Below the pieces are notes generated by a model. It did not search any database, was not told the origin of the DNA, and saw nothing but the letters and a program-made list of their open reading frames with translations. A DNA stretch of 64,000 nt from Siderastrea radians (Eukaryota; Cnidaria; Anthozoa; Scleractinia; Rhizangiidae). Position 1 is the stretch's first letter. Each line of letters begins with the position of its first letter. The translations under genes were made by a program, and so were the position numbers. Shown in pieces: positions 1 to 64,000 of the stretch. The DNA lies in contig OZ024890.1 of assembly GCA_964017195.1 (NCBI GenBank), positions 68,563,376-68,627,375 on the forward strand. Direction: 5' to 3'.

Positions 1-593
1 AGAAATATATCGCTTATTGGAAACATTCTCTTTGTAATTCTCAAAAACTAGAATTTTATAATACTATTAAAGACAGTTATACACCTTCGCCTTATTTACA
101 TTTGACTAGAAAAAATCCCAATCGAAAAACGCTTGTGAAACTAAGAATAAGTAATCACAAACTCCTGATTGAAACAGGAAGATATAACAATGTCCCTAGA
201 AGTGACAGACTATGCACTATTTGTGGGCATAATGTTGAAGATGAAACCCATTTTCTATTTCATTGTCCAAGATATTCATCACTTAGAGACAACTTTTTCA
301 GTAAAATAGATCATGTAATTTCGAATCCCAAGCAGCTATCAATTTCAACCTTGATTGTGCAATTAATGAACTCCACTGACTATTATATTAATATGCAATT
401 AGTGCAGTTTATATCGTCCTGTTTTGAAATGAGAGACAAATTATTGTCAAATTCTTGATCAGTGATTATTTGATTAGTTTTGTTTAATGACTTTTTATTG
501 TAATTATTGTTATTATATATTATCTTATGCTTTTGCAATACTGTAATGTTTTATGGTCATGCAAATAAAGCGCAAGTGTTGTTGTTGTTGTTG
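1..593 (+). mobile_element. 3' end of a non-LTR retrotransposon (LINE), cut by the window edge
   Basis: This is the 3' part of a LINE running off the left edge. It holds the C-terminal end of the reverse-transcriptase ORF, about 110 bases of AT-rich 3' UTR, the stretch TCATGCAAATAAAGC at about 557-571, and a terminal (TTG)n run ending near 593. The copy at 58338-60565 on the other strand has the same C-terminal protein sequence, the same TCATGCAAATAAAGC stretch and the same (TTG)n end, so both belong to one family. A simple-repeat tail instead of poly(A) is typical of several non-LTR clades. The 5' limit and any target duplication lie outside the window. Confidence 0.93.
3..458 (+). CDS. C-terminal fragment of LINE reverse-transcriptase polyprotein (partial)
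   Basis: The reading frame is open from base 3 to a TGA at 456-458, about 151 codons, with no internal stop. It aligns without a break to the last part of the 671-codon polyprotein at 58528-60543: both contain RKTLVKLRIS, IETGRY(N/D)N(V/I)PR, EDETHFL and LMNSTDY. It carries a putative zinc-binding motif C-x2-C-x8-H-x4-C (CTIC...HFLFHC), common at the C-terminus of LINE ORF2 proteins. The catalytic reverse-transcriptase domain lies upstream of the window, so whether the whole ORF is intact cannot be judged. The role is retrotransposition, not a host function. Confidence 0.9.
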   Translation, partial: KYIAYWKHSLCNSQKLEFYNTIKDSYTPSPYLHLTRKNPNRKTLVKLRISNHKLLIETGRYNNVPRSDRLCTICGHNVEDETHFLFHCPRYSSLRDNFFSKIDHVISNPKQLSISTLIVQLMNSTDYYINMQLVQFISSCFEMRDKLLSNS

Positions 594-1690
594 ATTATAA
601 CCGTACACGAGACCATGTCCTGCCATAAAGCAAACAAGATCTAGAGTTGACTGCCTGTCTCTCCCAGTCCAGATGTCATACAAAATCACACTTTTCGGTA
701 GCTTTGAGTTATAATCGACGACTTTCAACATGAGTACAGCAAACGAACAAAATAAACAGGATAAAGACAATATTACATCCCTTGTTGCTTTATACGACTT
801 TCGTGCGTCAAATATTGGAGAGAAAATTGCCCGAAATCCAAAAAAAAAGTTGTGCCCAGTGCTAAACTCTGAAATCCAAGTTTGTTTCCGCGATTCTAAT
901 AAAATCGCCAATCCGCGAAATTAAACTCCCGCGGCCGAGTCCCGCGAAAATTTCATGTCACTCGGTATATCCAATGATCATAAAACGAGTTTAGCTGAGG
1001 GTTCCAAGGGTCAGTGGAGGATGCATTAATTCGTTTTGTCTTCATTTGGAGGAGGAATCAAATAATTGCGATGATTATTAACAATGTAAACCTTAATTCT
1101 TTACGGTTATTAAGAATGCTGAAATAGATGCCAGTGGGTAGCTGAGTAGCTTAAGGTATGCTTACACATCTGAAGACGTCTACATCAGTTCTTCCGCATG
1201 CAGTTGAGTGAATGAAAACAAAACTTTAGGGAAGCCGCACGTTAGATTTACTGCAAAGTCAGCTTGTTGAACGCGTCTTTGCACCTTCCTTTAATTTTTC
1301 CCCTATCAACTGATAGCATGGAGAAGCGTGAACAATACGGAACTTTAAATTATCTTCCACATCCATCTTCGTGCTCTGCAGTGGGTTCACATTTCTCCTT
1401 GACTACCACGATTTCGAGTAAACTAATGCAAACTATTGAAAATCGCATAATCAAAATCAATGTCAGATTTTTTGGTAGTGACGTCACTGGACCACATTAA
1501 CCGCTAATTAATTCAGACGTCTCTCTAGGGCGTGGGCTATCAAAGGAGACAACTAAAATTCGCAACTGGTAGTTTTGTTTTCTTCACCCCTTCCCCTGTT
1601 GCAATCAGAGTATCAGACCCATATTGGCCAGCCACTGGACACTGAAGCAAGAGTTTTCCAGCCTAAACACGCCAAAAAGCAATCTCGTTC

Positions 1691-1882
1691 GCAGAGTCCT
1701 CAGACTTCTTGGTCAGCGGGCGGTTGCCGGGAGAGATTCTGAGGTACTGGAATTTTTACCGCAGAAATCCTGTGGTTACCGATTTTTAGTTTTGTTACAG
1801 TGAACAGTCAATTTAAAAAAATCAACTTTTTTCGAGTCCCTCCCGGCGACCACCCGCTGACCAAGAACCCTGAGGACTCTGG
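1691..1882. repeat. Imperfect inverted repeat (foldback), about 190 bp
   Basis: Arms of about 50 bases: CAGAGTCCTCAG...TTCTTGGTCAGCGGG at 1692-1730 pairs with CCCGCTGACCAAGAA...CTGAGGACTCTG at about 1852-1881. The central 90 bases are unpaired. This is probably a small non-autonomous element or its remnant; target duplications are not clear. Confidence 0.65.
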
Positions 1883-1979
1883 GTCAGGAGATTGACTAAT
1901 AAGGGAAACATTAAAACTTGCGGTTGATGTCCGTTCAGGCTTACCTATCAGACGTCTGTGCATGAGCTCTTTATTAAAT

Positions 1980-2600
1980 GGCCATAAATTAAAGGATGAA
2001 AGGTTGGTTTAAGTTGGAAAGATCGAGATCCCATATAACAAGATGGCACAACACAAACCTGAAAAGATCCAGTGTCCTAAGTTAAGGCTTTACCTCAAAG
2101 AAAGTAAAATTTTCACAAAGCGGAAATCAAGTTTTAAGCATATGTAACAGCAGCAAAGGAAACTTTGTGCTCAATAGCTTTTTTGAATGTTTACACATGA
2201 TTTCACGCAAAGTCAAGACACACTAATTCCCAAAATTTGAGTGAATTCTGACAGATCACCAGACTCTTTAACCAATGGGCATAATTTAAAGGATGGAAGG
2301 TTGAGTTAAGTTAGCAAGATTGAGAGCCTATATAACGAGTGCCATAACCGACACAAACCTGAAAAGATCCAGTGTCAGCTAAGTAAACGGTTCACCACAA
2401 AGAAATTAAATAAATTTTTGGAAAGCCGAAATGAAGTTTTAAGCATATGTAAGCGGCAGCAAAGGAGACTTTATGCTCAATAGCTTTTAGTTGAATGTTT
2501 ACACACGATTTCACGGAAAGTGGCATTGAACTCAAAACACACTGATTCAGCAAGACTCGATGTTTTACTTTCGGAAGCAAAACTTGTAAAGCTGAATAAA
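1980..2600. repeat. Tandem duplication, two units of about 300 bp
   Basis: Unit 1 (about 1980-2275) and unit 2 (about 2276-2600) share CACAAACCTGAAAAGATCC, TTTTAAGCATATGTAA and the order between them. A third, partial unit lies at 4990-5080 beyond gene A. Each unit also holds a stretch (GCTCAATAGCTTTT...GAATGTTTACACA) that resembles the 106-bp satellite unit at 8616-9480. Confidence 0.75.
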
Positions 2601-2674
2601 ATGACCACATAGAGACCCAACTGTCAGAGCCCAATTCGAACGATCAAAGGAGGCAAACTCTCGAAACAAACACT

Positions 2675-3478
2675 CTAGTTTGCCTCATCTTTGTCCGTTT
2701 GATCTTTCAACCACTCAAACATCCTGGCAGCTTTTACCTCAGTGCCATTACGGTATCCCGTCTCTGCTTTCTTCACATGCTTTCGCAAGGCATCTGCACG
2801 CCGGTCTTTTTTGTCGGAGATTTTGGAATCTTCAGCACAAAGCTTTGTCAGGTTTACAGATTCTCTGTCTTTATTTTTCTGTCGCAAGTTGTGGTTTTCT
2901 GGCTGAGTGATCTGTGGCGTTCTAGTGTTTGCTTTAAGGATGCCTCTGTGTAAAACTGAAACTTCCTCTGGCTCATTAGTCGTAACTGGAAGAGAGTATC
3001 TTCTGTTAAGATTGACTTGTGGTTTCCTCCTGATTTCGGGAAGTGCGGCTAATTTTGGATCTAGAGGCGACGAATGACTCTCTTCACTAAAGCACCTTAC
3101 CCGGGACCACGAGTTCCGCTTTCTTTGCGTGGAAGCAGTGAGATCGATGCCGGTTTGGGGGGCTCCATTCAGTGAAGGCAAGTAAGCTTTCTTTGTCTCC
3201 ACAATACAACTGTAAGGCATCTCAAATGTACGACCTTTTCCTGGCGGGTAGGACGTCATAAACAAGGGGTTAATTTTGGAGAGGTTCTTGAAATCGTCAG
3301 GCGCATCCTGAAGGGACGAGGGACATGGAACATGTATAGAATGTCTTCTGCCTCCTGGTAACTTTTGGCTGGATGAAATGAGTCCTAATTTCTCAAAGGA
3401 ATTACTCATTTCTGACAAGGCTCCTGGCAGGGAAGTAATGCGTCGCCTGCTTCTAAGGACCGTGTTCACCTCATCCAT
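2675..3478 (-). CDS. Gene A: uncharacterised basic Ser/Arg-rich protein, member of a local five-gene family
   Basis: A single open frame of 267 codons starting with ATG at 3478. No known domain is recognised; the protein is basic, rich in Ser, Arg, Pro and Lys, without signal peptide or membrane segment, and probably mostly disordered. Visible motifs: RRHSI (44-48); SLQDAPDDFKNLSKINPLF (55-73), which aligns to genes B and E; YLPSLNGA (99-106) and QRKRNSWSR (118-126), both shared with gene D; ALPEIRRK (145-152); RRYSLPV (159-165), which fits R-x-x-S-x-P and matches RTFSQPV in gene E; and a C-terminal helix-like block (231-261, KHVKKAETGY...FEWLKDQ) shared with genes C and E. The leader before the ATG (TGTCACAATGG) resembles the one before gene D. 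An upstream exon is possible because the frame stays open above the ATG behind a weak AG. Duplicated DNA flanks it on both sides. That it is a real gene is inferred from codon-level similarity to its paralogues; function unknown. Confidence 0.75.
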   Translation of the reverse strand: MDEVNTVLRSRRRITSLPGALSEMSNSFEKLGLISSSQKLPGGRRHSIHVPCPSSLQDAPDDFKNLSKINPLFMTSYPPGKGRTFEMPYSCIVETKKAYLPSLNGAPQTGIDLTASTQRKRNSWSRVRCFSEESHSSPLDPKLAALPEIRRKPQVNLNRRYSLPVTTNEPEEVSVLHRGILKANTRTPQITQPENHNLRQKNKDRESVNLTKLCAEDSKISDKKDRRADALRKHVKKAETGYRNGTEVKAARMFEWLKDQTDKDEAN

Positions 3479-4763
3479 TATGGCTGTTGTGTTGTTCCAT
3501 TGTGACAGCCCTATTCTTAAGACGTGTACGATGAATTTTCAAAAGGTGGCAAAGGAATGCATGAGTGAGAAGTGTGCACGCCCTCGGGCCATTTGTCATA
3601 AAATACGCATATTTCAAGTTGTTAATTCTGTATTAGTAGACATTGTGTCTCGGAAATAATGCAGTCAAAATGGCATCATGTCTCTTATCAAACATGACAT
3701 TAATCATTATATTCCCTTGGCAAGAAACTTGGGGCGAAGAGCATAAAACTAATCTATTGAGCTATTGTGTTTATCGTGGGAACTGTTAGTTAAATGTTGT
3801 GGATTAATGTTATTGGCTCAAGGATAGTACATTAACGTCTTTACATTTAATTAGAACTAGAAGTGCATTTTATCTTTCCATAACCATGACAGTGGCCAAA
3901 TGCACTCAAACTGGCCATAAAACTTTTTTCTTTTTAAAAGATTGAGGAAAAGCTCCTTTATCATACAGTGGTCACGTTTTTGGAGGTACCATAATAGTAG
4001 TTGTAACGAAAATCTCTGATAGCGTATGCCCTTTAGCTAATGCATGGGAATTTGAGTTACTTCCTAGACGTTTCGAAACTGAAAAAGATAAGAAACTTCA
4101 TTTTCTAAAATGTTTGAAACCAAATCAACATACTACAAAAGCACTTTTCGACAGCTTTCATTTGCATGGTACACTTTCATGTCATCATTTCAGCAAACAG
4201 GCACAGAAGTTGCCAGTGACGGATGAGTTGTTTTGTCTTCATTTGCCGGGGGGTAATTTAAATTGAATAGTCGCAATTGTTCTTAAGAACGTAAACTTTG
4301 ATTCTTGTCAGATAATTAGACTGCTGAAACACAATCAGTACAACAATACAATAATGCTAACTGTTATCAGTGTCGGTGAGTAGATGGTCTTTTTGGGGTC
4401 TTGGATTAGAAGCGTGCTTGCAACATCTGAAGAAATCAACATCATTTCTTTCCAATTCCGCGTTGATTTATTGAGGGATTTACAAAAGGGGAGCGAGAGG
4501 GTCACGACCTTTTTTTGTTTTCTGCCGACCCTCTCTTTATAAACAAGACGGAGCCTAGCAACGCAGAAATGTTGTAATTTAGCGAATTAAATTACTTGAC
4601 CGAGTTTCGGAGAACGTTGCAATTATTATCTCAATATGGTTTATACATATAGTTGTCGAATTTGTCTGCATTTACAGACACTGTCAATTGCATCGGTTTG
4701 GCAACGCGTTATAGGATCTTATAGGGCTCATTAAATTCCGCCCTCACGCAATTTGTTTTAATG

Positions 4764-5277
4764 CCCTTTCCCAACCCCTTTTTAACGTTTTTCTGTTGAT
4801 CAAACATACTGAGTGGTTTTATTATCTGGGGAAGTATTATTAATCATTAAACATCTTTAATTTTGCGCGTTTCCCTCTCCGAATGGGGTGATTATCTTTA
4901 AAGGCATTACTAGTATTATGCCAACAATTTAGAGAATGCTTTTCAGAAGTTATCTCCATGAAAATATTCTGACTAATCGCCAGAACCTTTAATGGCCATA
5001 AATTAAAGGATGAAAGTTTGGTTTAAGTTGGAAAGATCGAAATCTCATATAACGAGATGGCACAACACAAACCTGAAAAGCCCTTTCCCAACCCGTTTTA
5101 ACGTTTTTCTGTTGATCAGACATACTGAGTGGTTTTATTATCTGGGGAAGTATTATTAATCATTAAACATCTTTAATTTTGCGCGTTTCCCTCTCGGAAT
5201 GAGGTGATTATCTTTAAAAGCATTACTAGTGTTATGTCAACAATTTAGAGAATGCTTTTCAGAAGTTAACTGCATGA
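4764..5277. repeat. Near-identical about 200-bp repeat pair enclosing a third copy of the 1980-2600 unit
   Basis: Copies 4764-4972 and 5082-5277 share long identical stretches, for example CATACTGAGTGGTTTTATTA and GGGGAAGTATTATTAATC, with only scattered substitutions. Between them, 4990-5080 repeats the start of the unit seen at 1980 and 2276. The order is R-Q-R. The high identity suggests a fairly recent duplication. Confidence 0.85.
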
Positions 5278-5971
5278 AAACTAATACAAAACATAAGCGT
5301 GTTAAACCTTGAGGAAGTATTGTAAACATTGTTACCGCTCCTTGGTACCTATCCATTGTTTTCCTTTCCGAATGAGGGCGCTTGCGCTGTATACAGGAAT
5401 GCAGTATTTTAGGACTGTTTCAACTAAAAAGCACAACTTATCGTTTGGAAAAACGTCTAAGGAAAGACTAAATCGAATCTCGAAATCAGATCCAAGACAA
5501 AAGGCCTATGAGTGTATCTGAAAACTGTATCGTGATCTTTAAGAAAATGATAACAATAGAATAAATGGACACTCGACGCGAACAATTGGACAGTCAGCGA
5601 TTTTAAAAGATAAAAATGATATGCGCCTTCTATTGTTACACCATTGGTTTTCAGAACAATTGACTACTGATTAATTTAATCAAGCAATTCAGCCACTGTG
5701 TTGGATGTAGGCTTCGTTCACACAATGTGTTTTGTTAGGCATAACGCACCAAAGTACACAACTGCACAGATTCAAAAATACAATGGAGTTAATTAGGTTC
5801 CCCTTAAGGGTTTTCACACCTACTTTACAAACCATCAAAAAATAAATATATAATATTACAATAAGGGTGCAGATCTCACTGCGTTACAGGAACAATGACA
5901 TCAGCTGACATAAGCTTTCTTCTGAGAATCTTATGGTTAATTCTACATTAATTATATTCTGGTATCTTAAC

Positions 5972-6215
5972 TACCGTAATTTCTCAATTAAACGCCCCCG
6001 CCGTTTATTTCAAACTTGGCATGGTGCCTTCGTCTCTTTGAATAAGCAGTTAATTTGGGCCCGCCATTTTTTAAGAAAGGATTATTATTCGTTTTTCTTG
6101 GCAGCCGTGTATCTTGCCCTCGATCTAAGTTTATTATGCAACAAATAAACGTCAGTGAGGGGCTTATCTACAATTCCCTCATTTATACCCGGCGTTTAAT
6201 CGAGAAAATACGGTA
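5972..6215. mobile_element. MITE-like element, 244 bp, terminal inverted repeats
   Basis: It begins TACCGTAATTTCTCAATTAA and ends with the inverse, TTAATCGAGAAAATACGGTA, so the arms match over about 25-30 bases including the AAACGCC stretch. No transposase inside. Target-site duplication unclear. Confidence 0.75.
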
Positions 6216-6694
6216 AGTGGCAACCGTTTAGTTAATAAGACGGCAAACTTTTATTTTGATGTGTTTTTGGCCATAATCCACGGAATATAACGGTCGAAAA
6301 CGCTGATCATTTCCATGGAAAATAGATTGTTTTTAATCGTTTTCATTCATCCACCCTAATACGCTTTATACGTTTCACCTGCCGTCCCCGGCAGTTGTTA
6401 TCGTCCACATTAGAACGATTGAAAAAGCTGATCGTTTAAATGCAGCGTTTTTAAGATCTTTCTAGATGTATCCATGTGTTTCTTCCACTTTTGAAAGCGT
6501 ACATTTAATCACTTGATTTACGTCACGGCTAAAAAGAATAGATTATTGTAGAATTAGCCGTGGAAAAAATGTGTATCGAGCATTACAGCCATTCGTGACA
6601 GCACTAGCTGTCCGCTTCGGGTCAGTGAGAAACGGAGCTCATAAGCCAATACACGCTAAAAGCTTGATCACTCTGTTTATAAACATTCGTGTGG

Positions 6695-6702
6695 TTTATA
6701 AG
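6695..6702 (+). promoter_or_regulatory. Possible TATA box of gene B
   Basis: TTTATAAG lies 163 bases upstream of the gene B ATG, in the GC-richer stretch leading to the gene. A similar TTTATAAA occurs about 20 bases earlier. No experimental start is known, so this is only a plausible position. Confidence 0.3.
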
Positions 6703-6864
6703 TCGCGTGAGTGCAGTCAATGGTTACTGACACGGATCGGAATAAGCTGAGTTGTAAATTCCGTCTGCCCATCAGAGCGTTCTAAGTACACGTCAATTTC
6801 ATTTCGACCGACCGGTTGCTAACGTACACTTAATCCATTACTGCAAATATTGATTGGGCTGAAT

Positions 6865-7608
6865 ATGAGTTCTGGCGAAAGAAAGCGTTCGCTGACGAGC
6901 GAAATCGCGGATGTAACTATAAAGAAAAACGGATTCGAGGAACGACGGCTTCAAAGAAAACTTCAAGCACTTGACGAACTGTCGGTAAGACAACAAAAGA
7001 AGCGCAACGAAGAACAGCTGGAGTACGCTTTGTGCAACCTCTCTCTCGAAAACATGGACACCTTTAACGGATTAACGAGAAAGCTTCTAAGTTCAAATTT
7101 CCTTCCTCCGATTGATCGCAAAGCCAGAGAAGGGACTAGCAATGGAGAAAAACGTGGCGGAAATGACTTGCTAGTAGAGAGACTAAGGGGATCGAAGATG
7201 ATTAAAAAATATCTGGAAGGTAAGGGGCCACGGAAATTGACCAGATCTTTATCCGCTGATTCTGGGAAGATTTTACGCTCTGGAGAACCAAATCATGCAG
7301 CCGAACAAACAGAAAACAAGGCAGGTCCTTTTTCTGCTTTTGTTAAAATGCGTCCTCATCGTCAGAAAGTATCGTTCGCTGAAGTTGAAACTCGCGGCAG
7401 AAGTGAGAAGCAAATTGCTGGGAAGTTTTCCAAAGACAAGGCCACGGCTAGACGAGTAAAGAGTAACAGTGAGTCGTCGAGCTCAAAACATCAAACTCCG
7501 GTAGCAGGGCAAGATTTCGTTGGGGATGAACGGAAAATTCAACACCATTGTGTGGCTGATGCCATCGAATACAAACTCAAGATGCGAGAATTGTCACGTA
7601 AAACGTAA
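6865..7608 (+). CDS. Gene B: uncharacterised basic protein, member of the five-gene family
   Basis: Open frame of 247 codons from ATG 6865 to TAA 7606-7608. The open frame extends 5 codons upstream to a TTG, but the ATG is the natural start. The first about 60 residues are strongly helix-forming and charged (EERRLQRKLQALDEL...QQKKRNEEQLEY), a possible short coiled coil. Next comes SLENMDTFNGLTRKLLSSNF (60-79), followed directly by LPPIDRK, which matches NGLTRIISPVFLPS in gene E and the corresponding block of gene A. KLTRSLSADS (about 114-123) supplies an R-x-x-S site; the rest is Ser/Lys/Arg-rich and looks disordered. The end (AIEYKLKMREL) is not the KH(I/V)...WL..Q block of A, C and E. No signal peptide or membrane segment. 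Gene A is divergent, 3.4 kb to the left. Biochemical role unknown. Confidence 0.78.
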   Translation: MSSGERKRSLTSEIADVTIKKNGFEERRLQRKLQALDELSVRQQKKRNEEQLEYALCNLSLENMDTFNGLTRKLLSSNFLPPIDRKAREGTSNGEKRGGNDLLVERLRGSKMIKKYLEGKGPRKLTRSLSADSGKILRSGEPNHAAEQTENKAGPFSAFVKMRPHRQKVSFAEVETRGRSEKQIAGKFSKDKATARRVKSNSESSSSKHQTPVAGQDFVGDERKIQHHCVADAIEYKLKMRELSRKT

Positions 7609-7810
7609 TCAAGTTTAATTACTTTTTAAGAGTAAAAAATCGAGAATTGCAACAGAAGTAGGGTTGCACGGGAAAGTGTGATAAGAATTTTGCGCAACAA
7701 CTTTTCAGTTCGTCGAGCATGATGAATATTTGAACAAGCTCGTTTGTGAAACCCTTTCAGCATTAGGGATAATTGACCTTTAGATTCCACTACGAGTTCA
7801 CCCGGTTCGT

Positions 7811-8130
7811 TAGGCGAAATATCTGTTCGGAAGGCCTATATCGGCTGACATATTCGGATTTAATTGCAGTGAAAACTGGGTATTTATTTGGCGAAACACC
7901 ACCTCAGACTTTCGTAACAAGCTTTAAGGTGACTGATTGATTCCTATTATTTTCGGAGGGACATGTCTGCCGTTAAGAGTATAAAATAAGTTCAGCTAGC
8001 ATTTTCGGAGGGCTATCAGCAGTTCGGAAATTCGGTGGATTTGTTTCCTAAAATTTTCTGCGCCTAAATTTTAACGTGTGTTAACTTACACAAATATGCT
8101 TTATAAAAGCTCCGAAATAATCTAAGAAAG
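7811..8130 (-). repeat. Inverted copy of module Z, just downstream of gene B
   Basis: Read as reverse complement, this stretch matches about 25150-25500 and in part 25850-26165. Shared phrases include ATCTGTTCGGAAGGCCTA, CAGTGAAAACT and ACTTTCGTAACAAG in the same order. It starts 200 bases after the stop of gene B. Whether Z is a transposable element or part of an old gene-scale duplication is undecided. Confidence 0.7.
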
Positions 8131-8615
8131 TAGAAAATGATATTTTAAGTACATTTCCTCGTTGGGTGCCCCTGTGTTATTGCTGTGTTTTGGTGTCGGC
8201 ATAATTTCACTCTTGTCCAATGCGAGCTCACCTCGGTAGCTGATCGGATCGCTATTGTTAACTGGGCAGACTGCGGGTACTAAGACTCACAGTACCTTCT
8301 GTTTATGTAAACGCTGCATAACTTTTTGTTCATGTCTTTTTGAGCTTCAGCCATTCCGTTTTATGCACATCACCATAAAAACAGTTTGTGTAAACGAGGT
8401 ATAAAGTTTTCACTTCTTATCCCAGAATGAAAATCGCATCAGTATCAGGTAAACGCCTCCTCAGTTCATGCAGTCACTTCTTTCCCTTTCAGTCCCGTGT
8501 TAATCGGTCCTCAGTACGTATCTTTGACTGAGCCCCGAGAACACTGAATCGAAGTTTCAGTCGAGTTCTCTGACCCTGAAGAGAGAGAGCAAGTTTGACA
8601 GCGGAAATAATCCGA

Positions 8616-9480
8616 AACGTTCATTTGAGTGGTCACATTTTAAGATTTCCCAAACAAACTCAAACGTTAGAACCACCTTGTAGAGACTGATAAACAGTAC
8701 CGCAAGAAAAAGTGCGGCTCAATGGTTTTCATTTGAATGATCAACATAGGATTACATCATTCTACATTGATCATAGTTCGAATTACATGCACAGCATAAT
8801 AAACAGAACCATTTAAAAGTACTGCTCATTAGCTTTATACACATCAATGGCCACTTAGGATTTCTTAACGGACTGCAAAGTTAGAACTACCTCGTACACC
8901 ATAATACGAAAGAGCACAGGAAAGTGCTGCTCAGTAGCTTTCATTTGAATGGTCACACTTTAGGATTTCATCCACAGACTCAAAAGTTGGAATCACCTTG
9001 TACAGCATAATGAACAGCACCACAGGAAAGTACTGCTCAGTAGCTTTCATTTGAATGGTCACACTTTAGGATTTCATCCACAGACTCAAAAGTTGGAATC
9101 ACCTTGTACAGCATAATGAACAGCACCACAGGAAAGAACTGCTCAGTAGCTTTCATTTGAATGGTCACAGTTTAGGATTTCATCCACAGACTCAAAAGTT
9201 GGAATCACCTTGTACAGCATAATGAACAGCACCACAGGAAAGTGCTGCTCAGTAGCTTTCATTTGAATGGTCACAGTTTAGGATTTCATCCACAGACTCA
9301 AAAGTTGGAATCACCTTGTACAGCATAATGAACAGCACCACAGGAAAGTGCTGCTCAGTAGCTTTCATTTGAATGACCGATTTAGGATTTCACCCACATA
9401 CTTTAACAGAAAAGTACTACTCTCTTTAGAGTATCATTCATTTGAAAGGTCACACTTTAGGATTTCATCCACGGTCTCAG
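8616..9480. repeat. 106-bp tandem repeat (satellite or minisatellite), about 8 copies
   Basis: CCTTGTACAGCATAATGAAC recurs at 8996, 9102, 9208 and 9314, a period of exactly 106 bases. The central copies are almost identical; outer copies (from 8616, and after 9360) are diverged or shortened. Each unit contains AGCTTTCATTTGAATGGTCA and GATTTCATCCACAGACTC. Single relatives of the unit occur elsewhere, clearly at 15940-16005. Confidence 0.95.
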
Positions 9481-10942
9481 AAGTGAGAACAACATATAAC
9501 GTTATCTGATGTGTGTTCACGGAATTGAAAGTTTGAAAATAAGTGTGATTTTTTCCTTTAAATGAAGCTTACATTTAGGAAAGCTTAAATTTTGTATGTT
9601 TGGAAGCAGGGTGGCTAAATTTAGGCGTATGCATGAAATGAATGGTTCTTGCTGTGTAAGTCCTTTGGGTCAACAGTTTGCCACAATAATCGTTTTTGCG
9701 GTGTTGGGCATATTATGCGCGTGTCACGTTTCCTTTACCAACAGGAAAAATTAAAGTGTGTTTTCAAATTTTTGTGGCTTTTTTTGTGTTGACTTCCCAT
9801 AAGCGAGCCCTGGGTTGGTACCAGACCCTTCTCTCTCGCGCGCGGCCATACGCGACCTCCTAGTCGTGTATTTTCCTTCCTTCTCCTTTTTTTCGTCTTT
9901 CGCGGTTAAGCTGCTTGGTGATCAGTCTTCAGCCAAAGCCACTTCACACATCGGCACGATGAATAAACCTTTGGTGTTCAGGGAAGTTCGGTGAAGCTAC
10001 ACAAAATAGAAATAATGCTTGGTAATTTTTTCTTCGCGTGACATCAAAATTCTCTTCGCTTCAAAAACGCTGTTTTCTGAGACATGTTTTGATTACAAAA
10101 CAAGTGGTCTTTTAGGTTTGCTGTCAAAGCCGAAACGCAAAATAAGAAGAAAGAAAAAGAACTAGAAACCTTAATTGACTTCTGAACCCAGCCCCTGAAT
10201 TAACCAACAGAGATAAAGGATCTATTTTATGCTTACAGTATCACTACATGATCCAAAATTCATGTCATGAAAATAAAGGAAATCGTGACCAAAGACCGTG
10301 GAAATGTCTTGATGTTCAAGCAAATTCTCCCAACTAGTATTATGAGAATTAAAATATAGGGAGAAGATTGAGTAGAACATGCACGTTAATATTTGGGCAT
10401 TAAAGGTTAAAACATTTTAGGCTAATCCTGTATGCAGTTTATCGCTGGCAAGACTATACACTCCTTGATGTTGTGTTTCCAAAGGTTTGTGATGCATTGT
10501 AGTCAGGGACACGGCAAGAAGCTAATATAAAAAGGCTTTGTTGTACTGTTCTATCACTGCCCAAGAATAAATCTGACTAAACACACACATACTTGCTTGG
10601 ATACAATTAACGAGGGTATTAATTCTTAGTTCTTCATTCTGGGATTGTGTTTTTGTGTTTTCTGATTTTTTGACCAATGAGGTCTACAATCAAACCAATC
10701 ATCAAACAGGAAAATAAAGACAATTTACAGTAGCTTGTTATGCGGTTTTCTGAAAGCGTTATCTATTTTTGTTTAGATTTGTCTTTGTTTTTGTTTTAAT
10801 TTCTTTGTGTCATCGTAAATGGACCGGAGCCTGGAATAAAGGAGACACAAAAAATAACAATCAAACCAGCAAAAACAAATTCATGAACCACAATTGCACA
10901 AGGAATATAAACAAATATCAACTTTTATACCTGGGCCAGACT
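9481..10942. other. Intergenic, nothing recognised
   Basis: AT-rich sequence without a supportable gene or clear repeat. The ORF at 10769-10957 starts at TTG in a T-rich low-complexity tract and runs into the next element, so it is not accepted. Confidence 0.55.
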
Positions 10943-11080
10943 GGGCAAGTTGCGTAAAACTTACATTATTTAACGTCCGGCATAACTGGTAACGTCAGAC
11001 GTTAAAATAGTGACCTTGACTGGAGTGAACGTCTGGACGTTAGAAGTTAAGCCGGACGTGAAGTTTTATGCAACTCGCCC
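10943..11080. mobile_element. Small MITE-like element, 138 bp
   Basis: It begins GGGCAAGTTGCGTAAAACTT and ends with the inverse, AAGTTTTATGCAACTCGCCC. Inside, TTAACGTCCGGC pairs with GCCGGACGT near the other end. No coding capacity. Target duplication not resolved. Confidence 0.75.
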
Positions 11081-11190
11081 CTGGCCTGCCTAATCTATGA
11101 AAACCTATGATGAGAAATCATGCAGTTATTCATAAGAAGTGACAATTGGCCAATGTCGGCTCAGACTCGATTGGCATCGGCCAATATCGG

Positions 11191-12003
11191 TAGTCTGTTT
11201 GTAGCCGCAGTCACATGAGAGACAGGCAATAAGATAATTATTACCAAAGGCAAATAACTATTTTAAAACGGCGCCCTAAGCTTTCTTATTATAATTAGAC
11301 ATCCTCTGCAATCGATGACCAACCGGATGATGGAAAAGTTTGTTACTTTTAAAACCATCGTTTTTTTATTGATTGTGTATGGAATGTTATCGATCGACAT
11401 AAACGACTTTCGTTAATAAAGCCTTGTTCACACCGTACTTTCCTTTTGTCGTCGTGTCTACGTCATCTTGTCTCGACTATGTAAATGTTGCATAATTCAC
11501 CGTACAAGTGACATAGCGTCATGAAGAAATGGCCGTACAAACGCAAAAAATATCAGCTTTATGTCGATATATATATGTATGAATTAAAAGTAACAAACTT
11601 TTCCATCATCCTGTTGGTCATCGATTGTGATCGATTTGATTTTATCGTTTAGCCGGTGTCAGGGGCATGTTTATGTTCAGTCTTATGGTGATTTCCTGTT
11701 TAGCCGTTCAGATTGTTGGGACTAAAAGTTGCGCGTGAGGAAAGAAAATATTCCAAGAAGGAGAAAGATAGGACTCTTTTTCCTTGCTAACAATATAGCC
11801 AAACATGCAAAGACAATGTTCACCTCCAAATAAAACTGTAAAAAACTGTAATCTCCGTAAAATTGTCATTTGTCTGTTTGCAGATGATGTCTAACTATAA
11901 CAAGAACGCTGAGGCGCTGTTTCAAAATAGTTATTTGCCTTTGCTAATAATTATCTCATTGGCTGTCTCTCATGAGAAGCATGTGACTGCGACTACCGGT
12001 ACC
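11191..12003. mobile_element. Long foldback element with nested inverted arms, about 810 bp
   Basis: Outer arm 11191-11308 pairs with 11879-12003: GCAGTCACATGAGAGACAG and GGCAAATAACTATTTT at the left occur as reverse complements at the right. An inner arm, 11309-11353 (GATGATGGAAAAGTTTGTTA), pairs with 11585-11631. The right side has about 250 extra bases (11632-11878) between inner and outer arms that the left lacks, so the element is asymmetric. No transposase frame. Confidence 0.85.
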
Positions 12004-13320
12004 AAAACGGAAAAATGAACGCGTGAGGACCAAAACCGCATTAAGAATACAGGTGGGAAACTTGCAATAGCATCCTTTAGTGTGTCTTAATTGCCTTGCT
12101 GTTTATTTCAAAATTAATTTCTTGCGAATGAATGCCAGTTACAAGTTTATCCTGATAAAGACGGCTCCCAGACTAATGCAGTTTATTCTGCTGTTATCTC
12201 TAAGCGTTTTGCACTTATCAACGAGTGGTGTCTATTCTTATTAAAGCTTTAAAAAATGGTTTCCTACAAGATGAAGCGTTTCATTTTCGACTAATCTGAG
12301 ACTAACCTTGCAATAACAGATAGCAAGTCCCTGATTAAGTTCTATTTTACGACTCAAAACAATTACTTCTAAACAGAGAAAAATTTCGTGTTTATACCGA
12401 CGCAGTGGGCTGAATATAAACGCCTCCCGCTTATCACGGACCAACAATTAGCACAAACAAAGAAACTCACTGTCTGAGGACGGTTGGCAGTTTTGTGGGT
12501 TTATTCAGATACTGCCAATTTTAAAAAATCCCGAAGTGTTTGGGTTAATCTCGAAGCCAGTATTCGTGGCAGTATTCGTGAAATTTTTATGTGAGTAGTT
12601 GATTGTCCAACAGTCTGTTCCGACACGTGTTCCCACAGACCGTTGGACAAGGATTAGTCTTGAACACAGTGTTTTTTGTATTTTGATATTGTGAAGTAAT
12701 GAAACAGTTCAAGTGTCGTTATGACGTTCGACGCCTTCTTCAAGGCGTCAGAATACCATACAAAAACAGTTAGCAGGCATTTTGGAGTCTGTTACAAATT
12801 CAAAAGGTAACAATAACTAACGAATTGGAAATTACTCTCTTCCGGTTTACGCGTACACAACAAACCGGTACCTCGCTCGACTGATGGAATGATGTTCCTT
12901 CCGGTACGTCATTTCCGACAAGTAGTAGTGTTCCGGGTATGGTTCTATTTCAGTACCTTGTTTATCGTCCAAGAACCAAAAGGACTTTTTCCAAGTTCGG
13001 ATCACTGATTTTTTTGGCGAGGTTGTCAGTTAGTTCCATTCCAACAGGACAGCACATTGCAGCTGTGAACTCGTTTGAATACAGCTTGACAATTTCTTAA
13101 AAAAAGAGGTAAGTAATTGCGTTGGTCTATTTCCCCTCTGGTCTACTATAGATCTTTTGCCGGGAAAGCAACTATTGATAGCGGATAACTGTAGGAAACA
13201 AGACGGGAAGTGCCAAAAAGAACCAGTCCTAAGTTGCTCCTCGAAACACTGTTTAAACTGTAAACAAGATAACATAAAGAAAGCAAAATGCTGTTTGCAC
13301 CTCCGTCGAAGGATCAACAC
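12004..13320. other. Intergenic, with one strong short hairpin
   Basis: No gene seen. A hairpin at 12603-12650 has 16-base arms (TTGTCCAACAGTCTGT and ACAGACCGTTGGACAA, one mismatch) around a loop holding ACACGTGT. The Cys-rich ORF at 13157-13363 starts at TTG and is overlapped by another ORF on the other strand; it is not accepted as a gene. Confidence 0.5.
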
Positions 13321-13660
13321 ATTTCAAAGCCGAAAAAAGAAACTATTAAATGAAAAAACTTAGTTTGCAGCGAAATCGGAACGGAAGGAAAGAAGGAAGG
13401 AAGGAAAAATGATGAAGGTATTAAGGATAGACTATACGTTGGAGCGACAATCGTGCAGTAAACTTGAAATATATAGACCTACACCGGCTAGAGGACCTAG
13501 AGCTGTACTGTTGCAGTTGATATCATTTGATAGGTGGTGCTCATTCACAGCCAATTTTGAAAACTAGCAATCCCAAACTTATCCTCTACCCTATTTAAAA
13601 GGGTATTACTCTAGCTAATGCAGTAGAAACAAACACTAAGCCGTATATCACTAGTTATTA
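13321..13660. repeat. Duplicated segment S, copy 1 (partner 17395-17690)
   Basis: Same order of phrases in both copies: AAGCCGAAA.AAGAA, CTTAGTTTGCA, GGAAGG.AAGAAAG, AACTTGA.ATGTATA (diverged here), TTTTGAAAACT, CTCTACC and GCAGTAGAAACAAA. Moderately diverged. It is followed by about 720 bases (13661-14381) in which I see nothing else. Confidence 0.6.
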
Positions 13661-14381
13661 TGCACGTAGGCAGCGCTCGTTGACCAAAGTTTGTCTGACA
13701 CTGTAAGCTTAAGAGGAGCCGTCACATGATGATTATCGACCTCAAACTTAATTTGCTTTCAAATTTTTTGGCATTCGAAGTCTTTTACCAAGCATAAAGG
13801 CTCTTTAAAGAAGGTTATTTGACCGACATCGACCCAGCTCATTTGCCTTCGGCATATCAGCAGTTCAACGACCTCATCAGGTATTGGTCTCCAAGAAAAT
13901 TTTACAGATTAATAATATGTAAAAATTATTCACATTACCTGCGCATTAAACAACAACATTTGGCTGCGAGCTGAAACGGTAAAAGTACTCATTGCGGTGA
14001 GTAGTGAGTTTTCACTTCTTGTGAAACCCTAAGTGTAGTTAGATGGACTTCTTGGATGTTGGTTTGCACACGCTGATGTCTTGCAAACCACCATCTTTCT
14101 AGTGCTGCAGGAGTAAGCTTGCGATCCTAGAATCCTTGTGAGCGCTGGCCATTTGTTCCTGATTTGTTTTTCAAATGTTTTACTTGCTCCACACAGCGCT
14201 GCAAATCTCTGAATCTTTCTACGGTGGGAGCAACTTTTTCATTGCTTAAACATTTAGGGGCAATTTGTCAAGGTTCTGGATCGATTTGGTCATGACATTT
14301 CCTAAGATTTCAACCCGATGCGCCGACTTCGCACGTCATCTGCAGAAGATCGCAAACATTCTTGCAGTAAATGTCTCAAAC

Positions 14382-14829
14382 TTAAAGTGCACCTAACCCC
14401 AAAATATTTTTTACGCTAAAATAACTCTTTGCACCTGTTCGAAAAGCATTACGCCTTTTTTTGATGAAATCCCCCTCAGTCTTGACTTTTTATAGGCTGT
14501 AAAAGTTACGAAATCTAGCCATCATTTGGTACACGACCGAGCTAGTGAGGGCATGGGTCTATTCTGGATTTGACGTCACAAACTGCTTTGCATGCATGTT
14601 TACAAAGACTTAAGAAGATGCAAATCAGTTTGTGATGTCAAATCCAGAATAGACCCATGCCCTCACTAGCTCGGTCGTGTACCAGATGATGGCCAGATTT
14701 CGTAATTTTTACAGCCTATAAAAAGTCAAGACTGAGGGGGATTTCATAAAAAAAAGGCGTAATGCTTTTCGAACAGGTGCAAAGAGTTATTTTAGCGAAA
14801 AAAATATTTTGGGGTTAGGTGCACTTTAA
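14382..14829. mobile_element. Near-perfect foldback element, 448 bp, TTAA ends
   Basis: Almost the whole element is two arms of about 205-215 bases with a loop of roughly 20-30 bases. The left arm begins TTAAAGTGCACCTAACCCCA and the right arm ends with its inverse. Inside, GACCGAGCTAGTGAGGGCAT pairs with ATGCCCTCACTAGCTCGGTC. Few mismatches, so the insertion is young or maintained. TTAA at both tips may be a piggyBac-type target duplication or simply part of the palindrome. Confidence 0.93.
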
Positions 14830-17394
14830 CCAAGTTCATATATCTTGGCAAATTTTAATGCTTTACTTCATACAATTCCAGTTATCAGGTTTAACCTATA
14901 CAGTCGATTGCATGCCAACATTACACTCAAAAAAGGGCCGCAGGGAAGGCGCAAGTGAACACGGACTGACATTAGGATTTGTCAGTCCAGACCCACATTT
15001 AATTGCTAAATTAATTTTTACGCTGCACTTTCAAGGTACGGGTTTTCGTCTCTCCAAAATGTATTACGTTTTCAAAGCACCACTGCGCACTAAAGAAGTT
15101 CGAGATAACAAATCCTCTGTATAACCTGTTTCGGTTTGCGGATCAGACACACGGACGTCAAATGAGGCACTTTAAAATCTGGTGGAGTATCACTGACAAG
15201 TGAGATTTTAAGATGCGTTGAAGCATTGCCTTTACATCGATTTGAAAGGTAGATGTGACTGGTGTTAACTTAACTTTTAACCAGTTCTTGTTTTTTCATG
15301 CTGCTTGAAAATTAGATGATATAGAAAAGGATTCTCAAAATGGCTTCATGTCTTCTGAAAAGCCGCCAGCTGTTGGAGTTTACAAACAACACTGATAAAC
15401 CACACTAAACTTGTAAGACTTAACTGAAGCGTTTTTCCTGTTTACAACCTTTTCAACCTCAATGTATGTTGAGAGAATGGATAACTTAGAAAGCCGGGGT
15501 TCATATATAGTCGGGGAACTTGAAACACGTCAAGACACAACATAGTCTATGTCAAATTTGTTCACAACTAGTACGTAGTAAATGTTTATAAATAAACGGC
15601 TAATTGATTGATTGATTATATATTAGTTTAACTTCCCTCCCTTAATCCCCTTAATCGACTTCCTATTGTACAAGCTGAGTCACGAAGAGGCGTTCACGGA
15701 ATGAAAATTTATTCCTTTGAGGAACATTGTACCTGGATGTGGTCACGAGACTCAGTATAGATTTTGTCAGCCACACCTTAGCTGTTCAGATACTAAGTGT
15801 TTTCCTCAAAGCTCAAGATACTGTCATGGTTTCAAAGTACAAAAAGTCTCCTCCAAAAGAGCTACACTTGAATTAAAAACTGGACGTAAACGTTGCAAAA
15901 AAATGCGATTGAAGGATATGGAACGCTGCACTGAAAGATCTGCTCAAAAGCTTTCATTTGAATAGCCATAAGTTCCGATTTCATCCACAGACTGAAAAGT
16001 TAGAAAAGTGTTACACAACTCGACTCGACTGTAAGAGTGAAAAGGTTAATAAATACAAAAAAGGTGACGCACAGTTCTTGCAAAAATCGAATGATGGCCG
16101 TTTATGCTTCGTTCTCTATTAACAGAACAAGGTTGGTCAGTTTTTGACAAATTCACTGCACAGTGTAAGTCTTACTGTTTAATGAAAACTAGAAAGTATT
16201 GGTTTTATCAATAGATGTTGATTCTTTTGAGAGAACTGAGCTGTCGAGTATGTTTGTCTTCAGTAGAAGAACAGTAGAATACCTACTATTCATTGCTAGG
16301 TATTAAATGAAATACAGACAGGTGCTCCACAATAACTAGTAGATTCAGGGTTAATGTTCAGTATTTTGGATTCGTCTTTACCAAGATAATCGAAACTGGT
16401 GGAGCTGTTTTATTTCTTGTTTAAACAATCAAGGACAGAGGATGCTGTGCAACAATATATGTTCTTTGAAATTAGTGTATATTTGAGAATGTTGCACAGT
16501 TATGTTCGTGATCAATACAAGGAAAGCTAACTCTAACAAGGAGTTGTTGCGCTTTGTTAAAATTTTATTAACAAGATAGGGGACATGCCTGAGTCTGCCA
16601 AGGCCTTTGCAGATTGGTAGCAAACATTCTACATGGCGTCAACAAAGGTTGAGCAAATGGAGATTTGTCTGAAGCAGCTGATAAGCTTTGTACACCAGTC
16701 ACTCTGCAAATGGAACATCGTGCTCAATGTTTGACAAGAGATGTAATTGACGAAACTGTGAGTTCAATCTAGACCGAGTTTAGTCAGAATTAAAGTCGAA
16801 TTAAGTCCCAGTTCAGCTTTAGTATGCTAGTCAGTAGTGTCCGCCTTGACCCGATGTTAAGACTAATCATTCAAAACAACATTGCTAACCCTAACAATCA
16901 AAGTCAGTGCTTACACCTATCGTCGGGAGTACTTAGGCCTAAAATACTCAGAAAATCAGTGCTGAAGTTTAAACACTGAAAGTCAGTAAAATTAGTGCTT
17001 AACTCTTGCCTTACCCTAAACACTGTTTGTGCAAGTACAACGAATTTAACGGTAATTTTTTGTACTGCGCCTCGAGTACACTTGAACGTCATAAGTTCCA
17101 TATTGTCTCAAACGCCAATCATTAGACAACAGAATTATTTGGAACTCTATGCTTAGCTTGACAACACTTAAGATCCAGTTTTAGAGACAAAACTTTACTT
17201 GGGGAATTGGGAAACTAAAAATTAACGTATGTATTGTTGACTTTTCAATAAGTGATCGGTTAAGAAAGACAGTGGAACATACAGTATCTGACGAAGCTTA
17301 ACACAATAGCCGTGGGTGAGGCAATTTAAGACAATCTCGAGGATCAGTAAGGCCATAGAAAGGCCGCAAAGTTACTAAGTACACTGATTATATA
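14830..17394. other. Intergenic, with one single-copy relative of the 106-bp satellite
   Basis: 15940-16005 contains CTCAAAAGCTTTCATTTGAAT and GATTTCATCCACAGACTGAA, close to the satellite unit at 8616-9480. Near 15590-15625 a TAAATAAACGG followed by (ATTG)n looks like the 3' tail of an old non-LTR element. The Cys-rich ORF at 15717-15965 ends inside the satellite-like stretch and is not accepted. Confidence 0.5.
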
Positions 17395-17690
17395 CATTTA
17401 AAGCCGAAATAAGAAGAAATATAATACAAAAGCTTAGTTTGCATCCATTTTTAACGCGGGAAGGGAAAACGGGAAGGTAAGAAAGAAGCAATCAAGAAAG
17501 AAAGGATAGTTCTCTGACAAGCTTGCAAGAAACTTGAGATGTATAAACTTCCACAAAAAAGCTGCATATTCTGCAGTTAATATCTTGGTAATCACTTTGA
17601 AAACTGGTAGCTGGGTACTAATTCTCTACCTCATCTTAACTATGATGATTAACTGTAGCTACTGCAGTAGAAACAAAAGCCAAACCACAT
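17395..17690. repeat. Duplicated segment S, copy 2 (partner 13321-13660)
   Basis: Collinear with 13321-13660 until about 17690. The MITE at 17700-17946 then interrupts it, which suggests the MITE arrived after the duplication. Confidence 0.6.
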
Positions 17691-17699
17691 TACACCATT

Positions 17700-17946
17700 G
17701 GCCCGATTTATACTAGAGACGGATCATCTGTCTGGGACGAACTTGGGCAAAGACAGACGAACAGACGAACAGACGAACTAACTAGCCGTGGGACGAACTT
17801 GACAGACGAACTACCGTGATAGTTCGTCTGGACGGATGATCCGTCTGAAAGCCCGTATTTATACACAGACGAATTATAAGACGAACTACCGTTCTTTGCC
17901 CAAGTTCGTCCCAGACGGATGATCCGTCTCTAGTATAAATCGGGCC
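17700..17946. mobile_element. MITE, 247 bp, about 53-bp terminal inverted repeats
   Basis: It begins GGCCCGATTTATACTAGAGA and ends with the inverse, TCTCTAGTATAAATCGGGCC; pairing continues through GACGGATCATC and GACGAACTTGGGCAAAGA. The interior is enriched in GACGAAC and its complement GTTCGTC, including three close GACAGACGAAC-type repeats. No clear target duplication. No coding capacity. Confidence 0.92.
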
Positions 17947-20137
17947 ATCATGTATTTGGCTGGAAAGGTTTATTTAGTGAGCAATGTGAGCTTCATATAT
18001 TCACATTGATTCAACTGTTTTGCCAGCGAATGTCTAATATAAAGGGCAAAGGGTTTTCAAATGACGTTGTAAGACTTGTATAATTAGACGACCTGTCAAT
18101 ATCAAAGATTGATCTTGTGTAAAAATAATTAGTTCACAATACACATCAAGATTTCGATGCAAACTGGGCTACTGACATTTCTGGCAGTGAGTATTCAGAG
18201 TATTTTGCACTTAAACTCTCGTGAATGCTTTTGTGTAGTTAGAACCGAGGTTCCATGCACACGAAGGGCTTTTGTTAGGAACAGCGCTTTTTTTTACTGC
18301 AATAGACTGTTTCAGTTTCTACAACTGATCCGAAGTCGGTTCGTATAGGTTGAAGTCCGCCCTTGAAATGTTTATACAATGTCCTTCCAAAGCGTTTCAA
18401 AATCTTGGCAAATTTGGAAACTAAGTCGAAGAAAACTTTGTTAATAGAGTAATGCACATTTTTACCCCGGCCATGGAGTTCTAGGGTGAGCATATCAGCT
18501 GAAGTCAAATGTGGAACCCTCTCTAAGCAGTTGAGAATATGCAAAACATTCTCCGCTTAACTGATCTCGAACAAGGCAATGCGCTAACTGAACAAACATC
18601 AAGATTTGTCGGTCTACTGAGACCAACATTTACTAAATTGCTACATTTATTTTTATTCTGCTGGGGGAAGTAATTGACCTACGATTATATTTCCAAAACT
18701 ATGGTTTACAAAGTACACTGTTTCATTTCCTAACCAGTGTATTAATCAAGTACAGAAGAACAAGTTCCCCATTTCTATGACATGTTTCTCTTTGCGAGCC
18801 CAAAAAGTCAAAACATGCATGCTAAAATTCTGCCGGCTTTAGCGTTTTTTCAAATATTACTTTCCCTAGGTGGTTGCTTTAAGAATCCATGCTTTCCATA
18901 TAGCCGTGAGCTTTCAGGTTTCTTAAACAAGACTGTTATTAGTAGTCAAGAACAGTAAGCTTATAAGACATAAAGGTGCCCTATTGTATTTTACTAACGG
19001 CCTAATTGACTTGAGTTATGTGGACAGAATAAATATAATATATAGATTTAGCCAAACCTAAAAGCGGAGCCCTCCTTTTTGTTTTGTCTGTTTTTTGTTT
19101 TGTTTTTGCTGGCAGTTATTAATTTGTGAAAATACTCTCATTCAAGTCGTTAAATTAAAAAAGAAACAAAGAAAAAAAGAAAAAAATTTCTGCTCCCGCT
19201 GAGTGTCGAACCCAGCTGGTCGGTGTGGGATACCGGTGACTAGTCCCCTAGGCCATGGGCGTTTAACGATATTGTGAAAGTTAATTTTAATACTTATTTC
19301 TTTTTTCGTGACAAGCTGCCTATCAGCATGAAAATGCTGGTGTTTTTCCTGGCAAAATGTGTTCGAAACGCCGTAAAAACCATGGTTGTGGACAGAAAAA
19401 ACCAAAAAGCACTAGCTCTGCTACATTTGGCGTCGAAACCGCTGCGAAAAGCTGCGAACTCAAGCGGCGTGCCGACCGAGTTTGAACAGAACCGACGAGG
19501 CAAATTTGAACTTTTTGCCTGAACTTTATCGCCTTATTTCTTTCGCCTAAATTGAACTTTTCCCCTTCCACCAAAAAGACAACTGAGTGTTCTTTTGAAC
19601 TTTTTTTTTCTATTAACAAATTTGTTTTTGACTTTTGTGGTAAACTATCTGTTTGATCAAGCCACAGAAATCCACAGACTTTGCTGTAAACTGGAAATGT
19701 AGCAAAGAGCTGTTGTTAGTGTTTCGTTCAATTTTTGCTAGGGAGGTGCCGCGGATCATATCTAACTGTGTCGTGAAACTTTGTGGATTGAAAGGGTAAA
19801 CATTTTGTAAGATTATTTGCGTAAGTAGAAACTTGACGAGTAAATTCGAAACTGTCGATCGAGGTTTGTGAAACTTTTCGACTAGGCAGGCGGAACATGC
19901 AGTGCATGGTTTTAAGCCTAGTTTCATTCCCGTGGTAAATAGACTTAAGCTGGTTGCACACGAGCGAGAAGATTCATTCGCTCTTACTTGTAGTCGAACA
20001 AGTAATACAAGTAATACTGCCGAAGTTATCCGAGGGAATGTAAGGAGAGAAGTACAAAGAAAAAGTGAAAAAAAATAAGTTGTGTTTTTCCACTGGTCCT
20101 GAAACAACTGAAACAAAACTGCGTATTGATTGGCAGC
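17947..20137. other. Intergenic, tRNA-like relic only
   Basis: Apart from the tRNA-like sequence at 19192-19261 I see no supportable gene. Several overlapping ORFs at 19142-20149 on both strands start at TTG or CTG-like codons and show no protein features. Confidence 0.5.
19192..19261 (-). ncRNA. tRNA-derived sequence (SINE head or tRNA pseudogene)
   Basis: On the minus strand there is an A-box-like TGGCCTAGGGGACTAGTCACC followed by a B-box-like GGGTTCGACACTC. The T arm pairs well (CTGGG-TTCGACA-CTCAG, one G-U), but the acceptor ends do not pair and D and anticodon arms are poor. A run of seven T follows directly, as in a Pol III terminator. A functional tRNA is unlikely; a tRNA-derived SINE head or pseudogene fits better. 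Confidence 0.5.
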
Positions 20138-20143
20138 TTTATT
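20138..20143 (-). terminator. Candidate polyadenylation signal of gene C
   Basis: TTTATT on the + strand reads AATAAA on the minus strand, about 180 bases after the stop codon of gene C, a plausible 3' UTR length. Confidence 0.4.
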
Positions 20144-20321
20144 CTGCAAATGGATGTATATTCAGTTATAATTTTAATTCAACACCCACTTCACAAAAAC
20201 TGCAATTATTATAATGTGAAAATCCAACTCTGGATTTAAAATCTCAACAGAGCATTCACTTTTTTATGAATGGCTTGACCTCTAATTCTAGTGAAATTTT
20301 CTCACAACTATATTTTGTTTC

Positions 20322-20875
20322 TTAAACTCCCTTTCTGGAGATATTCTGCTCACTTAACCACCTTAATAAACTGTCGCGTTTATTTTCGCCTGCCCGATAT
20401 TCGCCCTCCTGTTGTTCGATGTGTCGTTTCAGCAATCTCTTGCGATCGGTATCACGCAGCATTGCAAACGTTCTTGATTTGATATCATTATTATTTCTTG
20501 GAAGTTCCTTTACTGGTTTCGGGTCATTCGTATGCAGACGTTCTTGATTAAGGCCAAAATTTGCTGACAAATCGCGATGTAATTTTGGAAGTTGCAGCAG
20601 AGTCCTTTCATGTTGAGCTTCAATTTCTCGTCGACTCTTCAGTTCGATCATTTGTGCAGCAATAAGATTTCCCTCTGATCGCGATCGCAGGTTAAGTATT
20701 GGAGTGTTCAGATGTCTTGATGGTAAAGGACTGCTCTTGCTTCCCTCACCACGAAAATAATCCTGCCTGTTCGCATGGCCAAATTCATCGTTTTGTACCA
20801 CCTCGCCTCTTGTCGGTTTAAGTTTCATTTCCTCCCTTTGCATAACGTTTGTCTTGTGTAGTTGCCCAAGTTGCT
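20322..20875 (-). CDS. Gene C: uncharacterised basic protein, last coding exon, member of the five-gene family
   Basis: The frame ends at 20322. It is open up to 20900, but the minus strand has a good 3' splice site just above (CTCTCTTTTTTTACTTTAG, then AGCAACTT), so the exon probably starts at 20875 in phase 1. The first in-frame ATG is at 20843 (MQREEM, 173 codons), which would serve if the upstream exon is untranslated. Features, numbered from that Met: LPSRHLNTP and RSRSEGNL (about 40-59); a charged helical segment (about 65-82); QLPKLHRD (84-91), resembling RLPNLNKR of gene E; and the C-terminal block KRHIEQQEGEY...LLRWLSEQN (about 119-147 by offset; it ends seven residues before the stop), matching A and E. 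Gene E starts with the same intron phase and the same AG dinucleotide. Basic, probably largely disordered, with a helical tail. Function unknown. The nearest possible 5' exon is 23806-23945. Confidence 0.75.
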
Positions 20876-23805
20876 CTAAAGTAAAAAAAGAGAGCGTCAA
20901 TTTTTGGAACTTTTAGGATAACAGCCAAGATTTCACAAGCAATGATCATCTGACATCTGCTAAATTCTCCTTACAGTATTGTATTAATATATTCATTAAA
21001 CAAGAGGTGAGCAAAACGGAAACGGTCAAATTAGGGAACGTGGTTCATAAATGTACCAGCAACCTCTTAAATTCACCAATGCAAAAAAGAAATCAGCATG
21101 GCAATCATTTAATAAATTTATTAACTTTGGTTTGGATTAAGGAATAAAACGTAATTTGTGGTCTACACTTGTTTTATTTGTGTCTTTCTATTTCGTCTAT
21201 TGAAACAACTGGCTGAGTCTTTTGCCACACGATTGTCATCCATGAGTAACAATACCGATCTTGATGCCAATATTTATAGCTTGATTTGCATCGCATAGAA
21301 AAATCTAATATATATCATTCGAAAATTTAGATTTCCTGTTTGGATTGGTAATAAAGAATGATATGTTGTGCTTTCCACTCGTTTTGTTTGTCAGTGTAGG
21401 CCGGTTTAGTGCCCAGTTGCGTCCGAAACTGAGCAGTTCCTGAGCACTGTATTACTTGTTTTGTTTCTTATATTTATCTCAGCAGCTGATCGACTAAGCT
21501 GTGCCATGCGTCAGTGGCTTGTCATGATCATACTTAACAAGATTGCCAATGTTACTTCAGTGGTTTGCTTGCCTTACTTATATCATTATAAGAAAGCGGT
21601 TTGATAACCCATCCAAACAATGAACCAAAATGGTTTTAAGCAATAAGATTGATCAAAAGAAAAGGGTTGGAGTTAAACGTTTCCTTATCTTTCTTTACGT
21701 TAGTGCCTTTCCTGCAAAGTACTATCAATGAATGTGACATTGCAGATTTTATACCCTTGAGCAACAGTTACACTGATGATTTCAGTGATGAGCTCTGAAT
21801 TCATCAAAAACTGAAGAAACATCGACTTTCTGATCGAGGATTAATTTGAAGATGAGGAGTCTCGTTTGTTTTTAGTAGTTTTAGTGTAATGGGTAGTGTT
21901 TTACTCAAGTGAGACTTTTCTTCAAGTTAACACTAAGAGAAAAGTCAAGATGAAGCTTAGAATGTTCTACGAATACTTAGAATGTTCTAGAACTGTATAG
22001 TACTATGTCATGATGGCTGTGCAACTGGGTCCAAAGCTGGCTTTTTTTTTTATTTGGCCGGATTAATGCTGCCAACCGTGATAATAAACATACGCACTGA
22101 ACATCTCGTTCAATTAAAATCAGTTATGACAAAACCATTGCAAACAAGAGTTCAATACTGATTAAACACCCGTTAAAAATATTTGCAGTAAAACAAAGAT
22201 CTATTTAGAAAAAAGAGTGCTTGCAATTAACACTCCTCGACTATTTCGCTGAACAAGCATTCCACCAATAGACGATGCTGATAACAAACTATTTTGCGTG
22301 GAAATGTAATGTGACTGAGAGTTGAACCACTAGTTTCGTTAGCCTACTGAGGTATAGTGCGCGGTTGCAGCCGAAGTAGCATTTTCTAAGGACTAAGACT
22401 AAGGCTAATAACTTTGTACGTGTCACACTCCGTGGCTTGTCAGTCATATATATTGTCAATATTACTTCAGTGGTTTCAGTTGCTTACTTATATCATTACG
22501 GAAACGGTTTGATCCCCATCAAAACAATGAGCACTAATGCCTTTCAAAGGTATAAAATATCGATTAAGACAAGGATAGAGGAGGTCGTCTGCTGCTATTT
22601 CTTAATGTTAGTGCCCTTCCCTTACAATATGGTCAACGATATGACATAATGCATTTTTATACCCTTAGGCAACAGATTTTCTGATAATTCATAATGAGCT
22701 AAAAAAAATTTAAAAACTGAAGAAACGTTTGAAGATCAATTTGGAGATGATGAGACATGTTTGTTTTTAGAATCTTTTTAGCAGTTTTAGTATTATTCTG
22801 TATAATGCAATACATTGTGTGACTCAGGTGAGACTTCCTGATAAACGTAAGAAAGTTAAGATGAAGCTAAGTTCTAATAATAGTAAGAATATTCTAGTAT
22901 CATATAGCACTACGATATTGTCTGTGTACTGAAGTTCCAAAGGTCGCTTAGATTGTATTTAGAAGATTAATACTGCCAACAGAATGATCATACATAACGG
23001 ACATCTTATTCAGTCAAAATCAGTTATGGCAAAATCAAAGAGTCCAATATAAAATGCCAGCAAAAAATATTGGCAGTTGAATTGCGAAAACCTGATAAGA
23101 AAGAAAGGGTTTCTGCAATTAACACCCCTTAACAAAATAACTATTTCGCTGAACAAGCATCGGCACTGTTAGAAGAAACCGTTAACAAGATATTCTACTT
23201 GGAAAAAAAAGTGAGAACATTAACAATCATTGTCTCGGTGGAAGCCTACACTGAACATGACTAAACTTACGAACAAATGACTGTCAAATAGCATAAACAA
23301 GAGTGATCCATTGGGCTACAGTTTTAGGCAGAACTCTGAAATTCAATTAGATATCCAAAACAAAAAAGCGACAGATGTAAAACCAACCTTGTATTTAGGG
23401 TGTTAGCAATCTGTATTCAAGCTTGAGCAAAAAGTCAACTTATAGTTTAAATTACCGAGGGATGACGCAAAGATTGTATTGTTTAGCTGACTCACTGTAA
23501 TTAAAAATTATCCATAAAAGAATCATGACACTGTGAAAGCATAATTTTCTCCTAAATGGGGGTACAAATTAAGCTTGCTTTATGGAAAGCAGCTTATAAA
23601 TATATTTAATGTTTCCTTCCTGATATCAAGCCTCGCTATATATCGTCTGTCATGTCAGTAACTTTTTCAAAGTGCTATTAGCTTGAAGCATCCTTTAAAA
23701 TGATAAGTTGCAGATGCAGAGAACAAGGATTCACCTAAAACCTGTTATCAAATGACAGACTGTGATACCTTAAACAACTGAAAATACCTGAAGGACCTGC
23801 CTTAC
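20876..23805. other. Region upstream of gene C, possible intron, with a tandem duplication
   Basis: No gene seen on either strand. The main content is a diverged tandem duplication: 21500-22300 and 22420-23205. If gene C has its first exon at 23806-23945, this whole stretch is an intron. Confidence 0.5.
21500..23205. repeat. Diverged tandem duplication T, period about 900 bp
   Basis: Copies 21500-22300 and 22420-23205 are collinear: GTGGCTTGTCA, ATTACTTCAGTGG, CTTACTTATATCATTA, TTAGTGCC.TTCC, TTTATACCCTT and TTTCGCTGAACAAGCAT recur in order. Substitutions and small indels are frequent, so the event is older than the 4764-5277 duplication. Confidence 0.75.
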
Positions 23806-23945
23806 CAGAAGGGGTGGAAGGGTCTCGCAGGCCCAGGCACGCGCAAACTTGATAACTCGGCCTTCAGTTGACGACCGCTCCGATTCACTACATTGCTGCT
23901 GGAAAGGCAGCGCCATTTTCTTTTTGTCATTGTACAGACTTCAAA
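23806..23945 (-). other. Candidate first exon on the minus strand (possibly of gene C)
   Basis: On the minus strand an ATG at about 23931 opens a frame (MTKRKWRC...) in a GC-richer stretch with AAAATGGCGC, a YY1-like motif often near animal promoters. The stretch ends at a good donor, CTTCTG then GTAAGG, with the exon edge at 23806. Gene C is the next minus-strand gene, but joining this frame to its phase-1 exon would create a stop (TG+A), so if linked it must be an untranslated leader. Weak evidence; it may belong to nothing. Confidence 0.22.
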
Positions 23946-25129
23946 AGATGCTGACAGTTTACCAATACACGCACCATTTACTTTAACAGTTGTACCAGTT
24001 AAGCCCAAAAGAAAGAGCCGTGCCGTTTGGGTATTAATAAACAAAATGACGAAATTGGAGTACATAAGTTGATCTAAAGTCAGGCTAAATCAGCTTGTCC
24101 AAAATCTCTGAGGTTCGGCGAAAGCACTCTTTAATAGTTTAGCTTGTTCTTACACCGACTGAGGTCGGGCTCACACGGAATCTCCAGCTGAGTTATCGCC
24201 GGTTTACTTTCAAATAAACTACTAATCCTAGGAAAGACACCTCGAAACGTAGTTACTTTAAAGTTACTTCAAAGTGCTTTGGTAATGTAGCCGTCATCCA
24301 CGACGACGTCGATAAGACATGCACCCGTTAGTTGACGAAGATCATGGCTTCAAATCCCACTGTGGCCAAAGAGTTTTTATTTGTTTCTTGTGGGTGCATG
24401 TCTTCATTATTTTTAAAATTAAGGTTATAGCCTCTTTAGACTATAAAGTGACTCATGGTATTATTGTGATATATTGTGTTGGTGTCGAATTGCGGGGATG
24501 AGACTAATTAGTTGATCTTTTGCCGAAGGTATTTAGGTTGACACTTTCTTATGCACCCTTTTTTTTATAAGAACGCGTGAAATTTGGCTGAGCCTGACGA
24601 TGTTCTTATTTTAGGCAATACATTTCTTAAATTTGGGGGCAATTCTCGGCCTCAACGTTCTTAGAAAAATGGTACTTATAAAGAAAAAAGAGTGTATGTC
24701 GAAATGCCTCCTACAATATCCTGGCATATGCTTTTTTTATATAAGCCCTCTGTTACAAAGCAACGTGTTATGACCTCAGGAGTTTTACGTGTAATGTGAA
24801 CCAACTAGGCCGAGTTCATGAACCTTTAAGTTAAGTGCTGGTAGAATAGCCAATCTCTAAGGGAACAAACTTCATGCGGATTGAGCCCCAGGGTACGGGT
24901 GAGTTTCCATATTTCGTTCTATATCACGTTGTCTTTACTTCCTCTAACATTTAGTATTCCGTTTCAACACATTTTTGAGCACCGGTTGAAAATCGTATTA
25001 CCTGTCAAAAGAGAAGCTGTAAAATAACAAGTTTGCTCAGTCTGTCTTCTGTAAATGGCTGTAGATTGCAATGGATATGTGCACGATTTCAGGGGCCCTC
25101 AACGCTCAACATTTAAGCAAAATACTTGA
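23946..25129. other. Intergenic, nothing recognised
   Basis: A GCTTCAAATCCCAC stretch near 24346 resembles a Pol III B box, but I see no matching A box or cloverleaf. The ORF at 24319-24501 spans this stretch and is not supported as a protein. Confidence 0.45.
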
Positions 25130-26170
25130 AATATCATTTACTGTTTTGCCTACATCGTTTCAGAGCTTTTAAAGGAACATTTGTTTATACTAAGCTAATA
25201 AAAGTGGATCTGCTCGGCTTTTTTAGCTGAAAATTAGGCCGCAGAAAATCTGAGCAAACGGAATCACGCCTATCTCCCGAATTTCCATGCTGCTGATGGC
25301 TTTCCAAAAATGCTAGCTGACCTTATTTTGCAGTCTAAACGCGATATTTGTCTTTCCCAAAACAATAGAAATTAACCAGTCTCCTTGTTACGAAAGTTTG
25401 AGGGGATGTTTCACCAAAGAAAACCCTAGTTTTCACTGCCGAAGTAACCCGAATATCTCAGGCGATTTAGGCCTTCCGAACAGATATTCCGGCCAAACAA
25501 ATCGTTGGTTCGGGGCTTTCTTCCTTCCGCGAAGAGACGTTGAGTTTCTGGATCCTAATCAGAACTAAAGATCTCCCACTTTTGCAGTTGAGCGGCTACA
25601 GAAACGTACAGTAACTTTGTGCTGAAGAAACAAGAGCGCCGGACCAACATCTCATTGGCACTGCATGCAAACCGCCCACGAGGAAAACAAGTCGGTTCAT
25701 CCACTCCCACTTGTCACTTACTTGGGGATGTAGGTTTGCTATACAACCACTGAAATCCGCTAGCTTTTAGTATTGTTCTTTAGAAGCCCTCGGTTTCTGC
25801 GAATGCAAAGCTTAGATTGACAAGCTTTCTTACCGTTATGGAAGCTCAAAGGAATATTTGTGTAAGCTAATACAAGTTGATCTGTTCCGATTCTTTAGCG
25901 GCTGAAAATTTAGGGCAGAAGTATCTTTGAGCAAACGGAATCCTATCTCTAGAATTTCTAAGTTGCTGATAGCTTTCCGAAAATGCTAGATGACATTACT
26001 TTGCACTCTAAACGACATATTTGTCCCTCCGAAAACAACAGGAATCAACTAGTGTCCTTGTTACGACTGAAAGTGTGAGGTAATGTCTCGCCCAACGGAA
26101 AACTCTAGTTCTCATTGCAAGTAATCCGAATATCTCAGGCGATTTACGTCTTCTAAATAGAAACGGTGGG
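25130..26170 (+). repeat. Module Z, one fuller copy and one partial tandem copy
   Basis: The fuller copy (about 25130-25860) is followed by a partial one (about 25850-26165); both contain GAGCAAACGGAATC, TTTCC.AAAATGCTAG and CGAATATCTCAGGCGATTTA. Inverted relatives lie at 7811-8130, and a same-strand relative of the second half lies at 30470-30840. No open frame common to the copies was seen, so this is either an uncatalogued repeat or duplicated regulatory DNA. Confidence 0.75.
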
Positions 26171-29100
26171 GTGCTCCTCAAATCTGGAAATTAGTTGCTC
26201 TCTTTATGGACAAAAGCAGTGACAAATTGGCCGCCGTGTAAGAGATTCAACAGCTGGCATGTCGAGAGTAGCTCTTCCTCAGAGCAACTAATTGGATTCA
26301 CTCTGCCGATGGGCTACTGTTCGAGACGTCAGCTTTTGACTTTCTTTATGGTGGTCAATTTATCTTATCAAGTCAGCTGATAAGTCCAAATTTTTGTGTT
26401 TCACTTCCCCACTGACGTAGCACCACAGTTTCCTTAGAAAGTAACTCCTTTACTCACTAATAAACTACACTGGCATCTAAGTGGAATCGAATTCTAAACT
26501 ACACAATAAATAAATAATGCTGTACAAAGCAAGACCTATTCCAACACTTAAGGGTGTTTCTACCAAGGTTTCTGCGAACACCAGAATAAAAAAGATTTCT
26601 TTCGTCTAGAGACATGATACTTGGCAGTAAGTGTTGTTGTTTTCAGAGTTTATTGTCTTCTCTCTCGTTTATTTTGCGTCTCATGCGTGCTGACAGCGGT
26701 CGGTAATAACAGAAGGAGCCAAATTTTGCCTTTAAAATGTTAATTTATTCATCACAAAGATCTGTAGCGAAATTAAGAAAAATACACATCCTTCTTTAAA
26801 TGTAACCTTTTCTGACGTCCTAGAAGAACATTTCCAGTACCGAGGTTCTAGTTTTTCTGATTTGTTTTCTGTGCGTGACCATTCTTAGCAAAGGTGACGT
26901 GCAGTTATTTGTTTCTTCTGTGAGGCTGGTTTATCACTATTTTGTAAAATGGTATTTGGATCGATTTTTTCCGGTATTACACTTGGATATGTTTTTGTTT
27001 TAATTGTTTAGAAACTCATGCCTCTTGCCATAACACTCCACTTCCTGAAGACACTTTCAAAAGACAAACATTCTTGCCAAGAAGTAAAAATATCATTTTT
27101 TAACCAAAAGCAGTCATGAAAAGTAGATAATGGCCCAAATTGGTTTTAGAATACAGGTGTCTCGTTTTCAGAGGATTTTTAACAAGATTCATTTTTGTTA
27201 GTTTGAATTTTTTAAATTCAGCTACCTGCTACAATGTTGGTGGTCGGCCAGAGCTTACTTAACAATCCATTCTATTTCAGAGAAATACTACTTTGGGGTA
27301 GTCCTTTCGTTTCCTTATGAAGGTCTTCTGAGAATCTGGTGGTTGCGAAGAACCAACCTTTAAAACCTACAGTGTTTTCTCGAATAACGACCGGGGCAGT
27401 TCTTGTAACTACATCCAAATGCCGGAAACTATCTGATTTCAAGGCAAGCGATTGTTCGAGATACAATTGCGAGGGCAATTATTTTTGAAAGGTTTTCTCA
27501 ACAGGAGCAACTATATTTGAAGAAGAACTAAATACATAAGGGAATAAAGACCTTCCAGTATAATAGTTTTTCTGCTTCGCAGAAAAAGTACAGAAAAAAG
27601 TAAAACCTAGTTGGTATCACAATAAACCTTTTAATTGGAGGTCGCCCGTTTCCTTTCATTTGAAGTTCTGGCAGATTCCTTAAATCCCCTTAAAATTAAC
27701 AGGACACAAAATTTAATCCACTTTGGGAGGTTAGCGTACTTTGAGTCCTATTCTGTCCAAAGATAATAGTTGTCTAAGTACAGCTATTAGTTAATTCGCG
27801 TTTGTGTTAGAAAAACATTCCTGTCATTTTTTTCGAACTGGATAAGAGCAAAAAACACACCGCTGTCAATTTATCATCATTATTGTCTTTATTTAATACG
27901 CAAGAATTGGATCTCTGTCTTCGTTTTGGTCTGAGGGCACGTCCTTCATAATTAGGAAACGCGAGGATTCAAACATTTCCTGATTTAATTTTTTTCATTA
28001 AAAAAAACGAGATTATTTCACAAATTTCAAATGTGTGTGAACTTTAAAAAGTTCTATCTTAAGATTCTGAAACGATTTTATCATAACATACATCTGCTGT
28101 TTCCAAATTAAGCGAGGCATTGTATATAAACAAGTTATTTAAACAAAGCAACAAAGGATCCCTACAAAGAGTTTTGTAATACTTTACGTCATTCAACTGT
28201 TAACCTCTGAGAATCGAAACTAATCCCACTGGTTCTCCTTTGCAGGACTTGAAAAACCACGGAAGTTGAAAAGGTAAGATATGAAAACGTTTAATCGCAA
28301 TACCTGAGATAGAACGAGATAAACTACAATATGCTGGTAACAGATCAACCTGTATCAAACTAACTTTCCTGCTAAACGTTAGAAACAAATTTTTGTAAGC
28401 ACCTAAACAATTTTCGCCGCTTGAGTTTGTATTTCCCTGGGGATGATTGTTACACCAAATTTAGTGTTGCATTTTTATTGCGGCCCGCAATAACGTTTGC
28501 ATTCTTACTGCACAAGAAAATTGCCTTCGTAAGATTGGTCGTCTTCACAAATCAACTCAAGCTCGAAATCAGTTCAGAGTTTTTTTGCAGGTATGCATAC
28601 ATGTGATAATTAAGTTTTGTTTGGGATATCCTACCGTAAATCGGCAAATATCAACAAATATCAAAGATATCATTCGTGATATAAGCGTACACTGTAACCG
28701 TTTCTGAGTAACACCAGTTTTCATTATAAACTTGTGCACGCCGAGTTCACTGTCGAAGATTGGGCCCAGCTTTAATTAACTGAAACCGCTTTTTGTCTGC
28801 AAATTCTTTAGTCCTTCAACTTGGAGTATAATTATATAGATGAAGGTTCATTATTATTATTCAGATTCTTATGGAGTGGTTGTAACTTTTGAGCTTCTTA
28901 TGAGGCTTGAAACTCCAAATGATGACTTTTCAAATACCACAGGTGAAGTCATAATTTGGAGTTTCCAGCCTCATAAGCTCAAAAGTTACAACCACTCCAT
29001 AAGAATCTGAATTAAGTACATAAATAATAATGAATGGCTTCCACTCTGTTTCTCAATGTTCTGATTTGTGAGCAATTTTACGAGTGCAATAGTTACAGCC

Positions 29101-30195
29101 ATATAGTGGATTTCACAAGAAGCCAAATTTTCCGATGCATTAGCCCTTGGCCAGAGCCATTTTGCAAGTCCTACTGTTTTCAGCACACTGCTGGGAAAAT
29201 CTCCCTTTAAATTACAGACACTAGCATAAAAAAGCTTATTAAAACGAAAACAATTCAGTGTTTTTATATGTTGCTTGTCTGGTCATCGATCATTCTTCAA
29301 GACACAACAAACAATTCAGAACCAAGCTCCATAAGGCATAGCTATTGAAGCTTGGAGACCACGGTATGAACCAAGGTTGTCGAAATTTACATTTTTTGGT
29401 TGTATACTCCGGTAAAGCGGATTATTAATTCATCAAATTTTTGTGAACATTAATGGCAGCTGTAAGGCATAAAAGATAATCCTCATTTGTAAACGCTCTA
29501 TTTACTTTTGGAATAATCCGTATTTTTGGAAACCCAGTAAGGGTATGAATGCTTTAACAAAGTTTCCGAATATCAATAATCCATAATCTTAAAATGTTTA
29601 ACGTTAAAATAAACTTCCGCTGATTGGCTTCAACGTGAAAATCGATTCATTGAATAATTATGGTGTGAGGAAAACTCATTGTTGTCAGCTACTTTATTGA
29701 CGTTATTTTTAAGAATCTGATTGAACGTAATGTATTGAATTTGAATTACTGCATTTAATTACTTAAGTAACATGCCGGATTTCAGTTTTAGACTTCTCAG
29801 TAATTTTTTGACTAGCACTCTGTTCTTGGTAACCTATTTCGTAAGTCGATCTTTCCCATTTTCCAAGGCTCGTGCCATAAATCACGTTGCAAGCTACTTC
29901 TGACTCAGCTTTGATTCGGTTTGGAAAAAGTCCAAATCATGCCGACCTTGGTGCAATCTGAAAAAAAATAAAAGCTAATTATTTAACTTTTTTCTGAAAA
30001 CGTGAATGAAATACCAAAAGAAGGTGCTGGGCTATAATCAAAATTGTGCTTTTGCACGCTTATGCGAGGTAAAGGAGGACCATGAAGAGAATAAATGCGA
30101 ATTCTCGGTGGAACATGGCCCAATAATGCACTGTTTTAGAAATAAGAGAGGAAAAAGCTTACCAAATGAACATTCTTGCTTCGTAGACATTGAAG
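26171..30195. other. Intergenic, upstream of the RBM24-like gene
   Basis: No supportable gene. One foldback element lies at 28847-29036. Short ORFs (26195-26380, 27272-27478, 28200-28606) mostly begin at non-ATG codons and show no domain or paralogue. The last 200 bases before the gene, including the ORF at 30006-30212, probably form its leader and promoter. Confidence 0.5.
28847..29036. mobile_element. Foldback element, about 190 bp
   Basis: Left arm TCAGATTCTTATGGAGTGGT (28861 on) pairs with ACCACTCCATAAGAATCTGA at 28991-29010. Pairing continues inward through GTTGTAACTTTTGAGCTT and CTCCAAAT to a loop of about 17 bases near 28936, and outward, after a 10-base bulge, through TTCATTATTATT. 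No coding capacity. Confidence 0.88.
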
Positions 30196-32164
30196 ATGAC
30201 AGACGACGATGATACAAAGTTCACTAAATTGTTCGTTGGAGGGATTCCTTACCACACAGAAGATGAAACAATGAAGCAGTACTTTCTGCAGTTTGATGAC
30301 ATTGTAGAAGCTGTGATCATCCGGGAGAGGAACAGTCAGCGATCCAAAGGATACGGATTTGTAAGATATTTTATTTCACTTTTGTAACGCAATTCGTTTA
30401 TCCTGTAGAATGGGAGACTAATGTAGCCGGTGCCAATTAGAATATGAAAACGAGTCTTAATGAAGGCTTTTTCTTACCGCTATGTGAGTTCCGGTCTTTC
30501 TCCTTTTCTGAGAAGAGACGTTGAGCTTCGGGCCCAGGGGAAGAAAAAAGGAACTCCAACTTTTGCAGTAGTGTGTTAAAAGAAAAATCACTGTATAGGA
30601 GCCAAGAGTGCTTGATCAACATTTCATCAGTTCACCACAAATCGACGAGGTGAACGTAACAAACCGTAACGACCAGTTATCAACTACCAGTTGTCACTTT
30701 CTAGAGGACTGTAGTGGTTGCCTTACAACCACTGAATTCCGCTAGCCTCGAGATTTGTTCTCTGGAAGCCCTCGGTTTCTGTGAATGCAAAGCTTAGATT
30801 TGTAAGCTTTCTTACTGTTATATTAAGCTTCCTATCAGCTTAGGTGAACTTTTTGCCGAAAAGATAAAGACACTACTCTGGAGAAAAATAACTTTTGAAA
30901 TCCACCACATCCAATCAAAATGCCAAACGTTGAATTTAAACGGGGAAGATATCATTTATCTGTAGATAGCATTTATCTTTGAAAGCGTTTACCTCTGGAT
31001 AGCATGTTTTTATAAGTTCAGGGTAAACTGAGAGCTGCATAATGACCTAAAAACGCTTATGCATTGCCGGCAACCGGACAATCCATCCTGCTTTGTTGCA
31101 CTGTACAAATAGGTACCGCTTCCAATGAATTAACCTGACAACATTTGGAGGATGAAGTAACCTTTGACGGTTAAGTGTCCCATCCGATAGGATGGGGGAC
31201 CGCTATCCTCTTGGGTACATTTTTTTACGTTGCATCGACGGGAGATAAGATTAGCAATGGCCTGGTTTGTCTCCATGATTCGCCCAATCCACTGCGTCTT
31301 TTGTCAGACCTGTTCTTTTAAATGTAGCATAAAGTTATCTGTTTGTTGTCTCATAAGGTTACCATGGCTACAAAGGAAGGGGCACAAAGAGCCATTGTGA
31401 ACAAGAGGCCAGTGATTGACGGACGGCGTGCCAATGTGGACCTGGCGTACATCGGGGCAAAGCCGAAGACCCCAAAAGAAGCCCCTCAGCAAGATGGCAC
31501 AGTCAGTCCAAAATGCTCCAGTGTGCCCTCCTCTCCGACGATTTCTGAACAGAGCTTCCACTCAGAGAGTGGGACAGAATGGGTTGCTGAGAAACAATAC
31601 ACTTCCTCAAGTTTTCATGGAAACGTCATGTACGGCTCAGTCCATCCAGCTCATGCAACATCGCCTCACGCCATGATGATGTCACCACTTGATGTGAAGC
31701 CTACGACTGTCAGCAGTATGCAAACCGTCAGCCCTAATCTGCCTCCAATGAGCACCATGGATTGCTACCAAAGAAACACCCAGTCTTATTCATCACCAGG
31801 CTGCAGCGCGATCTCAGTTGGCCCAAAATACCTGGACCATCAAAGAGCTGTCAATCTGGTGACCTATCTGCCCCATGGTTTTCCTGTGACAGCTACATCC
31901 GAAAGCCTTGCTCCCAATGCCGTACAATGTCAACCAGTGTTTACCCAATCTCCTCCTCATTCAACAAAGTCGATACCCAGTCCAGCGTACGTCTACGCTG
32001 TGCCTGTGTGGTACGTGGATCAAGGGAGGGTGTCCTGTGGTCAGATCAGCTTGGATCCCAACTATTTTCAAGCGCCTTTGACAACAGCTGGGATGAACGG
32101 AAACATCAACTGTGGCTTCCAAGCCAGTGGCAAACTGTACACTATGCCCGTCACTTACTGTTAA
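30196..32164 (+). CDS. RBM24/RBM38-like RNA-binding protein (two exons: 30196-30360, 31358-32164)
   Basis: One N-terminal RNA-recognition motif. RNP2 is LFVGGI (12-17) and RNP1 KGYGFVTM (51-58). GGIPYHT, the GRRANVDLAYIGAKP stretch at the end of the RRM and the overall spacing place it with vertebrate RBM24/RBM38 and nematode SUP-12, which bind GU-rich RNA and act in splicing, mRNA stability and translation. Exon 1 is 55 codons from ATG 30196; donor GTAAGA at 30361, acceptor ...GTCTCATAAG ending at 31357, phase 0, splitting RNP1 between Phe55 and Val56. Exon 2 encodes 268 residues, 323 in total, against roughly 240 for the human proteins. The extra length is a Ser/Pro/His/Tyr-rich, low-complexity tail ending YTMPVTYC. 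The frame at 30190 begins with TTG, so the ATG at 30196 is preferred. Family assignment is confident; the choice between RBM24 and RBM38 is not made because the gene may predate their split. Confidence 0.94.
30470..30840 (+). repeat. Part of module Z inside the RBM24-like intron
   Basis: Matches the second half of the Z copy at about 25510-25850: AGAGACGTTGAG, CAACTTTTGCAGT-like, ACAACCACTGAA.TCCGCTAGC, GAAGCCCTCGGTTTCTG and GAATGCAAAGCTTAGATT recur in order. It occupies a third of the 997-bp intron (30361-31357). Confidence 0.75.
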
Positions 32165-34944
32165 TAAACTAAAAATAATCGTCAAACTCGATTTTTAGGA
32201 GTGACATTTCTACACTTTGTGACCGTTTAGACTCTGAATCTGCAATAGGAATTGTAAATAGACACCGAATTATTGTAGCGATAGAATTAAGATTTTCAGC
32301 ACAGTGCCAGTTACCACAAAAAAAAAAAAAGAAAAAGAAAAAGAAACAGTATATGATAGGAGCACAGTAAGGTTGGATAATGCCTTATTATATACAAACC
32401 ATTTTAGAGTGTGAATACGCACCATGTCGAGTGCAAGTTTGAGGCCCTAGTCCCCTGGAAACTTTGTTATAAGCCAAGCATTGGGGAAACAAAAACACCG
32501 TATAATAAAAAATTTATCCAGCGGTCGGAACGTCCTATATATTTTGTATGCTGGCAACTTTTACCTGCCAGGCTATATTTAGAATTTCTTCAAAGCTTGC
32601 AAAAATCATAAGAAGCGAAAACAAAACAACCATATTATACAACTTTCCACTGGGAAACCTCTTTCGGTCTTCTTGAAAACCTTTTCATTACATTATACCA
32701 GTTTACGACAAAGATACCGCGTACGGTATGGATTCTTGGCACCTTAAATAATGGACCTGAGAAACTGTACCGCATGTAACTTAACGCATAGTCTTATTAG
32801 GAGCCTGTCTTAAATTAAGATATAGTTGCCACTAATATAAGTGCTATTATGATACGGGCTCAAGCAGTATTTAAATAAAAATGTAAGTGACTACCTCACC
32901 ATAAATTGCATTATTTATGTTTATGGTAAATCGATGGATTTGGCTAAACTTGTTAAGGAATTTTGGTTTTCCATTGGTCCACTGCAAGCATACTAAAACG
33001 AAAAGGCAGGACTCAACAAACCACACCCAGACTTCACCCCTTCTTCAGGGTTGGGCTTAGTATTTATAGGTAAGTCCTGGGAAAAAGACTACCCCCTGCA
33101 TTTCCTCGTTCTCTACAGAGTTGTATATGTGGATACCGGTGAACCACTAGGAAAACGTAACCAGATGATGAGGTGGGGGGTGGGGGGTAACCCTGCGAAG
33201 GATTACCATCGTTAGTAGGCCGGGGGAACCAGAAGCATATGATACGCTTCTGGGGGAACAGTATACACCTAGTTACTTTACGCTACAGAAACCGGGCAGT
33301 AAGCTCCGAGCGAGTGTTCCGCCTGAGACCCAAAGTGTTTCAGCACCTTTACCTTACTTTGGTTTTGGAAAAAAAGAAAAAAAAAAAACCAACAGCAGCA
33401 ACAACACAAAAGAAAAAAGAAGACCGCAAATATTTTAACAATAATTTGTAGTAATTATTATATTTATGAACACAGAAGAAGGGAACCCAACAGCCGTACT
33501 AACCTTTAGATGATGATTAACAATAAGCTGCTAGCTGCTTGATTGTTGTCAGGTTGCTGCAGTGCTGTTGATGTTGTTGAATTAACGCGATGAAGCAGGG
33601 TTTGATGAAGTAGACCCTAATAGCTTAAATGACGTAGTCCTGGAACTAAGTGAGTGACGTCATCACAGTCCACGCAATACGCTTTTCAGCAATCACGCAA
33701 TCCTTGTATGCACTCGCTTGTATCCCCCGGAATCGACTGTCAATTGAACTGAAATTTGAAAAACCATGAATTTCTCTTTACTTCCACTTGGAATTAGTAT
33801 GGCAAAGTAAGCTTGATCTTTAATTGCGTATTATTTGTTAATCAGAATATCGGCAATTGATTCTCAGAGATCTTTTAAAACAAAAGAACTCCTTATATAA
33901 AGAGTCATCTGCGGTATTGTTCGTCGACTTATTGCAAAGTTAATGCACATTTTACTAGTTTTCGTTAAACACCTTCTAAACGGGGTATACGCCGCTGAAC
34001 AAGGCCGGCCGCTTGATTAACTCAGTTCAAATCCTTGTTCAGACGGCATAAAGTATTAAGCCGTGATGTGCCCGAAAGTCTTTACACCCTTAATATTTGC
34101 AATTTGTAAAAACTGAAAGTCTGAAAGAAAAGCAAACAGATCAAGAAACAATATAGACAAACTACTATTGAGCCGTGTCAATACAAATACAGAAGGTTGA
34201 TCCGTTGGTAGCCGGGTTGTCTCTTACGCCGGTTGCCTGCGTTTCTCTCAAAGGAAGCTTCAACCTTTTAAAATCCCATTTGTTAAAGAATATCACTCGT
34301 AGAAGAGGAAATTGCTTGTTTTGTTTTACAAACTTCCGTGGCCTGACCATCGGTCACTTCCGTAGCAACATAATATTTACCCGTCAAAGGCCAACAAATG
34401 TACAACTGGTCCTGACACATGTATTGTTGCTAAACAGAGCTGCAATTAATGTTCATCTGGAATAAACACACTTCTTTCCCTGATTAGTAAAGGCAGTTTT
34501 TTTTTTCGGCTTTTAACCTGGTGCATGGCTAGTTTCGGACAAATTCTAGTCGCCGGAAATCCAGTTTAAGTGCAAAGGTCGTGACGTCAAGTGGCTACGT
34601 GCATCTGCTCGGAAGTACTTCGTGTGGGTTCGTATGTTCGGAAGTTCGTCGGTGTAGATAGTACCACGGACGCTGTTAAGACTGAACAAGCGGTGTCAAA
34701 ATTCTAAACTAAAGTTAAATGGTGGATTTTTAATTTAGTGTCCACGTTGCGGATGATTTTGCTGATTTGGGTTTCTTATTTTTCTTTTCTTTCGTTTCCC
34801 GAGATTGTGTATAAAAATACGATGACGAATATTAAGACAAAGAAAAAACCAAAATTCAGATCAAAAATTTTACTTTAGACAGCAAAATCTTGGACTGAAA
34901 TCAAGAGTGACTCAGAAAATAGTTTGCGAACTAAAAGTTTAATA

Positions 34945-35242
34945 GGAAGCCTGTAGGCTTTTTTTTTAAACTTGTTTTTCTGGACGAACGTGACCCCAAG
35001 CTCTCTCGCTCTAAACAAGAACATAAGGCAATATATACGGTGTCTATAATGAAAAGCATGACGCACGTCTTGCCCCCTCTTCTCTCTTCCTAATTTCTTT
35101 TTTCCTTATAATTTAACTTCCTTCTAGTTTCTGCTTTTTGTATTTTTGTCTATTTGTGTATTTAAGCTTAAAAAGATATTTTTGTAAATATTTGTAAAGC
35201 CTTGTTGTGTAATGAAATAAAACATCCTATTATTAAAAAAAA
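34945..35242 (+). mobile_element. Retroposed insertion with poly(A) tail and 16-bp target duplication
   Basis: AACTAAAAGTTTAATA occurs at 34929-34944 and again at 35243-35258. Between them lie 298 bases ending in AATGAAATAAAACATC, a short spacer and an A run. This is the hallmark of LINE-mediated insertion: probably a 5'-truncated non-LTR element with its 3' UTR, or a processed RNA copy. No coding remnant is recognisable. The identical 16-base duplication implies a recent event. Confidence 0.88.
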
Positions 35243-36410
35243 AACTAAAAGTTTAATATGCACGTGCTTCAAAAAGATTGTTTTCAATTTGACGTCATTC
35301 CGTTCGCACCATGCGGAAGCTGCAGAACATGAAACTTCTCAGCTAATCTGACAACAACAGCACGTGAAGAGACGCTTGACAAGGCCAAAAAAGTGCTTAA
35401 GAAAAAGTTCAGGTGATAAAATTAGAAAGGTTAGAACAGTATTGACGCTTTGGCTCTCTGAGTCAAACTTCAGTTAACTCAGTCACGTAGTTGTTCCACG
35501 TTTTGAGTCTGTGGAAGAAATTTTAAGTGTTATCCGGATTAAAAAGAAATTTTCCTGCACGTAGTTAACAAAAAAATGATATTTGAATTTTTTTCAGTCT
35601 TGTTTGGAAGTAAGAGGCTAAAGGTGGAAATCGTGTATTTTTGGCACGATTTCTCTCGGTGGATTTTATATCATTATGAACCGAAAAATAGCTTGTTCTG
35701 AGAGCGTAATTTTTCATTTTCCCATTGCAAATAATGCTTTGCCAGTTGGTATCTGTTGAACACAAGTACGCTTGAGCTGGGGAATTTCAACAAACCTTAA
35801 CTTTAAGTCCGAGATTAGCCGCAACTGGCTACACTCTTAGTTTAGACCCTCGACTGGTAAGACAATTCTTTCCTTCTGGCTACACATGCTACTTTTAAGG
35901 CTGTGTACAAAGCTGACTTGCAGTCAGTGTTTTTGTACAAGTTTAAGATACTTTAAGAAGTAACGATGATTTTTTAAAAAGTTTTTTCTTTGGTGTTTCT
36001 TGGCTCTTCTTGGCTCACTAGCACTGCTTAAGACGTTTCCGTTGTACTCAAACATAAAAGAACAAACAGAGATCAAAGATAACAAACAAAGACTTAACAC
36101 GTTAAGAAGGCATTTACTGAAAAGCTTTTACAATTAATTTTTAAAAAAAGATGGATGCATTAGTTAAAGCCAATGAAAACACCACAAAAATCTACACAGA
36201 CTGATCGGCTGATGAATTCTTTGACGAAAATACTCATGGGAATACGTAGTCTTGTTGTCAGATAAAATTTAAGTGAGACTTTGAGGTGTAACTCAATAAG
36301 TATAAGGAATGCGCCTTTCATCTTGAAAGAAAGCTATTTTAAGACGTTACGAATAGGGTTGCCTTAGTTAGGTAATATCGCATGCTTTACGGCCGGATTA
36401 ACCTCGCTTA

Positions 36411-36418
36411 TGACGTCA
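36411..36418. promoter_or_regulatory. Palindromic CRE-like site upstream of gene D
   Basis: TGACGTCA, the full CREB/ATF palindrome, lies 180 bases before the gene D ATG, with a half site (TGACG) about 12 bases further on. Such octamers also occur by chance; promoter function is inferred from position only. Confidence 0.3.
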
Positions 36419-36597
36419 AATTTGTGACGTTGATCAAGAAGGCATATTTCCTGTTTTATTGTTTAAATGCGCTCAGAACACTTAAACAAGGCCCCGCAAA
36501 CGATTGTTTGAGAGAATTGCACAAGTTTAAAACCACGACGAAATGTCACTTTTAGTTTGTATTGTCACAGTGTTGTAAAACCGTCACAGAACTTGAA

Positions 36598-37194
36598 ATG
36601 AATGAAGTTAAACGAAGAGCTACAACCAGATTCTTCGAGCAAGAAATCTGGAACAACCTCTCTAAACAGAATTCTTTCCAAGACCGCCTACTGGATCTGA
36701 AATGTCACAAGCTTGGCAAGGATGAAGACATTGCTGTAAGAGCGTGGGATTCGGAGAAATTGCTCATGTTAAGGAGAAACAAAAAGCTTCGAGAACTGAT
36801 CAATTCTGCTGAGGCTTGTAAAAGAAGGGATCACGACAAAAGCAGGTGCCACAGCCAACTGGCGTCAAGTCATCACCTTCCAACATTAGTACGGCGCGAT
36901 CGACCGTCAACAACTGGTCAGATGAGTTATTTGGGGTTACCGTCAAGTTTATCCGTCGATCGCCGGTCCCGCTCGCACTCAGACCTCACGACAGACTCGG
37001 TCATGAAACACACAGGGCAAGAGGACATATATTTGCCTGCAGTGTCTGGCGCTGGAAAAGCTCGTCGAAGCTCACACTCGGCTTCCTCGAGAAATACCAG
37101 CTTATCAGATAGCGAAATAAACAAACAAAGGACTAGAAAATCATGGACTAGGCCAGCGATTCAACTGCATCGACGGGATGACATTGATTTGTGA
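36598..37194 (+). CDS. Gene D: uncharacterised basic Ser/Arg-rich protein, member of the five-gene family
   Basis: 198 codons from ATG 36598 to TGA 37192-37194. The frame is open 12 codons further up to a TTG (LSQCCKTVTELE), and the DNA there (TGTCACAGTGT) resembles the leader of gene A (TGTCACAATGG); both proteins then begin M(N/D)EV. An AG just upstream (TTGTCACAG) could be a weak 3' splice site. The N-terminal half is charged and helix-rich with many Lys/Arg. Then come HLPTLVRR (93-100), RSRSHSDL (123-130), YLPAVSGA (145-152; YLPSLNGA in A) and QRTRKSWTR (177-185; QRKRNSWSR in A). It lacks the C-terminal KH(I/V)...WL..Q block, ending instead QLHRRDDIDL. No signal peptide or membrane segment. 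A and D look closest in their middle parts. Function unknown. Confidence 0.75.
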   Translation: MNEVKRRATTRFFEQEIWNNLSKQNSFQDRLLDLKCHKLGKDEDIAVRAWDSEKLLMLRRNKKLRELINSAEACKRRDHDKSRCHSQLASSHHLPTLVRRDRPSTTGQMSYLGLPSSLSVDRRSRSHSDLTTDSVMKHTGQEDIYLPAVSGAGKARRSSHSASSRNTSLSDSEINKQRTRKSWTRPAIQLHRRDDIDL

Positions 37195-39629
37195 TGCTAG
37201 CTAGCAAAGAAGTTTTGAAAATCGCTGCCAATGTTCGATTACCCATTACTCAGAGTGGTTCAAGGGTGCCAAGCCCATGTACTGAAGAAATTTAACAACT
37301 GGTATGGAAACGGTCGTGATCTTACAAGGGTAGATATGCCATGCAATCAGGCACACTTTTTAAAAGTGACTGTGTAAACACGGTACAGGTGTAGAAGGAA
37401 AAAACCCTGAAACCTGCAATCTGCTCATGTTGAAAAGCAGACTTTAAAATACAAGAGTACTGTAGTACTATAAAAGAACTTCAGTTAATTGAGAGTACAA
37501 TATTGATCACGCATCTTACGAGTTTGACAAGCTTCAATGAACATTCAAAACCGATAAAACCCAAATTGCCGTAGCATAAGTAAAATATACGGTAAAATAT
37601 TTCGTTGTTGAGCTCCTGGCCCCAGTTGTTCATCCGGTGGATAGCGCTATCCAACGTTTGAACAACTGGGGCCTGGTGTCGTTCATAGAATTTTAAGACC
37701 TCAGTCACGGCTTCGCGATGGCAAAGAGCCGTCAGTAAGTTTTAAAAAGACGTTAGCTGATGAAGCGTATAGAAAACAACATCAGTTTTATCTACTTGTA
37801 TTTCCATTTATAAATTTACTCATGGTTATTTATTTGATTCAAAATAACAAATTTCAATATATGGACGTGGTGGACGAAGTTTAGTGTTACTGTAAATAAC
37901 TATCCAATGCAAAAAATATATATATGTTACATTTATAAGTCATTAAACGGTTCGTCGAGTCAGAAAAGCCTATTGCCGTGTTCTAACATGTTCGCTGTAC
38001 CATTGTCCCTCAGGGTGTCACGGTTGCCTGTGTTCTCTCATGTGCTCTCTATAGGCTTCGCCGTTCTCTGAACGGCATTCATCAGAAAGTTCGAACCAGG
38101 GGATATACCCCTGGAACTGGGGAGTACGATGCCTGCAGAAGGGTTTCCATCATTTGCAAATGTCAAGTTCTGAAACTGCAGCCCTTTCAGTGTATAGAGG
38201 CAATTTGGTATACTCAACAATAGTTGTCTTTGTTAGCGTATTTCAATTTATGTGTTGCTTATACACCAATTCCAGTTCATTCTCGCTTTTATGAAGTATC
38301 TTTCTTAACCTTTTAAGCCCTGATGTAAAAATGCATATTCTCCTTGCAGTTCTCCATACATTTCTTATGGAATTTGTCTAAAGATCAAGACATCTTATCC
38401 TTGGTGATCACTTTCTTTATTCTCATCACTTGAATATTTGAACAAGTAGTGATAAAACGTAAAGAGAAATTTCATTTTCGTCACTGTTAGGGGTTAACAG
38501 GATAAGCCCTAACAGTGTATTTAGATAAATTGCCTTTGGAAGCATAAACGTACTCTTCCTCGATTGAATACGAGACCTTAACTCTAGCAGCAATTCATTT
38601 GGAAATTTTACCTTAATTTTATTTGGCCCGGTTCTTCATTTCGCTTTATAACTGTATAAGTCCCATTCCGTAATTTCACGGTAACTTATTTAAAACGCCG
38701 CTCCAAAGGTTTATGTTATCTGAAATGGCACAGCGTGAAAATCAAAGGAAAGTTCACTTTCCAAGGACGTTCACTCTCCAGAGAGGGCATTACAAAACTC
38801 GGCTGGTAAAAATTCTAAAATATGCTTGAGAAACAAACAGTACCACAGGGACTCAGAAGATAGAACCATCTTATAAAGCTATGAATGGAATATACCATGC
38901 CATGTTAGAGATTTGACTAAGAAAGCATTAAAAAGAGTACTTCGCCGACTACCGTTTTTGATATTTTGAAGAAAGAAAATGGGTATATGTTGAAACACCA
39001 ATGATAAACAAAAACTGAGGACTAACCAAATAACTTCCTTCACCTTCACCTATCCACTTCGTGCCGTGTGGCACATAAGGCCTAACGAAGTAATTAAAAA
39101 AGTCTCAAAATATTCTTTCTTCTTCATTTGTTTCAAAGAGTAAACTTGTTATATCTAGTTGTCTAATTTTTCCTTACTTTCTTTTTTGCTTTAATTTCAA
39201 TAATAGCAATAATAATAATAATCTTTCCGATTCAGGATGTATAACTGGCCCGCCAACTTCAACAAAGAGAAATTTCAAATAAAGTTGAAAGTTGATAAGT
39301 TGTATTGTTTGCTTGTTTGTATGCCTTTTTCACTGTGCAATATTTCGCTGCAGATTTTCAACACAAAACTAACTAAAAGTTAATTCCTGCTCGAATTTGT
39401 GCAGAGAACAAAATTATTTGTTATTCAAGCTGTTATGAGCAATTTTTCTATAATTAATTGTTTTTCCTGAATCAACTAAACTAACGATGACGCCTAATTG
39501 AAATTCAGCCATTTGTTTGGACCAGTGGGTAATCGACCTCGCTGGATGGATTAAATTTAACGTTCTCTTATCCCTTGGTTAGTATTAATCGTCCTTTCAG
39601 GGATAGAATCTAACCAAAGGATAAATTTA
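37195..39629. other. Intergenic between D and E, first part
   Basis: Holds the palindrome at 37618-37673. Otherwise AT-rich sequence with no supported gene; the ORF at 38038-38220 has no recognisable feature. Confidence 0.5.
37618..37673. repeat. Palindrome, 56 bp
   Basis: GGCCCCAGTTGTTCA pairs with TGAACAACTGGGGCC around GGATAGCGCTATCC, itself a perfect palindrome. The compact form suggests the tip or remnant of a MITE family; only one copy lies in this window. Confidence 0.8.
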
Positions 39630-39846
39630 GGCTATGTTTACACTAGACCGGACCGGACCAGATCGGCTTCCCTTTGCATGGAACCGTTTGGAACCACTCC
39701 CGAGGAGTTTACGTTCTGGAACTGGCCCGGAACGGATCCAAAACTGGACCTGCAAAACAGCACATCGCTCCCGTGTAAACAGAAGGCCTATCCGGTCCAA
39801 TTTTCGGACCGGGTCCATTTGGAGCCGGTCCCGTGTAAACATAGCC
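39630..39846. mobile_element. MITE, 217 bp, terminal inverted repeats GGCTATGTTTACAC
   Basis: Starts GGCTATGTTTACACTAGACC and ends with the inverse form GGTCCCGTGTAAACATAGCC. The interior is rich in CCGG/GGACC-type repeats. The flanks are TTTA (left) and TTAA (right), compatible with a mutated TTAA target duplication. The ORFs in it on both strands are by-products of its symmetry. Confidence 0.9.
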
Positions 39847-42800
39847 TTAATCTTCAGGGTCTGGTGAAAGTGAAAATAATTTACTGCAAACCATGTCATT
39901 GCGTATTAAAAGTGAATTAAAAATTGACCCTAATCTGGGCTTAACGAACAACCGGGCCCAGTGAGAGAGAATTAACCCTCGATTAGCGCTAATCGGCTTT
40001 CTAGGAACTGGCGCCTGAGGGAAATATGGGGGGAGACAGCTCCCGCCATTTGATGCTGGGGAACTTAACTCGACATCTTTCTGGGAGGAAACGGAATTCC
40101 GTCATCAGTTCCTGGCTGATACAGGATCTGCAACAAGTAAAACCCCGGACCTCGCACAGGACTTGACTTCAATCGAGCTCGGTTGCCCAGGTACAAAAAC
40201 TGACCACTTTTCTGTTGATGAGAGGTCAATACGCGATGATTACAACAGGACCCGGAAGAAGTGAATTGGGGTGAGCCACTGGGAGAGGAGTTAACGTTGG
40301 CGACTGGGAAATGGGAAAATTTTCTACTGGGCATTTAAGAAAACTTAGAATTGGGAAATGAGATTTTGAACGAAATATCGAGCTGGGAAATGGGATTTAT
40401 ACCCTCCCTCCCCCGCCCCTTAAGACCCTCTTACAAGAACACTCAGTTGTACTAACAGTTGCTCAATGGCACCATTCTACTGAAGTAAACACATAAGGAA
40501 AGCTGAATAGACAACCAGCTTGGCTTGTACAATAATTGCATCAGTTAAGTGTAGAGATCCTACAGAAAATTTTCAAAGTATTCTCTTATTGAAAGAAAAC
40601 TATTCATGCAATTAAAGGGCCAGCTTTGGAGAGCAAGTTTCTTTTCTCTCAGGTTTTCATTCGCCTTGAAGATTATGCAGATTCCTCAAGGAAAACGGCC
40701 AGGAAGCACGCACGAAAATTTATTGAATTTTATCTTTCGGTTTGCACGGAGACGTTGCAGGTGCTTGAAAAAAGCTTGTAACTTTGTTTCCACGACATTT
40801 ACATAAATGCAGGTGCCTGACGAAGCACATTCAGGAAATTTTCAAGGGCTACTGAAATAAATTACCGAGGTTAAGTTTGTGTAAGATGTCTCAGTACGTT
40901 TGGTCTGAAAATCAGTAAGGATCTCTTTGAACCATTTTTGCACGACTGGCCTCATTTGCATGCCCGTGTTGGGCTAAGACCGAGGGAGGAGGGCTATAGT
41001 AAAATCTCAAGCATCTATGCTATTATTGGCTCCCGAGAGTCATTTTGCATTTTATTGCTTTCTTGGTATCTCAAGCTAAATGGATGACTGCAAACTCCAC
41101 CGTGCAATTGTTGTGTGGAGTTGGGGTTGAAAGCCACTCTTTCTGCATTGCCTTTTCATACGGCTGATAAGCCCTAACAAGGGCAGAACAGCTACAGTCA
41201 ACGCTGCCTAAGCCCGGGTAATAAGCTGTGTACATGCGTGAATCGCCTCTAGTTCGTGCATGTGCCATCGTGTCTGCAGTGTTTTTACTTAATATTAGAT
41301 TCAAGCTGAAGCCTCACTGCACGTTTTAAGACTGATTCACATCAGAGTGCTAATTCACAGCAAATTAATTTTTTAACATGGAATGCTAATTTTTTTCATT
41401 TCCGGTCAGTGAATTGTGAATCTAGGTACTCAACAAGAGAAGGCAAATCAAACATCTCACTCACCGGATTGTTTGTATTTTATGATTAAACGTGCTGTAA
41501 AACCCGTCACCTGGCATGACTCCCAAACCCTTTTGTGCATGAATAACTATGTTTTGTCAACAAAATTTTACAGCTGAATAATAATTTTATGAAGCATGGT
41601 GGTCTAGTTGTACTAAAAACTGCCATACACTGAATAATCATTGATAATTGTGAGCTGAAATGTCTCATTCAGGCGTTTTGAGAAGTGTACCCCCGGTGAA
41701 CAAACTCTCCGTAAGGGGGATGGTAGAAAGTTGGAGAGGCAACTTTTTTCCACTGCCACGAAGAACAACACTGTTCTAACCATTCTGGGGCATTTTCGAG
41801 ACGCCGAAGAAATGTTGACAAGAAACCTTAAAAATGCTTTCTGACTAAACGTAAATCTGGTCTGAAAAATTACACAGTGACACTTTGAACACACAAATTG
41901 AACAAAAAGTGAAGTTCTCAGTTATGACATAAAGTTCGGTCATCTGAAAATTTCACTATCTCACCAGACAGGAATTCATTCCTTTGGGTTATAAAACTCT
42001 TAAGTTTTCAGTGGACAGTTTGAAATATCTTGTGTCTTTCTCAGCTATCAGTTACACCTCCTTCAGACACTTCACATTTAACACCACCTTCACTAAACTG
42101 ATTATGCTATTGAGTGCAAAAATGCGGACAATTTTTTCCGATCCTATGGTCTGATGCTCCGACGCCCACCTCTAAGATTATTATGGAACAATTTCAGTTA
42201 AATAAAGACTAGTTACGGTCACTCAGTTATTTTATGTATTATTCTTAACGTCATGTTAGATCTTACACTCGTTTCACGCACAAAAAAAGGACTTTTAGCC
42301 ATGCACCGTTCGTTCCACGTTCACAGTGGCCCGAGAAAAATGTTGAAAATGGCTACTATCTGAAGGACCAGACACACGTCGTGCCAAATAATCAGTTGAG
42401 AGATCTTCTGAACTTATGTCACAACACTTGAGAATACTAGTCAGTGCTTGTTATGTCACTTCTTGGGATTTGAGTCTGATGGATGAAAGTCGACTGAAAG
42501 AGTAAGCGGTTCCTGAGCTACTGCTTGCAATCTATGGTGCTGCCTTTACTTCATTTTTCTGAAGTTTCTTTTGCAAAGTTGCAAATTGAGTTACAAAGTT
42601 AAAATTTTTATAACATTTTTATCGTATTCTGGGTTTGTTACTTTTTAAGATCAGAGATCATTAGATCATTGTTTATCTCCTTGAAACAATTTCAAATTTC
42701 CGGACAGAAAAGCTTGCATGTTGCAAGCCTTTAGTTTCTGCGATCGATAGAGTAATTAAAATGAAGCCTTAAAAGCTTGAACTTTGGTCTTAACTCACAA

Positions 42801-43204
42801 GTTATGATAACAGGCACTTATCACTATCTCTTTATCGAAAGAATTTTGTTACATTTTGAACAGTACTTCAATTTTATGGATCAGTCAGTAGCCTCTTATT
42901 TGTCTTCGTCATTTGGTGTCGTGAAATGAGGTTTCATCGTTTGACAGTCAGTGGATGAAAAATATGCATATGAAGTGTTTTGCTTATACTAAATGTTCCC
43001 GGTACTGCTAGCTAGTTTGCAGGCATTCATGCCACTCAAATGCAAACATGACAAGTAACTGAGGTCGAATTTCAGAAAAAAAAAAAAATTCCCATCTGGC
43101 AAGAAGACATTACCAAACCGACGTTTCTGTAAGTCCCTCGTTTCCTTACAAGAGATCTATAACATTTATGAAATCCTGATAATTTGCATCATATAGTAGA
43201 ATGT
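39847..43204. other. Intergenic, nothing coding recognised
   Basis: Near 40295-40400 the phrase CTGGGAAATGGGA recurs irregularly (cryptic simple repeat). ORFs at 40065-40334, 40606-40806, 41071-41304 and 41613-41894 show no domain, paralogue or splice context. Confidence 0.5.
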
Positions 43205-43361
43205 GCATACATACATACATACATACATACATACATACATACATACATACATACATACATACATACATACATACATACATACATACATACATACATACAT
43301 ACATACATACATACATACATACATACATACATACATACATACATACATACACACATACATA
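43205..43361. repeat. (CATA)n microsatellite, about 39 units
   Basis: Uninterrupted CATA/TACA tetranucleotide repeat with one ACAC interruption near its right end. It gives long artificial reading frames (Met-Tyr-Val-Cys or Tyr-Ile-His-Thr repeats) on both strands, which are not genes. Confidence 0.98.
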
Positions 43362-45366
43362 AATTTTATTTTTTCTCGAATTTGGGAGTAGCTACAAAGC
43401 TAATATTTCCGAGAAAAGAACAAAAAACAATACACTATAAAAATAAACACAAAATATCAAATATATCAAAAGAGTTATATATAAAATTTGCAAAGTTTAC
43501 ATTCTATTTGTATAATATATATATTTAGGTCTGCATGTTAAGGTTAGTTAAAGTTATCTTAAAGTCAGCAAGAGTTTATCTCCACTCTCTCTTTTCAGAC
43601 AGACGAATTGTCATGTGACACTTGGAACTAAAAGGTTTTTAAGAACTATTTTGTGCCAGTTTCTGTGATGTCAGTTAGATGGGGGAATTCTTCACAGAAA
43701 AATTAATGTCTCGATAATGCGTTTCCTAAGTCAACGTTTCGTCTGGAACAAGTCATCGTAGAGTTAACGCCTTGTAAGACCATATGAACTAAATAAACAA
43801 TCCATCAGGGTACAGCTTTATCCTAAACAGAATTTTTTGATTACGTGGCTATGCAAGAGTCGTTCCTAACACCGGTGAGGAAAATTCAACACCAGTTATC
43901 AGTATACGTGCCGTGAAAATACTTTTCCCAAGGTTATGGTGACTGGAGAGGTTTAACTAAATAATAGATAGAAATTTATTCCGCATTGAATAGGTAGTCT
44001 CTTTTCTTTCCATTTTGTGGTTTGTGTTCTGTCCGCCTTTACACAACCATCGGAAAACCACAGAAAACAAACAAACAATCTTGTCCGGAAGAAAATTTGT
44101 TATTGTAAAAAAAAAAGGATGTCTTAAGATAAAATATGTCTTTGTCTTGCTTAAAAAGCACAGGTTTCTGCGATCAAAAGAAATCTGTGGAAACGTGACT
44201 ATTCCTGAAGCAGTACTTATGTTCAAGTATCTACAGAGTTGAGTATGCGTAAATGACTTTGTCAATGTTATTTGATTTCAAGGGTAATTTGGACAAAAAG
44301 CCGTCTGCTGTTTATTTAGTTGAAATTGATGTCAAGTCGCCCGACAAAGCATGCATCAAATCACTACAAACAAGCTTTTACTCCGACCAGTTTCACATCA
44401 CGGCTATTTAGTAAAATTTAATTCTTCAACAAAAGAGAAAATATTGCACAGCATGCTATATTAACCAGATATTTAAAAGCCTATTGTGAAAAAGACAATT
44501 AAGATACTCTTTGTTTTTAATAAAATTGAGCAGCTATGTTCAACGTATTAGTTTAAGGGGAAAATGGATATGGGTACTTGTTAAAGCTTCAGCAAAAATT
44601 TAGTGTAAAATTGATTGAGCACTGATGAAAATTGCAATCATCCGTCATTCAGCGACTTGATTACTACATCCTTTCTTTCTGAGGTTCAAGATGTAACCTT
44701 GGTAACTTTACCGTCTATTGTAAAAAGCTTGATGTCAATTGAAAAAGTCTGTTGCTAAAACAAACTCAAACTTTGATAGAAACGCCTAGATAACTAAGCC
44801 ACCCAGTCGTGACAAAGGTTCTCACGCACAGGGAACAGAATTAAGCATGACTGGGCATCGCGCGTGCAGCGATACACGCGCTCACAGTCATACCATGCTT
44901 GCGTGTAACTAAATACAAACTAAAGATTATTTCCTCAAAGAAAAAAAGCAGCTTCGACATTAGGATGTGATGACTTCCTAAACTACTGAAAATAAAAGCT
45001 TACACGGAAGGCGATTTGACATTAATATAGCTTAAGGGATCACGTTTTTTGTGATTATGGAACTTTATTTGACAATGTGTGTGTTGGGGCATAAACCTTT
45101 ATTCTCTCTTAAAGAAAAGAATTAGTAAATTGTAGCAGGGATAAAGCCATTGCGGCGTTCCTTTCTTTCCGCTTCAGTGTTAATGGAACAATTGGTTAAC
45201 CACCCCTCCGCCACTGAACCTTATCATGAGACAGAAGAGATCACTGACACATGCCTTTGTCAACACCGGTAATTGTTTGTATAATTCATCCCTTCATCCC
45301 GTGACCTATGATTCATATAGACACAAGCCCTCATTTAACATCTATCACTTACCTCTGCCTTCACAG
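43362..45366. other. Intergenic upstream of gene E
   Basis: No supported gene. An imperfect GC-rich hairpin lies at about 44851-44905 (AAGCATGACTG against CAGTCATACCATGCTT, CGCGCGTG against CACGCG). Any first exon of gene E should lie here or further left; I could not identify it. Confidence 0.45.
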
Positions 45367-46031
45367 AGAACGCAACACTGCGTGATAAGCTGTTCGCGGT
45401 GAGTGCAGAAGTACTGTTATCAAACATAAACATCATGAGGAATCCTCGGTCGGTAACACCGGCTCCACTTTCTTTACAATACGAAGCTGTTTGCCCAGAT
45501 GGGTCGTCTTCAAGAAGATTTAGTTTGGTATCTCAGCATTTACCTTCATTGCCTGAGGGATCACCAGACTTAAACGGGCTGACAAGGATTATATCACCGG
45601 TCTTTTTGCCATCCGAAGTAGGAAAAAGTGAGATTGTAGAACTTGTAGGGTCACCTTCCAATACTAGACGAGGGCAACTGGTAAAATCAGGGCTGGAAAG
45701 GAGAAGAAAGTCTGAAGAGACGGCCAGGCTTCCAAACTTAAACAAAAGAGAGACATTCAAAGAGAATGTTCAGCCTAGCAGTCCAAAGTCAAACCTTCGA
45801 CTACGAAAACACAATCAACTGACAAGAACTTTTTCGCAGCCAGTCATCTCTACGTCTGAAAGTTTTCCAAGAATTAACAATTGGGATTCACTCCCACGAA
45901 CACACTCGCTTGACGAAGATCATTCGGCTGAAATTAGAAGGCATATTCAGAAAGAGGACATGGAGTATGATCTATTCTCGACCAAGGCGGTCATCTTAGA
46001 ACACTATTTGAACAGTCAAAACGTTGCTTAA
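45367..46031 (+). CDS. Gene E: uncharacterised basic Ser/Arg-rich protein, last coding exon, member of the five-gene family
   Basis: Probable exon from 45367, after a good 3' splice site (TTACCTCTGCCTTCACAG), in phase 1, to TAA 46029-46031. The first in-frame ATG is at 45435 (MRNPRSV, 198 codons), usable if the upstream exon is non-coding. From that Met: RRFSL (27-31); SLPEGSPDLNGLTRIISPVF then LPS (38-60), matching A and B; a charged stretch (about 80-97); RLPNLNKR (98-105); LTRTFSQPV (119-127), matching NRRYSLPV of A and fitting R-x-x-S-x-P; and the C-terminal block IRRHIQKEDMEY...LEHYLNSQN (167-195), matching A and C, where Tyr replaces Trp. Same exon phase and same AG start as gene C. Basic, disordered-looking, with a helical tail. 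It shares the most blocks with A, the best evidence that these are real paralogues. Function unknown. Confidence 0.78.
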
Positions 46032-47406
46032 ACTGTTGTCAATCTACAGCTGATGAATAAGTCTATTAAGTGAAATTAGACCTACCGTAAGTTGTAATTT
46101 ATTTGAGTAAAATGAAGAGAATCTTTATCGTTTGAGCAACGGCACGCCAAACGGGACGAATGCCATGTACATAAACAAACCCTTATTTTGTTTGAGCTTA
46201 GCAGATACTTGTAAATATAGACGCTTTTTTCAGTTAATGGACTTGAAATCAACTGCTTTATAATGTTGAAACTTTTTTTTCTTAAAACAGGACTTAAGAC
46301 AATTTTGTAAATTTAACTATCGGGTGTAAAAGGTTTCAAAATATTAAAGAGTGTGAAAAGAATTTTAATGCGGGATTTTAAACCAAATACGAAAAAACTG
46401 ACACTTGTGTATTTAAATGTTGTTTATCGACTCTTACTTCTCTCTTTTCTCCTTCAGATTTAACCTAGGTAGCCTGAACGGGAGAGTTTCAGTAAAAATC
46501 GTCTAGGTCAAGAATCCAAAAGTGTTCCTGACCTAGTTCAAAGAGTCCGGCTTCCAAAAAAAGGTCTTTTCAATATCTACACCAAGGAAAAATAAATGCC
46601 CGCTGGAACCAGCAAACTCTGTCCGCCAAAACAAACGCATCTATAAGCGTTGAAATAACGAATATACGACAGAAAAGATGCGATGTAATCCTACAGTGTT
46701 TCGAAAGGCAGTCATCGAGATATGTTTATTACCAAACGATAACTGTCAATTTAATAAAAAATGCGTTCTCTTCCAAAATTGTCAACGCCAGACTTTGACC
46801 TACTAAATTTTGAGATCTTGCCCCATTTAAGATTAGCCTCATCCTCGAACATACTTGCAAAAAACAAGTTTGGCCATTTTTCCCCAATAAACGTGCTGGT
46901 TTTATGTATAAATTGCGTGTTATGTTGAAGATTTGGATAAATGAGACACAGCACGTCCCTTCCGAGCGGTACGTGATTGCCTTGGCCAATGGAGACCTAA
47001 AGGTCATCGAAAAACAATGCAACCTCAATTTTTAAATTATATGTGTGTGTTGAAAGATGTGCTTTCATTTTCTCTGTCATATCGAGAAACTGTATTTGTA
47101 AAATAAACGATCAAATTGATATGAACACAAAACAACTGAGAAAATTTTTATGATATTTCCCTTTTAATTGAGAATAGTTCCTAGCAACAGGGTTCGTGGA
47201 AGCCGCTCTGAAGCTGCCACTCTGGGAGGGAGTAAAGTCCATTTTTATAATCTCATCCTCTCGAGCCTGATGTTTGAGCGACTTTTGGTAGCTGCCTTGA
47301 AATATAATGACATTGTCCTCTACATTCAAACTTTCAGTTTCCAAAATGTAGTACCACCTTGAATCTTGAATCCTAAATAAAAGCAGCACTTCCCGTATTT
47401 ATATTA
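46032..47406. other. Region downstream of gene E
   Basis: The first part is probably the 3' UTR of gene E, with a possible AATAAA at 46591-46596. Two overlapping minus-strand ORFs (46729-47028 and 46751-46954) run in different frames of the same stretch; I do not recognise either and cannot support them as genes. Confidence 0.45.
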
Positions 47407-47774
47407 GGGAACTTAAGCAACCACGACGGCAACGCCAAGGGAAAACGTCGCTTTAAAAATGACTTCCAAATATTTCAAACTTTTTCGCGATCAGGGGGTT
47501 TCAACTCGTTCAATCAGTCTGTCTAATGTAGCCGAATAATCCGGGAGCTGGCTCTGTAAGGACAGCGTTACAGTTCAAGTAGAAAAAAGAAAATTCACTG
47601 TCGTGTGTTCACGTTCTACATAAAATTTTAAATTTGGTCATTTCACGTTGTTGTTCTGCAAAGGACGGCAAAGAAATGTACAAAAATCTGTATCGCACGT
47701 GCAGATTTGCTAATTAAACCTTTTGTTTTGTGACGTTCTCGTCAGCCGTCGCCGTCGTGTTTGCTTAAGTTCCC
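47407..47774. mobile_element. MITE, 368 bp, with 5-bp flanking duplication TATTA
   Basis: It begins GGGAACTTAAGCAACCACGA and ends with the inverse, TCGTGTTTGCTTAAGTTCCC; pairing extends into CGGC. TATTA occurs directly on both sides (47402-47406 and 47775-47779). Interior non-coding. The superfamily is left open: if the true duplication is only TTA or TA, Harbinger or Mariner origin would fit. Confidence 0.93.
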
Positions 47775-47809
47775 TATTACACCGGTAAGACGGTTCTTTT
47801 AACATATAT

Positions 47810-50800
47810 AAAGTTGTTGGAAAAATTCTAAAGGATAACCAATAAATTGTTTCAAAGGAGTATTCTCTTTTATAGTGCTGTTGGTCTTAAAGGCGAAAGT
47901 TGAAGAAATTTTGTCAAATTTGTACTTTGGCACTAACTCTTATTCGAATGCCTGTGGGCAAAGCTTTAACGTTCAGATATGCGGCTTAGTAGTACACTGT
48001 TATGACTGTGTATTTTGACTGTGTAGGCACTCGGGAAATCAACGTAAAAAGTCCTTCCTCACCGACAAAATCATTCTTTCAGACAACTCAGTACTTCCAG
48101 GCGGGCATATCTCTGATTATCATGATTTCGTATAGAGAGTCCAATATAATCCAAAATCATTTTTGGTTTAAAAGAACAAGAGTTCCTTCCGATCAAAAGC
48201 GCTGAATCACATTAAAGCCGGTTTAAAAATCAGTCAGGGATGGCTTTCGTGATAAGCCAGTCTAGATGAACAACGAGACCATGACAACACACTTTATATG
48301 CGTTATGACGGTTTGGTGCAGATACTGAAAGGAAATGGTAAGAGTAAGGTTTTATTGATAGTGGATGATAGTTATCAGTCCTATAAAAATCGCCCCAAAT
48401 TGTTTAAAAATGCATGAAAAGCCCTGAGGCTAGTGTGGAATTACGCGAACCACTGCATAACTGTGGTTCTAGCTGGGCCACACGAATTCCAGTTGAAGCT
48501 CCAAAAAGTGCTTGACGCACAGAAAAGCCAACGATAGTTGTTGGTTTGAAGAACTGTAAGCAGAAACTGACGAAAAATCCATCAGTAAGGAAAATGTGAA
48601 TGAATATTTAACGAAGGAAATGATGGAGAATGGACCAACACATTTGAAAACGTGACAACCACTTTTTCAACCAGTTTGGCTCGTGAGTCCTTTCAATGTA
48701 TTCGAAACGTTTCAACTGAACGGGGAAAAAAATTTAAAATTTACTCGTTTGCAGGTATTTTTATTCAGTATTTATTATAACACTAACTGATAAGGGAACC
48801 ATTTTTCGTTGGACTTATCACCAAACCGAGAAGAATTAGAAGTCCCTCTTAAACTAAACTTGAAGGGACCATCCTCGGTCTCGCGTGTTAAATATTCCTC
48901 GCGGATGAGAGCATTTAAGTATAAACCATTTAAATTAAACCATTGAAAATGTGACCTGAAATTAAATTTAGATTATTGAGCAGTACTATCCTTGGGTAAT
49001 GTTTTTTATGCTTCTATCTTTGGCACTCTTCAGTCATTTCTTAGTCACTTGCATGATGGGGTGCATGAGATATGAAAATGACACTCGGTTGCAGCTGTTC
49101 TCTCTGAAATAATTTCAATAATTTCGTAAGTACGGTCAGTCATTCTCTCAAAATCTGTGCCGGATTGTCTACCGGAGGAAAAGTTTTTATTCAAGTGCTC
49201 CATAATTCCACCTCAAAATTTCTTTTTTTCTTCAGTCCATGATTTCGCCTCTGGTACAGCGAAGTATTAAATATAGACACCTGCTCATTGAAAGCTTTTG
49301 TGCATTGCTCAATTCATTTACAAACATCATTTCATTGCACAAAGTTCTTGTGCTCATTCGTGTACAAAAATTTAATTCCATTTCGTGACCACCGTATGCA
49401 TCGGCCATCTTGATTTTTCAGTTCAAGTACTTCTTGAGCATGGCACCTCACCTATCACACAGTGTAGTCATGTGACAGGAAAAGATTACAAAATTTCAAA
49501 ACAATACTGTCCAACATGACAAGTGACACCAAAGGAAGATATTACTGAAGAGCTTTATATATTTTTATTTAATATTTATTCAGTTTGCCACAAATGATGT
49601 AAATTTCTATGATCACAAATGCAGTAACATTTACAAAAAGCACAATTAGACAACAAAGTGGCCGGAGAAGGAATCAGAACTTTCGTTCCATTTAACACTT
49701 AACTCCCAAGAACACAAACTGAGAGAAAAACTAGAAATGATACATACAGAATTACGTACAAGTATAGAGATACACAAATCGATCATAAACACATTCAATT
49801 TTGATTCAGTGCATGCATGGTAACAGTTTGGGTTCTAGGTTCTGATAAAGCTGGATTTTATCATCCACAGACTCAAGTGAGAGTGCAAGTAAAAGATTCT
49901 CAGTCGACTCTTGGTATTAAGCCGCTAAGTTTATCATTGATCATCAAGAGGAAGTTTCGAGGCAGTTCTAACTGTCAAACTATCCTTTTCTTATGATATC
50001 CTGGACGTAAATCCCTTTATTTCGATAATTTTAGAAAGGCCACCGGACGGAAATGAAAAGGTTTACTATAAGAATAACAAGTATCATGTTAGCTGATAAT
50101 TATTCAGAACAGCTAAAATAAACGATCTCACCAAAAATTGGTAAGCCGGCAAAACCCCTATCAGACAGTGCTGTGTCTTGTGAGGACAGAAACTGAACTG
50201 TTTTCTATAAATTTATCGTGTCTTGCTCCATGTCGTGACCTGTGTTGTATTTAGAATGCGGGGGCCCAAAAATATTCCGTGATCAAATTCGCGCCTGTAT
50301 TAAAGGAAACTATACCTTGTGTGATAACACTGATAAGTAAGAAATAGTACGATCTTGCTGGTTCGTTTCCATAATTTCTTATGTTTAAACGACGACATAC
50401 AAAACAATCCATCAAGGAAATTTGCTAAAATGGATGTATGTAGAGGTGGTATCAAATGAGATACCAATTTATATAAGCCTCCCAAATTAACGTATTAATC
50501 GGCCTGACTTGCCTGCAAAGGAGCTTAGCTGTTAAATTATCTGACGAGGACGTGCAAGAAACTCCTACAGTCTCAAATCTGAATTAAGGCACCATGATAG
50601 TTCGCACGTCCTTTTATTTCGCCTCTGGGCAATTTAGCTGAATCGCTGAGACAGAAACCGCAAAGGAAACATTTTTCGTGAATTTCCCTTGAATCATCTG
50701 TGTCTTAGTGTCAAACCGGGGCCAACCATTTCGTTGCTGATCTTCTCTAGAGGCGACTCTTGCAAAAAAACAAATCTCGGTGCAATTAAATTAAAATGGG

Positions 50801-50930
50801 CAACACTAGTACTCGCTCAGCTTAGCTATAATTTAGCTGTAATTTATAAAAACCTTTCTTAGTAATCAATAAAAACGTTGAGTTGAGGTTGGACATGGTA
50901 ACATGGCACATACTCAGGCTGATTTAATTA
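47810..50930. repeat. Tandem duplication, module Y copy 1
   Basis: Collinear with 52060-54930 over about 3 kb. Matching landmarks: TTTTGTCAAATTTG at 47915 and 52175, AATCAGTCAGGGATGGCTTT at 48229 and 52420, GTGACCACCGTATGCAT at about 49385 and 53568, and TTTTATTTCGCCTCTGG at about 50611 and 54667. Conserved throughout at moderate divergence. No frame is open in both copies, so I find no coding gene in Y. It contains YY1-like (AAGATGGCC on the minus strand) and TCATGTGAC sites kept in both copies. Confidence 0.88.
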
Positions 50931-51027
50931 GAACGCCTTTATTTCAGTGTCCACTTTTAGATACAAGGAGCTCTAATTAAAGGAGCTCTAATTAAAGGAT
51001 TTATTATAAAAACCTTCTTAAGGGATG

Positions 51028-51066
51028 AAGAAGAAGAAGAAGAAGAAGAAGAAGAAGAAGAAGAAG
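51028..51066. repeat. (AAG)13 microsatellite
   Basis: Thirteen AAG triplets between Y copy 1 and X copy 1. The 67-codon ORF starting in it is a poly-Lys artefact. Confidence 0.97.
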
Positions 51067-51369
51067 CATCAAGTCCAGTCTCAGCCTCAGCTCAACGTGT
51101 ATTCAGGCTTAATCAGTGAAGTAACATTGATATCTATCCTCGCCACATTTATTGGAACAATTCTCACTATGCCTTTCTCCAATGCTGATAACGATGACAA
51201 TATTGTTTTAATGGATTGTCATTTTTAAGAATCAATACAATTTCCACAGACATCCCTTTTACGACGTTGTGCATCCCTCTGTGACGTTGCAGACTTCTTT
51301 CTTATCGCAGATGACATTTACCACTACGAGATATACAGCTAGAAGGACGTAACTCTACGCCATTTTCCC

Positions 51370-52060
51370 GGACCGAAATTAGGGGTTAGCAGAGCCATAA
51401 TAGGCGCTGTGCCCATTGGTAAAATTATCTTCAGCATTTTGGTATGTGTTTGAGAGTGCCGTGCTTAATTGTTTGCGGACAAAGTCGAAATTTTGGGATG
51501 GTCCAGGTTTATATTTCCACAACAAGTGGACTGCACGTATGTTCACGGTATACCGGTATGGATTGTCTAAGGTCAAGTATTTTACTGCGTTCGTCATGAA
51601 CTAATTTCAGTGGATTTCATTCAGGTTTGGCCATGAAACATGCTGCAATCCAAATTCATGTTGGAAGAATATGCTGCAGAAAGTCCTCAGACTTAAGTTG
51701 AAGTCATTTCACTTGCTGTTCTATCATGTCAAAATGTGAACCTCTTTAGATAGTTCAGGGTGACAAGTCCATAGGAGCCTGTTCAGGCCTCGAGTTATGC
51801 AATGGTTAGGACGTTTGCCGGAGTTAGCAGATGGAATCCCATAACTTGACCATTTAAGGGGTTTCGAAGCCAATAAGTAAATCCGTTTCCTGCAATGCTC
51901 CTTGTAATGCTGTACAAGGAGATTCCATTTTTTAGGTCTGTGGATAAAATCCTCCGAAACGAAATTTCTCCTCAAACGAAAGCCAGAATTTGCCGATGAT
52001 TTGGTGCTTATCTGGAAAAAAGAACAATAAAATTAACGTATTTAGGTATCCTCAGGTAAA
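51370..52060. repeat. Tandem duplication, module X copy 1
   Basis: Matches 57370-58055: GAGTGCCGTGCTTA, GTGGACTGCACGT, CATGAACTAATTTCAGTGGA, CCTGCAATGCTCCTTGTAAT, GGAGATTCCATTTT and ACGAAATTTCTCCTCAAACG recur in order. On the minus strand both copies open with the peptide MRRNFVSEDFIHRPK but then diverge by frameshift, so a conserved protein is doubtful; a conserved regulatory or ncRNA element is possible. Confidence 0.9.
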
Positions 52061-54930
52061 ACTATATTGTCGATAAAAACCTAAAGGACGACCACTCAGT
52101 GATTATTCAGTGAGGAGCATTTTCTTGCATATAGTGCTATTCATTTTAAAGGCGAACATTTTAGAAATTTTGTCAAATTTGCACTTAGTCAGTAACTCTT
52201 ACTCGGATGCCTGTGGATAAAACTTTATCTTTCAGATACAGCTTAGCAGTACGCTATCTTGACTGTATATATAACTAATAGGCACTGGGGGAATAAATAA
52301 AAACGTTCTTTCTCATAATATCACTGCAGACAGCGCTAAGGACTTCCAGACAGACATGATTTCATGCCAGTCCGATATAATCCAAAATCATTTCTGGTTC
52401 AATCACACTAAAGCCGGTTGCAAAATCAGTCAGGGATGGCTTTCGTGATCCGCCAGTCTAGATGAACAACACTGAAGACGTTGACATGACAAGACACTTT
52501 ATACCACGTACAACAGTTCGGTACAGATACCAAAAGGAAGTGGTAAAAGTAAGATTTTGTTCATAGTGAACTATAGTTATCAATCCTAGAATTCGCCAAA
52601 TTATTGAAAACGCGTGAAAGCCCCTGAGGCAAGCGTGGAGTTACACAAACCACGACATAACTGTGATACTGGTTGGGCCACGCGATTTCAGTTGAAGCTC
52701 GAAAAACTGAGTGCTTGACGCACAGAGGAGCCAACGATACCCGACAAGGTTGTGAAGAACTGTAAGCAGAAACTGATCAAAATCTATCGGTAAGAAAAAT
52801 TTGAATCATTATCAACGAAGGAAATAATGGAAAATGGACCAACATGATTAAAAAGGACTAAAAACGTGACGACCACTGTTTCAACCAGTTTGGCTCGTGT
52901 TCGTTTTAATTTATTCATAACGTTTCAGCCGAACGGGACAATAGATTTACTCATTTGCAGGTAATTTTATTTATTTTTTTGCTCTAACACTAACTGATAA
53001 AGGAATCATTTTTGGTTGAACTTATCACCAAACCGAGAAGAAGCAGAAAACCCAATTAAAGTTAGGGGGTCCACGGTTTACAGTTTTTAATGTTCGCAGT
53101 GGATGAGAGCCTTTAAGTGTAAACCATTTAAAACCATTAGAAATGTGACCTAATATTTAAATTAGATTATTGAGCAAAACTTTCCTTTGGCATTGTTTTT
53201 AATGCTGGCTTCTAACTTTGGCAATCTTTGTCACTTTTTAGCCACTCGGTGGGATGCGTGTGATATGAAAATGACACTCGGTTGCAGCTATTCTCTCTGA
53301 AATAATTTTAATTATTTTGTAAGTCCGGATGACCTCTTACACAATGTCATTCTTTTTGAGACTGCGATGGTCCTATATATAGCAAAAATTAACCCCTGAA
53401 AATTCGTTATTTCTTAATATAGTCAATGATTTCGTTTTTGATGAGCGAATTATTAACGGCCACCTGCTCCTTGTAACTGCTTTTGTGCATTGCTCAATTC
53501 GTTTACAATTGTCATCTAATTGCGCACGGGTTCTTTTGCTCATTCGTGTATAAAGTCAATTCAATTCGTGACCACCGTATGCATGTCGGCCATCTTGATT
53601 TTTCAGTTCAAGTACTTCTTGAGCAATGCACCTCACACATCACACAGTGTAATCATGTGACAGGAAAAGATTTAAGATTTTCAAAATTATGATTGCAAGT
53701 GCTATAAAATTAACAAAAACTAGCACAGTTAAACAGGAAGGGTGCAGGAGAAAGGAGCAGAAGATTGATTCCACTTGACACCTAACTCCCAAGGAAACCG
53801 AAAAAAACTAGAGATGATACTGAACTATTGATCATATACACGTTCAATTTCGATTGAATGGTAACACTATAGGTGCAGGTTCTGATATAGATGGATTTTA
53901 TTCACAGACTCAAATGAGAACGCAATTGATAGATCAGTCTCAGTCGACTCTTGGTTTTAAGCCGCTAGGTTTATCATTGATTATTCAGAAGACGTTCCGT
54001 CCAAGGCGCGGTCATAATTGTCAAACTCGGATGTGCTTTCCTTATGATATCCTGCTCGTAATCCTCTTCATTTCTTTCTCTTTTAAATAATTTTGTGAAG
54101 TCCAGACATGGCATCGCTGAACGATCGGAACTTGGGAGGTTTGGAAGCAGACAAATGCCATATTTTCAGAGCAACTATAATACATCACCTCACAGCGTTA
54201 GGCACAAAAGTTCGGGTAAACCGGTAAAACTTGTATTAGGCAGTGTTGCGTTTTGTAAGAACAGAATAACTGTTTCCTGTACTGAAATTATCACAACTTG
54301 CGCCATGTCGTGATCTGTGTTGTATTTAGGCTGCAGTGGACAAAATTACTCGGTGATCAATTTCTCACCTGTTTCTAACGAGAACTAGTTGTGTGATAAC
54401 ACTGATCAACAAGTAAGCAATAACATAATCTTGCAGTCGGTCGTTTCCATAATATCTTTGAAAGAAGACATCCAAAACACGCTATCGAGGACGTTAACAA
54501 ACAGAGATGCATGTAAAGAGGTATCGAACGAGATAACAAGCCTCCTAACTATTAATCGGTCTGACTTGCCTAAAAAGGAGCTTAGATTGAATTAGCTGAT
54601 GAAGCCGTGCAGAAATCCTACACTCCCTCAAATCTGCAATGAGGCACCATGAAAGTTCGCACGTCCTTTTATTTCGCCTCTGGTCAATTTAGCTGAATCA
54701 CCGAGACAACGGGAAAGGATACATTATTCGTAAATTTCCCTTACATAATTTATGTTTTATTGTCAAACTAATAGAATAAATCTGTGTAATTAAGTTAAAA
54801 AGACAGCACTGGCATTCTCCCTGTTTTTAGTTCGTTTACGAAATAGCCTTATCAGCTTTTAGTCATTATAATAACTTTTTTAGCGTGGAGGCACATGGTG
54901 AGATTATGCTCAGGCTAATGATATTTAAGA
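52061..54930. repeat. Tandem duplication, module Y copy 2
   Basis: Second copy of 47810-50930, beginning directly after X copy 1 near 52060. The order Y1-X1-Y2-(insertion)-X2 shows that the duplicated unit was Y+X, about 4.2 kb. ORFs at 53483-54595 are interrupted in copy 1 and so are not supported. Confidence 0.88.
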
Positions 54931-55704
54931 CCATATATTTTGTGCATTGTTCTACAATGAGCTCTAGATATTCGTTTATCAAAAAACTGATACCCAAATT
55001 GCTATGAGACTGACCAACCACAAGCGTCATTTTAGGTAATCTCTTTCCTTGGTTGTAGTTAATATCTAAATGAGATAATCTGAGATGCTGAAAGCATTTC
55101 ATATAAATAGTCAGATGGCGATATTCTGGTTTCATCATAAAAACCCTTTTCACTTTTCAGGGCAACTGAAACGAACAGGGGGATTATTTGTGCGACGTAC
55201 TGGTAAACGATCGCTCTGCTTGTTTTCCTCAGTTGCTGTTAGGGAGGTTTTTATGATAAAACGAAAACAACGAAAATATCGGAATCTTGTATTTTATCGC
55301 TAGAAACGCTATAGCTAGAATTCGTATATTCTGGACTTGCACGCATTAATTTTTTCAATGCAAAGAATATTCTGTTCTCCATTACTGTAATTCCTTGTCA
55401 CGTCCACAAAATATAACACTATATTGACCTATATCGCTTTAAGAACATCTGTAAGAGCGTTTTCAAGCTTCAATCGCCGAAAATGAATAAATAAATAAAA
55501 TAAAATAAAAAACGTTTAGTCCTGGCTCAGGGAAGGTAAATAATCAAAATTGTGGCACAGTTTTGAGAAAACGCCTGCAAGACCCCAGTGACAGGTGATT
55601 CAGGTTCAATCACACGAATAACAGTGAACTTCAAGTTCACGGCTAGTGTTGTGATTTGAAGAATAATGTTTTCAGTGTACTCTAAATCAAGAATGTCAGA
55701 ATAG
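54931..55704. other. Extra DNA between Y2 and X2, left part
   Basis: Absent from the first duplication unit. I see no gene. It leads into the Penelope-like fragment and may be further decayed element sequence. Confidence 0.4.
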
Positions 55705-56430
55705 CTGTTGGAATATTAGTATACAAGCTTGTTACGTCCATTGATACAAGGATTGCGTTCTCTGGAACTGTAGTCCTCTCAATTAATGGAGCACAGAGTC
55801 AGTTGACTTTATCAGTCTTTGAGATATGACTTTTCAGCTGACTTTTGATGTTGTGCTAACGGCTGGAGTAGTGTGTCAACAAATGCCGATAACTTCTCTG
55901 TTGGACCTGAAGCTTCCGAAATTATAGGTCTCCGGCCCAAGTCGGTTTGTGGATTTTCCTAAGGGTGTAATATACTGAAATTCGAGGCGGGTTTGGTGTT
56001 TGAAAAAGCCATCTTTCAATCATTTTGTTAATGTGGTGTTCATTGTGAAGTACTGTAATTAATTGTTGTACTTTGAGGGATGTCTCTTCAACTTTAGCCG
56101 GGTACTGCAAGAGACCTCAGTAGTTTTCCATGTTCGTGTATGTTATCTTATTGAATTTGCCATGTTTGCCCCTCGTTTTTCTTGTCAGCTACGCTCATGA
56201 ACACAGATGTAGTCCCTTTGTCAGCTTTCCTGATTTTAATTTCTGTGTTATTTTTTAAGTCTCTAATTGCTTCTTGTTCTGCTGGATGCAGATTATTTTT
56301 TTTTTGGCTTTGTAACGTGTACTTCAGCTGCGAGTTGGATTCACTCTTTCTAGATAGCTTTTTAAAGCAACCCTTTTTTACTGGTGGTTCCCAGATTGAT
56401 TTAACAAGGAAAGGATGTCGTTCATTATCT
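55705..56430 (-). pseudogene. Penelope-like element reverse transcriptase, decayed fragment
   Basis: Pieces of a Penelope-type reverse transcriptase appear in order on the minus strand but in shifting frames: NLHPAEQEAIRDLKN and IKIRKADKGTTS (the usual conserved ADKG region), RISVYYTLRKIHKP, then, after a one-base shift, GRRPIISEASGPTEKLSAF and VDTLLQPLAQ, then two stops, and in another frame ERTTVPENAILVSMDVTSL followed by YTNIP. KIHKP, GRPI(I/V)S, PTE and D(V/M)TSLYTNIP are hallmarks of Penelope-like elements. The C-terminal half, the YxDD catalytic centre and any GIY-YIG endonuclease are not seen. At least two frameshifts and stops make it inactive. The open frame on the opposite strand (56182-56559) is its shadow. 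Confidence 0.9.
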
Positions 56431-56599
56431 TCCCTGGTTCATTATCATCCGCGCTATGCACTGTACTGTTCTGTAGCGCTATGCACGCACTATGTACTGT
56501 ACTGTAGGCACGGCAAATTCCCTTTTGTATACGGTCGTTGCCATTTTAAAGACACTTAGAAAATTTTTGAACTGTTATTGAAATTTTTTCTTTTAATAG

Positions 56600-56678
56600 A
56601 GGTTCACAACCCAGAATCGAACCCAGTCCTTTCGTATACTAATCTCTTACCCTTACCACTACAATACTACGCCAATCC
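56600..56678 (-). ncRNA. tRNA-like relic next to the Penelope-like fragment
   Basis: On the minus strand TATTGTAGTGGTAAGGGTAA resembles an A box, and ACTGGGTTCGATTCTGG, about 30 bases later, a B box. The T-arm stem does not pair (CTGGG against CTGGG) and no acceptor stem forms, so a working tRNA is excluded; a tRNA-derived SINE or pseudogene is likely. Confidence 0.4.
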
Positions 56679-57369
56679 GCCAGAAGTCCGAAAAGTTACA
56701 GTACATATTATAAGTAACTGACTTTCAACACTGATACATCTATAATAGGTGACCCTAGTCCTTTCGGAACTTTTAACGTAAATTTAACTTGGGCTTAAAC
56801 TTCGTTCTTTCTAAGGATATTTGAAAATGTATTTGTTGCCTTATCGCAACTTAATCCAGAGCATATATTACTTCTACCATGGCTAAAGCCTTGGTTACCA
56901 ATGGTGGCATCTACCGTCAAAACTGCCAACGACCATTTAGGCGTAGGCGCGTTCGCCTTGCAAATGATTAAAGTCCAGGAACAGGTCTGACTCCTTTCAT
57001 CAGTGGCAAGTGGTCACCTTCTCAATGTTTTTCATTCGGTGTTAAAATTAATGTACTTTATTATAAAGGTCAGTCAAAAACTCTTAGATAAAAATTAATA
57101 TATTCGTTCAAAGTTTCTTTCACAGATCCTTTATAATTTGATTTATAATGAAGGCCTAGTGACCCCATCCACACACACAAAAAAATTACCTGCAGAACGT
57201 TGGAGGGAGAAAAAAAATATCTTGCAAGCACATACCAGAAGAAAAAGAATTCAGGGGGAATTAAGAGGTTGAAAAAAAAAATTTCACGCCTATACCAAAT
57301 CACCCAACCCCCCTTCAGAAGTTAAATGGTTGGCCCCTAACTCCACGCTATTTTCTCAGTAAAACAACG
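56679..57369. other. Intergenic, nothing recognised
   Basis: The rest of the extra DNA separating Y2 from X2. The ORF at 57070-57303 is Phe/Tyr/Trp-rich low-complexity and unsupported. Confidence 0.4.
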
Positions 57370-58055
57370 GAAATTAGAGCTTGGCCGAAAAATAAGAGGC
57401 ACCGTGCCGATCAGTTGCTACAAATTATCTTATTTTGGAATGTATTTGCGAGTGCCGTGCTTAGTTTCCGGTGGTCTAGGTTTTCAGTTTCTCATCAACA
57501 CGTGGACTGCACGTGCGTGTTCGTGGTATACCAGTAGGGATTGAAGTGTCTAGGTCAAGTATTTCACCGCGTTCATCATGAACTAATTTCAGTGGATTTC
57601 ATTCAAGTTTGGCCATGAAACGTGCTGCAGTTCAATTTATAGCGCTGCAGTAAAATAAGGCTAAATTTATACTGCACCAAGTCATCAGACGTAAGTTGAA
57701 GTTCCTTCACTTGTTGTTCCACTCAGATGTGCTAATTCCACAAGTCCATAAGAGTCTGTTTAGGCCTCGAGTTATGCAATGGGCAATGGTTAGGACGTTT
57801 GGCGGAGTTAGCAGATGAAATCCCAAAATTTGACCATCTAAGTGGTTTCGAAGCCAATACGTAACCCGTTTCCTGCAATGCTCCTTGTAATGCTGTATAA
57901 GGAGATTCCATTTTAGCTTTAGGTCTGTGAATAAAATCCTCGGAAACGAAATTTCTCCTCAAACGAAAGCAGGTTATCAGAATTCGCCGACGATTTGGTG
58001 CTAGTCTGAAAAGAGAACAATAAAATTAAGGCATCTAGGTATCCTCGGGTAAAAC
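57370..58055. repeat. Tandem duplication, module X copy 2
   Basis: Second copy of 51370-52060. After GGTAAAACTA near 58052 similarity ends, which marks the right edge of the duplicated unit. The stretch 58056-58337 up to the LINE shows nothing recognisable. Confidence 0.9.
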
Positions 58056-58337
58056 TAGCCGAAGGAAAACAATTTTTGGCGCCTTTATTGATTAAAAAAT
58101 TGATTTCTTTTGCCCTTGTGACGTTTTGTTACTGTAACTAAAATTTATTTTTCATTCACTGAATGTTTGGTCAGGGCTGTGACGCAAACTCGAAGCCTCA
58201 TTGAATTGTTGACATTCCGAGGACTATAAAATAGCCGAAGGAACCCACGATAAAGAAAGGTGAGTTGATTATCAGTATCTATTTTACTGGTGTCATTATA
58301 TTCCAGGTATCTTTGATGACCCCCCCGGTAGTGCATC

Positions 58338-60565
58338 CAACAACAACAACAAGCTTTATTTGCATGACTACATAGAAATTTGGTAGTATTGCAAAAGCTA
58401 CTTAAATTTAATTACATATTATTTCATTAACTAAGATAAGTAGTAAAGTAGAAAATAACATAACATAACAAAGAAAAAAATATATTATATATAATATATG
58501 AAACAATTACTAACAATAATTGTTCATTTAACTGTTCGAAGTGGTGATCATTGTAACGAGATTGTCTCTCAATTCAAAGCATGCCGAGATAAATGAGATT
58601 AGCTTAATGTTTACAAAGTAGTCAGTGGAATTCATAAGATGTGATAATAGAGTTTCGCGTGGTAGTAGTCGTAGAAATGGAAGTTTGGATTCTATTTTAG
58701 AAAAGAATATGCCGCGTACCTGAGAATAAGCTGGGCAATCTAACAAAAAATGAGTTTCATCTTCAATTTTGTTGCAATTGCAGAAGTTGCATATTCTTTC
58801 ATTACGAGGTATATTGTCGTATCTACCTGTTTCGATCCTAAGTTTGTGACAGCTTATTCTCAGTTTTACTAATGTTTTCCTTAAAGGGTCCTTCCTTGTT
58901 AAATCTAAGTAGGTAGAAGGGCTATAATTATTTTTAATAGTTTTATAAAAACTAAGTTTTTGCGAGTTTTGTAGGGTCTGATTCCAATGTGAAATATAAT
59001 TCTGTTTCATGATATTAATATACTGTTTAATTTTACAATCATTTAATGAACTATAGTTAAAGTGATTAAAATTATAGTATTCATTTATTTTCATGACACT
59101 AGAGTAGAAACTATTTTTTCCGTTATCATAAAGATCAATCGATATTTTTAAGGCTTGTCTGACTATAGAGTTTTCATCCTTTTGGTGTAAGTAATTTAGA
59201 TAACTTAGTATCTTCTTATTTATATCAATGATCAGAGGGAATTTACCAAGTTCGGCTCTGCATGCAATATTGGATGCCTTGTTATGTACTTCTAAGTATC
59301 GTTTACAAAACTGCAAGTGAGTTTTCTCAATTGGGGAAAGGTCCCACGACTTAAAGTCTGATTTCACAAAGGCACCCCAAACTTCACTGTTGTAGGTTAA
59401 GATTGGTAAGATTTTTGAGTCGAAAATTTTGCATGCTATTGAAGGTTTAAGTTTATTGAAATCTGTGTGCCGTCTTAGACTAAAGAAAGCATGAAGAGCT
59501 TTTTGTCGTAGATGTTCAAGTGAGAGTGTAAAATTTCCTGAAGAAGAGATGCGAGTCCCTAAATAGGTATAGTCTTGAACAATGTCTATTTTTTCACTGC
59601 CCACATGAAAAGCATAATCAGATCGTTTTTCACGTCGTTGAAAAATCATTATTTTTGTTTTCTTAGGGTTTATGCTTAGCATCCAGGAGTTGCAATATGA
59701 AGATAACTTGTTAAGACAATTTTGTAATCCTAGTTTTGATCGTGATAAAATAATTAAGTCGTCTGCATAAAAAAGGGAGTTGAGTTTGGTGCCATTTGGC
59801 AGTATAAACGGATCAGATAGAACATTGTTAAAAGAAAAAGCTAAATCGTTAACGTATAGGTTAAAGAGCAAAGGACTTAAAATACAGCCTTGGCGTACAC
59901 CTCTTGCATACCGAAAAGGACGCGTTCTGTTATTTCCAATTTTTATAGAGGAGGTAGAGTTCGAGTATAAACTTTTAATTAAATTATAGAAATTTCCTCG
60001 GACATTTATTTGTAACAGTTTGTATAAAAGTCCATCGTGCCATACCGAATCAAATGCTTTTCTAAAGTCGACAAAACATGCATATACTTTCGTTTGATGA
60101 CAATTGACATACTTATCTATTATTGTTCTTAGTGTAAAAACGTGATCCGCTGTTCGATTATTTGCTAAAAACCCAATTTGAGATTTATGAAGTATTTCAA
60201 GGGACTGGACGTGTTCAAGAAGTCTTTGGTTGAGAATTGAGCAAAATAATTTTCCGAGACAGCTAGAAACACAGATTCCACGATAGTTTGAGGGATCACT
60301 TTTAGTCCCACTTTTAAAAATTGGTGTGATAAGGCCATTACACCATGTTTGAGGCATAGTACCCGATCTTAGAACCGTATTAAATAATTTCAGATAAACA
60401 GGCATTAACTGGTTTAAGCTGGATTTGATCATTTCATTTTTGAGTTTGTCTGAGAAAGGAGATTTGTTATTTTTAAGTTTTTTAGCCGCTGTGTATATTT
60501 CTAGCTCAGTTATCAGGCCGTTCAAAGAATTCGATTGAGCCACTGGGGATTGAGGAATTTAAAAT
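58338..60565 (-). mobile_element. Non-LTR retrotransposon (LINE), 5'-truncated
   Basis: The element runs on the minus strand. Its 3' end is (CAA)n on the + strand at 58338-58352, preceded in element sense by TCATGCAAATAAAGC, exactly as at the end of the copy at 1-593. It contains an intact reverse-transcriptase frame but no apurinic endonuclease domain or first ORF; a stop lies directly above the frame, at about 60560, so the 5' end is truncated near there. No target duplication was found. Confidence 0.93.
58528..60543 (-). CDS. LINE reverse transcriptase (ORF2-like, N-terminally truncated)
   Basis: 671 codons without interruption. It copies the element's RNA into DNA at the insertion site. 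Reverse-transcriptase landmarks in order: PIFKSG (74-79), NYRGI (86-90), FVDFRKAFD (157-165, first catalytic Asp), RQGCILSPLLFNLYVND (217-233), YADD (259-262, catalytic Asp pair), then the thumb. The C-terminal part carries a zinc-binding-like CNFC...HFLLDC and ends in the block shared with the fragment at 3-458. The apparent start is GTG; the true protein would begin upstream with an endonuclease, missing here. The uninterrupted frame argues for recent insertion. Clade not assigned. Confidence 0.96.
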   Translation of the reverse strand: MAQSNSLNGLITELEIYTAAKKLKNNKSPFSDKLKNEMIKSSLNQLMPVYLKLFNTVLRSGTMPQTWCNGLITPIFKSGTKSDPSNYRGICVSSCLGKLFCSILNQRLLEHVQSLEILHKSQIGFLANNRTADHVFTLRTIIDKYVNCHQTKVYACFVDFRKAFDSVWHDGLLYKLLQINVRGNFYNLIKSLYSNSTSSIKIGNNRTRPFRYARGVRQGCILSPLLFNLYVNDLAFSFNNVLSDPFILPNGTKLNSLFYADDLIILSRSKLGLQNCLNKLSSYCNSWMLSINPKKTKIMIFQRREKRSDYAFHVGSEKIDIVQDYTYLGTRISSSGNFTLSLEHLRQKALHAFFSLRRHTDFNKLKPSIACKIFDSKILPILTYNSEVWGAFVKSDFKSWDLSPIEKTHLQFCKRYLEVHNKASNIACRAELGKFPLIIDINKKILSYLNYLHQKDENSIVRQALKISIDLYDNGKNSFYSSVMKINEYYNFNHFNYSSLNDCKIKQYINIMKQNYISHWNQTLQNSQKLSFYKTIKNNYSPSTYLDLTRKDPLRKTLVKLRISCHKLRIETGRYDNIPRNERICNFCNCNKIEDETHFLLDCPAYSQVRGIFFSKIESKLPFLRLLPRETLLSHLMNSTDYFVNIKLISFISACFELRDNLVTMITTSNS

Positions 60566-61649
60566 AAGTACAAAGAAATGTGCCGAGTTACTCAAGTCGT
60601 GTCAATTTCACAAAGAATTTGGTCAGCGTAAATTTCCCCTCATTATTCCACTAGAAACTCTTCGCACTTGTTGGCGTATAAGCTGTGGGCATTTTTTGGA
60701 AAGGTGTATAGACCAGAGAAGAAACCTTTTTGTACGTTTTAATGCTTGCAGTGGAATCACGTTCAATTACATTGCAGTAATTCTTTTTAAAGTGGGGAAT
60801 TCAATAGCTTGAACTTTGTTGTTATGCACTTATCTGCTCGCTATCTCAGCATTTTAGTAGGTTGGTTTGTATGATCTGATAACAACTCGTAAACTTCACC
60901 AATTTATCACTTCCTTGGGCGATGAAATACAAGACGTTTTTTGGCCACGTACGCAGGTTATCAAACCCTTCAAATATGTTTTATTTTGTAGATGGCCATC
61001 TTGCAGAATTCATGTTTTACTTCTTTGCCCTTGTCAGTCTATGGATGAGCGTAGAGTGTAACCAGTTAAACGTAAAGTTTATTGCAATAACTTCATGCGG
61101 TCCTTTTGTGGTTGCGCTAGTTGCTAGTGGAACCATTTGAACAAAAGCTATTGCGCTATCGCTAGAGTAGTAATTTCACAGGTACGTAGTCGGTTCTTGT
61201 TACGAGCGGATGGATGAAATCTTCAATTGTGACCACTCGTCTAAAAGCTCCACCGGTCATCTATAAAAAGCTCGTCACGTCTTGGTAGACGTATACCGGC
61301 TTTTCAGTGTTGTTTCCTATTCAGAAGTATTGTCTAGTATGCATACCACATACACAAAAAATTCTCAGTATTCCAAAACTGTTACTAGCTTTCGTAACAA
61401 TGGCTCTTCTGTTGTTGAATGAAGTATTAGTATTTGCTCGGAAAATCATGGAGGGTTCCCCGAGCGCCCAAACTCTTACTGGATGAAAAGCCATCACTTG
61501 GTCAGTTCAAGACAATGAAATGTGGTATTTCTTCATCACTCAAGACTTCTAGTGATTAATCTGCGCTAATCTCAAGGTATGAATTCTTTGTTTAAGACGA
61601 TAATCTAGAGCCGACGATGATGTTTACCCGAATACATAGTCAATGCGTA

Positions 61650-61755
61650 GCTAGACACGACCCCAAGCTATGAAAACAAAGCTAGAAACGACCTCTAGTT
61701 ACGAATACATGGCAAGGCACGACCTCTGGCTATGAATATACAGCTAAGCACGATT
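61650..61755. repeat. 31-bp tandem repeat, about 3.4 copies
   Basis: Units start at 61650, 61681, 61712 and 61743, with the form GCTAG-CACGACC-C-AGCTATGAA-ACA. Copies differ at several positions, so the array is old. Confidence 0.8.
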
Positions 61756-61893
61756 CGAATATTTTTCCTTCTCCAGGTTTAAATTGGCCCCATTTCTCCC
61801 GCCACGCCAGGTATTGTCGAGTTCTCGTAAGCAATGGGTTACTGAAGCCGCTAGGTGCTTCAAATTGCTTTGGTCATGGCCAGTGGCTGATCT

Positions 61894-61920
61894 GGGGGGG
61901 GGGGGGGAGGGAGGGAGGGG
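61894..61920 (+). other. G-rich tract with G-quadruplex potential
   Basis: A run of about 14 G followed by AGGGAGGGAGGGG, which meets the usual four-G-run rule. It lies in no recognised promoter. Confidence 0.7.
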
Positions 61921-63469
61921 CTCGCCCACCTCCCTTTTGTCAATAAAGCAAGGAACGGCCACCATTTTAAAATACTGAAAATTCACTACCAATTCTCCTC
62001 TCCCTTTTTTGGTTTTTGCTCCGGACCAGAATCAGTGATGCATGGTTATCAGCTGATGGTTAGGTGGTTCTATTTCTAATATGCTTTGGTAAGACTATTC
62101 TGTAAGAAACCTCATGTGTGGTGCAGTGAACCCTGGGAGGTCTTTTGAAATGGTTTTGAAGGGTGATCAGCTTATAAACTGCAGGAGATCAATGGAACTA
62201 AAAAATTCCTCGGCGATATCTTATAAGCTTTTAAGTACATAAACCATTTTAAAAATTTCTTCTCGTTGTCGATTAGAACATATTCGGTACACCCAAATTT
62301 CATGTAATTTCGCCTTATTTGAAATATTCAGTTAACACCAAAAAACCACCCGACTGAAAGCTATTGTTTCCAACGACAACAACTGGATTTCATCCACGTA
62401 CTCAGACGGTTACAAAACCGCCCACTGTATGAGTCTTAATGTGGAGAGAAGCTCTCTCCCCTTAGGTCGTCACCGGCTCCTTACGAGTATCGTAGTAACC
62501 GGCAGAAGACAGCAACACCTTATGCCCAGGTGGCTTTGCAATATACAATCGCTGGAAGTTGACACTGATCCTACTCTCGGTGCCCTCTAACTAACCCTAG
62601 GCGTAAACTCCAATTGAATCTTTCTCTTCTCAAACTGAGAGCAGAAGTTTTTGACTGTTTGGTTGAGGGCATTACGGACCGTAGCTATAGACTGTCCCCA
62701 CACAGGGTTATCGGCAACAATGTGCTTTTATATTCGTTGAAAATCAACGTTTCTTGTGCAAGCTTCTCTATGCATGTAAACGTTATGACTAGGTTAGTCG
62801 CCGAAAGATCAATGAAAAATAAGGGGTTCGGCAATCAAGTCATATACCGACAGACGCAATTGCTCTTAAGTTCCTGACTTTGTTTCCTCAGTTTGTTTCC
62901 TTTGTTTCCTCAGTTGTTTCACTTGGTCTTATTCGATAACGATAACACATTGTAACGGTTTGCTTACAAATGTTTAAGGATTTTTTTTTTGTTGGAGTTT
63001 GAGATCTTAAGTCCGAATACGTCGGGGGTCATTCGCCAGATACTTCTTTAGATATGTGTATGGATGAAAGAACAGGTTAGGGCGCATTATTTCGGGAGTA
63101 TCCTGGCTATTCCTATTCCGGTTTATGAACTACAGAATATGAAGAATATCATCTCCCTATATATAAAAGAATCCAATTTTGTTTGTTCAAATCAAAAGAT
63201 TCTCCTTGTATTACGTTGATTCTGGGTATATTACGCTGATTCTGAGATAAATCTTCAAGGAAAGTTTCACGTTGATACATTGCTTCGTTTTTAAAACAGT
63301 TTGAAATTTGATCAAATTCATCGGCAGCCCGAAACACGGGAATTCCGGCTCAAAGTGTCCTAATACCGCTATGTTTGGAATGTTGATTTCAATACCTGCC
63401 TCATTCCGTATGTTTGTTGGCCGCTATATTGGTGCCCCAAAGAGGGCCACCAACATGACGCCCTGTTAG

Positions 63470-63883
63470 CAGGGTCTGGAAGGGTATTCTCGGGATCCGG
63501 GATTTGACCAAAATACGGTGCGGGATTCGGGAAAACGCACAATATCTTGACGGGATTCGGGATTTGACTGCTACCAGGGAAGCGGGATTCGCCAAAATTT
63601 GGACACGGGATGCGGGATTTTGTTGCCTGTCTGTCGGGAATTCGGGAAATCGTCACGACCCAAATAAACGTTAAAAGCGAATCAACCAGGCGAGCGCAAA
63701 ATATCATTCAAAAGGGCCAATCTACATCTTAAATGTATTAGCTTTTGCAGAAATAAGTCTTTTTAAATGTATTTTTGGGAAAGAAAAAACGGGATTCGGG
63801 ATAGCGATAAAAAAGTGCGGGATGCGGGATTCTCGTGAAAAAGGAGTGGGAATGCGGGATCAGGACCCTCCTTCCAGACCCTG
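63470..63883. mobile_element. Non-autonomous element with TIR CAGGGTCTGGAAGG and GGGATTCGGG-rich interior
   Basis: It starts CAGGGTCTGGAAGGG and ends CCTTCCAGACCCTG. TGTTAG flanks it directly on both sides (63464-63469 and 63884-63889). The interior is packed with variants of CGGGATTCGGGATT in one orientation. A CAGGG terminus recalls hAT elements, but those usually make 8-bp duplications. No transposase. Confidence 0.82.
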
Positions 63884-63889
63884 TGTTAG

Positions 63890-64000
63890 GGGGGTCCGAA
63901 TAATCCATAATCCTAGGTAAATTTTAGAAATAATCCGTATCCTAATTTTGTAAATTAATGTATCCTCAAAATAAATTTTATTTTATATCCCTAAAATAAA
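63890..64000. other. Right edge, AT-rich with short internal repetition
   Basis: AATAATCC..ATCCTA recurs two or three times (about 63898-63945), and AAAATAAA recurs up to the edge. Possibly the start of another repeat cut by the window. Confidence 0.4.

Follow-up and report, generated by a model that had tools for sequence, protein, structure and literature searches.

Do five small proteins encoded close together in the genome of the stony coral Siderastrea radians form one local family, as an earlier note on this DNA proposed, and what might they do? The window analysed here is a stretch of 64,000 nucleotides, and all positions are counted from its first letter. Gene A (2675..3478, minus strand, 267 aa, a basic protein with a C-terminal WL tail), gene B (6865..7608, plus strand, 247 aa), gene C (20322..20843, minus strand, 173 aa), gene D (36598..37194, plus strand, 198 aa) and gene E (45435..46031, plus strand, 198 aa) are each a single-exon ORF. 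The frames first given for A, B and D were exact, each running from the first in-frame ATG to the stop; the end proposed for C (20875) and the start proposed for E (45367) are out of frame, and the limits of these two genes were therefore corrected to those above. All five proteins have the Ser/Arg/Lys-rich basic character ascribed to them (pI 9.6-10.2; S+R+K 27-33%), and A-E look like real single-exon genes.

Relatives were found for all five genes, as well as for F and G, two of three ORFs (F, G and H) that lie downstream, outside the window, and were spotted by a PHI-x-x-[WY]-L tail which they bear. B and D together gave 102 matches, every one at an E-value of 2.1e-17 or better, while 11 were obtained for C, 5 for A, 1 for E, 35 for F and 3 for G. 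The relatives of B are 44-96% identical to it and the 11 of C 37-96%, and in these searches the matches of A and E were limited to close relatives (for A, P0002 at 97% and P0007 at 93%; for E, P0001 at 98.5%). Among the relatives of D are Pocillopora damicornis pdam_00015126 (P0085) and Desmophyllum pertusum OS493_027233 (P0118). Five matches carry a species label, and all are from stony corals: Pocillopora and Desmophyllum (D), Oculina (B) and two Acropora species (F); Desmophyllum and Oculina belong to the suborder Vacatina and Acropora to Refertina. Relatives are clearly present for B, C and D, often together on one contig, and those that bear a name occur in stony corals. At least two different families lie on 10 of the 22 contigs longer than 100 kb with a match (contigs of identical length being taken as the same), and F is kept in synteny with B, C and D. 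The cluster is kept side by side in stony corals while its members diverge fast. Tandem copies of A and B upstream give a direct view of the suggested local expansion: four more copies or fragments of A lie just upstream, and the upstream copy of B is broken. Between intact A copies dN/dS is 0.55-0.70, the value for A1-A3 not being significantly below 1 (p 0.14), and a search of its own genome with E found no second copy.

The relationships among the five proteins were assessed by single-sequence local alignment against 1000 shuffles and by comparison of profiles with column-shuffled profiles. Against shuffles of equal composition, C-E (p<0.001) and A-C (p 0.005) stand out, followed by B-D (p 0.039) and A-E (p 0.057), but most pairs do not, the remaining six of the ten giving p 0.099 or more. 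In the profile comparison, C-A, C-E and B-D each gave 0/150, and B-D is a link that the earlier list of shared blocks lacked. Marginal values, uncorrected for the number of pairs, were obtained for A-B (9/150), A-D (8/150) and E-B (2/150; 10/300 when reversed). When C and ten relatives were used as a profile against 4904 ORFs, E and then the copies and pieces of A ranked right after C (E-values 2e-4 to 0.016), the next match having an E-value of 2; E resembles C over about 100 residues. The A-C-E block is accordingly real, with A and E joined through C; the block given for A-B-E (NGLTR..S..FLP) is suggestive and that for A-D weak. Since A-E (94/150), C-B (44/150) and C-D (47/150) fall within the range of shuffles, as does E-D (28/150), a single origin of all five is unproven, and an origin of C shared with B or D is unsupported.

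Instead of one family of five, we therefore distinguish two homologous groups that have a motif in common. A, C and E share a C-terminal helix with the PHI-x-x-[WY]-L tail. It occupies residues 227-262 of A (2693..2800, minus strand; with MFEWLKDQ), which match residues 134-168 of C by profile (0/150 shuffles); in C the module (20340..20444, minus strand), recognised by alignment and model, ends in the LLRWLSEQN tail, of which W162, L163 and Q166 are invariant in 11 aligned sequences. The corresponding module of E covers residues 164-195 (45924..46019, plus strand), with Y in the tail where the others have W. B and D, on the other hand, share an N-terminal helix of the form N-x-[FY]-[EQ]-[DE]-R-x-L. 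J has this helix too; it is a dispersed paralogue, located on a different chromosome and spotted by its similarity to B (B-J and D-J both 0/150). The helical module of this group comprises residues 10-89 of B (KKNGFEERRL ... FLPPI; 6892..7131, plus strand) and, as homologous by profile comparison, residues 13-103 of D (36634..36906, plus strand). A likeness of the C-terminus of B to the A/C/E helix (H-EY), judged by eye only, was dropped. Predicted structures place helices at residues 13-21, 23-58 and 64-76 of B and at 121-151 and 153-170 of C, and the confident helices are mostly confined to the shared modules. Mean pLDDT is low in both models (61.0 and 57.6), and from such low-confidence models A-E are probably disordered. 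Conservation is limited to motifs and short helices, much as had been supposed.

The second constant element is a short motif. Hydrophobic-LP-x-hydrophobic, previously ascribed to all five proteins, occurs in 3/5 if taken literally, but the form LPx[LI] is present in 5/5. Its sites are LPEI (3032..3043, minus strand) and LPSL (3170-3181) in A, LPPI in B (7102..7113, plus strand; invariant in 30 aligned sequences), LPKL in C (20580..20591, minus strand; L, P and L invariant), LPTL in D (36877..36888, plus strand; L and P invariant, the final L in 95%), and LPSL (45540..45551, plus strand) and LPNL (45729-45740) in E. These 7 sites compare with 0.8 expected (p 2e-5), the form of the motif having been picked after A-E were viewed. 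The definition of the PHI-x-x-WL tail was also set after A-E had been viewed; F, G, H, J, K, L and M were chosen by eye, and none of them entered the motif definitions. LPx[LIV] is found in 102/102 matches of B and D, LPx[LI] in 11/11 of C and LPPL in 35/35 of F, against LPx[LI] in 7/44 unrelated ORFs of a comparison set. Among the orthologs of B, of C and of D the LPx[LI] motif is thus nearly invariant, and the PHI-x-x-WL tail is present in 11/11 aligned sequences of C, 6/6 of A, 35/35 matches of F and 3/3 of G.

Two explanations for the resemblance of A-E may be weighed against this division. It is very improbable that they are unrelated ORFs, alike through basic, Ser-rich composition; the single-sequence pairs indistinguishable from shuffles would fit this, but it is countered by the relatives, the common contigs, the near-invariant motif and the profile controls at 0/150. 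Somewhat doubtful, though possible, is descent of A-E (and J) from one ancestral gene with a helix and LPx[LI], diverged past recognition. The motif in all five, the NGLTR..S..FLP in common to E and B, the LP region of A-B and the QR.R.SW.R of A-D point that way, whereas the profile values for C-B, C-D and E-D, and the location of the conserved helix, C-terminal in A/C/E but N-terminal in B/D, speak against it.

The genes are clustered as reported, but belong to a larger set with more than one locus. The proteins F, G and H are not basic (pI 5.4-7.5); H was found to be without LPx[LI] in a motif scan and gave no relative in searches. In profile comparison the tail alone fails to join them to A or C (F-C 23/60, C-G 30/60, C-H 13/60 and A-H 19/60), and hence it may be convergent. 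F itself gave 0/60 with both J and H, 1/60 with A (outside the tail), 2/60 with G and 5/60 with B; the values for F-E, F-D and B-G were 31/60, 40/60 and 39/60. The neighbours of J are three single-exon ORFs carrying LPx[LI], K, L and M, noticed as long ORFs beside it. Among the eight profile pairs run for them, B-M (0/60, over 14 columns around FLPPL), F-M (1/60) and F-K (3/60) scored best, with D-M at 10/60, B-K 18/60, C-K 19/60, B-L 47/60 and C-L 52/60. All this might, as a rather speculative proposal, reflect a wider coral class of single-exon disordered proteins built on one putative docking motif, LPx[LI]-x(0-2)-[RK], in at least two clusters (C4 around the window, and C2 around J with K, L and M) and with one shared folded partner; if true, it would be a lineage-specific adaptor system.

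Comparison with known families bears out the earlier statement that the proteins have no known domain: Pfam gave none for A, B, C and E and two matches below cut-off for D. No Pfam-A match had an E-value <0.008 (queries were A-H, J, part of K, L and M, along with the alignments for B, C and D), and there was no significant match in NCBIfam. CCDC190 (Pfam PF15768), which presumably resembles these proteins in an N-terminal helix followed by LP motifs, was rejected, as a whole-genome search gave nothing over the cut-off and nothing at B, D or J (best E-value 1.23, elsewhere). The core of EB1 SxIP ligands is [ST]-x-[IL]-P, and this was seen at 1/18 LPx[LI] sites (F 125). The LPx[IL] core also recalls the PxLPxI/L ligands of ANKRA2/RFXANK, of which the HDAC4 motif is described as switched to 14-3-3 by phosphorylation (PMC12066720); Pro two before LPx[LI] was found in 0/18 sites, however, and PxLPx[LI] in 1/157 relatives, and both the EB1 and the ANKRA2 ligand types were rejected. 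Pfam ESM4 touched 6/30 B sequences weakly (best E-value 0.012; 10.5 bits for P0059, cut-off 27), B of the window itself being unmatched. Bearded-type proteins carry an NxANE-like motif, and searched for as N[AEST]AN[ED] it occurs in 0/102 B/D matches, a difference from the Bearded (Brd) family. The likeness to the Brd proteins of the Drosophila E(spl) complex lies in small size, clustering, fast evolution and a helix toward the N-terminus, which in Brd is basic and amphipathic (PMC1310631). The proteins also resemble coral dark families in being unannotated and apparently lineage-restricted: one survey gives an unannotated share of 11.4% of coral proteins, 244 conserved dark orthogroups, including 16 for Scleractinia, and bursts of lineage-specific duplication, and its main text lacks the word 'disordered' (Stephens et al. 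2026, PMC13044578). A literature search on the annotated relatives found no paper, and the cluster proteins are apparently undescribed.

As to function, structural proteins of cilia, microtubules or the cytoskeleton, binding as extended strands with helical clips, would be consistent with basic, Ser-rich sequences having short helices and no globular domain. We regard this as unlikely: the PDB library includes solved axonemes, and queries by sequence gave no good chain match for A, B, C, D, F, L and M (by profile, none up to E-value 10 for B and C, best 1.9 for D and 0.16 for F; by single sequence, best 0.51 for A, none up to 1 for L and M). R-x-x-S does occur in all five, as had been observed (22 sites, 12.5 expected), and 40 sites are seen in nine proteins against 22 expected. 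Single sites are invariant (S56 in C, S130 in B, S126 in D, S100 and S196 in F), and in D taken by itself conservation is higher at [RK]xxS serines than at the remaining ones (p 0.034; F 0.23, C 0.72, B 0.95). Pooled over B, C, D and F, however, the class is no better conserved (p 0.39), and [RK]xxSxP is found in only 5/9 proteins. The general reading as kinase substrates is consequently unsupported, and it is improbable that these are kinase-substrate or 14-3-3-binding proteins with RxxS sites as the chief functional element.

With a probability of roughly 0.55, we favour disordered proteins in two groups, A/C/E and B/D (with J), nearly all with a conserved LPx[LI], that are likely to be intracellular adaptors or regulators. 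The helix would dock a first folded partner, and LPx[LI] would dock another that the proteins have in common. Each protein has one or two invariant basophilic serine sites whose phosphorylation may act as a switch for binding (candidates are RSRSEG in C, RSLSAD in B, RSRSHS in D and RKTNSLP in F). The locus illustrates how domain searches overlook families whose sole constants are a short motif and a helix. The profiles obtained here can be used for tracing such genes in other cnidarians, and a concrete coral set that is conserved, clustered and defined by motifs makes function testable rather than guessed.

The window lies at G000:C4:68563376-68627375 of the 805-Mb source genome, and its five small genes, A (2675-3478, minus strand), B (6865-7608, plus), C (20322-20843, minus), D (36598-37194, plus) and E (45435-46031, plus), are open frames each contained within one exon. 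The ends proposed in an earlier note are exact for A, B and D, each of which begins at its frame's first ATG and closes at the stop; the frames it gave for C and E are indeed open, but their far ends are out of frame, the first ATGs lying at 20843 and 45435, respectively. The start of E is provisional because its frame opens at 45339 and P0001, a near-identical database copy, begins slightly before 45435. All five proteins are basic as claimed (pI 9.6-10.2), and the reported lack of a known domain agrees with our Pfam search of A-E, where no match exceeded a cut-off.

Other features are also found in the window. An RBM24/RBM38/SUP-12-type gene sits mid-cluster (30196-32164, plus), with an RRM exon (PF00076, 2.2e-10) and a last exon matching SUP-12 and RBM38. 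A reverse transcriptase frame (PF00078, 2.9e-40) occupies the right end (58528-60558, minus), and the C-terminus of a left-edge frame (3-458, plus) resembles it by eye. A tandem repeat of 7.4 copies of a 106-bp unit covers 8620-9402.

Profile-profile comparisons were judged against column-shuffled controls, and C-A, C-E and B-D are clearly separated (no control equalled the real score, 0/150 each), while C-B, C-D, E-D and direct A-E are not. The blocks said to be shared by A, C and E therefore hold up through C, and those said to link A-B-E and A-D are suggestive to weak (A-B 9/150, A-D 8/150, E-B 2/150; B-E 10/300). When the 4904 ORFs in the 194-kb surrounding region were ranked with a profile built from C plus ten relatives, C was followed by E and then by copies and pieces of A (E-values 2e-4 to 0.016), the next ORF having an E-value of 2; in the weaker D-profile ranking, D is followed by a piece of a B copy (0.17) and B (0.88). 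On the basis of these controls and rankings, A-E form two groups, A/C/E and B/D. The former has a common C-terminal module, and the AlphaFold model of C (mean pLDDT 57.6) contains helices only at 121-151 and 153-170. The latter has a common N-terminal module, and the B model (mean pLDDT 61.0) contains helices 13-21, 23-58 and 64-76, as well as 100-106, 111-118 and 230-246.

The B/D module is also present at a second locus. A whole-genome query with B gave a weak match on C2 (E 0.07), J, a 262-aa single-exon ORF scoring 26.8 bits with the B profile against a maximum of 13.9 in 5000 shuffles (B-J and D-J, 0/150), and B is the sole other genomic match of J (E 0.057). Three single-exon neighbours, K (incomplete at the fetched edge), L and M, lie within 13 kb (G000:C2:6174000-6182447, L024); they lack Pfam matches and each carries the short motif LPx[LI] (5 sites versus 0.39 expected). 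Single-sequence searches of the genome gave no clear paralogue elsewhere for E, C or D.

Upstream of the window, A copies are found at C4:68550017 and 68537151, together with a broken A (C4:68544858-68545665), an A fragment (C4:68549749) and, among them, a frame-broken B copy (G000:C4:68542389-68543133). A segment containing A and B thus seems to have been duplicated. Nei-Gojobori dN/dS between intact A copies is 0.55 for A1-A2 (p 0.009), 0.56 for A2-A3 (p 0.007) and 0.70 for A1-A3 (p 0.14); B against the broken B pieces gives 1.27 and 0.80.

Downstream, the single-exon ORFs F (74266-75303, plus), G (109591-110484, minus) and H (116100-116786, minus; all in window-based numbering) share with A and C a C-terminal PHI-x-x-W-L end, PHI being hydrophobic. 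Among the 63 ORFs that reach 150 aa when counted from a Met, 7 end in this tail versus 0.12 expected by shuffling; many ORFs in the set are tandem-array units, and four of the seven are A copies and C, which defined the pattern. The tail is kept in 35/35 F and 3/3 G relatives. F-H (0/60) and F-G (2/60) compare well in the profile control, which gives no apparent support for common descent of F, G and H with A/C/E because F-C (23/60), C-G (30/60), C-H (13/60) and A-H (19/60) do not. A long tandem array at about 93000-105400 (L015-L017, same numbering) has overlapping open frames on both strands of each unit. An additional 40 kb on the downstream side of the region gave no profile match under E 0.5.

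Protein searches need exact words common to query and match, and distant relatives may therefore go unseen. B and D gave 102 matches (44-96% identity, every E ≤2.1e-17); A, C and E gave 17, of which 11 match C best (37-96%), five A and one E (98.5%). Independent A relatives are few, since two of the matches, P0004 and P0006, are counterparts of the upstream copies. Among the 35 relatives of F (46-95%) is Acropora millepora LOC114948459; three relatives were found for G (42-98%) and none for H. Most matches are nameless; the five named ones are from Pocillopora damicornis and Desmophyllum pertusum (D), Oculina patagonica (B), and A. millepora and A. digitifera (F). The match tables list only the longest contig per cluster; with contigs of identical length presumed to be one, and different contigs possibly sharing a species, at least two families co-occur on 10 of 22 match-bearing contigs over 100 kb. 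These contigs, labelled by length, carry B, C, D and F (1758886), B, C and D (686095, 2171498), C, D and F (931285), B, D and F (698402, 835838), B and C (753765), B and D (589725, 2228105), or two A copies and G (1285536, belonging to the source species itself or to one very close to it). Because named matches come from both Vacatina (Desmophyllum, Oculina) and Refertina (Acropora), and B, D and F lie on shared contigs, the comparison suggests that the cluster spans both suborders. It is very probable that the A-E genes are real and that stony corals have retained B, C, D and F.

LPx[LI] is present in all five proteins (7 sites versus 0.8 expected); 44 unrelated ORFs of the region, collapsed from 82 by removing repeats and serving as a control, have 9 sites versus 5.8 expected, in 7 ORFs. 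Among the orthologs of C, B, D and F, the L, P and L/I residues of the motif vary little or not at all (0.95-1.0), with LPx[LIV] in 102/102 B/D, LPx[LI] in 11/11 C and LPPL in 35/35 F relatives. RxxS is also enriched in A-E (22 versus 12.5 expected). When B, C, D and F are pooled, the conservation of [RK]xxS serines does not exceed that of other serines (p 0.39; D alone, p 0.034), but individual sites are invariant in C (S56), B (S130), D (S26, S126) and F (S100, S196).

In the literature searched, no paper was found for five identifiers of annotated relatives; broader queries turned up a 2026 survey of coral 'dark' families (PMC13044578). The nearest working analogy to the cluster is the Bearded family, although the Bearded motif is absent from these proteins. 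Judging from conservation, the likeliest mechanism is that these proteins would act as a set of disordered adaptors, in which LPx[LI] would dock a partner common to them, the helix would dock a second partner, and the invariant serine sites may serve as switches.
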